Part shown: piece after piece, positions 1-64,000 of the stretch | How positions within the stretch are numbered: the first letter of the stretch is position 1 | Layout of the letters: each line of letters begins with the position of its first letter | DNA from: Styela clava | Lineage: Eukaryota > Chordata > Ascidiacea > Stolidobranchia > Styelidae | NCBI RefSeq assembly: GCF_964204865.1 | Contig: NC_135255.1 | Span: 10,383,135 to 10,447,134 of the forward strand | Reading direction: 5' to 3' | DNA: 64,000 nucleotides | Position numbers and translations under genes: made by a program | Notes under the pieces: generated by a model | Told to the model about the DNA's origin: nothing | Database searches by the model: none | Seen by the model: the letters and a program-made list of their open reading frames with translations, nothing else

Positions 1-2427
1 TCCAACGACTGTCTCAGATTTCCATAATTAGCGCATAAAACTAAAAACATATTTATAAAAAAAATTTCGGAGCAAGAACTTATTTCTAATGCAAGCAATA
101 GAAGAAGTGCTGAAGATTTAAAATCAAACGAGCATCGGAATTCATCTACTGTAAACAACTCCAGATTACCTGCATATCAATTATTCGTTACGGTATCTTC
201 ATTAAACTCAAAAGAGCCATTATTCGACTATATCTTCTTTTATCCGATACTCATAAACAGGACCCCACGCAGGCTATCCGTACCGAATACAATCGGATTA
301 GTCGGACATGTTATTTTCATAGGTCTGATATACGTTTGTTTGTAAAGGCATGGTCATATACTCACGTCACACGAATAGGTACTTTAGGCAGTCTAATGGC
401 CCTCGAAATTGTTATGCTCAGCCCTCTTCTGGCATACGTATAACAATTTATACATTATAGTAATTTTTCTGACTTACCCGAATCGAGAATACAGATAAGT
501 TGTTTAAGCAAGAATTATTACTGGCCAATGCCTTGTTAAATCTGAGTTGTTTTTCTCGTTCATGATATTTTGATCCAAAATTGGCTCTGACTCTGATAAA
601 CTGTCAATGACGTCATAGTACAACAAACACCTATTATCCGTTTCTGGCAACGCTAGTTTTAGCGGTCGTGTGGCGATTATTGAAAAATACACCTGCACGT
701 AATCGACTAATGGATGGTGGAATTAAGAATTGACTCTATACTAAATTGGATGTTGTTTTTTGTCCTTCGTTAGAACAAACAATTTGATGTTGTTAATATA
801 TTCCGGACCTAACCAGCTATTGAATGTCTGTCTGTGTGTTTCTAATCTGAACATTTTAAATAGAAAGTGTACGGTGTCCGAAAGTTGAAAAGAAAATTAT
901 TTTACTATCAAGATGAATCGAATTTTGTTCTCATCTTGGGAGAAATTTTTCAATTTAGCATTCAAACTTTGCAATTTGCTTTCCCCTTGTCTATCCGAAT
1001 GAGAAACCGAATTCTGTGAAATATATTAAACTACATATTATTTTGTCGTATTTTTCATCACAAAACTGAATAGGCCTACTCTACTATTTCGCAGTTAGCT
1101 GTGCTTTTTTAAACATCTTTTTTTATCGAAATCCTCTTTCTTGTATAATATCGCCTGAAGTAAATTTCAAACATACGAATTAATTCGTGATAATGATCCG
1201 TTTAATTCATTATTAAATCACAGAAAGAAAAATGGAAATATAAATAAATACTAAAAAAAATAATAACGAAGTTTTGAAAAATGAAAAAAGGAACGATCTC
1301 CGATTAGTATTATATGTAATCATTTGGGTACCGTTTTTTTTCCCTCACAATAGAATGGGCAATTGCTACCATTATATATCTAAAAACAAGCGCATGTTAG
1401 AGCTTACGAGATTTGTACATTCAGATGTATTTTTTTTATCGATATGAGTTGAAATCTCAAAAGCAGCGAGAATAAAATATTTAAGCAAGAAAAGCTAAAA
1501 ATTTGGTCCTTAAAATAAAATTTAAAAAGTAAATCATCGCAGTGTATAGCGGTCACCTTTGTGCAAGTTGTATTGAATTAAAAAAAAAGCAATTGAAAAA
1601 TCAACAAGGTAATTAGAAAAAACATAACAAACAGAAAAAATAATATAAATTAGACTGTTTTTTTAAAACTTTTTTCTGGACAATTTGAAATTTATTTATG
1701 TTTCTGAATATGAATAAAAATAAGAAGTAAATTTAAGGAAAATAAATGAAAAAATCAATAATTACAATTCAACTTCAACACGTTCTTGTCGTTCTATAGG
1801 GTTTATATAATATTAAGTGCTTCATGGAGACCACGTACAGAATGTTATAGGCGGATCAGCTTGGACATTACTACGCTGAGAACTATAAATTTAATTCTCA
1901 AATAACTCGATTTCAACACTCAAATCAAATATTTTTGCGATATGGCATAATTAATAACCGTTTTGAAATGTTGCATTAAATTAAATTAGCAAATTATTAA
2001 AATTTGCTTATATCACTATCACACCTTGTCTCATCAACACTACGGGCAAAAATCAGTTCAGACACCTTCAGCTCAAAGAAAAAAACAAAAAGTGGAAAAT
2101 AAAATAGAAGCAGCCTAAAGTAATAAAAACCAATAACATTGAAATTATAATACAACAAAGAATAAAACTTATTAAATAACGAGAAGGGGTAAATTGAATC
2201 GTATCATCGATATATCTGTCAAATGTAATGGCAATTTCAGTTTTTTAATTTGAACTCGAAAGACTTGACGGAATGACCTAATTCCCATCATATTTTCGAC
2301 TTACTGAGAAGCATTTACTACTGGAATGATTAAGACAGTAATAAAAAAAAACTAAATTCGGATTGCATCAATAAAGAAATGTCCAGCTTTGCCAATTTAT
2401 GGCTAAAGTTTTTATTCGCCCTCACTC
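1..2427. other. 3' flank of the Fos gene, no gene seen
   Basis: AT-rich sequence downstream of the minus-strand Fos stop codon. It presumably holds the Fos 3' UTR and intergenic DNA. Only short open frames occur and none resembles a known protein. No tRNA, clear inverted repeat or transposon end was recognised. Confidence 0.5.
2411..2416 (-). terminator. Possible poly(A) signal AATAAA for Fos
   Basis: AATAAA on the minus strand lies about a dozen bases after the Fos stop codon. That would give an extremely short 3' UTR, so a more distal signal in the AT-rich flank (for example near 1690) may be used instead. Confidence 0.3.
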
Positions 2428-5034
2428 TCAAAGAGACAGCAATTTTGGTGATTGAACTGAGTCTGGACTGTGATGACTTTCGCTTGATGAGCTCCGCCTA
2501 TGAGCAGCAGCACATCCTTCCTGTGATGTGATAACGCCCTGTGATGCATTATATTGCATTTGAGCATGGTTTGGGTGAAGAAAGTTTCCAGTCGACATCA
2601 CCGTTCCGGAACTACAGGAATATTCTGTTGAATTTATGGAACTGAAGTTATCTTGGAAAGCCATCCCGTTGTTTAATATCGAATTGCTAGTGACGCAAGG
2701 TGTGTTCGGGAATGTAAAAACGGCTGATGTATTAGATGGGGTTTCAAGTGTGCAAGCTGGAGTGTTTAAAGGTTCGCCTGCTACCACTTGCTCAAGGTCC
2801 AAAGTTTGTAAGCCGTCGGGAAAACGTCTTCCTGAGTGGTTTTGAGATGACGTCCTCAAATCTTCTGGATATCCTTGACCGTGCATGAGTCCGTCGACTA
2901 TTACAGAACTTTGTTGCTGTGGGTATGTGTTTTCGTTCACGCCTCTACCCATAGATGGCCCGGCTTGTATAACGGATACAGTTGTGGCTTGTCCATTGTT
3001 TAAGCGTCCGTTACCAGAACTCAAGTGTCCGAAGTCGTTGCTTACATCCATTGGTGACACAAGATTCGCACTGTGGTCGTGGAGAGCCATGCAATCAGCT
3101 CCCATTGCGTGCATATCTTTAGGACTTTGATCTCCGACTATATTCATAGATTTAGTTTGTAAAACTTTACAAACCGGATTGTGTGACGCCAATATGAATT
3201 CAAGGTGGTCTTTTTCTTGTTGCAGGGAAACGATTTCTTGTGTAAGCATTCCTTGGTGATCCTCGAGTATGTCGGTTTCTCCTTGCAGACGATCAGTCAA
3301 TTCACGTCTGCGATTTCTACATTTTGCGGCAGCGAGTTTGTTTCTTTCTCTTCTTAAATGACGCTTTGCTGCTTCTTCTGGTGACAACTGTTTGGTAAAA
3401 AAATGACATGATTTTCATTTTCAATACGCTAATGTTTGCATGCTACAATAACCTATTTTAAGCAATATTCCCGTAGTTCAAATTGATTATTTAATTAGTT
3501 TTTTAATATGCTTCTATAAGTTTAAAATAAAAAATATAAACTGTCAAGAACAAACCCAAAATCACTGATTACTATAAGATAACTATTGAAATGATTAGTG
3601 GTAATACTTACAACATGGTCTTCAACTTTTCGTTTTCTTCCAGGCGTTCCTTTTGGTTTTCCATTTTTATTTCTTGCGATTGGTTTCTGATCCATTGTGG
3701 ATGATGATGGTCCGGCAAAACCAGTGTGAGATATAGATACAGCCGACGAATTCGTTCCTTGTGGCAAGGCAGAGTTATAATGCATTCCTTGATTGTGGCC
3801 TGAATGTGACACTACGGCATTTGGTGGCGTAATGGTCCTCATGTCAATGTTACTTGTTGTGACCATCCATTGTAAATCTGGACGATTAGCAACGGTGGTA
3901 AGATCTCGCGGGCTCGGTGAATAATGTGCTTCGGCGTCCGCCGATACGTGCCCCGGAATTCCCATGCCTCGTAAGTCGCCTGCACTTCCTGACATTCCCG
4001 GTGAAAACGATCGTTGACCAGTCGAGTGTCCGTATGGTACAATAGATGTAAGGTGTTGATTATGAGACTCTACTGGACTGTTATACTGATGTGGATAATT
4101 CTGAAAAATATGAGTATTTTCTTATTAAATAAAATACTAAACAATTCTCGCAAAAAACATGAAATATCACATTTTTCGTAAACCAACAGTAAATATATTT
4201 TCCCAAATCTACCTCCTTTCAATAAGTTAATTTAAACAGTATTACTGGTTTATCTTGGACAATAATAGACTAATACTATCATAGCCTGGCTCAGCGGTCG
4301 CAACTACCCGAATCGTACTATTTGGCAATACTAAGTCTTGCGCAAGACGCGCTCGCTTTTAAACGAGATCGAAGCGCCGCGAAAAAGTCGTCTGTGACGT
4401 ACCTAAATTTACGAACAAACAACGTACATTGCCATCTCTCCTATATCGACAGTAAGTAATCAAGCCCGGCAGTTACATTTGATTTCACAAATTTTCAAAG
4501 GCGAACGGAATTATTATAAGAATTCAAGGTATTTACAACAGGAAATTTTGCGCAAAATTGATATGAATTTCGAAAATGGACGAACTTGTTAAATTTAATT
4601 TAATATATATGCCTTTGCCTTATCATCAAATTTTCTGCTAGGTCATGTGATGTTGCCATATCACCCTCGTAATCAACTATTAAAGGGTTTCACGTTTTGA
4701 TCACGCGACTTCGAAGTCCCATGACAAGGCAAATTTGGCAAGAATACAAAAGGGTTAAAAAAAAAACTTGGGAGTAAATTCTTGCCCTGAAATCGTTCTT
4801 TTCAGTTTTCCAAATATCACGATCCACGATTTCGTTTCTAAATTTGGACAAAAATGCGGAAGTTTGCTCAGGGACCAACGCCTTTACATTTGCATAGATT
4901 AGTATATAATTTCCATATTAACCAAATGTGAGACTCACCGATGGTATGACGTTCTGGTGTTGTTGAAAAAGATTTTCGTCCATTTGTGGAGTCGGACACA
5001 CCTCGTTGTAAACGGGATTCAATTCCGAGTACAT
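2428..5034 (-). CDS. FOS: Fos-family bZIP transcription factor, three coding exons
   Basis: Coding exons on the minus strand are 5034-4939, 4100-3612 and 3387-2428. They are joined by GT-AG introns, both in phase 0, and give 514 aa. Residues about 203-223 are a Fos basic region ([18 protein letters not shown]), followed by a leucine zipper of about five heptads ending in LEFILASH. The N-terminal half carries PDLQWMV (about residues 106-112), matching the PDLQW motif of vertebrate Fos. The C-terminus SPKLLSL resembles the conserved SPTLLAL end. Known role of the family: heterodimer with Jun (AP-1), binding TGA(C/G)TCA-type sites in the nucleus. The start is the first ATG after GA, just downstream of a possible acceptor (TTTTCGTCAG), so a 5' UTR intron is likely. 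At 514 aa it is longer than vertebrate c-Fos. Which vertebrate paralogue it matches best cannot be told. Confidence 0.95.
4300..4440 (-). promoter_or_regulatory. GC-richer block in Fos intron 1, possible enhancer
   Basis: Within the AT-rich first intron this stretch is richer in CG dinucleotides. It holds TGCGCAAGACGCGCT-like sequence and a CRE-like TACGTCA (minus strand, near 4395-4401). This would suit an intronic enhancer or alternative promoter, but the evidence is only composition and one motif. Confidence 0.25.
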
Positions 5035-5668
5035 TCCTGACGAAAACATCGATATATGTTTAGTAATTGAATATATTTCCGTCAAATGGTATTATGTTCG
5101 TCACGTCGCTTGCGCAAAGCAAGATATAATAGATTTCTCTGGTACGGTTAAATCGTAAGTTTATTTTGCTATATAGAGAAAAAAATAAGAATAAATAATT
5201 AAATAGTGATACGAAATGGAAATGCAGAGAAATGTATTCATATAAAGCCGATGTTGGCTGCATGAGACAATCCGACTAGTCCGTCCAATATGTTTAAAAT
5301 ATATTTCCCGGACATCGGAGTCCTGCGTTTTTGCTAACCGGATGTGAAAATGTCAGATGAGAAATAAATTCGTTATACAAATATTTTTACATTCGTCTTG
5401 TCTCGGATATGTGACAAACAGTATTGTGTGTCAACCCCCACCCGGAAGTGATTCATTCCACTTGACTGTATTGTATTAATTCATTTGCTAACTTCTAACA
5501 CTCCACCCACGCTGCCTTTTCCGCATATTTGACTAATGACGGAATCATTAAATTTCACTGAGATATGCTAATACTACTATTGCCAAGGTCGCATAGTATG
5601 ACTCATACTTCGATTGTTGTACGATTCACGATTTGAGAGAAGTACATCGACGATTGCGGACCGCGCTC

Positions 5669-5677
5669 TTATATATA
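5669..5677 (-). promoter_or_regulatory. TATA box of the Fos promoter
   Basis: TATATATAA on the minus strand, followed by GC-rich sequence, about 635 bases upstream of the Fos ATG. A start site about 30 bases downstream (near 5640) would leave a 5' UTR of about 600 bases or a spliced leader exon. The TATA sits just downstream of a run of CRE-like sites. Confidence 0.55.
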
Positions 5678-5747
5678 GGCTCGTTTTTTTCATATTACGC
5701 ACGCTTTGGGGAAGCACTGTTTTTCATCCGTCCGTATCGTAACCAGG

Positions 5748-5920
5748 GACGTCAACACCTATTTCTCTTCACGTTGTGAAATTTGAGAGAATTTCAACAA
5801 AGAACACTCCAGAATATTCTCTCGCTTTGACGTCAAAAGAGACAAACCCTCTTTTCTTTATCAGACCCATTCTCTCGTTTACTGTGCGTGCTTGCCCTAA
5901 AGGCGACGACATTTGCGTCA
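5748..5920 (-). promoter_or_regulatory. Cluster of CRE/AP-1-like sites upstream of Fos
   Basis: Minus-strand sites upstream of the TATA are TTGACGTC (5755-5748), a perfect palindromic CRE TGACGTCA (5835-5828) and TGACGCA (5920-5914). Fos genes are known immediate-early targets of CREB and AP-1, so cAMP or autoregulatory control is plausible here. No CArG box (CC, six A/T, GG) was seen in the same stretch. Confidence 0.5.
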
Positions 5921-8900
5921 TGTCGAAAAAGAGAGCGAGTGCGTGAACTTTGCGTGAAGCGAACGATCGTACGTAAAGAGAATTGACGCTCAAGATCTCT
6001 TAATGTTGTTTATACCCTGCTAATCGTATGCTCAAATGCCTGGAAGTTTCGATTCCCAAGTGTGCTATAGGAGTGGGGATTTTCACACTGAAGTGTAACT
6101 GTCTCAACGGGCCGTCTTTATCGCCCAGTTTAATCGCTTGAGGCAATTTAGTTGAAATAACATAACATTTCAAATGCCTTGGGTAATTCCGATTTCTATT
6201 TTGTTGACCTTATGAAATTCATGCATTATGCAACAGGGGATCTCGAACTCAAACCAGCTTTCAATCATTTTCTGAACTGAACTCGCCGAATACTTGGAAC
6301 CAAAAAAGGTTCAACTAATAAGAAAATAAAAGCCGAAGCAACTTTACTCAAACGGTAGTTTTTCAAATTAATAAAAAAAATTGTCAAAGGATTCAGTTTC
6401 TCAGTGGGGAGTACACAGCGGGATATTTATTTTTAAATTCATTCTTTTTATCAATTTAAACCGGGAGTTTCTTGGTGTGTTTTGATATGATATTTACTGG
6501 CTGCATTCTCACGTACAAATTTTTTTAAACATTTTGACGCAATCGAAAAAGAGTATTCTGTTCAATGTACACGTATGCGTGCAACCGTGGTGCATTGACA
6601 AAAATATTGACGGTTGTTCGTTCAGTTTGAAAAACGCAGTAACCGCAACGAGTGGATTTGCGGCAAAGCCTACGTAGATAACAAATATCCCAAATATTCT
6701 ATGCCTAATATAGAAATTGAAAATAAGAATTTAGCGCGATGAACGCGACGTAAAGTGAATACGACTATCTAAGGTAGAGAGAGGGCTTGAAATACAGCTG
6801 TTTTTTTTTCGACTAACCTTTGCGTAGAATTGCATGAACGGATTACTATACTTACTAGTCGTGGATTTCACTTGTTTGTAGTAATCCAGAAATGTGACGC
6901 GAATCGCTACGATAACTAAACAATCGAAAGTGATCAAATGCATTGCGATATCCGTGCAACCTAGATGTCGTCAAAAACAACATTTTCCATCTGTAATTTA
7001 CCTACATGATTGAAGATTGATCGACATATAATATTACGTTCCATCATGTACTCAAGCATGGCTTATTTTGCACCAATCTTTAACAAACAGTTCTGAAATA
7101 ATAGTTCAATACTTTGCGTTATTGCGGTTATTAATAAATGACGTTATCGAATGCATATTCTGCGGTGAGTTTGTTGATGAATTTTTCAAATGGCAATTTT
7201 GTTGTGCATCAGGAATAAACAAATTACTCTCGCGATTTTTTCGATTGTTCGGTAGGATACGACGAAAACATTGGGGTGTTATTATACAACAATTCGAAAT
7301 GCGTATAAGTCTAAAATGCTTCTTAGATGCAAATTAATTTTGCAGTTTGTGGGTGCCGATTTAGTATAGACAAACTTCATTATGTAAAAATGATTTTGAA
7401 ACAATTACATACTGAAAATTGTTGTTAACATTAGTTTACAGTGTTGTTGGTATGACGTAGAAAATTTATTTACAAATCTGAAGAAAGCGCAAGAACACGA
7501 TTACAATATGTAAACGTATTATTATGTCAAATTGGCGTACTAAAATAGTTCACAACCCGTCCGAGGTTTGAAGCTATTGCGATAACTCATTGACAAGTTT
7601 ATCTCTCTACATGTCAAACTCGAACTGTTTCATCTACCCGGAGGCCACGCAACGTCAACAAAGACGTTATGCGTTGGATTATACGTCAAGTTGATAGTAG
7701 AGAACGCATCAATTTTGGTATTAGCGGATCGCTACCAACGAAATTAAGTTTTCAATGATAACTTGTGACGAAAATTTGAATCAACAACAAATCTGACAAA
7801 CATGGTTTTTTGAAAAACAGTTCTGCCGATTGTTTTCGACACGTAAAATAACCTTTTAATTCTGATTCCACATAATCGAAATCCACATCGCCCAAATCCA
7901 AATTATGCATTTTAAAAAATAAATATGTTTGTCGAAGATTCAGCAAGAAATAAAAATATTTACAAAAATTCGAACACAAGAGTTCACTATGAATCAGGGT
8001 TGTTGTTTCGAGTTCTTTATTAACATATGCCTAACGCAATTGAGATGCGGTAAATAGACGGCAAATTTAAGAATAGACAGGTACCCCGTTTTTATACATT
8101 GATGGCCTTTGACCCCTCAAACAGAACAATTGCTGTGCTTAGAATTGCTTCCTCATTTCCCTTTTCCAGAAAGTGCCGAAACGAACACTCTCACTCATGA
8201 CGACGTCATCTAGGTCCACGTGGCAATTCTTACCTATTGTTCAAAACCGAAATTTCAAAAAGACATCACATCGTGTTATGTTTTTCAGACCGGAATTTGT
8301 CGTTGACTAATTTGCTGGACGTTGATGAAGGTTTGTACTTCCAATTTCTCGTATCCGAAAAAATTAAATTTCCACATGCAGTTTTTGGATATAGAAACTG
8401 TCTCAATCATTATTTGTGAACTTATGCACGTAAATGAAGTGTCGTCAAAACGAAATTAATCTGAGATTCAGATCCAGGAGCGTGATAATTAGCTGGAACC
8501 CATGCAATCACGAATAAACATATTTTAGCATTTTTGCGGATATTTCTGCTGTATGGAAAGAATAATCAGAGCTGCGAAAGCTGCACTGCACATTGTTTCA
8601 CCAAGGCATAAAAGGTAGCCAATCGATAGGATAAAATATGATTTCAAAAAGTGAACACCCTAAAAGATGTGATCTGAAATTCTAAAAATATACACCGTCC
8701 TATTTTAAACGATCGTCCCTGGAGGCACCCGTCCTCATTGTTATATAATCTGCTGAAAAAAATAGTAACAACCTACCTAACGTTTGCACGCATCATATGT
8801 TTTAACTACTATGTAGCGTATTTTCTATTCTTCGAATTATCGCTCCATCTCGCATGGCGCGATTCATCACAATAGTCTATGTAAAACCATACAAAACATA

Positions 8901-9185
8901 ATGTGTAGTTGGGCCAATGGTTACCTATGCCCAGGATGGCCAACCGTAACCTGGAACGAACTGACAGAACCTCACGCTTACACTGAATTATGACTAGACT
9001 AGAGCAATGTGTAGTTGGATGAGCTCACTTAAGAATTGTGATTTGAGAGGTTATCAGAAAACTTGTTTTCATATTGAATGCAGGATTGACAAGGCTTATA
9101 GCAGATTTATAGTTTTTATAACAGGCACGAACACCCAGTGACCTGACTCAAAAACAAATTAACAAATCAAAATCGATTTTACGAG

Positions 9186-9231
9186 GAAAAGGGGCGTAGC
9201 CAGGAAATTTGAGTTGGGGGGGGGGTCCGGA
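9186..9231 (+). mobile_element. hAT-type terminal remnant
   Basis: AGGGGCGTAGCCAGGAAATTTGAG-like sequence followed by a run of about 11 G. AGGGGCGTAGCCAGG is a common terminal sequence of hAT-like nonautonomous elements in animals. The partner end was not found, so this is a fragment. Confidence 0.4.
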
Positions 9232-12116
9232 ATTTCTAATTGCCAAATTAATAAGTTTCGATATCTAATATTCTAAATGACATTCCATGGAATTAAAAAT
9301 TCAAGTTACAAAACTACTTGGGTGCGACAAAAATAGATTTCGAGTAGTGAAAGCTTCAGAAAGAAATTCGTGAATACTTGAAATGCCATTACTTTTTGGT
9401 TTTCTCAAATCATACCAAACTGAGTTAGCATCCTCAATTGTATATACAATAGTCGGTAGGCTTATTTTTATGTGCTTTCTACAACTTAAACTGGTTGTCA
9501 AAGAAAATATTTGTTTTTTGAATCTGCAAAAGTGACAGAACCTACTGTAATATTGAACTCTGCAAATTCTATTTACTGAATTCGGAAAAGAGAGAATTAG
9601 GCTGCATTTATGCTGATTTTGATTTTCCGATTGCATATATTATCGGAAATGAATCCCATGGCCATTCTCTTGGAATATGATTTTTAACAGTAGTAGTCAG
9701 TATGAAAATAACCAATAGTTTTTTTATGCCCCAAAATATCCCTCAGTGGAGTGAACAACGCAATGTTTGCTTGAAAACGCTTTTAATTTTCGCTCGTGAA
9801 AAAATTCCCACTCGCCACATTCTGACGAAGAACAGCCGTTTATTTTCACATACCGTGAAAAGGCGTTATTCTTGGCTTTTTGTTAACAACTACAAATAGG
9901 CCTCAGCTGCTGCCTCAGGCAAAAAACGCCGTATCTGATTCAAATTACGTACAAAGTTCGTCGATTGACGTGAATTCTCAATTTTAAATGCCATATAAAG
10001 CCGTCAGTAGAATAAGTCGCGAATTTTCGGCAATAGGGAGATTTTTTTATAGGATTTAGAACTATTGTGATGAATATATTGAAATGACGAAAAACCGAGG
10101 TCTTTACCGTACTCAAAAAGTTGTTTTTTATCAATTTCAAGTTTACGTAATTTTTTTTTAAATCAACTTTTAAACATTGTGAACGTGACACAAGAAAATC
10201 GAGCATGATCCATTACCGGACAAAAATAAGAATCGAAAATATAAAATTTCAGATCATGATTTGAGACAAAATTTAAGGTCAAGTTTCTCATTCCTTGTTT
10301 TTATTAGATTTGATGTTGAGCACAAAAACAAGTCGAGGTAAAATCTTAGAAACTAAATTAAGTTTCGATCAGCATGTTCTGAGATCAGAACTGCTGCTAA
10401 GTCTCGATTTCGAACAAAGACTTATACTGGTATATTTATGGTATCAGACGACATCTTTACGATTTAGCATGAAAAGACAACTACTTTTTTGCATATAGTG
10501 ATGTAGTGTCAACCGAGTGCATGAACTGAAAGGAAGCAAACGCGGTACATTCAACCAGCAGTTCGTCTCATTCCACTTTGCATATATATATATATTACTG
10601 ACTATGACATATGAATTAATCCTATGAACTTGGATGCAACTGATCATAAAAATACCTGGTACAAAACAAATTTACATCCAAAAGTTATTAAAGAATCAGT
10701 TATTAAGTTATTAATCACTCGCTGTACTTTTGTGAAAGTATGAAATGGATTTTTTCTTACGAAATTGGTTAAAACAATTGCTTTCTTTCAACAGACAGAA
10801 TAAATTTAATGTGATTTGTAAACTTGTGATATGTAGGCTTACTGTATTTTGACAATTTGATTTTAGTATTTTACCTATAATAGCTAAATAAGTTTGCACT
10901 TATTCATGAAATGAATATATTGAAAACGCTCCTAGTGTGGCCTATATCCATGTGCAAAAATGAAGGGAGTATTAGTATTCGTTATGGCGAAACAGTCATA
11001 CTTTATTTTACCAAATGTTTAGCTTTACCACACGCATTTGAGAACTAGGTTACTGGAATTTAGATAAAAAAAAATATAACGGTGTGTCGTGCAGTCGCCA
11101 ATAACTAACGAATATTTGTGAAATATTGTTTCAACAACTCTATGCAATTTGTCGTCAGTGATAATAGAAGCGACAAGTACTTGCGGCCCACGTATTTGGG
11201 GTAGATTTGTCGTAGATTGTCAAGAGAAAGGCTTTTTGTTCATTGCAATTTGACGTCATTAAATACCTAAAGACTTTCACGAAATCGATAACTGGCACAT
11301 ATTATCTGGTGCTGGATAACTCGTTCGTGCACGTGTGCTTGTAAATTTAGGCATTCAATGCCGTCTAGGTGCGAGGTATTTCTGGTTTGAGCTATCTTAG
11401 AGAAATAAGCAAATATTGACTTACCTCTTGCCATCGCAAATCGGGTGTAACTGGGCACAATAGTAGCCGCTCTGACGTGGGTCTCTCTCACAAATTCATG
11501 CGCACTCGTCCGTGCAGCGAGATATGCTTCGTCACGAGCTGCGTCAAAAAGGAGAAAGTATCGTTAAACTATGGACTATAGGCCGAAATGCCGGCATTGT
11601 TCCAACAAAAGAGGTCTATGTTTGGATATCGCGTTTCTGCATACCCTTATGTTCATGTGTACCTAAGGCCTTAAACAAATATCGCAGCGATTGCCGCGCA
11701 ATTGAGTTCCTTTTTATGGCCCTGCTGTTGCGTACGTGCGTTGTCTAAGGCATAGACCCATGTGTTATGCAACAGAGGTAGCTGACACTCGAATTATAAT
11801 ACTCTTTATCCATGAGCACCTCGAGGAGAAATTACTAAAACGTAATTTTATAGAAGATGAGTTGAAATTGTTCTGATGTGGATGTCGTAACACCTCATTA
11901 TTTGATTGATAACATCCGAATACATAAACTTTAATCAAACTGCATGTTACCAGTTCCACAGAAATAGGAAATCTAGGGTCGAAACTTAGCTAGTTGCACC
12001 ATACATATGTCAACTGTACCACTGTGTGGCTACAAACACTCCGAATTAAAATAACCTTAAAAAGTAGGTTGTGGTACATTTGTAATTTTCCAAGATGTAT
12101 ATATTCCTAAACTGAC

Positions 12117-12156
12117 AATTGATATTAGGTGATCATAATTGATATTAGGTGATCAT
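12117..12156. repeat. 20-bp unit in two tandem copies
   Basis: AATTGATATTAGGTGATCAT occurs twice head to tail with no mismatch, which suggests a recent local duplication. Confidence 0.85.
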
Positions 12157-15100
12157 AAAGATGATCAAACAAACCGATGCAAGCAGACATATAAATGTAA
12201 GGCGTAGTCTGCCTAATGCTGCACCGACGAATTGGCTACGGGGCATGGAGTGAGTTCTTCAAATCCCTGATGCTAACCTATACTTTGGTGTGGCAAACAC
12301 CAGTCCATCACGAATTTCTTAAACCACAAGTGTGTGATGAAAACGACAAATGCTGCAGTTGTTATAACAATAATCATTAGAATATATTTTGAAATTTAGA
12401 GCTACAGCACAATGAGAATGCAACATTGTAACAGAATTGAATACAGCATATTATGTTTAATAGATTTTTTGCACTATTTTCCAATCTGCATGGGACTATA
12501 AATCTAACAGAGTTATTTGTTACTTACAAAAGGCCAGACAACATAACGTTTCTGCTGCATTTTCGTTAATTTTAGGTCTATGTATCTAGGACCAAGTATA
12601 TTTTTATTTATAGATATTTTTTTCGAATAACTGTATAGTATATATGATTTATGATTTTTTTGTAACAAATACAGTGAATTGAAATATTAATTAAATGCAG
12701 AAAAATTGCCATGTGGGTCATTTAATAACAATACCTCGTCCGAATCATAAATTGCGTAGAAATTATGTCGCAAACGATACCTAACAAAAATATGCTATAA
12801 ATACAAATTATGGAAATAGTTCGAAATTTGAATGCGCCACTGGGCACAATTACCAATATTCAATGTAGCCCCAAAAGTCCTGCGAGTTTGACACCCCTGG
12901 TTTTACTAATTTTGCCGTCGCAAACGATTTAGCAATTATTTCGATCACTGGAATTTTCAAGCAATAAATATTTATTATTACACATGCTATTCTCTGTGAC
13001 ATAACAAAGAAAATTTTCCTGATGACATTCATGGAGATAGCTTAGTCACGTCGAATTATCAAAAAAGTAAATATTTCTACACAATAAAAATAGACTGAAA
13101 ATATTTACTTCTATTTTTAGAACATTTCCTTTTTAATATATTTTATTTATTTGCTGAGCTATAGAAAATGGAAGATTACACAGAGTATGTGCTCTGTATC
13201 TCATAAACACAAATAAAACAAGAATCAAAATATATGTATCTCATGGTAGCAATATTTACAGGGAGACATAACACAACTGAAGATAAATATTTTGCACTAG
13301 AAATATGTATCGGAAGCTATTTTTAGAACATAAGTTATATACGACATAAAGGTCTATTCAGGTGACTTGTCAGATATCCTAGATGTGTACTGTTACACAA
13401 GTAAGAATCACGTTTTTAATAACAACACTATGTTAGTGGAGCAGTTGATGAAACGGTAAAAATTGTGATATGTGCGACTTAAAATCTGGCGCTTTCAAGG
13501 ATTTTCCAAATCCACATTTTACGTTAATCCTATCACCAAAATGTTATTGACAAACTCATTCTAATATTCGTGATTTTACATTTTTACAACAGTGTGCACT
13601 GTACACAGTAACAATGCAGATTCGCTTCTCAACAAAGCATAAATACAAATGCGAAGCAACGGTAACTATATTCACGCGACTTAACAAAAGGTGTTTGCGT
13701 AGTGACGTCACGGACGTCTGGGTCTCGTGAGGACAAAGTACCAGAATAGAACTTCATATCGTTCAAAGGAGACTCACTCAATGAACTCATGTGAATTAAA
13801 TGTACGAGGAAAAGCACTTTAAGAAATTTGTATAAAAGAATTATAGAGTATTTAAAATAACACATTTCGTCATAGAAAGAAGTCAAATAACAAACATTTC
13901 AAATAATGTCATATTTTGACTACGAAAAAACAATTAAAATAAAGTGGCTTAATTTCCTCCCATTTTATTTCAGTATTTACGAAAAATTACCAAAGTTTTT
14001 CTTTGTTTCTGGACGATCCTGCATATAGGCTTAATTGAATCAAAAATAACAAAACATTGCATTATTTAATATTAATTATAATAAAGTTAACATTGGGCAT
14101 GCAGGTAGATAGATATACACCCAAAATATTTGGGAGGGGGTAATCGAAACTGGAATTAGGCAGAGGCAGCACTTACGCAGCGAAAAATTCCAAACCCAAA
14201 ATATCCTAAATGGGTCAACCGTTTCCAGTAACCCAATTATTGCTCAGGAGAAAACCCACGCGCATTTCAACGTGCGGTTATTCTCGTATTTTAGGATAAA
14301 AAATATATATATTCGTTGAGAATCAGTTTCGTGCACTGAAGCATAGTCCTGCTAACGATGCGGCGTTACAGGTATTCACCGGGTTCTGAATGTCTGAAAA
14401 ATACACATAGAAACTCTCGTATCTTTTAAACAGTCTCTATTATTCGATTTGACGCACGATCACCGCAGTAGGCTATCTCACCCGTAACGTCTCTGTCTGA
14501 AAGTGGATGAACGTGAGAAGCGTGTCTTTCGTTTATAAGGGAATTTTTTACGTGAGGTTCTTCGTAAAATTCTGACGAATCGAAACAGGAAAAATTGAAG
14601 CCCAAACATTTGAATGTCAAAGTCTGAAATTTGTGTATCGAAAATAACAACGAAAATACGGGGGTAGACAAAGGCGTTCGTTGACATTTACATTGAAACC
14701 AAGTTTTTAAGACAATACCGCATGACAGACTGGTGAAAAACGTTGAGGTTATTAAGTAAAAACATCTTGACAACAACAAAATAGAAATTGTAACGAAAAT
14801 TTTTCAATTTATGTATCTGTTTAACAACCAAACGCGTCATCGTCAGTATGATTGTAAAGGGTAAAGTTATGCTCTCAAGCAAAAATTGCCTTTGTGTTAG
14901 GTGCCTGTAGTGGCCGTTTCCTAGAAAAGCATTGAATTAAGTGACAAAACTTTGTCAATGCATAATCCTCATATGGCATCTAGGTCATTAGTTATCGCAG
15001 CTTTGCAGGTTACTCAATACGGGTACAGTATATTGACCTTTATCATAAGAGTTATTATCTCAAAAGGTAGTTGAAGGCGCGTATAACGTACGAGGTTGGA

Positions 15101-17602
15101 AACATTTTGGAGTCAAAATCACCATTTTTTCCCGACATTAATGTAAGCCATAATTTGGTATGTACAATTAGTTACCATACCAGCCATATACAAAGTTTGC
15201 GATAGAAAGCTTATACGACGGTTAAGGATTCGTTGATGTAACGCTTCAAGCTATAATACTGTTCCCCAACAAGTTGTGCCGGAATTCGTGAGTCTGTTTA
15301 GATTCTTTACGAGAAGAAACGCAGCCAGTACAGAATTCATAGCAGTAAGTGATCATTTCTTCTCACTAAAATGTTTAAAAAGATCGGAAAGAACGATATT
15401 GGATGAAACGTGCCGGCAGTAGCACCTCGTTTGTGATTCACTCACGATGAATAATAGTAAAGTTTAATCATATTTTTACAATGATTATACTATTACTTTT
15501 TTTATTTCAGCAACAAAACAAGTTTTACTGTATCATTTGAGAAGATAGGGGACCTCAGTTGCGAGGTAGAGTTGTGCAAGATTTGAAAACAACCAATTAC
15601 GGACTAAGTGCGACAGAGTCCAGTCAATGACATTCAACACAATGGCGTATGGCCAGCAAATGCATTAAAGCATATCATATCTACGATGAAAGGTATCCAA
15701 GAAATAGGTTGGATTCCTTGAATTTTGACAACCACGTGAATATAGCTGGAGGCCCGACGTTCTAACTAATAGGCACTCGAAAACATATGTCTCATTCGCT
15801 AAAAATGATCCTAATGGCCCGAGTTTGCCAAGGAATGTTAAAATGGTCAATCATTTTATTAGGTACTGAAATTCAGCATCCGCTGTAACGCAATAACATA
15901 CTTCGAAAAAATGATTCATGTGTCCCACGCCTTACATATACCTTAAAAAATTTTGTTTTGGGAGAATTCCAGAACGAATTCCATAAGAGGGCGATCAGTT
16001 CATCTACTTTAATATTATATTCTTCAGAGAATTTCCAAACAAGACTAATTAAATTAGATTTTGTCGATTGCGGGTTATGATTTTTGCACACACAACCTTT
16101 TGGAGTAAGTTTGCCATAGAAATTTGTAGTAAAAACACCGAATCGTTTGCAAATAAAATTTAAAAAATACTCATATTCGGGAACAACCAAAATTCATCAT
16201 TTTCTTGATAAAATGTGGTGGAATTTAAAATTTATATCAATATTTGGCAAAATAAATGAAAACTTAATCTTAAATTAATCAAAAGAGCAATTCTCAATTA
16301 TATGTATACCGCGTCGTTTATCATTCGTTTAATAGAATCGGTTATTGGAAAACCCATCACTAAAATGGGGGAGGTGCTGCGCGGGAATTTGGGAAAAGTA
16401 ATATATCCTGCTTGTACAGGCTTCACGCAATTGGTCCAATATTTAATGTAAATGATATGACCACATCATGTGCAAATGAGCGATTGAAACAGTATTTTAT
16501 TTCCGAATAAAAGTATGACAAAATATTCCCCTGTCTCGCCGCGTCTTCATCAAACAAAGATTGCAAAACAATCCCGTTGTATATTGATTGCAAATGTCTG
16601 GTCTGGACTGCTTCAGACGGGCACTATATAATCCGGGGATTTACCACGCAGATAACCGCAGTTTCGCCAGCTATTATCTAAACATATTTGTTTGGACGCA
16701 GGCACTATAATACTCAATTATGTCAACTTGTCCGAAAGCTCTTTAAATACGAATACAATAAAGACATAATGCCGGCCGGCATATTTTTTGCAAATATTTC
16801 TGGGATGAATCACCGACCATCTCTCCTGAAAACAAACATACTCACAATGTGAAAAAAAACTAAAAATATTAATAATTTTTTCTTGTCATTTCATGATAAA
16901 AATTAATTCCAGAATAAAGAACCATAAATAATCTCATTTTACATTATTACTTTTGGACCGTAGCTATTAAGCTATTTAATTTACTGTAAAATACATATGA
17001 AATATTCGCGATTTTATGAAGTGTAGGGGAATTACGCTAGTTAGTTTTGACTCATCGAATAATTTCACGCCTACTCTATAACAAACACATGTACCATTTT
17101 ATTTGTCGAAGGTTTCCGTTGATTAAGCGCGAACGATAGACAAAATAGCATAATCTCGAAAAATTTCATATTACCAAGCATCAACATGGTTACAATTAAC
17201 AAAATGAAGCCAATAAAAAATGGATGTAATGTTTGCGTAGTACTGTTGGAATTGTTTATCCGGAACCGGCTTAATCTAGTTCGGTTATGACAAATCATGT
17301 TTTCGAGTCTGATACAAGGAAAAGTACCCAGTTTTCGATGACATACTTTGTTATATTGCAAAATGTATAATCGCGGTGAGTTCCCCAACATTACATTTTG
17401 GAGGGGTCTTCAAATTGATGATGTCATTTCAATACAATGACGACACGGAATCAATTTCAAACTTGACTATAAACTGTTCGCTGCAGCTTTGCAAACGCAC
17501 CATCATCGTTCATTGCTCGCCGAAGACACAGACGAGTTTCCAAAAATTTAATGCAAATAATAATGCTTTTTGCTCATACGTACATAATTTTATTGATTTT
17601 TG

Positions 17603-17838
17603 GGTACTCCTGTAGTATGCGAATCAAGATGGCGGACACCGGAACGTAGTATGTGTACCAGATTAATGTTAGGCCATAATTTCATTCCAATTTTCCTTAT
17701 TTTAGTTCTAATACGAGTTCGGGGACTAGCCAAGTGACTTCCATAGTATTTGTACCTGAAATAATGGCCTAATCCTACCCTGGTACACATACTACGTTCC
17801 GGTGTCCGCCATCTTGGGTCACATACTACGGAGGTACC
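17603..17838. mobile_element. Near-palindromic MITE with 8-bp target duplication
   Basis: 236-bp element. The left end GGTACTCCTGTAGTATG and right end (reverse complement) GGTACCTCCGTAGTATG begin inverted repeats of about 60 bp, with a perfectly paired core from CAAGATGGCGG to GTGTACCAG. It is flanked by a perfect 8-bp duplication, GATTTTTG, at 17595-17602 and 17839-17846. An 8-bp duplication fits the hAT superfamily. There is no coding capacity. A shorter relative lies at 29770. Confidence 0.9.
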
Positions 17839-17846
17839 GATTTTTG

Positions 17847-20800
17847 TGTCGGTTCAAAATTAGTTTTTCCTCTTACATCAGTATCACATTTTTGACAGGG
17901 AATTTGAAACCTATACCACGAAAACTTTCTGGGGATGCAACTTATCTCTTCTTTTTACATTTGCGACATTTGCATTTTTTGGATTTTCATTCTGTAACAA
18001 ATGAAATGTTTTCGTATAACACAGGCATTTGAACAGACATGTCAACAATCTATCTAGAACTACACATTATTCAACGAAAATTATTATGGAACGAGAACGT
18101 ACAGCTTATTTATATGTGATGATGACTAAAAGAATATGAGAAATGACGTATTTATTTAGTTAATTTAAACCATTTCTGAAAATAATATCTGGACAATGAT
18201 TATGACGTATTCTCAGAATGCATTTTTACTCACTGCCGCCACATAGTGGCGAAAGTTTCGACACAAGGTTTCCAGTAGACGGGTTAAGGAAGTGCTTCAG
18301 GCAATTTTGCTTTAACGTGTAAAATTTTATGTTGAGCAATATTACATCAACAAAAAATAATTGTTGATCGATTTGACATTGTAATCTCGTTTTGAAAATA
18401 GAACAACATAAAGAGTGAATCATATGGCCACTGGTGTTTTCGTTTGGCTGATGTTTTCAACTGCCGGAGAGGTGTGGGCCAGTGTTTGAACTATTTTGCA
18501 ATAATTTATTAAGTACAGATATCCAAAGAAAAATAATGTATAAATTAAACTTGTTCAGTCTAGGTTTATATATTCCATTTGCTTGATCGAATCTATCTAC
18601 TCGACTGGGAACCGGAACAACAAATCTAAACACGTGATATCATTGTCGATTATTCATCAGGCATATCCGGTGTGTTCGTTACCGTTTACTGATCTAGATG
18701 AGATATGATAATGTACTGTGGGACCTTATTACTTTGTGCTTATGTGACACCCTATATAATTTTATAACACAACATATTCAAAGTAACATCAACTTATTTT
18801 AAAACTAGCAGTTACAGGGAATCTAAAGGTGACCCAAAAAACGGAACCCAGGCCATTTAGAACATATTGTATGGGTTCCATTTTCATTTTGGCCACCCTG
18901 TCTATATGAAAAACTGGTAAATACGTATGTACTGAAAAATTTCAGCTTCAGTGTTACGTGACAAGTTTTGGACTAAATTGTTTCCACTCAAAATCATTTA
19001 ATCCTGCGCCTTCACTGAAAAGAGTATATATCTTACAAAAATACGTTTTTTTCATGTTTGGTACTTTGACTCTCTTGCAAGTTGATTCAATAGGAGGATT
19101 CTTGAATTCAAACTGACTTTCAATTTATTGTCGAATATAATTATTAGTTATATATTATTAAAAGTGAGTCAAAAAGCATTCAAGAATGAAGCACAATGAG
19201 GAATTAAAATAGATTTGATAGGCATAAAGTCCATCAACATTAGCCTTCGCTTTTCAAACCTACACACAGAACACCAACTGTTTGTCCTGCATTACATTTT
19301 TAATAACCTCATAAAATACAAAAAAAAAATAGATTTTTTAATTGTTTATAGGATATATTCAGAAATATTTCAAGTATGAAACCTGGTCTAGACATTGAAA
19401 CCCAACATAAATTTAATATGAGGCTCTATAATTGACCTGTTTTGATTCCTATATGCATATATATATGTATGCAACTTATGATAATTGCCGCTGTAGGTGG
19501 ATATCATTTTACAGGTCACAAATTTTATACTAAGAAACACGGGTTTATTCATATGTATACGGTTGCTATTTCGCTATCAGTTACACACATAAATAAAGAC
19601 CAGGATGAACATGGACTGTCCGTCATTCTTATGGGTGAGTATAATTCTCAGAAGGCCACAGTCATTCTTGTATAATTACAAAAATAACGGTGATCCTTTT
19701 TAAATGTAACAAATAAATTACAAATTTAAATAGGCAGTCTTGCAACAAAATCAATTTTGGGAATATAGTTCTGTCTCTCAAGTAGACTATACTTTATTAA
19801 ACCGTGGCCATTTACTGTATGCCAGAGATTAACACATTTATACCTGAAGATTACTATAACACAGGACACAAGCTCCACTCTACCTCTTAAGATTCGGATA
19901 ATTTTACGCGTGAAATTTATTAAATTTCGCATTTTTAATCTAACGTAATGCTAATTAATGACACTGTATACCCCACAGCTATGAAAGAGTATGGGGCCCA
20001 CCGCATCGACAAACTGTTGCAAAATAAATACCTGCGCCTCGTTTGGCTTAAATTACAATACTAAAATCATTCCACGTATATCCATTTCAAATGTAGGATA
20101 TCCAGAGTGATTTCTGATTAACGTTCGACTTGGATTACACATTTTCAGCTGAATAATAGTCTAAGATTATCATGATTATCACACAAATGACTATTACGTC
20201 ACATCAATTCATATTCTATTATTATCGTAGTTAGTAATGCTATAATTGTACTTACGATCGTAAATAGGACGATAGTAAGTCATGATTCTTCGTTTTCCTC
20301 TACGTGCAAAACTTTTTTTTGATTAGTCAGATAATATTCCTACCGGCATAATATTCACAAATTCGAGTAATAGAGTAGTTGATCACCAACGATCTGGCCT
20401 TCCTCCGGACGATGACTGAATTTTATCCGCTCGATGTGTTCAGCTAGCTTGACCGGAACCTCGATTGCTCATGCTCAGTGTACTAATCATCACCAACATT
20501 TAAATAAACTGTTAAAACGCAAAATGGGTGAATTTCAGCATAAGTCAATTATCTTTTTGTCCTTATTTTAGAGTAGGCGTATCTTTTTTTTTACACAAAT
20601 TGTGGGATTAAAAACAATTACAACTAAGCTGCCTCAAAGCTATTCAAATCTAAAAAAAGGTGACTAAAATACTCAACCATTTTGTTATTTTCTAATTGCC
20701 GTATATATTCTGTTTGCAGCAATTGCATATTTGCAAATCAGCCGCAGAGACGATGCTGTACCGGCTTCTTCTAATTCAGTGAAAACCCACCTGGTAATAA

Positions 20801-23199
20801 ATTAGATATAACATGTCCTCGCTTTTATGGTTCTTTGTCCCATTAGTAGTCAAATCTTCGGAGCTTCGTCGCACAATACAATATTGCGTAGAGAACGGAA
20901 ACGGTATGCTGTATATCCGCGCTCTCTGGATACGTACAGGTATATTGTAACATAGCGTATAGGTAGCAAGATTAGCGAACGGAGTATAAAGATCGCCGGA
21001 ATTGAACGAATACAGGCTCGCAATTAAATTACATCCACCATTATATCGGAGGTTGAACAACTTCCGTTTTTATCTTCCTATGAGACTTGTGTTCAATAAT
21101 GTTTTCTTATCTAAAATTGTGTAACATATTTATAGCTACCATACTTTCGACTTGGGAGAAAAAGTAATATAAATTGATTAGAAAGAATTATTACGATCTG
21201 TACAATAAATTAAATTCCAGTCATAGTTTAAAATCATATTATGTAAAAATTAAGGGAAATTTGTTTTGATTGGTATTATATAGAATGGAGTACTGAAATT
21301 GGCGCAAGATTACGAAGCGGTGGGAACGGCACACGAGAAATTGTCGAAATTATTGTCCAAATTCTTTCAAATGCCCATAAAAGCTATTTTATCAGTTACA
21401 ATTATAAACACGTTCGGTATTTTTTCCCACGTTTTTTCATAAAGTTTTGTCAAAATTTCATATGTTTAGAATTTCTCATACGAGTTGTTTACCCACTGCT
21501 CGGATCAACTTCATCCGAGTGATTCCCGTTAGAGTAAGTGCAATTGAAAGATAAGATTACCTTACGCCATAACGTCTGGGACTTAGGTGTACCACTTTTT
21601 GCCCAGGAAAATTCTCACATATTTGAAATAAATAAACGCTCAGCTCAATTGCGACATAGGATGATTTCTTTACTTACGAAACGATTTTCAGCTATAGTTG
21701 AAGACCATCCATTTCGGTACGTGAGTTATCATATCACATTAAATCAGAATATTTGGATTGTCAAGCTAAAACTAATTTATCGCCGATCTTCGAAACACTT
21801 TGAACCCTATGTACACTAAATCAGTCAGTATGCAAATTGAGAAATGTGGAAGAAATGAGGAACCGGGAAGACTCTGTCACTTCCAAAAAAATACCTCTTT
21901 ACTTATCATCAATGGCTGCTTCTACGGCGCCTTGTCCGGATCAAAAGTGTGAAAACGTCCTATAAAAAAACTCCAGACAAAGTTACTCAATAACTCTAAA
22001 TACTTGGAAAAACGATTTAATTGGCCTATGATGTTGATATAACGGACCGGGATTTTTGAGTGCACGTCACATAAACTAATTTGAAAAACAGCTTGAGATC
22101 AATCTACATTATACCGGTGTGTTTTATCGGCTTTTGAATCTAGAAAATTATTTTAATAATGAAAATTTTGATGTCTATTTTGAGTATTCGGGCAAATCGG
22201 TTCGCATCTTCAAATCTATAAATGAGTCAATGTTCAGAATCATATCTGAAAACTATTTTTCACTGCCTGAGATGCTGAATAACTTTGGGAGGTGACGTCA
22301 CTGATAACTTTTTGCTGATTGTCAGTGGATCTCGACACAAAGGTGTGATGACCAAACGCAGCTCCGGTATTTAATTTCCAAATATCGTTAAAGTAGCCTA
22401 CACATTGTATTAAACAAACACAATAAATTATAAAATATAAACTCAGGGGCAGCGAGTTTTTAGGGTCGGTCAAAGAGGCCGACCGACTCCTAAGGGAAGT
22501 TTCTATCAGGATGAGCACTCTGGAACAGGCAAACATTATTCACAATATTGAAACACCACATATATATATTATATTACAAAGCAAATATACGTTAGTCATT
22601 ATTATATAATGTTAGCTAACAAATCTTTTGGATACTTGAATTAAAAAAATATATTTAATATAGTCAACAGATCATTGAATTGCAGCTATTTGAATTTTTT
22701 ATAACCAATATTGATATACAATAACACAACCATCAAGTTTCCAAATTCATTTGATTCCTGTACATATATTGCTTAGGCTGTGAATGGTGGCTTCTTATCG
22801 AAAATCGGAACATGAAATTATCAAGAGTTACTATGTAAGTGTAAAAAATGAATGTAAAAAGTGTTCATATACATACTTCGGGTGTAATATCGGGTCACAT
22901 AAAGACGAGAGAAAATCTTCTTTTCACATCTCAATGAAAATCTGAATTCAATTGGTCCATTAGCTGTGAAGAAAACGATTCTTCACCTAACAGCATACAT
23001 ATGAGCACTTTGCGTCAGATAAAAAAGAAAGCTGCTAGTCGCTACAATTGAAAACAACCTCCGATGGATGTTTCTCCGACGCTTCACCCCAGAAAAATTC
23101 TCCTTAGACTTTACTGTGGCAAAATTTAGGATGCTCATTTTGCAAGTTTTTTGGAGAGTTGACACTTAGGCTACAAACTGATTTACATGCTCAAAACCA
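17847..23199. other. Gene-free region
   Basis: About 5.3 kb with no recognisable gene. It contains a small possible MITE at 18827 and a short hairpin near 22460-22490 (GGTCGGTC/GACCGACC type). Open frames are short and unlike any family I know. Confidence 0.5.
18827..18900. mobile_element. Possible 74-bp miniature inverted-repeat element
   Basis: The left end reads AGGTGACCCAAAAAACGGAA and the right end (reverse complement) reads CAGGGTGGCCAAAATGAAAA. Both lead into GGAACCC. The ends are imperfect inverted repeats resembling widespread GGGTG-CCCAAAA type termini. No target duplication was established. Confidence 0.35.
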
Positions 23200-23207
23200 T
23201 TATTTTC

Positions 23208-24163
23208 TAGGGATGGGCCGAGATTCGGATCCGGACTCGAATTCGAGTCGAATCCACGCAGTTTTTGGACTCGGATTCGATTTCGAGTCCACGTCATTTT
23301 TACCGAGTCTATAATAAATTTGGTTTTTCCTAATTTTCGCCTATGTATGCACTTTTACCTCTATAAATCTCAGTACATTCCCTGACTCGTTAAAATTCAA
23401 GGTTAGATCTGTGAGAATATCCCTCGTGTGTATTATAAACACTCTTGATAAAAACGACGACAGATATTCAGAAAATATATCGCATGTTGAAAACTATTGA
23501 TCGCTTATAACAATGATGTCGCCACCAGTCGCCTCAAAACTATCTATTCTTCTATTGGTATACATGTGAATAATAAAATACAGTATATGTATTTTTGAGT
23601 TTTCGATTCGCGTAAAAATGAAACATGCTCTGGGTCTGGATCAACCCAAGGGGAAATTTTATCTATATATCTTATCGAATTTATTACGTACATTTTTTCT
23701 CTAAAAAGGGAGCAATGGAAAGCATGGAGAGTTTTAGAACTTTTACATGATCTACTAAATTGCAAGCAGATGTACCACATTGTACTGACGAGTGGCATCT
23801 CTCTACCATTTGCGCACGCGACATGGTAAGTTTGCGGCTGGAATTATGTAGAAGCATTGTAGTCAAAAGCTTTTTTATTTTTCATATTGACATGTAAGAA
23901 TTTTTAAATAGCCGCACATTGACCCACGTTTACGTTTGTATTATGGTCACTAAAAAGAAAAGATATATTTCTAAGATGATTCAACAGCTACCTCCGGAAC
24001 CATTAGGCAAAAAATATGAGCTACGACGTATGTTTGTGAGCGTACATTGATGTAGAATGGTCAAAATCGTGTTTTACTGCTATTCTATTGTGATGTCGCG
24101 GACTTGGAAGATTCGGTTCGAGATTCGTCGAATCTTTGTAATGTTGGACACGTCTCATTCCTA
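23208..24163. mobile_element. hAT-like nonautonomous element, 956 bp
   Basis: It starts TAGGGATGGGCCGAGATTCG and its right end (reverse complement) starts TAGGAATGAGACGTG, so the termini are diverged. It is flanked by a perfect 8-bp duplication, TTATTTTC (23200-23207 and 24164-24171), the size made by hAT transposases. Both subterminal zones are rich in GATTCG/CGAATC repeats. Minus-strand frames at about 23544-23866 are short and broken; whether they descend from a transposase is not clear. Confidence 0.8.
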
Positions 24164-24171
24164 TTATTTTC

Positions 24172-24596
24172 ATTAAAATATGTAACCACGTGTCGCTTAC
24201 AGGCACTACTAGCCTATTCTATTTTAGCCTAGTCCATCGCATCTTTTCCAGGACTAATTTTGATCATTGCAACTAAACTTTATCGAACGATATAATAACA
24301 ATTAAAATTATTTATTTACATCTTATTTTTGGAGCACACAATTGAAAACTGACAAGAAACACGCCAAACCGCCAAAACTGGGAAATAGGCCCATCTGTCC
24401 AAATTGAGTGTCTGAGCGGCTGCAAAATATTACAATTGTTACGTAATTGTTAACTTTTTGCTGATTGGTCATTTTTCTGGAAAATAAACAAGGAAATTGA
24501 TGCTCGGAAAACATCTATCAGTTTCGTAAAGTGACATTTTGTCAGAAGATGGCGCTGTTCAGAAACCCACTCATCCGTCACGAAACATGTCACAGT
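24172..24596. other. Upstream flank of RPL7A
   Basis: About 425 bp between the hAT-like element and the RPL7A start. AAGATGGCGCTG near 24547 resembles an AAGATGGCGGC (YY1-type) promoter motif common near ribosomal protein genes. No TATA box was seen close to the presumed start. Confidence 0.35.
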
Positions 24597-24621
24597 CTTT
24601 TTATTCGAGAAGACTGTCGGA
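24597..24621 (+). promoter_or_regulatory. 5' TOP start of RPL7A
   Basis: A pyrimidine tract CTTTTTATT begins 25 bases before the ATG. Ribosomal protein mRNAs typically start at a C followed by a pyrimidine tract (TOP), which couples translation to growth signals. The exact start site is inferred from this motif. Confidence 0.6.
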
Positions 24622-27600
24622 ATGGTTTGTACTGATTTTTTACCTTATTTAATCGTGCTCATATGCATCTCCCATTTGGTATTTAATACAACAACATTCC
24701 CTTCAGTGTCTAATATTGTTAATGAATTTCGCAAACCTTTCGTATCGAGCCTAAAACATCGAGTAAAACTAACATTTAGTACGGCACAGTTTTCTTGATT
24801 TTAAGAATGTCCTTCGTTTCTCGAACCTTTTGCAGTATTGTGTAGTCGATGACACAAGGCTGTAGTTGAGTAGAGTAACAGCTTATCGTTTTGCTGTATT
24901 GATTGATGCTCTCACTAAATCAGACTTATGTCATACTTTCTTACTGGTTGCAAAAGCAAACTTTTTTTTAAAATTTACTCGCGCAGCTACAGTTATTAAT
25001 GCACTGGTCTGCATATTATAATTTGAATATTCCCCCTACATTCCATGAAAAATAGGGAATGGTCGCATAATTTATACCTAATGTCTTCATTTTTCATCAG
25101 CCAAAACCTCTAACTAGGGTGGCTTAGCCACTTTGCGGCCATCAACTTCATCTATTTAAAAATGGCGAAAAATTTAGCGAATTGCGGCGATATTACTCAC
25201 ACGTTATCGTCCACTTATCCCTTGTAGCTCTGCGAAATTACACTTAAATGCGGCCACAAACAACGAAGTTGCGACCGAAAACCCGGTCGAAGAAGAAAAT
25301 GCACCATTTTTTCATGTTCCCAACTACCTATTGTCCCTGTAGGAAAGCTTGAAAATCCATAGAAATATAAGCGATAAAAAGATGAAACTTGGCAGGTGGG
25401 TAGAGTTGTGTTTTTTTTAACCATCTTTAAAGTTTCGCGTTTCTACATTTAAAGGAGGGGGAATATGGGGGTGCTCATTTCCAATACGTCGATAATATCT
25501 TAGTTGACCAATTTGCGACCACCGTGTTTTTTCTGTTTGATTGCTGTGATGCGGTGCTTTGTTTATAATTTGACGAGTTTTGTTCGAAATAACAGTTTCC
25601 TTAAAATATATGATGGTCAGAAATGCAATTAGAAGCCCAATTTTTTCACGCATGAAATCTGTGGTCGTTCATTCGTGAATACGTCTTCCATGTGTCATAC
25701 TTGGGTGGCTTGTATAGCTTTAACCCCTTGTCGTAGAAAGTTGATTCGAAGTTTAGCGTGCAGAATAAGTGCCAATGCACTACGGTGAAAAAATTAATAG
25801 GATAGAAATATTGGTTTTTGTTTTATAGCGGTTTGAATGAAATCCTCTGCAGACTGGCTACACCACCCTACTTGAGCTTATTCAATGTACAGTTTGTTTT
25901 ATAAATGCTCACCTTTATTTAGCCAAAAGGACGCAAATCTCGTGGAAGGCGTGTCGCCCCGGCACCGCATCTAGCTAGAAAAGCTGCTGCAAAGAAAGTT
26001 ACAAATCCTTTATTCGAGAAGAGACCAAAGAACTTTTCAATAGGTAATGTTATAGCTGATGTCGCTTTTAAGAGTTTTTCCGTTCAATTCATTAAAACCA
26101 TGACAGTCTTGCTTACATTGTGAAACAAGGCAAAACATGCACAGTTTCACACTGTTTTCTACTGTTCTATTGCTTACAATTCATCTATTTCAAGCGGTTT
26201 TCAATTAGCAATACCTGACCTATCGTCTATTTTATATCAAGACCATTTTATATGTTTCAACCTCTAAAACCTCCTCGCTGCACCAACCACAGAAAGTTGA
26301 TTTTTTTCAAAGCTAACTTCGAATGTGGGCTAAAGTGCAGTCTTGCATCGTAAATAATAAGACATTTTCCTTACTGATAGTTGTACTTGATTTTTTTGCT
26401 CTTTAAATCAGAAGTTTCATCTGGAAATTTATGTGAAATCCAATTTTTATTTTATAGGTCAAGATATTCAGCCTAAAAGGGATCTTACAAGATTCGTAAG
26501 ATGGCCGAAGTACATCAGACTACAGCGCCAAAAAATTGTTCTGCAAAGAAGATTGAAAATTCCACCTGCGATCAATCAATTCTCTCAAGCTCTCGATAGA
26601 CAGACTGGTGAGTTATAAAAAAATCTTTTCTTAATGATGAACATATAGCCAAGGAGTATTTGGCTTTGTTTATCAAGATCGGTATTTCCAATGACAATTG
26701 CTTTTGTATACTCAAGAGCCGAAAGATTAGATAAGTAATGAGCTTTTCTGTACTCCCAACACCTGTAAAAAAAAAATTATTTCTACAACCGAAGTTATAG
26801 TTATCCGCCTCAATTGTTCATGTTAAGGTTTTTATTACCATATATTTTTCTTGTTTCTAATGTGTTTTTGTATTCACTCAGGTCTGTTTTATTAATAATG
26901 ATGTCCCTTGTACCCTCTTAATAATGGTGCAAGTTTTCATGGTGTATGCTAATTAGCATATACCATGAGTTGCTTTTTTGTTGGCCTGATTGCCTTTCTG
27001 GCATTTGGTAAAACAAATAGCAGCAATTTTCAATATTGAACACAGCAACAGCATTCTTCCGTCTGGCAAACAAGTACAGACCCGAAACAAAGCACGATAA
27101 GAAGGAACGTCTCAGGAAACGTGCAGAGGAAAGGTATCAAATAACTTAATAATTTGTTTAATTATTTTGTAGATTTATCTTTTCACTAGTATCGGGGGTA
27201 TTATTGATGTGGTGATGGTTCATGATTGAATTATATGATAATTTTGACATCATTGTTTACAGTTTACATAACCTGATAATTGCTTACAATCCTTTCAGTA
27301 CCCTTTTTGTCAATAAACTTTCAATATCTGTCGCAGTGTTTTTTTATACCAAAACCAAAATGTGATTATGGCATGTCATAAAGTGAACACGTGGGCTGTA
27401 GGTTTCACAATTATGTTTAATTTAAACTAAAGAAATTTGCATGTATATTATATTCTAAAAATGTACTTTCCAGAGCTGCAGGAAAGCCAGATACACCCAC
27501 TCGCCGTCCACATGTTGTGGCTAGTGGTGTGGCTACTGTAACAAACTTGATTGAAAGAAAGAAGGCTCAACTTGTTGTTATCGCACATGATGTGGAACCC

Positions 27601-29632
27601 ATTGAGGTATGGACACGTGGATTCAATAATCTGTTGATCCATTTGTGGCTTATCAAAAATTTCATTCTGGAATATGACTGGAAAATATTTTCACTAAAAA
27701 TAAATAGGTTTATTGTGGAGGAAAATCCCTTTTTTATTTAATTTACGTATTCTATGGTATTTAGGAGGAAAACGATATTTTGACAAAGATCTAATAGATT
27801 CAAATATCTGGCTTAGCACAGGAATAGTCCAAGTTTGTAAGATCATTGCACCCCCCTTTTTTGCACAAATCACATGCGTTTTTGGGATTCAAAAGTTTCA
27901 GAATGCATTGTTAATAAGCTCAGTCAAGAGTACTCGCTATTTTACAATCGTGAAATGTGTTTTATTGTACTGATAACTTGTTTTGTTTCAGATTGTCATT
28001 TTCCTGCCCGCTCTCTGCCGTAAGATGAATGTTCCATATTGCATTGTGAAGGGGAAAGCAAGACTCGGACGGTTGGTTCATCGTAAAACATGCACTTGTG
28101 TCGCTATCACAGATGTTAACAAGTAAAATAATATTTGGAATAACTTCCGTTTTGTGGCGCTATTATTTAGATATGTGAGCAAGCCTTATAATCATGAACT
28201 AATTCGTCTGTGTTCAATATTCGATTGCATTCTTCATCATCGGTGACGTCCCGTGCAAGGATAGTAGAATATTCCTTGTTGGGCTATTGGGATGTTGCTA
28301 TCATGGATGTCCATATTCCAGTTGTTTGTAGCATAGCATTCAATTTCGCAAATAAAAGTTGATAGCGAATTTTGCTTGTATATTCCCGAGTAAAATGTAA
28401 CAGCCTCAATTAGTCTGAATCAATCATTTGAAATGCTAAAAGTAGATTACTTTTGAAACAATTCTGTTCTGATACCTACTTTTGTGTGTCTATGGTTTAA
28501 ATTAAGCTCCCATCATCCATCCATTAGCATTTACAACAAAAACAATCTCACAAACCTTGTTTAGTGAAGTTTGTCCAAGTATTACTTTAATATATATTTC
28601 TTCGTAAAGGCAATTTCAGCAAAATGCTGTTGTGGCGACACTCTCATATTCTCAGTCCAGTGATGACAGAAATATTTGCTAGCAGAATATTTCATGTTGA
28701 TTCCCCACCAAGATCTCTGAGGACTGATAGAATATGGTCTGATGTTCATGTACAACATGTTGTTTAGTAGCGAATCGTTTTGAAATTGAGGTGAATGTAT
28801 TATCCTGGCCACTATGTGAATGCCTGTTAACCGTACGTTGTAAAATACATACACCATCTGAATGGAACTTTTTTTCTTTACAGCGAGGACAAATCTGGAT
28901 TGAGTAAGCTCATCGATACAGTGAGGACCAACTACAACGATCGTTTCGAAGAGGTCAGTATTAGGGTTATTATAAAGAATTTCATGCAGTTGAACTATAT
29001 CTTAACGCCTAGATTGCCACAGGGTATTCTTGTCATCATCAGTAGTGTGTAGGAGTTAAGTTAGAACAGTAAAATACATCTGAGAAAACATGAATTGCCA
29101 ATTTGGCATACTGTATGTCCAGTACGGAGTATTTTTGGTGGAATATTATGGATTTATGACCTAAAGCAAAACATGAGATTTTCTATTTGTACCTTCAGCC
29201 AGCTATGATGAAAGAATTTCTTCAGCTGAGTTTAAGTTGAATGAAACCTATTGACACTTTCTGAGCTTGATATCTTACTCTGATCCGCTTTTAATCTAAA
29301 TTCAAGAGCGTTGTTTCATTCAAGTTTTTGATTTTGTGAACATCTATACAACTAAATATTTTTTGCTTTTAACTAATTCCTCCGATTAACCACATTCGAA
29401 ACAGATTGCGGTTCTGATTTCTCCATTTTAAAAACCTATCACAACTGAGTGAACGAAACAAGTACCTTACAGCGGTTGTATTGTTCTGGTCTATATTTTT
29501 TCCAAAAATTTTTTCCATTTTTAGATCCGAAAACACTGGGGTGGTCAAGTTATGGGCAGCAAATCAATGGCTGCTATTGCAAAGCAAGAAAAAGTTCGTG
29601 CGCGTGAAATGGCGAACAAGGCTCAACTCTAA
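24622..29632 (+). CDS. RPL7A: Ribosomal protein eL8 (RPL7A), eight exons
   Basis: Exons: 24622-24624 (ATG only), 25923-26043, 26458-26607, 27046-27133, 27474-27606, 27992-28122, 28884-28953 and 29525-29632. All introns are GT-AG with matching phases, giving 267 aa against 266 in human. Family landmarks include [25 protein letters not shown], the L7Ae RNA-binding core ([37 protein letters not shown]) and IRKHWGG near the C-terminus. The product is a large-subunit ribosomal protein that binds rRNA through the L7Ae fold. A first exon holding only the start codon also occurs in the human gene. Introns 6 and 7 carry C/D snoRNAs, as expected for this host gene. Regulation is probably through the TOP leader. 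No canonical AATAAA was seen soon after the stop. Confidence 0.97.
25117..25868. mobile_element. TA-flanked element in RPL7A intron 1, 752 bp
   Basis: The left end GGGTGGCTTAGCCACTTTGC and right end (reverse complement) GGGTGGTGTAGCCAGTCTGC are imperfect inverted repeats, each flanked by TA (25115-25116 and 25869-25870). A TA duplication fits the Tc1/mariner/pogo superfamily. No transposase frame is visible. It makes up more than half of intron 1. Confidence 0.55.
26907..26966 (+). other. Two adjacent hairpins in RPL7A intron 3
   Basis: Hairpin 1 pairs CTTGTACC (26907-26914) with GGTGCAAG (26926-26933): eight pairs, one of them G-U. Hairpin 2 pairs ATGGTGTATGCT (26939-26950) with AGCATATACCAT (26955-26966): twelve pairs, one of them G-U, around an AATT loop. 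It can extend by three more pairs. A C-box-like ATGATGT and a later CTGA flank them, but guide regions are not convincing. The function is unknown. Confidence 0.6.
28653..28726 (+). ncRNA. SNORD24: C/D box snoRNA U24 in RPL7A intron 6
   Basis: A perfect six-base terminal stem, CAGTCC (28653-28658) with GGACTG (28721-28726), encloses box C GTGATGA (28660-28666) and box D CTGA (28717-28720). Upstream of box D, CCACCAAGATCT is complementary to 28S rRNA AGATCTTGGTGG. In the 5' half, AATATTTGCTA is complementary to the nearby 28S TAGCAAATATT. This double match to one 28S segment is the signature of U24, which guides 2'-O-methylation there. In vertebrates U24 also sits in an RPL7A intron. The D' box is degenerate. 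It should be processed from the spliced intron. Confidence 0.95.
29201..29268 (+). ncRNA. C/D box snoRNA in RPL7A intron 7, U36-like
   Basis: Box C ATGATGA (29205-29211), D' CTGA (29226-29229), a C'-like TGAATGA (29238-29244) and box D CTGA (29261-29264) are closed by a short AGCT/AGCT stem. The D' guide GAATTTCTTCA is complementary to 28S TGAAGAAATTC, the segment preceding the conserved GCGCGGGTAAAC region. Vertebrate RPL7A introns carry U36-family snoRNAs, and one member targets 28S in this area. Assignment to U36 is therefore likely but rests on memory of the target and host. No target was recognised for the D guide. The terminal stem is short. Confidence 0.75.
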
Positions 29633-29769
29633 TATGTCTATACATTGTATTTTCAAATACAAATTTGAGTATTTGCCTGCATTGAAGTTTTATTCTGTTT
29701 CAGAATTTGGAGTGGGGGCAGTAAGTTCACGGAGTTCCAAGTCATGTGAAGTGTGAATGCTGTCCTGAG

Positions 29770-29951
29770 GGTACTCTTGTAGTATGTGTACCGGGTTAAG
29801 GCCATAATCTTATTCAGGTCTTCCTTATTTTAGGACTGTGTGTTAGCCAAGTAAATATACCCATAGATTTCAGTCTTTTTACACAGCGTTATGAAAAATG
29901 GGCAAACAAATTCAGTTACTCCCTTATTGGTACACATACTTCTGGGGCGCC
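29770..29951. mobile_element. Decayed relative of the 17.6-kb MITE
   Basis: It begins GGTACTCTTGTAGTATGTG and ends with inverted GGTACACATACTTCTGGGG then CGCC. It shares GGCCATAAT and CCTTATTTTAG with the element at 17603, so it is the same family in a shorter, more diverged form. The flanking 8-mers GTCCTGAG and GTGATGGG agree at 5 of 8 positions. It sits about 140 bp after the RPL7A stop. Confidence 0.7.
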
Positions 29952-31086
29952 GTGATGGGCATTCGCTGTTAATGCTTAACTGTGTGCTCTTTGGCATGTG
30001 ATCTATTGGCTTTAGGTGTCTCCACGCCTCCAGCAAAGAGCGTTTCTGGCTACGCCGCAGATGTCACGTGTTTATTTTTTGTTATCAGAGCGTAATAGTT
30101 CGATATCGACATTGCCGCTTGCTGCGCTCGTTCGTGTTTTTGCTGAATTTATTCGGATGCCAATTTAAAGTACTTTTTATATATATGTTCCAAAGAAAGA
30201 ATATACTCTGGATTTCCCTGTACCTGTGTAACGATTTTGTTACACAAAAGTGTACATATGATATATGAATCCTTTTGGCAACACTTTTTAGTGAAATTAG
30301 GAGTTGCTTTAACTTCATCGCGTTTTCCCTTCCGACCTGATCAGCTGAGGCGGTATCGATTCGCGCGGGACCTTCGTATCCGTATGTTTGAGCATTGCTC
30401 TCTCACTTCTGAACAAACGTAATTGTTTCAGTAATTTCATGTTTTGATTTGGTTGAAAGTAATTTACTTTTCATAAATTTGTTTACTATTTACCAGCATA
30501 ACAAGTTGCCACTGAATAGGTAAACTACGAGCGTCGTCGAATAAGGATAAAGAAAATTATTGTATTAAATTGTTGTTGATAGGCCAATATACTCACTTGC
30601 GTTCAAAGATAAGCGGAAGCATGTGGCTGGACAAATTTTTCGACATATTTCCATGGAACGTCGAACAATCAGTCCACGAGGAACAGATGGGCGACTTGTC
30701 ACGAAGTGCTTGACATCTTTGTGTTTCCAAAAACTGAATAACGAGTCTAAAAAGATACATTTATACGTTAATATTCTACGCCAGGTTTGCGTGACTAACG
30801 CGAGTAAACTCGCGATGTTTTGATCACTTTTGGGTTTTCTCCGACTGCGGCACGCGAGACCACACAATTTTTTTGCGGCCTTTCAACCTTGGACCCCCTG
30901 CCTTAGCTCAGGCCTAACTAAGGCCGTTTCATTTTGAAGTGCCAAAGATTGGGGATTAAATTGAAAATCGTACCATCATATTGTGAATGAATCTAACGCC
31001 TAAAGTCGCTTCATCTGAGAACCACGCTCCAGATAGTCGCAACTCTCTGAAAAAAATAATAGCTTATAAAACAGGTTAATCAATAG
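29952..31086. other. Gene-free spacer
   Basis: No recognisable gene. A 100-aa minus-strand frame at 30565-30867 has no familiar motif. Near 30884-30900 the sequence TTGGACCCCCTG resembles a hAT-type 3' end, but no partner was found. Confidence 0.4.
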
Positions 31087-32334
31087 CACATGCTTCCATC
31101 TTCAAGCAATTGACGCAGTGGTTGTGATGATAAGCAATTTTGAACAGCAGCAATTATTTAGCGAAACAATTCAATTCATCATATATATTCACTTCATGTA
31201 CAAAATTAGTATGTGTGGAATTTATACCACAACATTATGGGAAGTACCTTTGACTATTTAATGTAATAATGTGGCAAGTGTTGTAAATCATCTAGATACC
31301 TTTAGCCATGCGTAAACGGAATTAACAAAGGTAGAATTTTCCAGTGCAGCAGTTCGAAATTTGTTGTGACAACAACATTCTGTATATATTATATAACATT
31401 TAAAAAATGCAAGCATATTTTATTTCAGTTTAATTTACAAATTGGCTCAAGATTTCAATCCAAGCCCGCAAAAACAATGCTGATCAAATATCATGTTCTA
31501 TAACGAAGCTGATCATTGATATGTATGCATATATATTTGTCTTCTGATTTATTCTTAAACGTTAAATCCTTAGCTATCTACTACTCTACTACTGCTGATT
31601 CGTCAAACTATTAAAAGTTTCTCTCCATATAAGAAGCAAATAAACCATATCGAGTTGTACTTGAGTGCATGGCTCATTAACTGCTCGTTCATGCTCCAAA
31701 GAAAGCAACAACAATCCGAGGCGTTTTGTCGTCGTTACCTAATGCTGAAAAAGCTGATGCTGTTACATTCAAGTTTATAGAATATTTACGATTTGGTACC
31801 TCTTTGCATACATATTACTTCTGATTGCTGCAACTCAGTTTTCATTCTGAAGAAATATATATATATACCACATATATCGCAACCATGTTGCAAAAAGTGA
31901 TGATGATTTGATTTTGAAGCTAAACGGTTTTGGCACTAGTTTGTATTCTGCAGTCCATAATTTTGGCAAAAATTAATTATTTCTCCCTAATTTCGAAACT
32001 GGATATAAACAACGTTTATCGATTCTTCACGCCAAATGCTCAAAAACTATCTAATTTTCTAACGTGAATATACATAGCACATGCAGCAATTTTGTTATGA
32101 AATCAGTTCTCAATATATATCAACCAGGATTGTTGTTTTCAATCAAATGTTCTTCAAGTATTTTTACTTCATTTGATACATTTGTGAGGGCCTGAACAAT
32201 ATATGGTATCGATGAATTCCTTTGCAATTTTAAAAAATTTCAAGACTTTATGGATACAAGGTTTGTTGAATAGGATTGTGTTATTAATTAGCTTTTTTAA
32301 TTAGCTCTCTTAGCGCATTCCAGCTGCGCAAAGT

Positions 32335-33513
32335 TTATGCTGTTTCACTCTTCTCGATGGGTATTTCGGAAAGAAGAATGGTTGTTCCACAAACAATAAA
32401 TTCAGCGTCTATTATAGGAAACTCCCAAACGGTAGCTTCAGATTCCGTTGTATTCAATTCCAAATCCCCGTCATCTTGTGGACCATGAATGTATTTGCTG
32501 TTGTCAGTGCACTGGATTGTAACTCCTGATCCCGATGAAGTATGTTTGAATTTTCTGTTTCGACACAAAAATACTGGTTACTTCGTTTGCTATTATAAAA
32601 AATATAGTTACTAGCCACAACAATTATAAAAGTCTTACGCCGCATTGCTGGAATCTCCAAAAACTAGTTCTTTAGTGATGTGACAATTGCCGGACGAAAA
32701 TTGAAATATGTGGCCGGTACTGGGTGTGATTGTCCAATACTGTGTCGCACTGGTCTGTACTTGTTGAACAGGATAGTTATTGACAGGACCAGAAGATAAC
32801 CATTTCTTCGATTCGGTACCATGTTTTATTTGTGCGCTATACGATGACGCCAATCTGAAAAAGAAAACATAGGATTGGATTGATTAGTATCGAAGACTTT
32901 CGGATTCAGCCCGAAACAACTTTCTTCCACCAGCTTGCAGTAACATAGTGAAATTGCTGTAAAACAAAAAACAATTCTATGCAAATTATCTCCATGTAAA
33001 AACTACATTTAAAAAATCGAATCGTTTTGAAAATTGGTGATCGTTTTAAATGTGAAAATGCAGTCATTAGTGTTACTTTTGTATTTATTTACAAAACTCA
33101 TATAGGTAAATGAATAATATTCTGTTTTTCTATCACAGAACAACGAATATTTACATTCTCTTTTCGCTTTGCTTTTCCATCGGGTATTCCATTGTGACTT
33201 CATTATTGCTTTCATTCATGTTGTAGGTTACATAGAGTAATCCATCTGCAGAAGGCGAGGCAAATGTCCAAATCGGCTCCTTTTGTGAAGATGTTCGATC
33301 TATTTTCCAAAAATGATTTTTAATTGAATCATTCTTGACTCTAATATGACCATGTTTTTTTACAAATTTATCTCGGATCCATTTGTTGTAGTTTTTGTCG
33401 CTAATCTCGAATCCTGATTGTTCCTCGCTTTCACTGCAGCCTTGATCATTTCCTTTGTTAGAAGTCACGGATTTGTTAGTTATCCTGCCTAATCTCTTGC
33501 TGAACCATTCCAT
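32335..33513 (-). pseudogene. Repeat-protein family copy 1, exon 2 truncated
   Basis: Exon 1 is 33513-33155 (119 codons, starting MEWFSKRLGR). Exon 2 starts at 32956, but its 3' half is deleted and fused to the end of intron 2, reaching TAA at 32886-32884. Exons 3 (32854-32639) and 4 (32554-32335) are intact with good splice sites. As it stands, exons 1-2 would give about 143 aa. The family protein, pieced together from exon logic, has repeats of the form (K/R)(Y/W)(L/I), then a Gly and spaced hydrophobics, ending W-x-(I/M). This resembles the repeats of fascin-type beta-trefoils, though no homologue was recognised. No signal peptide is evident. Exons 3 and 4 are well preserved, so the damage may be recent or the 3' exons may be used otherwise. 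Confidence 0.65.
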
Positions 33514-33618
33514 GATTATTTTAAATTGACTACTTCAAACAGAAAATATCTACTTGAAAAAAAAAGTAATACTTTTGTTAATACTTAATAATATTACCGT
33601 TCATGGAAATAACGACTG

Positions 33619-33626
33619 TATATATA
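33619..33626 (-). promoter_or_regulatory. TATA-like box upstream of copy 1
   Basis: TATATATA on the minus strand about 110 bases before the ATG of copy 1. It is preserved at the same place in copy 3, which suggests the promoter was part of the duplicated block. Confidence 0.45.
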
Positions 33627-34029
33627 AAATAGGTGAATTGAATTTGATTCAAAAATTACAGTTTTGAAATTTTACTTTGAGAGTCTCTTATCCAATTATC
33701 CAACCGAGGAAAAAAATTCAATACATGTTCTAAAAATTCAAAACTCTTATCGTCAAGTGTTTACGAAAAATGAAGTGAATGGGTATAATTGAGGTATATC
33801 TTAACTTCATGGAAAGTACCACCGACTATGCAATATAATAACGTGTTATATTACCTATTGTAAAAATACCTTCAGTCATGCGTAAATAGAATGAACAAAC
33901 GTTAGAATAAATTAGCGCTGTCATGGATAACTCTGGGATTGATTATCGTTGTGGCAAAAACTTGCTGAGTACAATAATTACATTTACGAATGGCAAGAAT
34001 GTAAAGTTTAAGTTTACAAATAACCTGAT

Positions 34030-34329
34030 CTGTTCCGACACAAAAATACTGGTTACTTTGTTTGCTATTGTATATAATATAGTCACTAACCAAAACAATT
34101 ATAAATATCTTACGCCGCATTGCTGGAATCTCTAAACACTAATATTTAGTTATGTGACATCTGCCGGACGGAAATTGAAAAAATGTGGTTGGTACTGGGT
34201 GTGACAAACCAATTCTGTGTTGCCCTGGTTTCTACTTGTTGAACAGAATAGTTATTGGCAGGATCAGAAGATAACCATTTCTTGGATTCGGTACCATGTT
34301 TTATTTGTGCGCTATACAAAGACGGAAAA
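34030..34329 (-). pseudogene. Repeat-protein family relic (exon 3 and intron 3 only)
   Basis: Exon 3 is recognisable (YSAQIKHGTESKKWLSSDP) but has one extra T in the run at the HIFQFSSG position, which shifts the frame. Intron 3 and its acceptor CAG are present, but exon 4 sequence is absent and unrelated DNA follows. The intron upstream of exon 3 matches copy 2 better than copy 1. It lies 0.5 kb upstream of copy 1 in the same orientation. Confidence 0.75.
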
Positions 34330-35147
34330 CTGAAAAGAAACATAAGACTTTATCACATGAATCCACCGATATTGATAAATGATTGTCCGAGTGGATCTAC
34401 AAACTTATGATGCAAGGATGATGTGGCAAGACTATTCTAAGCTATTTAATCATCTTGCTACAGACTAAATCAAATGTATTTGTGTCACATTTTGTCACTT
34501 TCCACAAATTAAATAAAATTTTTAAGTTGTAGAAATGTTCAGTCGCAGAAATTGAATGGCATTGATATTTCAATCGTTGACTATATTCTGCATGTGCTTG
34601 TTATTTATTTTTTGGACACTCATTTTTTATAAAAAAGTACAACAGAAAATATCATGTCCTTATGTGGGTCGCGCGCAATCAGGTAGTTTGTACCCCATAA
34701 AGATCCACAGCCACAGGTATGGCATCGGGTAACACGAAAAACAGAACCCATAATTTTTGTTAATTACCTCTACTACGAAAATAAAAAAATAACTTTTCAA
34801 GGTTTTAAGAAAACTAGGACGCTTTGCACAAACGTTATGTTTTTTTTAGTTTATGTTCTAAATGAAATTGGCGTAGAATACAAATTTGCATATGTTGCGT
34901 GGAACTGTGAAACACTTACTTACTTTTTGCTGAAGCGCACTTTTTGCTTGTATGACATGTTTACTGGGACACAGTACCTCTGTCGGAAGCCTTATGGCTA
35001 GCTTCTGATGGCTCTCGTATACAATCTCTAATAATTATTTATCACTATTAAGATATTTTAGTTATATAATTCTGCAAAATTATACGATACTCACCGCCAA
35101 TAATAGTAGTGCCATAAATAAATTACCCGATTTTTTCAAATATATAT
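34330..35147. other. Spacer before the pogo-like element
   Basis: The first about 135 bases are intron 2 sequence of the relic. The rest has no recognised feature. Confidence 0.45.
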
Positions 35148-35149
35148 TA

Positions 35150-37998
35150 GGGGAGAGTGGGGCACGGTGGCCCATGGGGCACAGTGGTCCAATCCACTCA
35201 CTAGCGACACCGGTGGTCGTACCGGGCACGTGACCAAACTGAAAAAAGTCACGGTCAAGCCTGTTCTCTAGGAAATTTATTTGCGCCGGTAGGTCGTATT
35301 GGAAAAAGTTAGGAGACTTTCGTTGTTTTTAGGTGGCCAAAGTAAAAATAAATTGCCGGAGTTTTTTCTTCTAAACTGCAGCCCGCATGACTTTTGTCGC
35401 CCATATTGGCATGCCAGGTAGGTGCCCCACAGTGGCTTATGACGGGGTATAAGATAGATCGGCACTCTAGCCTACTTGTCGTGAGAGGGTCAATTATCCC
35501 AAAATGGTGGGCTTGGGCACAGTGGGACATCAACCACGAGTACACACTGGGACGTGTCCCACTGAACCCCTCCACAGCTCTGTAGGGTTTGAGGGACCTA
35601 GAGTAGCCTACCTTCTGTCCCCGCTCCTGCTTGCTAGTTGCAATGTTGGATTATCTTCCTATTTCAGAGCAATGCTAATTGATTTAAATAAACAACTAGC
35701 AAAATGCCACGTAAAAGTAAAAGAAAAACCTCCATAGGACAGATCGATCCATTGGTAATGAAGAGAGCAGCGGAGCAGGTGATTCATGAAGGCAAAAAAC
35801 TGCGTACAACTGCAAGAGAAAATGCCATTCCCAAAACAACCCTATCAAGGTACGTCAAAAAACTGAAGTTTATGTCAGAAAGTTCTGTGTCCGACTCAGC
35901 GCCCTCAGATAGCCTCGAGTATTTTCGTCCTAACTACACGGTAAGAAGAATATTTTCGGATGAGGAAGAAGGTGAGCTTTCGAGTTATCTGCTACAGGCA
36001 TCCAGACACCACTACGGGCTTCGAAAAGACGAGGTTCGAGAGCTAGCGTATAAAATGGCAGTTAAAAATGGAACAAACATTCCGCGGTCATGGGTTGAGA
36101 ACAGTAGGGCAGGAAGCGACTGGCTGTACGGATTCATGCAGTGTCATTCTAGACTCTCTCTGCGCAAACCAGAAGCCACAAGTTTGTCGAGAGCTACCAG
36201 TTTCAACAGGAAAAATGTTGGCGAATTCTTTGATAACCTTGATTCCGTAATGAAGCGTAACAAGTTTGAGCCAAATTCCATATATAACATGGACGAAACC
36301 GGGTTAACTACCGTTCAAGTGCCGTCCAAGATCATTGCCGAAACAGGTATAAAGCAAGTGGGAAAGATTACTTCGGCCGAAAGGGGACTTCTTGTGACAA
36401 TGATAGGAGCAGTCAATGCACTAGGAAACTCCATACCTCCGTGCTTCATTTTTCCTAGAGTCAACTTCAGAGAACATATGCTGAGAGGTGCGCCACTTGG
36501 TGCAGCTGGGTTTGCAAACAAATCTGGTTGGATAAATTCAGAAATCTTTCTTTCATGGATGAAACATTTCGTAAAACATGCAAACTGCACACCTTCAACT
36601 CCCGCACTATTATTAATGAACAACCACAAGAGTCACATCACGATTGATTCTCTCAATTACGCAAAGGAAAATGGTCTGGTTCTCCTCACATTTCCACCCC
36701 ACTGTAGTCACAAACTACAGCCTCTGGACAGGTCAGTATACGGGCCGCTGAAACATTACTACAATAACGCCGTTGGTGCGTGGCTAACTCTTCCAGAACA
36801 TGCAGGCAAAACTCTTACGATATACGATATCGCCGGAGTTGCTAAAACAGCATACATTCGTGCGTTCACGCCTGAAAATATTCAGTCGGGATTTCGGGTG
36901 TCTGGAATATTTCCGTTTGATCGAGATATATTTGGCGACCATGAGTTCTTGTCTTCCTTTGTTACAGATCGCCCAGAACCAAAAGAAGATGATAGCGAAG
37001 AGTGTCAGGCTGCGCCAAGCAACGCCGATGTAAGCTCTTTGCCTGGGACCTCCGGCACTACTGCACATTTCTCACCAGAAGATGTCAGACCGTTCAACAA
37101 AGCCTGTCCGCGAAGAAAAAAGTGTGGGAGAAAGAGCTCAAAGACGCTTGTTCTCACGGATACGCCGGTGAAAGAGGCTTTAACAGCTAAATTGACTAAC
37201 TCACAATCCAAAATCAAAAGCTCTAAGAAGAACCCCAAGCGAAAGAAGGCTGCGGCACCTGCTGAAACGAGCAGTGATGAATCATCTGTCCCCTTGAATG
37301 ACGATAGCGATCTGGAAAGTGAAGTTGATTCCCGTGTAGACGATAGTGTAGACCGGGTGGCAGCTGTGGGGGATTTTGCCATTATTAAATTCAGTAGAAG
37401 GCGTGGTGAAAACGCGTTGCATTACGTCGGTAAAATTCTTGACAAGGACGACGACGAGAAGGAATTTGAAGTTATATTTATGCAAAGAATCCCGTCGAAA
37501 GCAACAAATTCCGCTTTTGTTTTCCCCGAAGATGAAGAAAGCACATTCGGGCTGGATGAAGAAGATGTAGTCTGTCGCCTTGAAGCTCCAGTTAAAGTTG
37601 GCGGCACGGCAAGAGCTTCCAGACACTACCGATTTAGTGAAGATCTCACACAATGGAATATCCAGTAGGTTTGAAGGACGAATAAGGGCTCGATATTTTA
37701 GCGAAATTTCTTTCCTGATGGTGTTTTGTTCTTTATAAATTATTTCCTTCACAGTGTCCCACTGTGACCCAACCACCGTCCCACTGTATACCGACGTCGG
37801 GGCACAGTGGGACAAAATTTTTTTTTAAAAAAAACTGGCTCACAGGAAAAATATTCCCATTGAGCAAATTCTTTGGTAGGAAATAAAAAGTTCGTTTCTC
37901 TTACAATGTAGTCATATGCTTTAGAAGTTGAAATAGCGTAGTAAATAGTTCGAAAATCGCCAAAGAAAAAATGAGGGCCACTGTGCCCCACTCTCCCC
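35150..37998 (+). mobile_element. pogo/Tigger-like DNA transposon, 2849 bp
   Basis: Inverted repeats of 24 bp (35150-35173 and 37975-37998, one mismatch) start GGGGAGAGTGGGGCAC. They are flanked by TA on both sides, the pogo/Tc1-mariner target duplication. Inside the ends the motif GGCACAGTGG or GTCCCACTG recurs in both orientations (near 35178, 35516, 35557, 37754, 37782 and 37801), as expected for subterminal transposase-binding repeats. One ORF fills the centre. Ends, spacing and ORF are all preserved, so the copy looks fairly young. Confidence 0.95.
35704..37668 (+). CDS. pogo/CENP-B type transposase, 654 aa, second catalytic Asp replaced
   Basis: Residues about 14-55 form a pipsqueak-type helix-turn-helix (AARENAIPKTTLSRYVKKL-like). 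About 80-165 is a CENP-B-type DNA-binding region with SLRKPEATSLSRATSFNR. About 190-400 is the DDE_1 catalytic domain. The first Asp is in YNMDETG (D197) and the third in LQPLDRSVYGP (D342). Where relatives have an (L)DNHxSH motif, this protein reads MNNHKSH, so residue 306 is Asn. The spacing to the third Asp is 35 residues. The tail is Lys-rich then acidic, followed by a C-terminal domain around VGDFAIIKF and HYVGKIL that I associate with such transposases. The family cuts and pastes DNA at TA sites. This copy should lack or have very low catalytic activity unless the Asn is tolerated, yet the frame is otherwise uninterrupted. DNA binding may persist. Confidence 0.95.
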   Translation: MPRKSKRKTSIGQIDPLVMKRAAEQVIHEGKKLRTTARENAIPKTTLSRYVKKLKFMSESSVSDSAPSDSLEYFRPNYTVRRIFSDEEEGELSSYLLQASRHHYGLRKDEVRELAYKMAVKNGTNIPRSWVENSRAGSDWLYGFMQCHSRLSLRKPEATSLSRATSFNRKNVGEFFDNLDSVMKRNKFEPNSIYNMDETGLTTVQVPSKIIAETGIKQVGKITSAERGLLVTMIGAVNALGNSIPPCFIFPRVNFREHMLRGAPLGAAGFANKSGWINSEIFLSWMKHFVKHANCTPSTPALLLMNNHKSHITIDSLNYAKENGLVLLTFPPHCSHKLQPLDRSVYGPLKHYYNNAVGAWLTLPEHAGKTLTIYDIAGVAKTAYIRAFTPENIQSGFRVSGIFPFDRDIFGDHEFLSSFVTDRPEPKEDDSEECQAAPSNADVSSLPGTSGTTAHFSPEDVRPFNKACPRRKKCGRKSSKTLVLTDTPVKEALTAKLTNSQSKIKSSKKNPKRKKAAAPAETSSDESSVPLNDDSDLESEVDSRVDDSVDRVAAVGDFAIIKFSRRRGENALHYVGKILDKDDDEKEFEVIFMQRIPSKATNSAFVFPEDEESTFGLDEEDVVCRLEAPVKVGGTARASRHYRFSEDLTQWNIQ

Positions 37999-38000
37999 TA

Positions 38001-41000
38001 CAAACTTTGGGTGTCGTTTCTCGATAACATGATAAGGTACCAAGGCCCAACAACCATCATGTGGGTGACAGCCTAGCTAGCCTCGACTAAGATTTCGTTG
38101 AGAATTTTAAATTTAACCAGGTACTGAACTTGTTGGGGGACATGTAATATGAAAATTAAAACGAATGCAAACGTACCGGTGCCCGTGGCAGTTCAAAGAC
38201 TGAACAACGCAATGAAAATGATGTCGCAATGAAACAAGAGAGCTACGCCCAAATATATGGATACGTCTGTTCGCAATACAATACGGTTTACCGTACCGTC
38301 AGATCACAGTCTACAAATATATTCACACCAAGCGAAGCAGTTCAGTAGGACACAAAATGGCGTCCGATGTCCGCAGAACGTTCAATGACGTCATAGCAAC
38401 AAAAACAAATCTCACAGAGCTAACAGAAATATTTAAAATGAATAAAAGTAATAGCCTTCTGGAGAAAAATTTCATCTTTAACCACTACAAATTTCAAAGC
38501 AATTGGTCCAGTGATCAAAGAGAAAAGCGGTTTTTTAATATTTCCACTAGATGTCCAAAAAGTGTCAAAGAAGAACAAGAACAACATAACAACAAAACGA
38601 TCGTTATGTCCACTAAACGTGTCCAATAACCAGATACGCAACAATGAACAGATCGGAATAGTTGCCGGTGCTATAGTTGAAATGAAAATAATCTATGATG
38701 TTTGACAGATTACAAAAACCATTTGGCAAAAAACTTTATATTTGTGTAGAACTGCTTTTGGTTGATACCTATTTGTTTTTTCGTCTCGCGGAACACCAAG
38801 ATACAAGATGGTGGAACTGATAATGAAAAAAGGTGTAATGTATTCACTTTCTGCATCAACTTGCAAAACCGGGTTTTTACAGAGTCTTTCGAGGCTTACA
38901 GTTTTAAGTTAACAATCCATTAAGAAGGGTGGTTTCCAAAAATTTAGTCTAAATTTGACAATTAAACATTAGACCGTCCGTCAATGATATTGAACCGTTA
39001 ACGAAAAGGCCATGCTCTACAAACTGACACGGGGTCTCTCAGCCTGTTTAGATAGCAAGGCCTGCCTGCCTGTTTGTCGCCAGTTTGGAGACGACTCAGA
39101 GTGCAATGGCGACCTATTCCTGTCCCGCGGAACACTCCGAAGAAACTCGAGTAACAGCAGTGTTTCACCGAACGCAGTTTGAGAAACACAGTAGAAACTC
39201 TATAAATATAACTTGTAAATGCCCTAATCCGTTCCAAGCTGCCACAAAACTCGGACATAATGTTTGTATTCATTGTAATAATGATTAAAACCCATAAAAA
39301 ATACATGTTGAAATTAGATTACTGCATATAGTGAATAGAAAAGGTACACATGGGAAGAAAAAATCATATGAACAACGAATAAAAACTACTTACGGTATAT
39401 TTGTTTTCATTCGGCGTTGGCCAACTAGGCTAAGCGGAGATGGTGGATAGTGGGAGGACGGCGGTCGCAGAAAGTGAGAGGAGGCGTTTGGCAGCTAAAA
39501 GAGAATGCAATGTACGAAAATGAGCACACGCACGTGAAATTCAAAATTAGAATTTACTTTATTACTTCCTCACTTTATTTTGCTTTTAATTCTTTTTATT
39601 TTTTTTTCATTTCAATATCTTTTGTTTCAACTATTACGCGTCTCCTCACTGGATTTCGGGCTTTCATTTTTAAATTTGCTCACGAAACCTTTTCACGATT
39701 CAGAAAACGCAAATGTTATTGCGCGATCATCGTCATAATCAAACGAGTGAACTCGATTAATGTTGGAGGATTTAGAAAGGAAATCGTGTTTTAATTTTCG
39801 AGTCGGCGCGGATTTTAATATTTCATGTCGGCAGTTATGATTTTATTTTTGGTTATAAATTAATACCGTCAACTTAAACTGAACGATATTGTCATAAAAG
39901 ACGCCGGTATAACGATAAAATCCGCGATAGATACTAAATAATATTTAGGAGCAATTTTATACGCTCCAAATAAAATATTTTCATTCAAAAACATCCTTAC
40001 GTTGTTATAAACACTTTCAGTCGGAGCCAATTGAAATCCTTTCATGTCGACTGTAATTTATTGTCCCGTCGCACACGGCTGCCTTTGATTGCGATAAAAA
40101 ATGAAATAATTGTACAATGTTTTAAATCAAAACGTGGACCGCGGCACTAGGATATGTGCGCCATATTCGGTATTCGTATAAACACAAAAAACGATATTCG
40201 AAGGTCGAACTATTCGAAAATTCAATTCAGACTGGACATCTCTGCATCGAGCACTACAATAAATTAACCTAAATTAAAGAAATATCACTACACACGTTTT
40301 TTGTTTTCGGTTTTCAGCCTTTCGTATGTAGCAAATCTTAAGTTGGTCGAAGCAATATTTTTACGAAAAGAATTTTTGTAAGCATACATTATTTTTAAGG
40401 TTGAAGGGATTGAGATTTTCAAAGTTATACAAATTCATTTATTCGACTTCATTCCAATTTTTAATCTTAAATCGGTAAAAATATGAAATTATTACCCTGA
40501 ATGAAAAAATATGAGATCTATAAAGTTTAACTGACATTATTATAGAACAAGCCTTTACAATTTAAAACGATATAAAATGAATAATAGTTTAAAATTGATT
40601 GTCGAGGTTGGGGCCCCTAGGCTGTAGCCTATCTTGAATAATGGTTTATCCGGCCCTTGTTCGATTCCCATGAGGAAAGTGACAATGTGAGGGATTGTTG
40701 GACTTCTTGTTAATGTCTTGTCGGTTGCATCTTCCTCCGCCAACCACGATTGCGGACGCATTGCACTGAGGCTTGAGAAGGCGTGTATTGGCAAGTTATC
40801 GATATGTGTGGCATTTCGAGAGGTTTATTGCGAATAAGAAGCAATTGGCAATATTTTATATCCATTTTTCTCGTTTTAGTTAACCTATTTGATACAAAAA
40901 TATGAAATAATACAGCTATTTTAAACAAAACAGGCAAAAAAACTTGATCTAAAACAATTATTTTAAAACAATTCTTTTTTAATTAATTCCTATAACTTTA

Positions 41001-41036
41001 AGCATCAATTCCTATTCATGTACTCTAGATTAGAGT
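38001..41036. other. Repeat-rich spacer without a supportable gene
   Basis: A 90-aa frame at 38357-38629 and a 114-aa frame at 39450-39794 have no known motif. The first lies in sequence that reads like transposon debris. A hAT-type remnant lies at 38755-39195. The rest, including 40600-40800 with a possible tRNA-like B box (GTTCGATTCCC near 40657), is unassigned. Confidence 0.4.
38755..39195. mobile_element. Decayed hAT-type element
   Basis: The right end, reverse-complemented, reads GTGTTTCTCAAACTGCG, a classic hAT-type terminus. Facing it near 38788 is TCGTCTCGCGGAACACC, and CCGCGGAACACTCC recurs near 39125, as is usual inside such ends. The left tip is diverged and no duplication could be defined. 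Confidence 0.45.
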
Positions 41037-42963
41037 CTACACTTTCTCGCCGTGATAAGGAATTCCGGAAAGCCATATTATATTGGTTGTTCCAACAACA
41101 TTAAATGCAGCGTCTGTTACAGGAAACTCCCAAACAGTAGCTCCAGATTTCGCTGTATTCAACTCCAAATCCCCGTCATGTTCAGGACCATGAATGTATT
41201 TGCTGTTGTCAGTGCATTGGATTGTAACTCCTGATCCAGATTGGTTATATATGAATTTTCTGTTTCGACACAAAAATACTGGTGACTTCGTGTACTATTA
41301 TATATATATAATATAGTCACTAACCACAACAATTATAAATATCTTACGCCGCATTGCTGGAATCTCCAAAAACTAGATCTTTAGTGATGTGACACCTGCC
41401 GGACGAAAATTGAAGAATGTGGCCGGTACTGGGTGTGATTTTCCAATTCTGTGTCGCACTGGTTTGTACTTGTTGGACAGGATATTTATCGACAGGACCA
41501 GAAGATAACCATTTCTTGGATTCGGTACCATGATTTATTTGTGCGCTATACAATGACGGGAAACTGAAAAAGAAACATAATATTTTATCACAAGAATCCA
41601 CCGATATTGATAAATGATTGTCTAAGTGGATCTGCAAACGTATAATGCAGGGGTGAGGTAGCAATACTATTCTGAGCGATTTAATCATCTTGCTACAGAC
41701 TGCCAACAGCCACTGCCCATAGTTAAAAATTTATTGCTAAAAATGATTACTAAAAATGCGCGGAGGCCAACAGTTTGCCTCTGACTTCAACGATGTAGAG
41801 CAGGGTTTCGCAATTTGTTTTTTCGTCTTGACAATTGAAAATTGTTGTTGTTGTTGTTATATGTTTTATGGTGCTTACAACTTCAGTGGTCTTTTGCACC
41901 TTTGATCAATTCAAATTCAAAAATACTAAAATAACATATAATACAATATTTACGAATATATAATGATACAATTGAATCAATTACAATAAGTAATTATTTC
42001 TAAACATTTCTGCCCGTAAACAAAACAAATTCGATAACAGTGTCAATAATGTCCATGTTACTAAGCACTTCGTCCAAAGTCATTTCCAATTTAAGTTTTC
42101 TGGCTTTGCTAATGACTTCCGTATTCCATTTTATTTTGTATCAAAATATGATTTTGCTTCTGAGACGGAAAGTGGCAGGATTGCATCAAGGGCCGACGGT
42201 CGATGATATTGAACGGTCATCGAGAAGGCCGTGCTGGATTTATAAAATAACAAAAAAAAAAATCACTACCTTGCTATAGCAATAACTCGAAATATGGCTA
42301 ATTGATTCACAAATGTTGACAAATTTACTAATCGATTCCTGTTTTATTTTGGAAATATGTGACTTCATTAACACATTTTACTTGGTGTTTATGTAGTATA
42401 CTCGAAACAACAGCACTCATTTGGCTTGTGACTAAGTGATCAAACAGTGTAGTCGCTCGCCTAGCTTTGGGCATTGGAATAAAATTGTTGAGACTCGTAC
42501 TTGACTCAAGATTTAAACCTTGGGATCGAAAATTGGTGGGCATCGGACGGGCGTACCTTCAGGTGAATTAAGAATTTAATATACTGAAAAGATGGCTTTT
42601 ATATTGGAAAGCAAGTATACCTTGCTTTTATGACTTCGCTCTTTACCATTTTTTTCATTTTGACTGTATTATCAGTTACGTCCAAACTGTAGATTACGTA
42701 GAGTAGTTGTCCATCTGCAGAAGGCAAGCCAAATTTCCAACTTGGCTCGTCTAGGGTAGTTGTTCTTTCTATTTTCCAAAAATGGTTCTTGGTTGAATCA
42801 TGTTTTACGCTAATGGGATCATTTTCTTTCACAAATTCATCTTTAATCCATTTGTTGCCGCTTCTGTCTCATTTCCTGATTCGTTGTCGCTGGCGCGTTG
42901 CTCGACTTTACTTTTAGGAGCCACAGCTTCATTTTTCTTACCGCAACATCCGAAAAGACACAT
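41037..42963 (-). pseudogene. Repeat-protein family copy 2, exon 2 missing
   Basis: Exon 1 is 42963-42621, exon 3 is 41563-41348 and exon 4 is 41259-41037. Exon 1 begins MCLFGCCGKK, unlike the MEWF/MSWF starts of copies 1 and 3, then joins the family sequence at GNKWIKDEFVKEN. A one-base deletion near 42864 breaks the frame there: exon 1 is 343 nt where 3n+2 is needed. No exon 2 was found in the about 1 kb between exons 1 and 3. Exons 3 and 4 are open and very close to the other copies, with the same 216-nt exon 3. An extra splice (acceptor GACAG) could in principle bypass the frameshift. Confidence 0.65.
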
Positions 42964-43066
42964 CGTTTATTATATTTATTGCGCTGAGGAAAGAATAACT
43001 ATCAATCAACACAATGTTAAATTGACGTATTATGTTATCAATAATCGGTATTGCCAGAAGTTAAAC

Positions 43067-43385
43067 CAGGGATGAGAAAGGTTTTTAGATCAGGGGCCAA
43101 AAATTTGGTCAATCTGGACTGGCGGGCCAAGTAAGTGTGACGTAAAAAGTTACATTTTATGAACAAAATTTACATTGTTACAAAAGCAAAAAATGGGAAA
43201 CAATAAACCTCTTGCCAAGACTAAATTTAATCGCAATCTCAACAAATCACTTCAGCTATTTTTTTTTAGCCAAAACATGAAAAATTTGGTTCTAGTTTTG
43301 TTGCGGCAGCATTAGGCGAGCAGATTGAATTACTCAACGGGCCGGATTTGTCTCGCGTGCCGTAGTTTTCCCATGTCAGAGGTCA
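43067..43385. mobile_element. Probable hAT-type remnant
   Basis: The left tip CAGGGATGAGAAAGG is followed by CAGGGGCC and GGCGGGCCAAG. The right part has GGGCCGGATTTG and GCCGTAGTTTTCCCATG, a combination usual in hAT-type nonautonomous elements. The flanks AGTTAAAC and GTCAACAA are only partly alike. Confidence 0.45.
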
Positions 43386-43959
43386 ACAATACTTAAAAAA
43401 CTAAAAGTGCCGGACGACACAAAAGAGCAACAGTTAGTGAGACGCAAACAATTCTACAACGCGTGTGCCAGTAATTATTCCAACAATACAAAATCATTCC
43501 GAATAATACGTATACGGGGGTGTATTAATATCGCGCCCAAAATTAATAAGTAAATCGAAATATGACTTCGAAAATCCCTACTCTCTCGTAATAGTCGTTT
43601 TTGCATTTTTACAATCTAGAAAAATACTTTTTGCAATATTAGGTTTTGTATATGAATACTGAGTGTAATTTCACGAGAATGTGGTTTGTAGTATAATATA
43701 TACACAGTACCAGCTTAAAAACATTTTTGCAAAAATCACTATTGGTAAAACATCTGGTGCTAAATTCACAAAACTTTTTCGCCCACCTCGAAGCTTTCTG
43801 TAATATCATTCAACCTCATCACAATTTTGAACCTACGTGAATCAATGATCATTGTCTTCATCTTAACTATTTTATATATAAGAAGTATATATATTTTCCT
43901 TACCAACAATTCGTCGTTTTTATAAACTTTTGTTAATACGAAGTCCATGGACGACAAAC

Positions 43960-44690
43960 AGTGGCCGTGTGCCACATTGTGCTAAGCGTTAGGAAGACGC
44001 TCGCCATCGCACACCTGATTACCCTGCGCGGTACCCAGTTTCGAATCCCGCGGGAGTAGGGGCGGACACTTTCCATAATTCTTTTTTTTTTGGGGGGGGG
44101 GGGGCAAACTAGGATATCCTACCGAAAAACACCGCGCCAAAGTCGGAACTTCCCATTGCCGTCTGCAACAAGCACCGCGATTACGCGTTCGTTAAAAGAG
44201 CCGCCTATTTAAGCGTATAATGATTTTTCTGTCGCGTAAAATATTCAATCCATGACAGCCACGAGATTCTAAAATGTCCTTATAAATTAATTTAATTGTG
44301 TGCAACGTAACTCGCGGTTGCGACTTCTTGCGTCAAAATAAAAATATTACTAAACTAAAGTACCATGGCGATTATTATTATTATTATTATTTGGGGGTCA
44401 GGGGGCGACCGCCCCCCTTCGCCCAAACCCCCGGGTGTCCGCCCCTGCGTGGGAGATGATTATGTGCAAGGGGGTTCGACTCCTCGCCGTATGGTGGTTC
44501 ACGTAATCTCTCGTAGGTTACGGCTTCCTCTATCACCAATTCCGTGCATCTGACAAATGACCTGCTAGCTAATTCCATACCCAACATGGAATGATAACCG
44601 AAAGAAAGGCTATTCCCTTTGCTCTCAACCGAGATAGATATGTAACTCTTATCCTTCTAATAAGAGACAGTTATCCATAATGTCAGCCTT
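43960..44690 (+). mobile_element. tRNA-derived SINE copy, interrupted by a MITE
   Basis: The tRNA-like head has an A-box-like TGTGCTAAGCGTTAGG and a B box GTTTCGAATCC (near 44040-44050). The body continues after the insertion with GATTATGTGCAAGGGG, GACTCCTCGCCGTA and GGTTACGGCTTCCTC. Related copies on the minus strand are at 49490-49790, 53280-53590 and 60340-60600. Confidence 0.7.
44057..44447. mobile_element. hAT-like MITE inserted in a SINE, 391 bp
   Basis: Inverted termini YAGGGGCGGACAC (12 of 13 exact) sit at both ends. The flanks CGCGGGAG and CGTGGGAG form an 8-bp duplication with one mismatch, and the SINE sequence resumes after it. Its interior resembles part of the element at 55204 (AATATTCAATCCATGACA and CTCGCGGTTGCG), so the two families are related. 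It contains poly-G and ATT runs. Confidence 0.85.
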
Positions 44691-45559
44691 TCTACCACTA
44701 TAAACTTGATTGACAGAATTGTATTGAAATTTGAATGACACACTGATGCTATATTCAATTTCCATTTGATTGCTTCCGCCTATATTACCACCTATTCCGG
44801 CTATTGTTTTGATTCTTTTATTTCGAAAGCGTACTGTTTTTCTATTTCAATTTCCTCGAGTTACTTGGCTTTCTGTGATGGAATACATTCATCGTCATCT
44901 AATCATTTGGTTTTACTCTGTTTTTTTGTTTTCATATTGTTGTACTGAGCTTTAATTTAATGAGTGTGAATCAAGTTATCTGCCAACTTTATTAAAAAAA
45001 GTCGATTTACCTCACTCATTTTTCAGATATTAGCGATCAAAGCCCCATGTTCTCAGCAAGACATTATTCGCCGACTCTCGATAAAACTTTAATATCAATG
45101 CATTGATGAATATGTATATGACGTTACAAAGAAAAGGGATTTACCACTTTATGGAATTTATATTTGTAATCCTTTAAATTGTGTCTAAGTTTTTTTTCCC
45201 TACATTTTTATTATTGGTGATTTGAAAAATACGATCGCAGACAGTATAAAAGTTTTGTAATTTAGTCTATGTTCGTGATTGCGGTTGCCAATTTTTTATA
45301 TACGCTACAAAATCCACAGCAAAGAGAAATAACAATGGCTCGGTTGCAAAAAAACCGCTGAAGTTCGTCATCGCAAAAAAGCATGCATTAAAATCTTATA
45401 TATTAATCAATACCCCACCCCTGTGATTATTAAGTGCAATATTATGTCGAGCCACCCAAAGATCAATAAAACTTGTTGACGACTCCCGAATCAGTGAAGA
45501 CCCGCAGTGAAAAGCGTTATGTTACAAAATAAAATAAATACAAAAAACAGCTTCAAGAG

Positions 45560-45945
45560 CCTCAAGAGAGTAAACGAGAATATCGGTCAGAGACCGAAGA
45601 CTTATCGATCGAAAGTTAGGGGATCCCAAAACAGCGCTTTTACTCCATAGTGACACCTTGTGTCCCGTCACTAATTAATTAATAACTGGCTAACTATACG
45701 ACATAATTCGCCCAAAATCAATAGGCTTCTGGTCCGAGATATGATGAATGCACCGCGAATGCAAAATATAGAGCAGATTCAATTTCGCTTTTGTGAGATA
45801 TCGCGTGCATCTAACAGACATACAGACAGACAGACAGACAGACAAATACCTATCAACATATTTACCGATTAAAATCGATAAGTAATAATGCAAAACGTAC
45901 ACACAGCGTTATTTTCTCTCTTCACTGAACATACGGTTCGCGTTG
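45560..45945 (-). repeat. Dispersed repeat related to 50325-51069
   Basis: On the minus strand it reads TTACTTATCGAT...GGTAAATATGTTGATAGG, a CTGT tetranucleotide run, then GATGCACGCGATATCTCAC, TCGGACCAGAAGCCTATTG and ATTAATTAATTAGTGA. The same order occurs on the plus strand at 50325-51069. The class is unknown. Confidence 0.8.
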
Positions 45946-46632
45946 TTTAGCTGTAAACGGGGCCAAAATATGAGCTACTCTTTTTTATTCTATGGATAAC
46001 AACAAATTTACCTGAATGTTTCGTTTCTATCGTCACATAAATTTCAGTGAAATTGGATATTAGAACAATTCTCAGTTGATCGGATTCGTAACGGGTTCAC
46101 TACTGCAACGCCATTGTTTCTTTTTTTTATATGTTGATATAATAACTGAATGAAGACACCGCGTGTCTACCAAGTATTTTACCGAAGCTGAATAAGATCG
46201 CGGTGCTCAAATACATGGAAATGAATTTTAAAAATCGGCGTCATATGAATATACGTATCCGTTATAAAGGTGTCATAGTGTAAAATCTATGTATAGTCGG
46301 CGGTGAACAAAAACATATCAGTATTTTACCATAGCAACTTGCATTTGAATACACTGCCAAGAATTTGAATAGTTGCGCAACATAGAGCATTCGATTCTGG
46401 GTTTTAAGGGGGTGCATTCGCGATAGGCAATGAAACACCTTGTGATAAAACTACCTTAATCAAATTTATTATGGAAATGTGACGGTTAAACATGATAATA
46501 TTCCGTCTATTCATGAAGAAGTCCACTTTTCACTGATGCCGATTAGAGCCACGCACAGTGCAATTTTCAAAGGCATACTTGTGGGGTAGCGGAAAGTTCA
46601 ATCAGTTCACAGGTGGGTGTCTCCAAAATGCC

Positions 46633-46836
46633 GTGTCCGACTTGTACCACATGTCACACTTAACCCACGTGTATCACGTGTCCCACCACTTGTCCCACGT
46701 GTACCACTTGTACAAGGTGTCCCACTTGTGCCACATGTCACACCCAACCCACTTGTACCACGTGTCACACTTGTACCATGTGTCCTACATGTCACACTTA
46801 ACCCACGTGTCCCACTTGTTTCACGTGCCCCACTCG
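46633..46836 (+). repeat. 9-bp minisatellite, about 22 units
   Basis: Units follow CAC(G/T/A)TGTCC or CAC-TGTAC in near-perfect 9-base phase, with variant units such as CACTTAACC. Six CACGTG E-box hexamers are visible. A longer block (CACATGTCACACTTAACCCA) recurs, which shows a higher-order period. Open frames on both strands are a consequence of the period and are not genes. Confidence 0.9.
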
Positions 46837-46839
46837 GCA

Positions 46840-49124
46840 CTGAAATAAAAAAATAAATTAATTGTGCGTTGGATTTCCCTATGTAACCATTTCTTTATAT
46901 TGCTGCCGAAAGTTTCAGTGTATTCATTACACAAAGTTGTAAACGCGACGCGGATTGTGAAGGTGAATTATCCTAACTTGCTCTATCTAACCACGAAACA
47001 ACACGTTTGCAGAAACTACCATAATTTGATTAAAAAAGTGTCTCGGCAGAACATTTCGTCACGCTAATAACCGAATTGCGTAAGACATTTTTGGCGATTT
47101 TGAGTTTTTTATAAATTAGGTATTTATGTAATGCTGCGCACCTGTCTGTTAACTCAGATTTTATTTTAAGAATTCCGAAACCCATAAAAATGAAGATTTA
47201 GTATGACATGCACATTTGTGCAATTGCATCGTCATAATGAATTATCATTGTTGCCGCAGGACTGTCGTGACATCACAAAGGCAAAATAACCTCGACGAAG
47301 TATTTTCGAGTTTTTGCATCTCGGATTTTAGCTTAGCGTGTATTAATTTGAATTTATATTACAGTATAGGAAGACGTACACTTGTGATATTCACTGTCCG
47401 AGTCCAATTCACCTTGGTTGGCTTTTATATTGGGTGCATTGCTGTTTTATTCTTTATTACTTATCGATCTTAAGATCGCAGTTGAAAATAAAACATTAGA
47501 AGTCGTGAAATTTGGGAGAGAAGTATAACTCACGGATGTCAGTAGCGTCAAAATCGTTTATATATAAGTACAAAAACACGCTCACCTGTAGCGCCGATCA
47601 ATTGCATTAAATGTGAAACTAGTACTTGGAATTTAATGTTTAACAAGTTGATTTGTAATTGCCATTCAATGAATATTATTAACATGCGCCGTGATTAGTT
47701 AGGGGCAAATATTTTATTAGTCGAATTATTCGAATATTTCCAACGAACACAACACTGAATAATGAGTATTGTCATTTCAAACAACCGTAATTGGAATGTC
47801 GGCCGCCGAACGATCGCTGTGACAAATTTTTTTTTCGGAATTTGCTTGAAGATTGAAAACTTCATAACAATGCGGCGTTTTTTATTTTATAATTTTGTCA
47901 TAATCCAAGGCCGCAGTAAATATTTTTGTCACCGCGATCCTTTCGGTGGCTTGACATCCCAATTAATGCTAATAAACTATATATATTGAAGCATTCTTTA
48001 TTCATCAGTAAGTATTAATTCTCATGCAACGGCGGATATCGTAGTTTGGTTTTTATTTTTTAGACAGAAAATTGATTTGACATCGGCGACGATGTCAAAG
48101 ACAACTATTAAGGAGTGCACGCAAATTAATTTTATGTTGGTTTTTATCTTTTTCGTAGGATTTGTATCACAGTTTGTAAATTAAGGTTCCAATTTTAAGC
48201 GAACAGTATTACTCACCCCAGAATGCGATATTTTTGAAGATGATATTTGACTTTTTTATGCTTTCAATTTTATATCGTGTCCGCGTTAAATAATAATAAT
48301 TAAAAACTCCGCAAATTAGTAATCTCTTGAATAATCAGTGTAGAATATTCACGTAACTCAGCTTTGGAATAAAACACTGATACTGCCCACTTGAATAAAT
48401 GGGCAATAATGGTATTTCTACGTGGTCGAAATAAGATTTCTCCCAGTCCCCAAAATTCCTATAGAATACAATGTTTACCAGTCATACTTATCTGGTTCGA
48501 CAATTCTAAATTTATAAAAAAAAAAACGGTATGGGCGCGCTTTATGCAAAATTAGAAATTGGAAAATATGATAGGCGCAAAAATAAAATAAAAATTCCTG
48601 CTTTTATCATTTTAATTAACCTGTTAGCGAAATACGTCGGTTAATTCTTGTCTGTACCTCGTTGTAAATTATTGTTAATAAATTTTAATTTTCTTTTCAA
48701 TGCGCTGTGATTTGTATAATAAAAGTGATTGAGTCATGAATGGAGGGAAGGAAATACGCCGTACTGAATTGCAATCAATAATAATTACAAATTCGCATTT
48801 ATCAGTATTAGCGATAACCAAAAAAATAACACATATAGTAAAGACGAAAAAGGTCTGGCGATGTTTAATGCGCTACGATGATAACGCACAGAATAACACG
48901 ACCGATGCCACAAAGGGGTGCTTTTACATATCGAAATTTTGATTCGAATTTCTACATTGTGATATGAGAACTAGCTTTCTTTCAACCTAGCTGAACGACC
49001 AAATATATTCTTGGGGTGAACGAGGGAGAAAGAGAAGACAAAATAGTTCAGTTAATTAACGTGAGTACGATAAATATTCGTTTTGTTCAGCAATAACACA
49101 ACTATACATCAGATTTTTTGGAGT
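46840..49124. other. Interior between inverted arms, no gene seen
   Basis: Together with 45051-46632 this is the about 4-kb interior of the 43.5-50.3 kb inverted structure. Frames are short and match nothing known. No transposase motif was seen. Confidence 0.5.
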
Positions 49125-50312
49125 GACTTCGATCGCCAATATCTGAGGGATGGGTGAGGTAAATCGAATTTTCTCAATAAAGTCAGGTAAATTGATTCAC
49201 ACTCATTAGTTTAAAGCTCAGTACAACACAATAGGGAAAAAAGAGTAAAAACAAAAGAATAGATGCCGATGATTGAGATATGCATTCCGTCACAAAGTAA
49301 CAAAGTAACTCAATGACATCACAATAGAAAACAGGACGCTTTCGAAATAAAAGAATAAAAACAATAGCAGGTGTGTAGTCCATAGGCAGAAGCAATCAAA
49401 TGGAAATAGAATATACCATCAGTATGTCAACATTCAATCCAACTTATAGTAGTAGAAAGGCTGACAGTATCGATAACTGCCTCTTATTACAAGGATAGGA
49501 TTTACATATCTATCTCAGTGGAGAGGAAAGCCAATAAAACGACTTAATCATTTCCTTCGATTTTTCCTGTCAGATGCCCGTAATTGATGATAGAGGAAGC
49601 CGTGACCTACGAACGATAACCTGAACCACCCTACGGCGAGGAGTCCATCCCCTTGCACATAATCATCCCCCACGGGATTCTAACCTGGGAACCACGCAGG
49701 GTAATCAGGTGTACCATGGCGAGCGTATTCCCAACACTTAGCACAATGTGGCACACCGCCACTGTTTGTCGTTCATGGACTACATACTAACGAAAGCTTA
49801 TAAAAATGACAAATTGTTGGTAGAAAAAATGATATATATTTCTAATATGTAAATGAGTTAAGATGAAGACAATTATCATTCATTACGTAGGTCCAAAACG
49901 TGATTGAGATTGAATGACATTACAGAAAGCTTCGAGGTGGGCGAAAAAGTTTTCAGAAAATTTCTTCTCGAAAACTGACGTTTGCGCGAATGTAATTTTG
50001 CGAGAATAGACTTTTGAAAAAGTACAAGAGAATAGAAGGTCTGACGGTACTACAAACCACATTCTCGTGAAATAACCTGAACCGAGATACGATGGCGAAT
50101 GTTCAAACTTGTAAATTTAGCCCATAATACTGCGATACGAACCTCACACACTCACTATTTATATACAAAACGTTGTATTGCAAAAAGGATATACATAAAT
50201 TTTGAAAATGCAAATGCGGCTATTGCGAGGGAGTAGGGATTTCTGGAGTCATATTTCCAATTACTCAAATTTGGGCGTGAAATTAATACACTCCCGCATC
50301 CGTATTATTCGG
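49125..50312 (-). repeat. Right arm of a 1.19-kb inverted repeat pair
   Basis: Reverse complement of the left arm at 43475-45050 without its MITE. It includes the SINE at 49490-49790. The outer tip ends at GTATTGTT, directly next to the 50-bp tandem array. Confidence 0.8.
49490..49790 (-). mobile_element. tRNA-derived SINE copy
   Basis: Minus strand: TGCTAAGTGTTGGGAATACG (A-box zone), GGTTAGAATCCCG (B-box zone), GATTATGTGCAAGGGG, GGACTCCTCGCCGTAGG. It ends with the shared AGATAGATATGTAAATCC tail. Confidence 0.65.
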
Positions 50313-50324
50313 ATTGATTTCGTA

Positions 50325-50574
50325 TTGTTACTTATCGATCTCGACCGGTAAGTATGTTGATAAGTATTTGTCCCTTGTTACTTATCGATCTTGATCGGTA
50401 AGTATGTTGATAAGTATTTGTCCCTTGTTACTTATCGATCTTGACCGGTAAGTATGTTGATAAGTATTTGTCCCTTGTTACTTATCGATCTCGACCGGTA
50501 AGTATGTTGATAAGTATTTGTCCCTTGTTACTTATCGATCTTGATCGGTAAGTATGTTGATAGGTATTTGTCTG
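50325..50574 (+). repeat. 50-bp tandem repeat, five units
   Basis: Five units start TTGTTACTTATCGATC at 50325, 50375, 50425, 50475 and 50525, with only a few substitutions (for example TTGATCGG/TCGACCGG). The near identity points to recent expansion. Each unit has TATCGAT and an internal CGATC..GATCGG inverted motif. Confidence 0.95.
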
Positions 50575-51069
50575 TTTTTCTGTCTGTAAGATGCACGCGA
50601 TATCTCACGGGAGCGAGGTTGAATCTGCTCCAAATTTTGCATGTGCTCGGACCAGAAGTCTATTGATATTGGATGGATTATGTCGTATAATTGGCGAGTT
50701 ATTAATTAATAAGTGATGAGACACGCGGTGTTGCTATTGAGTCAAAGCGAAGGAATCGAAACCGTAGATCGATAAGTCGGTGGTCATCGATCGATATCTA
50801 GTTACTCATCGATCTCAATGAGAGGTATTTGTCTGTTTGTTTCACATTCGTATGTTACGCGATATCTCACGAAAGCGAGGTTAAATCTGCTCCAAATTTT
50901 GCAAGTGCATTCATCATATCTCGGACCAGAAGCCTATTAATTTGGATGAATTATGTCGTATAAATAGCGTGTTATTAATTAATTAGTGATGGGACACGCG
51001 TTGTCGCTATTGAGTCAGAGCGAAGGAATCTAAACCGCAAGATCGATAAGTCGGCGGTCTCCGATCACT
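50575..51069 (+). repeat. Two tandem copies of the GATATCTCAC repeat
   Basis: Two successive copies of about 240 bp, each with CGCGATATCTCACG, TCTGCTCCAAATTTTGCA, GGACCAGAAG, ATTATGTCGTATAA, GTTATTAATTAAT and GATCGATAAGTCGG. A third, inverted copy is at 45560-45945. Confidence 0.85.
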
Positions 51070-51071
51070 AT

Positions 51072-51492
51072 CTAGTTTACTACAGTCGGTACAATTTGAA
51101 ACGATGTTTCGAAAAATTTAGGAAATTTTTATTTCGAGAGTGTCTGCTATATCTAAATTGTCATTCACGGCTTGTTTGAAAGAGGATGTTGAATACAACA
51201 CACTGAATTAGCAATTCGTCTATATCACTACTCAGTACAATTTAAAGCGATGTCTCGAAAATTTTCATTTCAAGAGTGTCTGCTATATCTAAATTGTCAT
51301 TCACGGCTTGTTTGAAAGAGGATGTTGAATACAACACACTGAATTAGCAATTCGTCTGTATCACTAGCTTGTCTACTACAGTCGGTATAATTTGAAGCGA
51401 TGTCTCGAAAATTTTCATTTCAAGAGTGTCTGCTATATCTAAATTATCATTCACGGCTTGTTTGAAAGAGGATGTTGAATACAACACACTGA
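51072..51492 (+). repeat. Tandem repeat with 137/150-bp period
   Basis: Three units contain GAGTGTCTGCTATATCTAAA starting at 51137, 51274 and 51424. Each ends with GGATGTTGAATACAACACAC. A partial unit reappears at about 54156-54220, on the far side of the long inverted-repeat element. Confidence 0.9.
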
Positions 51493-52018
51493 CCTTATTC
51501 ATTAAAAACCCATCCTACGCGCAAAATGAAAAGTGATGTAAAAAAAACAATTTTAACATTAGCTCTTATGGGGAAAGTGATCACCAGAGCAGAAATTTGC
51601 ATTTTTTGTTATTTTCTAGATATCTTTCATTGTATACGTGAGCAGTTTTGAGGATAGAATATTTTTTACATCCTTTTTGATATTTTTATCATGATAAATA
51701 TGGTCAAGATTTTTGAAAATCGTTCATTGAAATTCTTATGAGCGCGGTGTTTCCGATGACGTCATTCTCACTAGACCATGAGATTCTGCCAACACGCCGT
51801 GCTCTGTGGGATATGCGCTCCAACTGCTTGTGATAACAGAATACTAGTATACCGGTACCGCGACCACAACTGGCGCTCAACGAAAGACCTATTTTGGTTT
51901 TTATATATTTCATGAATTCCATGTAACTATGTACATTTCTGGCACACCTTTCAGAATCCAATGGCCTAACTCAGTTCATATGTTGACACCATGTACCTAT
52001 CCCAAAATTGGTGATGTT

Positions 52019-52401
52019 CAGGGTTGGATTTAGATTATGAGAGGCCCCTTCATATTTTTGAGCTCAGAATTTCTCTCTAAACAACACCACATGTCATTGC
52101 TTAAAATCTAAAAATATGAGTGCATTAAACTTTTCATTCTCCCTTTAACATAGAAACTTCCAGCAAAATGCGCATAATAATAATTTCCCTTTTATGATGC
52201 AAACGACGCAATAATGGCTGTTTACAATGTGGTTGAAACCAGTTGTGTACAGAATTTTCTACTCTGAAAAGCTTGATATATATATATATACTTTTCGTAG
52301 AGTTTAAACTTGTCAAGTTTTCAAAAGAATTACAAACTTCGAAACCAAATTTCGAGGCTCTAGGTTTCAGCCTGCCTAGCCTATTGGTAAATCCAGCCAT
52401 G
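52019..52401. mobile_element. hAT-like MITE, 383 bp, nested
   Basis: Ends are CAGGGTTGGATTTA and (reverse complement) CATGGCTGGATTTA, 12 of 14 identical. The flanking 8-mers are GTGATGTT (52011-52018) and GTGATGGT (52402-52409), one mismatch. It has AGAGGCCCC and GAGGCTCTAGG-type subterminal sequence and no coding capacity. Confidence 0.8.
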
Positions 52402-52409
52402 GTGATGGT

Positions 52410-53279
52410 CCCTACAGCAAATTTCAGGCCCTAATCACTCAGCAAATTGGAATAAATGGTTTCCAGCATTTATTAGCAAAGATAGATATTTTAACTAAAA
52501 ACATATAGTTCCTGTATAATGATATTATAAATATATGTCCCATTATTACTGCATTGTGAGAAGGCTTTCTACACTATCAAGTCTATGAGGTTTTAGCGTC
52601 TTCCAATGTCTCAGATGGAAACTTCAGTCTTCATTTCGCATATTCTTTTCATTAATGCCATTAGCATTTGAAGCTTGACTGATTCCAATGTACCTTTTCC
52701 ATTGTTGTTTAATGTAATATCCTAAACGTGACTTCAAATTTTTTTCTCACTTCAATCCTCACATGTTTGAATACCCGAGCTGACTTCTACTGATTTGTTA
52801 TTAATTTACAGTTTTCTTTTTATAAATTAACTGTCGTACTTGCTGAGTGTCCACTAAGTGAAAATCTACAAAAAAATCAGTGGTTTAATAATGGACTACA
52901 TTTCTAACCGAATCAAAAAATATTCCGTAACTTAGTCAACCCTTCCTCCAAGGAGATTTTGTTAAATTGTTCAAACATTTTGATTAACTGTTAATCTTGA
53001 TAGCGAACATGGGGGGTTATACCGAATAACTGTGTGTTTTGTATATAATTTGTATTGATTCAATGCTTGTATTCTGGTTGACGAAATAAATCTTTCTCTC
53101 GTATTCAGTCATGTTTTTTAACCTAGTTAGGAGACCGGTATTGAACCAATATAGGTTGGAGATATTCATCTATTTTGTATACCGGTACCAACGACTAACA
53201 TACCGACCGGTACCGTACAACTTATCCTGCCTATTGGCAGGCTGGCCAACATTTTTGTTCGTAGGCCTATTTCAGTATT
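52410..53279. other. AT-rich interior of the long-TIR structure
   Basis: No gene or repeat recognised apart from ACCGGTACC-rich sequence around 53180-53220. Confidence 0.4.
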
Positions 53280-53590
53280 AGGATAGGATTTACATATTTA
53301 TCCCGGGGAGAGGAAAGCCGATAAGACGGCTTATCCATATGGCGAACCACGGCCTCTCGTCCGGTTACCATTCCAAGTCGGTTATGGGATTAGTTATATT
53401 GTTTGTTTTCGGAAGCATGGACTTGGTGGTGGGGGAAGCCGTAACCGACCAGCGGTTACGTGAACCACCCAACGACAGCGAGGAGTCCAGCAATCCTATC
53501 GCACATAACCATCCCTGCATGAGATTCGAACCTGCGAACCCACGCAGAGTAATTAGAGGTGCGGTGGCGGTCTTGCAGCCACACCTCTTG
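53280..53590 (-). mobile_element. tRNA-derived SINE copy
   Basis: It contains GGATTCGAACC-type B-box sequence (AGATTCGAACC near 53523), GAGGAGTCCAGCAAT, AAGCCGTAACCGACCAGCGG and the tail AGGATAGGATTTACATAT seen in the other copies. Open frames across it are not genes. Confidence 0.65.
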
Positions 53591-54581
53591 CCTCTCCACA
53601 CCTCTTGCAGCCTTGGTACGGTACCGTACCGGTAGTTTAAATAACACGTCAGCATGCCTTCAGTAAATGATTGCTAGCTGTACAGGTATAAATGCGTAAA
53701 ACCAGTAAACAAACGTGATAGAAATGGTATGGGTTATAGATTGTCAATGTTAAACGCTTCCAGTGCCGGTACTGTACCCAAAGCGACATTAGCGCCACTT
53801 TGCAGCGCATATTCATAGTCACTTTGATCCCACAGAGCACGGCGCGTTGGCAGAATCTCATGGTCTAGCTAGTGAGAATGACGTCATCGGAAACACCGCG
53901 CTCATTAAAATTTTAATGAACGATTATCAAAAATCTTGACCATGTTTATCATGATAAAAATATTAAAAAAGATGTAAAAAATATTCTATCCTCAAAACTG
54001 CCCACGTCTACATTGAAAGATATCTAGAAAATTACAAAAAATGCTAATTTCTGCTCTGGTGATCACATCCCCATAAGAGCTAATGTTAAAATTGTTTTTT
54101 TTACATCCCCTTTTTTTTTGCGCGTAGGGTGTGTTTTTAATGAATAAGGTCTCTTGTTTACTACAGTCGGTATAATTTGAAGCTACGTCTCGAAAATTTT
54201 CATTTCTAGAGTGTCTGCGACGAAAGGAAGTCTAGACTAGATATCTCTGTCTAGTAATTACGCTCGCAAGTCGACTAAGAAAACTTTTCGATAGACACCT
54301 AAGTGGTGTTTCTCGCGTATTTGAACGGCGGGGAATAACTCTTTATGGGAGATGTCAATCGTTGCACAGATTTGCGGGGGACATTGAGATAGTCAGTGGT
54401 ACTTTCCATGATGTTAAGGTATACTTGAACTATACGCATTCCTTTCATTTTTCGTAAACACTCAACAACAAGTTTTTCAGTTTTTTGAACAGAAATTAAA
54501 TTTTCTTCCACGGTTGGATAAGGGATTCTCGAAGTAAAATTGAAAACTGTAATTTTTGAATCAAATTCAATTCACCTATCT

Positions 54582-54590
54582 TATATATAC
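54582..54590 (+). promoter_or_regulatory. TATA-like box upstream of copy 3
   Basis: TTATATATA about 95 bases before the ATG, with the following CAGTCGTTATTT sequence conserved in copy 1. Confidence 0.45.
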
Positions 54591-54681
54591 AGTCGTTATT
54601 TTTGTGAACGGTAATATTTCATGTATTACTTTTTGTTCAAGTAGGTATTTTTCTGTTTGAAGTAGTCAATTTAAAATAACC

Positions 54682-57570
54682 ATGTCATGGTTCAGGAAGA
54701 ACTTAAGCAGAAAAACTAAGAAATCCGTGGCTTCTAACAAAACAAAAGATCAAGGCTGCAGTGAAAATCAGGAACAATCGGGATTCGAGATTAGCGACCA
54801 AAACCACAACAAATGGATCCGAGATGAACATTTGAAAGAACATGGTCATATCAGCGTCAAGAATGATTCAAGTAAAAATCATTTTTGGAAAATAGATCGA
54901 ACATCTTCACAAAATGAGCCGAGTTGGACATTTGCCTCGCCTTCTGCAGATGGACAACTCTATGTAACATACAACATGGATGAGGAAGTCACAATGGAAA
55001 AGCAGGGCGAAAAGGAAATGTAAATATTCTTTGTACTGTGATAGGAAAACATTACATTATTTATTTACATATATGAGTTTTGTAAATAAATATAAAAGTA
55101 ACACTAATGACTGCATTTTCACATCTCAAAACGATCATCAGCTTTCAACACGATTTGTTTTTTTTAATGTAGTTTATACACGGAGATACTTTACAATATA
55201 GAGCAGCGTTTCCCAACCTTTTTTGGTCGCGGACTATTTTCACACCGGCGAAAATCTTTGCGGACTCAACGTGTATTTATTGCAATCGTACTCTGTGTGA
55301 AGAAGTAATAAACCCAAACACAACGGAGTTTTAACAAATTTCAAAATTGGAAATTCGCCGCTATCACGCGTTTGCTAAAAGAGACGACTTTTTTAGTGTA
55401 TATATGGCCTTTTCTGTCGAACAATATTCAATCCATGACAACAACAGAATTTAAAATGTCTTTCAATTTTAAGTTAATTGTGTTCATGGTCACTCGCGGT
55501 TGCGCCGATTTATGACAAGATGGAAGCATTACTTTTTTAAAATGCCACGGCAATCTGCGAACATAATAATCTGAGAGGATATTGCCCGATTATATTTAGT
55601 TTTGATATATATTTTTTGCGATCTAGCGAATTTGGTATCGCCGTTAGAAAAATCCTACTATCTGCTATAAATTTCCAGAAAGTACAACTTGATTTAGTAC
55701 TTATTAAAAATATATTTAAAGTATATTAGTAAATCGAAAAAAAAATATTCATCGCCTTGCTTTAATATTAAATTAATTTTGATCATTTTAATTTGCGGTT
55801 GTGTTGGCGAAATAAAAGCAATACTACTCAGAAACGATCATGACAATTCGTGGACACAAAAATGCGCGGTAATGTGCGCGATTATATTTTGTTTCGATTC
55901 GTATTTTTGTGAATTCGACAAATCTGAGCTGTTCGTACAACACTTACGGCGCTCCAGTACTGTACGTACTAATGTGGAGGCGATAAAGCAAAGAATCCCA
56001 AGGGAAAATGCCCTGATACGTATACTACAGTAGAACCCGAAATTTGGCGATTTGCAATGTCTAAAAAAGCGTTTTTAATCGGTCGCGCACCATTATAAAA
56101 CAAAACTTATGGTGTTCTCCGTTTTATTTTTAGTTTTTTGTATTGCCGCTCTCCAATTAAGAAAACATTTATACCTGCAGCAAAAAAAATTATTCCTCGT
56201 TGTACGAGCTCGCGAGAAACACCACTTAGGCATCTATCCAGGCGTGTGCCGACTCGTGTTTTCGCCTGAAATCTGCAAGTGAGTTGTGAAATCCAACCGT
56301 TTGATTAAGCGACGCTCAAGTGACATGTCGCGTCAAATTTTCGAATATTAAATTGCTATTCTAATAGTTGAATATTCGAATATATGCCCAGCCCTACTCA
56401 GTATCCAGTAATTATTGACTCCATTAATGTTATGTGAATAAACTTGCTTTTTATGTTTTATATAAATTTTAACGTAAATCGTAACTTGACTGATGGGTTT
56501 CGCAAAGACGTTTGCGGCCCGCAGTGTATTTATGACTCGTTGCGGACTCATTTGAGATCGCAGACTCTGGTTGGGAAACATTGATATAGAGTCAGTTCAT
56601 TGCATAGAGTTGTTTTTTGTTGTACAGCAACTTCACTATGTTATTGCAAGCTGATGGAAAATTGTTGTTTCGGGCTGAGTCCTCGCCCAACCGTTATCTT
56701 GTGCAAAATCGAGAAGGTCAATTAGAGATGAAAACAACCGACAATCCAACTGATGAAATGGAATGGATGATCAGCTATATCGAACCGTCATTGGAAAAAC
56801 CGAGGCAAGAAGTTTGGCTATAACTCACGCTGGGCCATATTTACTTCAAACAATGGCGCCTTCTTATTTTAATTCATTTTTTAATTTTCCAAACGATATA
56901 TATATACCATTGATCCCAACCTATAGAACGTCCAAACTTACTCACAGCGGTGTGGCGACTATTGGAAATTTTTGGTTCATAAACATAGTTTACGATTCAT
57001 ATGAACAGAGTCTTTGATACTGATCAATCAAATCATATGTTTTTCTTTTTCAGTTTGGCGTCATCGTATAGCGCACAAATAAGACATGGTACCGAATCCA
57101 AAAAATGGTTATCTTCTGGTCCTGCCAATAACTATCATGTCCAACAAGTACAAACTAGTGCGACACAGAATTGGACTATCACACCCAGTACCGGCCACAT
57201 TTTTCAATTTTCGTCCGGCAGGTGTCACATCACTAAAGATCTAATTTTTGGAGATTCCAGCAATGCGGCGTAAGATATTTATAATTGTTGTGGTTAGTAA
57301 CTATATTATATATAATAGCAAACGAAATAACCAGTATTTTTGTGTCGAAACAGAAAATTCGAATCTACCAAATCGGGATCAGGAGTTACACTCCAATGCA
57401 CCGACAACAGAAAATACATTCATGGTCCAGAAGATGACGGGGATTTGGAATTGAATACAGCGAAATCTAAAGCTACCGTTTGGGAGATGCCTATTAAAAA
57501 CGCTATATTTATTGTTTGTAAAAACATCCTTCTTTCCGAAACACCCATCCAATTACCCATGGATGTCTGA
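54682..57570 (+). CDS. Repeat-protein family copy 3, most complete copy
   Basis: Exons: 54682-55019, 56628-56774 (ancestral end) or 56786, 57054-57269 and 57354-57570. Phases agree throughout and give about 305-309 aa. Exon 2 encodes ADGKLLFRAESSPNRYLVQN, then EMEWMI. Exon 3 has SAQIRHGTESKKWLSSGP and exon 4 has GVTLQCTDNRKYIHGPEDDG. The repeated pattern (aromatic-Leu/Ile, G-x-L-x, W-x-I/M) looks like fascin-type beta-trefoil repeats. That is an inference, and no named family was recognised. The ancestral donor after ATGATCAG reads CTATAT, whereas the relic at 59427 keeps GTATAC. An in-frame but weak donor (GTCATT at 56787) could replace it and add four codons. Otherwise translation stops at 56823 (about 178 aa). 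Intron 1 holds a 1.38-kb hAT-like insert. AATAAA lies at 57830. Confidence 0.65.
55204..56583. mobile_element. hAT-like nonautonomous element, 1380 bp
   Basis: Ends are CAGCGTTTCCCAACC and (reverse complement) CAATGTTTCCCAACC. A perfect 8-bp duplication ATATAGAG lies at 55196-55203 and 56584-56591. The interior begins GGTCGCGGAC and ends with TTGCGGACTC, GCGGCCC-like sequence. An 84-aa frame at 55779 has no transposase motif. Inserted into intron 1 of copy 3; absent from copy 1, so it came after the duplication. Confidence 0.95.
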
Positions 57571-59312
57571 AGTTGGTTTTATGGCCCACCGACAAAAAAT
57601 GTTGCCCACCTCTGTTCTATTTCATTATATGGAGTAATATTCGCGTATATATTGTATATTTCTACGAAATAATTGATTGGTGGTTACAGAGAAAGTTAGA
57701 TATATATATTTGTATTTTTCGTCAATAGGAGTCGTCTATTTGGTCATTTTAGTGTGCTATTCAAGACCGTGGTTTTGTGAAAATGAGTTGTCAATTAGTG
57801 ACCATGAATATTGTGACCTTGTCATATCCAATAAATACAACCAAATGCTGCATGTGCTGAGTATATTTACGTTGCAAAATTAAATAGTTTTTGAGCATTT
57901 GGCTTGAAGAATCGATAAACGTTGTTTTTATTCAGTTCCAGAATTAGGGAGGAATAAATAATTTTTGCCAAAATTATGGAATACAATAATTTTACTTACT
58001 ACTGAAAAGTGGCATCCACGTGAGGTACTTAATACAAACTCGTGCCAAAACCGTTTAGCTTCAAAATCAACTCATCATTACTTTTTGCAATATGATTGCG
58101 ATATATTATATGTGGTATATCTCTACAACAGAATAAAAACTGAATTGCAACAATCAGAAGTATTATGTATTAAAAGGTTATAAATATTCTACAAACTTGA
58201 ATGTAACAGCATCAGTCTATTCAGCGTTAGGTAACGACGACAAAACGCGTCGGATTGTTGTTGCTTTCTTCGGAGCACGAACGAGCAGTCAATGAGCAAT
58301 TTGCTTCTTATATGGAGAGAAACTTTTAGAGTTTGACGAACCAGCAGTAGTAGATTAGTAAGTATTTGACGTTTAAGAATAAATCAAAAAACAAATATGA
58401 ATAAATATCAATGATCAGCTTCGTTATAGAACATGATATTTGATCAGCATTATTTTTGCGAGCTTGGATTGAAATCTTGAGCCAATTTGTAAATTAAACT
58501 GAAATAAAATATGCTTGCACTTTTTAAATGTTATATATATGTATATATACAGAATGTTGTTGTCACAACAAATATCGAACTGCTGCGCTGAAAAGTTCTA
58601 CCTTTGTTAATTCCGTTTACGCATGGCTAAAGGTATCTAGATGATTTACAACACTTGCCACATTATTACATTAAATAATCAAAGGTACTTCCCGTGATGT
58701 TGCGGTATAATTCTACGCATTCCAATTTTGTTCATGGAGTGAATATGATGAATTGAATCGTTTTGATAGATTATAACTGTTGTAAAAAATTTCTTATCAC
58801 CACAACCCTTGTGCTAATCTAATTGATTTCAAATTTGCAATGCTTAAAGATGGAAGCAGTCGCTATTACGATATCTTATTTTTCCTTTGAATCTTACGTG
58901 GCCTGATATCTACCCCAAATATTTCAGGCGAACAATTTACATAAATTATGGAAACATTTTTACATAATGTTTGACTGTCGTGTCCATATTATCCAACATC
59001 GCTTCCTCGTGTCACAAATGGTTGAATCCCGAGTCTTTGGTAAACAAGCTACTTGCACCAAGCGATTGCTGAACACGACTAGGAACTCCTGGGACACTAG
59101 GAAAAAGTAGTTAAAACAGCAATATTTTGGATTGTCGAAGGTTAATTCAGGATATAAATTTAGGGATTAAATTCACATATATATTTCCTAACATACGCCC
59201 GTAATTTCTCTAACCGTGTCGTGTCCTATGCATTGTTGGAAACAATAAGATTTTATTATCCGTAATTTCTAATCAATTATTTTCTGTCTGAAGTATTAAA
59301 TTTAAAACAACC
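57571..59312. other. 3' flank of copy 3
   Basis: Up to 58866 this is duplicated sequence shared with 31087-32334. The remainder has no recognised feature. Confidence 0.5.
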
Positions 59313-59427
59313 TTGTCGCGCTTTGAGTGGATTAGCAAAAAATTAGCTAGAATAAACGTTGACGTTTTGCCTTAATTCTGCATGTTTGAAAAACGCAAAC
59401 GACCGATGAAATAGAATGGATGATCAG
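59313..59427 (+). pseudogene. Repeat-protein family relic (start of exon 1 fused to end of exon 2)
   Basis: TTGTCGCGCTTTGAGTGGAT with upstream CTGTCTGAAGTATTAAATTT parallels the start and leader of copy 3, with ATG changed to TTG. Shortly after comes AACGACCGATGAAATAGAAT and GGATGATCAG followed by GTATAC, the exon 2 end with its original donor. The middle is deleted and a stop codon is present. Confidence 0.7.
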
Positions 59428-59739
59428 GTATACGTTATACGTTATAAATTCTTTACGTAACAGAATTTAGTGTTAGACACGTGTAGTAGACTAAATTATA
59501 CTATAACCTAACAAGTATATACTTCACAATTACTCGTTTAATGATAATTAGACAAATGGCAACAAAACGCAGCAAAGTTGAAAGTGCAAAGGGTTCAATG
59601 GCGCTGAAAATATTCAAATGGAATATTTTGAGATGCAACGCAATGAGGAAATAAATCTACATTCTATTCGAGAGATGTATCACTGCTCAAGTTATATCAT
59701 AAAAAATATCATCCGTTCGGTTTTCAACTTTCTAAAAAT

Positions 59740-59808
59740 ATGTGCGCCCCGCCAATGACTTGCAACCTATAATTTGGCCCGCGCGCGACAAAAGGTTGAC
59801 GACCCCTG
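59740..59808 (-). mobile_element. hAT-type terminal remnant
   Basis: On the minus strand it begins CAGGGGTCGTCAACCTTTTG then CGCGCGCGGGCCAAAT, a typical hAT-type terminus. The other end was not located. Confidence 0.5.
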
Positions 59809-60339
59809 AAGTAAATGATTAGTAATACTACGTTGAGGAATGATTAATTCGGATTATTCACTGATGTTTGTATTTTGGCGTACAGACGCGTGATAAAGAA
59901 AACACAAACCCTTCTCTAAAATCGTTTATTGGCCCGCCTGGTATATTTTTAATTTGCCAAACCATGGAACACGCAATACATGCATGAATATATAAATAAT
60001 AAAAAAACAGATGCTTTGGTATAAGACTGGGAGATAATATTATTTGTATATTTAAATTGGATTCCAGATGGATCGCTTAGTTTGGCTGTAAAGTACGCAC
60101 CACATCCAAACGGTAGCACTGTTGGTACTATTAAGACTGCTGTGGCTGTCAATTTGTGAAAAACTCCTATTTATTCGAATTCCTTCCGGTGACTTTAAAT
60201 TTATAATCACTTGATTGACACAGTTCTACACAAACTCACCTTAACAATTCAAATGAAGATATTTGCAGCAGATCTGGAATAGATGTTCGCGAGAACATGA
60301 TGGCCCAACAATTCATTTTGTTAGTAGAACCATATGGCT

Positions 60340-60600
60340 TACCGCCGCTCACGTCCGGTTACCAGTCATTGTCGCATATGGGATTAGTCAGTTACTTGCT
60401 GCAGATGCATGGACTTCATGCCGGAGAAAGCCGTAACCGACCGGCGGTTACGTGAAATACCCTTCCACGGTGCGGAGTCCAGCAATCTTCTAGCACATTA
60501 TTATCTCTCACTGGATTCGAACCCGCACTGACGCAGGATAATCAAAGGTGAGATGGTAAGCGTATTCCTAATTCTCAGCACAATGGGCCATCCTCCGCGC
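60340..60600 (-). mobile_element. tRNA-derived SINE copy with intact B box
   Basis: Minus strand: TGCTGAGAATTAGGAATACG (A-box zone) and a perfect GGTTCGAATCC B box near 60514-60524. The body then has GGACTCCGCACCG and GGTTACGGCTTTC. The copy also keeps the CCGCTCACGTCCGGTTACCA segment shared with the 53.3-kb copy. Confidence 0.7.
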
Positions 60601-62052
60601 CCAGTTCGAAAGCCAATTAACTTAGATATATCGAAATCACATCCAATTCACTCGTTTGGTCCTATTAAAAATTTATTAGATCTTCCCGATCCTCCAGGCA
60701 GTATTCGTGATAATAAATTATTCAGTCAGGTTATTTCCTAAAGTATGAAATCAAAAACTATTTATAGAAGAAATGCCCAACCTTCACGACAGACTGGGCT
60801 TCAGCGTGGAAACTACCAGAATCTGTTGCCGGAACTCGAATCGCTGCCAATGTGATTCTTGTATTTGCCAGTTGCCGGGATGCAAAATCCCCACAAATTT
60901 ACGCTACATATATAAATATGATTGCTTAATGGATACTCTGACTATTGGTCACACAAACAAACAAAAATGCACGGTAGAGCATCAAGTTATTTCACAGAAA
61001 CTAAATCTTCAGACAATATGCAAGAATTCGTTAAACCCATTAGTGAAAATATTGTAATGATCACTATCACCAAGAAATATATTCTCAGAATATTTGCTAG
61101 GTCTACTTTTACTTCTAAATGCATCATGAATGCCAACCGATTTATTTAATTTAATGATGTTTTCATGAAGACAAGTACGGCTTTGCACGATTCTCGTGGT
61201 CACATCCAAATAATTCCTAGCAAGATAAAGCAGAGAATATTTAAATATGTTAACCACACAATAAATCCCTGGGAGAACGTAGAAAATGGCTTGTTTGCGA
61301 GCAAGACCCAGCCATTGGTGTCGTGCTTTATTTAGTCTCATCTTTGAACCAAATACTAAACATAACTCCACAATCATACTTGCTGATGAACAAAAGATGA
61401 TTACACTTGAGTCTCATCACCACCTTTTTCAGTGTTCTTTTCTCTTGCAATTATTTCTCTATATTCTCTTATTGTGATCTTTTGTGGAATAATTTCTAAA
61501 AATGATAAAATTGGAAATATGATTTAAATTGCAGATTTTCCTCACGAAAAAAATACTCGGCAGTGGCACAGCTTAAAGATACAACTGTCTATCTATTATT
61601 AAACATGGTGCAATTCAGTATAAGTAAAAAATCATCATTAAATTAAATTGAAATGCAGTCAGCTAGGTGTTAGAAGTTTGAACATTCAAAATTTGCAACA
61701 TTCAAAAACACTTGAGTTTATTTCACATGAAAAATGATCCCAAGATGTAGAATGTAGTGACAGAAAATAGTTTTATAAATCTGATGAAATATTTACTAGT
61801 AATAATTTCAGCATATTTCCAGCTTTCTCAGGTGTGGGTTTGAAATTTCACTGCGATATTAGAATTTCAAAACATGCTGTTTGAATAAGATAATGTAAAT
61901 TTAATTTTGAGATTAGAGAATATACTATATGCTAACTGGTGCCCTAGAAAAAGTAAGCAACCACTTTATACAAATATATGCGTTACCAACATACTGTTCT
62001 GTTTGAAAACGTATTACTTAGTTTGTAAAACTCTAAAAGTTAATATGAATAT
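60601..62052. other. Spacer 3' of the CHRAC1-like gene
   Basis: A 122-aa minus-strand frame (61009-61377) and a 63-aa plus-strand frame (61286-61477) overlap on opposite strands with no known motif. The minus-strand AATAAA at 61722-61717 could end the CHRAC1-like mRNA. Nothing else is supportable. Confidence 0.4.
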
Positions 62053-63262
62053 TTAAAAACCTTGAAGGAAGCCCAGAATGTCATCATCATCACTGTTAAC
62101 AATATTAGCAAGGTGACTGTATTCTAAAGTTTTCCTATTATCTTCTTTATAATAAGCCTGCGCAGTCAAGTATGTGACAAAGAGTTCCTGGAAAAGGGAA
62201 TGAATAAATATTAGAATCAGAGTCATACTTTTAAAGGAGTAACTTAAAATCTAAGATATCTACTATTAGATTGTATAACATAACATGATGGAAGAAATCA
62301 GAGTCATACTTTTAAAGGAGTAACTTAAAATCTAAGATATCTACTATTAGATTGTATAACATAACATGATGAAAGACCAGCAGGTAAAAGAGTTTTCAGG
62401 CAAGTCTCACTGTTTAGTGCAGCAAATAGAAAGTAAAGTTTACAAAAAATAAATGAGCTGAAGTTTGGAGACTCATAGATACATTGCGAATCGCAAAACT
62501 TTTGCAGGTAAAATATTGATATGCCAGAGCTGGGAAGCGGAAACAAATTCAGATTTTTTAATAGCTCGAACAAAGCTAGGAGTCAAAAAAACTTAATAAT
62601 ATTTTACAATATTTCATAGAAATTGGCATATATGCAATACACAAATCATCAGCATAAAATACCATATATGAATCATTGTGAAGTCATAATTGATAGAATG
62701 AACCCTCTCTCAACCAATACCAGGAAGTTCAAACCTGTTTGAACTGTTGCATCAAATACAGCAATTATGACCATACACTTAAATGGCATCATTGTTTTAT
62801 AGCAGATTGCCCCACTGATATCTTAATAAGCAATGGCAGAACAGTACAAGGTGTTGTGTAACAATATATGATCATCCTTAAACTAAAATGAAAAGAATTA
62901 GCAAAATATATAAAAAATTATTAGAACGTTCATAATCTTATTATCTTGACATTAAATTATACCTTCAGTTTGTCAATACAACATTGGACATTCAAATGTA
63001 CCCCAATACGATAGGAATTGTAACTAGGCATATGACAGCCAAATTTTAACATCTCAGGAATACCGTACGGCACACAGTTGTACTAAAATGTTGTATCAGT
63101 TATTAAAACTATAAAAAATAGAAACTAACTTACAGCAGCTTTAGACATACAAAATGCAGCATCAATGCCAATGTTTTCAACATCAGGTGAACTTTTCATT
63201 ATTGTTTTGATTTTACTCAATGGTAGACGAACTAAGTCTTTGCTGGGTGATGTCATAGACAT
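62053..63262 (-). CDS. CHRAC1: CHRAC1-like histone-fold protein, two exons
   Basis: Exon 1 is 63262-63134 (43 codons) and exon 2 is 62187-62053, joined in phase 0 with donor GTAAGT and acceptor TTTTCCAG, giving 87 aa. RLPLSKIKTIMKSSPDVENI is the start of a NF-YC/H2A-type histone fold. It is followed by SKAAELFVTYLTAQAY (alpha 2) and RKTLEYSHLANIV (loop 2/alpha 3). CHRAC1 pairs with POLE3 in the CHRAC chromatin-remodelling complex and stimulates nucleosome sliding. POLE4 is the nearest alternative, but RLPLS-I-IMKSSP favours CHRAC1. Human CHRAC1 is longer, with an acidic tail. Here the frame ends GFLQGF-stop directly after the fold, unless GGTTTTTAA hides a weak donor to a further exon. ATG at 63262 is chosen; a second Met lies two codons on. 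Confidence 0.85.
62215..62376. repeat. 81-bp tandem duplication at the intron/exon 2 edge
   Basis: AATCAGAGTCATACTTTTAA and the following sequence recur exactly 81 bases later (62215 and 62296), essentially identical. The block starts 25 bases upstream of the exon 2 acceptor of the CHRAC1-like gene. Confidence 0.95.
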
Positions 63263-63880
63263 TATGTTTTTATCAGACTATAGAATACATGAATATTAAA
63301 ATAAATTTTGATTACAATATATAAATATTTGATGCAAAATTCAACAAAAATATTTTGGCATAAGGTACAATGTACAAATAATAAGTCATCATTATTGATT
63401 ACAAACACATCCAATTGTGAGATTTCATTTACAAACAACGAAACAAGTATGTTCTATATTAATAATGAATTGTCACAAGGTTATTAAACACAGTTATTAG
63501 ATATTTGCACCCAGAAATATATAAAGGAATTTCAAAAAATTATGTTGGGTAAAATTGTAAGCCCATATGGCTGTTGTGCAATTTGAAAGAATTGGCAGCA
63601 AGTGATATAAATAAATATACTTCAGATAAGGCTTTCAAAATCTGGATTATCATAAGTATCATGCAAAATTCTTAGTCATATTTTAATAAAAACGTCAGTC
63701 AAAGTAATAATTTTCCTGTGGTTGGAAATTTGGAATATTAGATTCATAATGGTATAAAGTCAAATCAATTGAAGAGTTCTTAATTAACGTCTATAAAATA
63801 GGTCAGGAATACATCAAAGTCTACACTCTACATTATCAAAATTTGGTTTCAACAGTTGATCAGAGTTGATTGAGTAGAAC
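63263..63880. other. AT-rich upstream flank of the CHRAC1-like gene
   Basis: No gene recognised. Minus-strand TTCTATAG just upstream of the ATG could be a 3' splice site for a leader exon. Confidence 0.35.
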
Positions 63881-64000
63881 TCAATCTGGAAGACAATGTA
63901 AAAAAATGTTTCCACTTTGATTCAAAATCAACTGTTTTTTCAACTCTGAGACAGGAATCGATTGCACATCTCCTATGACTCCAGAGCCTTTATGTGAACG
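63881..64000 (-). CDS. Possible 3'-terminal exon fragment of an unknown gene
   Basis: An open frame runs in from the right edge for 39 codons to a TGA. It includes GVIGDVQSIPVSELKKQLIL and is less AT-driven than its surroundings. No family was recognised. It could equally be chance, since only 120 bases are visible. Confidence 0.2.
   Translation of the reverse strand, partial: RSHKGSGVIGDVQSIPVSELKKQLILNQSGNIFLHCLPD

Follow-up and report, generated by a model that had tools for sequence, protein, structure and literature searches.

A clustered family of putative two-domain proteins, possibly beta-trefoils, in the tunicate Styela clava

Introduction

What do the related exons gathered within 28 kb of one Styela clava contig encode, and do they still form genes? 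The original prediction for the 64,000-nucleotide stretch of DNA analyzed here (NC_135255.1, positions 10,383,135 to 10,447,134; "the window") placed at this locus a family of small repeat proteins, set within an inverted segmental duplication, that matched no family that could be named and was suggestive of fascin-like beta-trefoil repeats. We ask how much of the locus is intact, how far the family extends in the genome, what its sequences resemble, and which fold and function they point to.

Results

One open gene, two damaged copies and two relics in an inverted duplication

The following features were located in the window.

31120..33829, minus strand, left arm of the inverted duplication (copy 1 and flanks), by blastn
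32335..32554, minus strand, copy 1 exon 4, including the stop
32639..32854, minus strand, copy 1 exon 3
32887..32956, minus strand, copy 1 exon-2 remnant, acceptor kept, no donor
33155..33513, minus strand, copy 1 exon 1 (open)
34029..34336, minus strand, relic: exon 3 with an in-frame stop, then intron-3 sequence
41037..41259, minus strand, copy 2 exon 4 (acceptor chosen by eye)
41348..41563, minus strand, copy 2 exon 3 (splice sites chosen by eye)
42621..42963, minus strand, copy 2 exon 1 (MCLFGCCGKKNE...; donor chosen by eye), frame broken ahead of the conserved KWI motif
54389..58807, plus strand, right arm of the inverted duplication (copy 3 and flanks), by blastn
54682..55019, plus strand, copy 3 exon 1 (MSWFRKNLSRKTKK...; FEIS is the start of the first domain)
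56628..56804, plus strand, copy 3 exon 2, followed by a GC-AG intron
57054..57269, plus strand, copy 3 exon 3
57354..57570, plus strand, copy 3 exon 4, including the stop
59399..59434, plus strand, relic: end of an exon 2, weakly matched over 12 residues (profile E 0.003)

Direct and inverted repeats lie where the original prediction had placed them, and blastn recovers both arms, with copies 1 and 3 inside them together with their 5′ and 3′ flanks; one example is the repeat of 32374-32867 against 57041-57534 (494 nt at 90%). Two differences account for the right arm measuring 4.4 kb against 2.7 kb for the left: an intron 1 that in copy 3 exceeds its counterpart by ~1.4 kb, and the loss of exon-2 and intron-2 sequence from copy 1. 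Between copies 1 and 2 lies a DNA transposon, an element distinct from the duplicated genes.

The three larger copies and two relics of a four-exon gene are present as predicted, although only copy 3 is intact. It forms an open four-exon gene of 315 amino acids whose splice sites are canonical except at intron 2, a GC-AG intron whose donor joins exon end CCGAG to intron start gcaag; an ordinary GT stands at this position in the paralogue on contig C14, and the GC form is common to copy 3 and the copy near 18.99 Mb on contig C8. In copy 1, exon 2 is reduced to its first ~70 nt by a deletion that extends into the end of intron 2. Exon 2 has a length divisible by three, so splicing of exon 1 to exon 3 preserves the frame, and copy 1 could still give a product in this way. 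Copy 2 is frameshifted, its ATG frame not running on into the conserved exon-1 frame, and no convincing match to exon 2 was found between its exons (best tblastn E 0.5).

The window copies might be mainly non-functional debris of segmental duplication, with function left only to distant paralogues. Besides the frameshift in copy 2, the loss of most of exon 2 in copy 1 and the two relics, this is favored by the conservation of the exons of copies 1 and 3 (82.9-92.6% identical), which is no better than that of introns and most flanks (84.6-95.6%, a range that leaves out 57571-57842 at 40.4% and 58711-58900 at 71.4%, the latter extending beyond the arm). Against it, copy 3 is open across 315 codons with usable splice sites and a dN/dS of 0.33 relative to the C14 copy, and copy 1 stays in frame if exon 1 is spliced to exon 3. 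We consider this explanation rather unlikely.

A clustered family across the genome

The 376.6-Mb assembly (379 contigs) was searched with exon peptides and two divergent members as queries, and exon profiles were run on the retrieved DNA. The same exons occur on further contigs, a recurrence that goes beyond chance. Counting relics, ~27 copies in all were located, spread over seven sites and five contigs; these counts are lower bounds.

Contig C2, 26.91-26.99 Mb: nine copies, one of them a lone exon-1 piece
Contig C6, 8.48-8.51 Mb: four copies
Window: five copies, two of them relics
Contig C14, 16.31-16.33 Mb: three copies
Contig C8, near 18.99 Mb: two copies, one of them a relic
Contig C8, near 8.75 Mb: three copies
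Contig C9: one copy

Two half-genes 17 kb apart on C14 might form a single gene. Stop-free four-exon models were obtained for 11 copies: W3 (copy 3), C14a, C2a-e, C6a, C6d, C8a and C8b. Exon 3 is shortened and donors are uncertain in the C2a and C6a models, and hand-picked sites were used in C14a (exon 3) and C8b (exon 4). The set leaves out C2g (exon 4 absent from the DNA examined), the exon-skipped copy 1, the broken copies (C8 18.99 Mb, C8 8.745 Mb, C9 and C2 26.965 Mb), and C2h, C6b, C6c and C14 partial copies. Introns are in phase 2 in the five genes whose sites were chosen by eye (W3, C14a, C2c, C8a and C8b); in the remaining stop-free models, phase 2 was imposed by the model-building script. 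A FastTree phylogeny of 13 models resolves three groups: C2 with the 8.5-Mb site on C6, the window type with C14, and the 8.75-Mb site on C8. Identity between groups is 19-34% (matrix of 12 models, without C8a), and copy 3 shares 24-64% identity with the models on C2, C8 and C14. The family has spread by tandem and inverted duplication, with decay of some copies.

As a separate observation, one exon in the genome matches Cellulose_synt (PF03552) at E 2.2e-4, just over the cut-off, in a frame that contains TED and QRSRW, the latter being the QxxRW motif. Among animals, cellulose synthase is a tunicate feature.

Constraint between old paralogues

We computed dN/dS (NG86) for the 20 pairs with more than 45% identity, three of which gave no value. 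The 11 older pairs fall at 0.14-0.33, many with saturated dS, and the six recent pairs at 0.50-0.77, with copies 1 and 3 at 0.66. The low ratios among the older scored pairs argue that family members are genes: protein-level constraint, as read from these substitutions, holds between old paralogues while fresh duplicates drift, and recent duplicates may be only weakly constrained (dN/dS up to 0.77).

Purifying selection between old paralogues also speaks against the exons being part of a transposable element, as do a multi-intron structure with conserved splice sites, the clustering of copies, which are not scattered, and the lack of any Pfam transposase match in nine members. That the copies are dispersed and that a DNA transposon sits between copies 1 and 2 would fit such an origin, which we nevertheless regard as very improbable.

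No match to a named family

Searches of Pfam, NCBIfam and PDB sequences returned no family match at E 0.001 or better, in agreement with the claim that no known family could be named. A search of viral and prokaryote contigs with profile A1 gave 58 and 69 pattern matches, respectively, none of which was confirmed, and no description of the family was found in the open-access papers searched. The best sub-threshold match is to beta-galactosidase (NCBIfam E 0.0046; Pfam PF02929 E 0.025), with 14.7 bits against cut-offs of 1221 (NCBIfam) and 25 (Pfam). We rejected this relation: it involves the exon-skipped copy 1 product only, spans the exon 1/3 junction and lies far below the cut-offs.

Pfam matches of nine members were listed up to E 10, with filters that remove most matches above E 0.1. 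Two of the nine match a CCL2-like lectin family, which we take to be a trefoil family, with a best E of 0.11. Seven other Pfam families are each matched by one member (best DUF7634, E 0.039); because so many match, two of them with better E values, we treat the CCL2-like and similar matches as noise. FRG1, IL-1 and FGF trefoils are absent from this listing. Judged by these profile searches, the family has no significant counterpart in Pfam, NCBIfam or PDB sequences, and other databases may list its relatives under the label of hypothetical proteins. From its sequence we conclude that it is a genuine, unnamed family of putative two-domain proteins.

Two homologous halves

Exons 1-2 and exons 3-4 encode homologous halves of ~145 residues each (hhalign E 9.5e-7). 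With insert columns dropped, the alignment retains E 1.9e-4 and scores 31.4; the highest score among 200 column shuffles is 23.3, and a reversed control scores 10.8. Other member sets give E 5e-5 and 7.9e-5. Each half allows a reading as three beta-trefoil repeats (A, B and C). Equivalent repeats of the two halves pair well, with shuffles beating A1-A2 in 0 of 40, C1-C2 in 1 of 40 and B1-B2 in 1 of 40 trials; one of the 12 cross-type pairs (C1-A2) exceeded all 40 shuffles. Over the 15 repeat pairs (40 shuffles each), threefold symmetry within the halves shows no significance overall. The recurring sequence pattern that first drew attention to these proteins reflects, first and foremost, the duplication in tandem of a half of ~145 residues.

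Resemblance to fascin and hisactophilin

Fascin comprises four trefoils in ~490 residues. We compared each half with the fascin exons of the same genome: four of eight comparisons exceed all 86 decoys, which were not chosen as beta-rich, and the other four are ordinary, with 6, 11, 13 and 69 of the 86 decoys at or above them. With 60 shuffles, the counts are 1, 12, 0 and 0 for the first half and 39, 18, 1 and 5 for the second. The longer alignments hold one repeat register, and the best matches of both halves fall in the expected register. Single family repeats resemble, in register, the fascin exons on contig C18, although the family has two homologous halves and not four tandem beta-trefoils. 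At E 0.001, PF06268 picks out three places in the genome; all of them lie on C18 and none in the family. The model is also absent from the filtered Pfam listing of nine members (E up to 10).

Hisactophilin is a cytosolic, membrane-associated, actin-binding protein, a single His-rich trefoil of 118 residues. Its structure 1hcd is the sole PDB match up to E 10 of the second-half profile, aligned in repeat register at an E value, 0.087, that is not significant, and no stretch passes alone (i-E 12 and 110). From this protein (PDB 1hcd, 1hce) the family differs by its two homologous halves, and no His-richness was noticed. The sole PDB match of the first-half profile is the uncharacterized 4g5a (E 0.44), and full-length family profiles gave no PDB match.

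AlphaFold2 was run on shallow alignments of window rows only. A2, from five window rows (exon 3, an in-frame 84-nt intron read as residues, and exon 4), reached a pLDDT of 35.8, with a helix that falls in the intron-derived part, and A4 (exon 1, three window rows) reached 38.9 in a low-confidence model made of strands only. The idea of fascin-like beta-trefoils thus gains modest support from four of the eight fascin comparisons and from hisactophilin, and stays unproven, as threefold symmetry lacks significance and AlphaFold2 failed on these alignments.

Taken together, these comparisons suggest that the fold is probably a beta-trefoil. The halves could instead adopt another two-domain fold, with a likeness to fascin and hisactophilin that arose by chance or because W, Y and G residues came to be similarly spaced through convergence, as would suit the lack of a significant profile match to known families, the insignificant threefold repeat and the failure of AlphaFold2 to yield a fold. 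We consider this alternative the less likely one, given that the best fascin-exon matches keep the expected repeat register in both halves and that the second half has a trefoil as its sole PDB match.

N-termini and location

No signal peptide was seen by eye in the family. Cys/basic starts occur in C2e (MSTFCGCIPIQSKKKK), in C2g read from its second Met (MSKFCGC) and in C6a (MSKFKCGG), and starts among the C2 and C6 paralogues include MSTFCGC, MSKFCGC and MSKFKCG. Copies 1 and 3 begin with W/F and basic residues and C14a with MSLFEW; C2c and C2d have one Cys and no basic residues, and both features are lacking in C2a, C2b, C8a and C8b. The Cys-rich start of copy 2, singled out earlier as different (MCLFGCC), does exist (MCLFGCCGKK, out of frame with the copy 2 body), and is no oddity, since C2 and C6 paralogues begin alike; this implies that the derived state may be that of copies 1 and 3. 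In some members, a short N-terminus of Cys/basic or aromatic/basic type may act as a tether to the membrane's inner face. Hisactophilin carries an N-terminal lipid anchor, a parallel for which the Cys/basic starts of some family members are only suggestive.

Two tunicate proteins offer comparison by description. The Botryllus histocompatibility factor is described as a cytoplasmic protein whose N-terminal cysteines affect its location and which has multiple intrinsically disordered regions (PMC12065747). It is alike as a tunicate cytoplasmic protein with N-terminal cysteines, and we set it aside on that description alone, with its multiple disordered regions, while our family reads as strand-rich. 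CIPRO37.40.1 of Ciona, a trefoil-like tunicate protein compared by description only, is reported as testis-only and ricin-type beta-trefoil-like, with a dN/dS of 0.618 (PMC3036616).

Discussion

The explanation we prefer, to which we give an even chance, is that the family consists of cytosolic proteins of ~300 residues with two homologous domains of ~145 residues, whose fold is most likely all-beta, a beta-trefoil of the kind seen in fascin and hisactophilin. By analogy with hisactophilin, the trefoil loops would bind a partner in the cytoskeleton or close to the membrane, each chain would offer two binding faces through its two domains, and duplicates would diversify and then die in a process of birth and death. 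The function we favor, inferred from this analogy, would be that of a cytosolic, partly membrane-near two-trefoil binding protein with actin or a membrane as its partner.

Trefoils are a common lectin fold, and the family may share its fold class with the ricin-type beta-trefoil lectins (PF00652). The members could thus be cytosolic lectin-like sensors of a defense or recognition family diversifying by birth and death, as their tandem clusters, their pseudogenes and recent duplicates at dN/dS 0.50-0.77 might suggest. We find this doubtful: no lectin-family match was obtained, PF00652 is unlisted for the nine members and its 12 places in the genome (E 0.001) all lie outside family loci, and the near-equal divergence of exons and introns between copies 1 and 3 fits relaxed constraint equally well. 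Similarly tentative, and in our estimate improbable, is the fuller picture of a cytosolic, partly membrane-tethered two-trefoil multigene family whose clusters grow and decay as those of an immune or recognition family do, with repeated inverted and tandem duplication as its means of spread.

Returning to the two-domain binding proteins that we prefer, S. clava carries a chordate family of ~27 copies without a significant Pfam or NCBIfam match, perhaps with a two-trefoil arrangement unlike those of fascin (four) and hisactophilin (one). If the trefoil fold is right, the family would be an example of how trefoils multiply, and its clustering with pseudogenes would make it a candidate for lineage-specific tunicate biology.

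Flanks of the duplicated arms and other repeats

The 3′ flank of copy 3 (58596-58722) shares 68% identity with the 5′ flank of copy 1 (33777-33907), a resemblance that would fit another promoter between copy 3 and the relic at 59.4 kb. This flank overlaps 58389-58710, the best-conserved part of the arms (95.6% in the arm comparison). A repeat search of the window also identified two tandem arrays and an inverted repeat pair; the pair may form a second inverted element adjoining copy 3:

50275-50629, tandem array, 50-nt unit
51096-51492, tandem array, 136-150-nt unit
51571-51774 and 53869-54072, inverted repeat pair (204 nt, 93%, 2.1 kb spacing)

Other elements in the window

35148-38000, forward strand, DNA transposon (terminal repeats and DDE_1 reading frame)
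2428-3414, reverse strand, bZIP exon (PF00170, E 5.6e-10)
62000-63260, reverse strand, short exons, putatively CHRAC1/POLE4-like (by eye)

The transposon, presumably pogo/Tigger-like and possibly recent, has 26-nt inverted terminal repeats (TAGGGGAGAGTGGGGCAC..., 96%). Its 654-aa reading frame is uninterrupted and includes a DDE_1 domain (PF03184, E 1.6e-20). We take the bZIP exon to resemble a Fos gene and the short exons, by eye, to resemble a CHRAC1/POLE4-like histone-fold protein.

Family members on other contigs

The member on contig C9 (stretch L061) carries a frameshift in exon 2, and its last exon continues into a long TCC repeat (about 1940-2160 of that stretch). On contig C2, two members of the family that face opposite ways have exons 2, at 26975581-26975739 (L049) and 26988304-26988462 (L048), that encode the same peptide, a sign of another recent inverted duplication within the C2 cluster.
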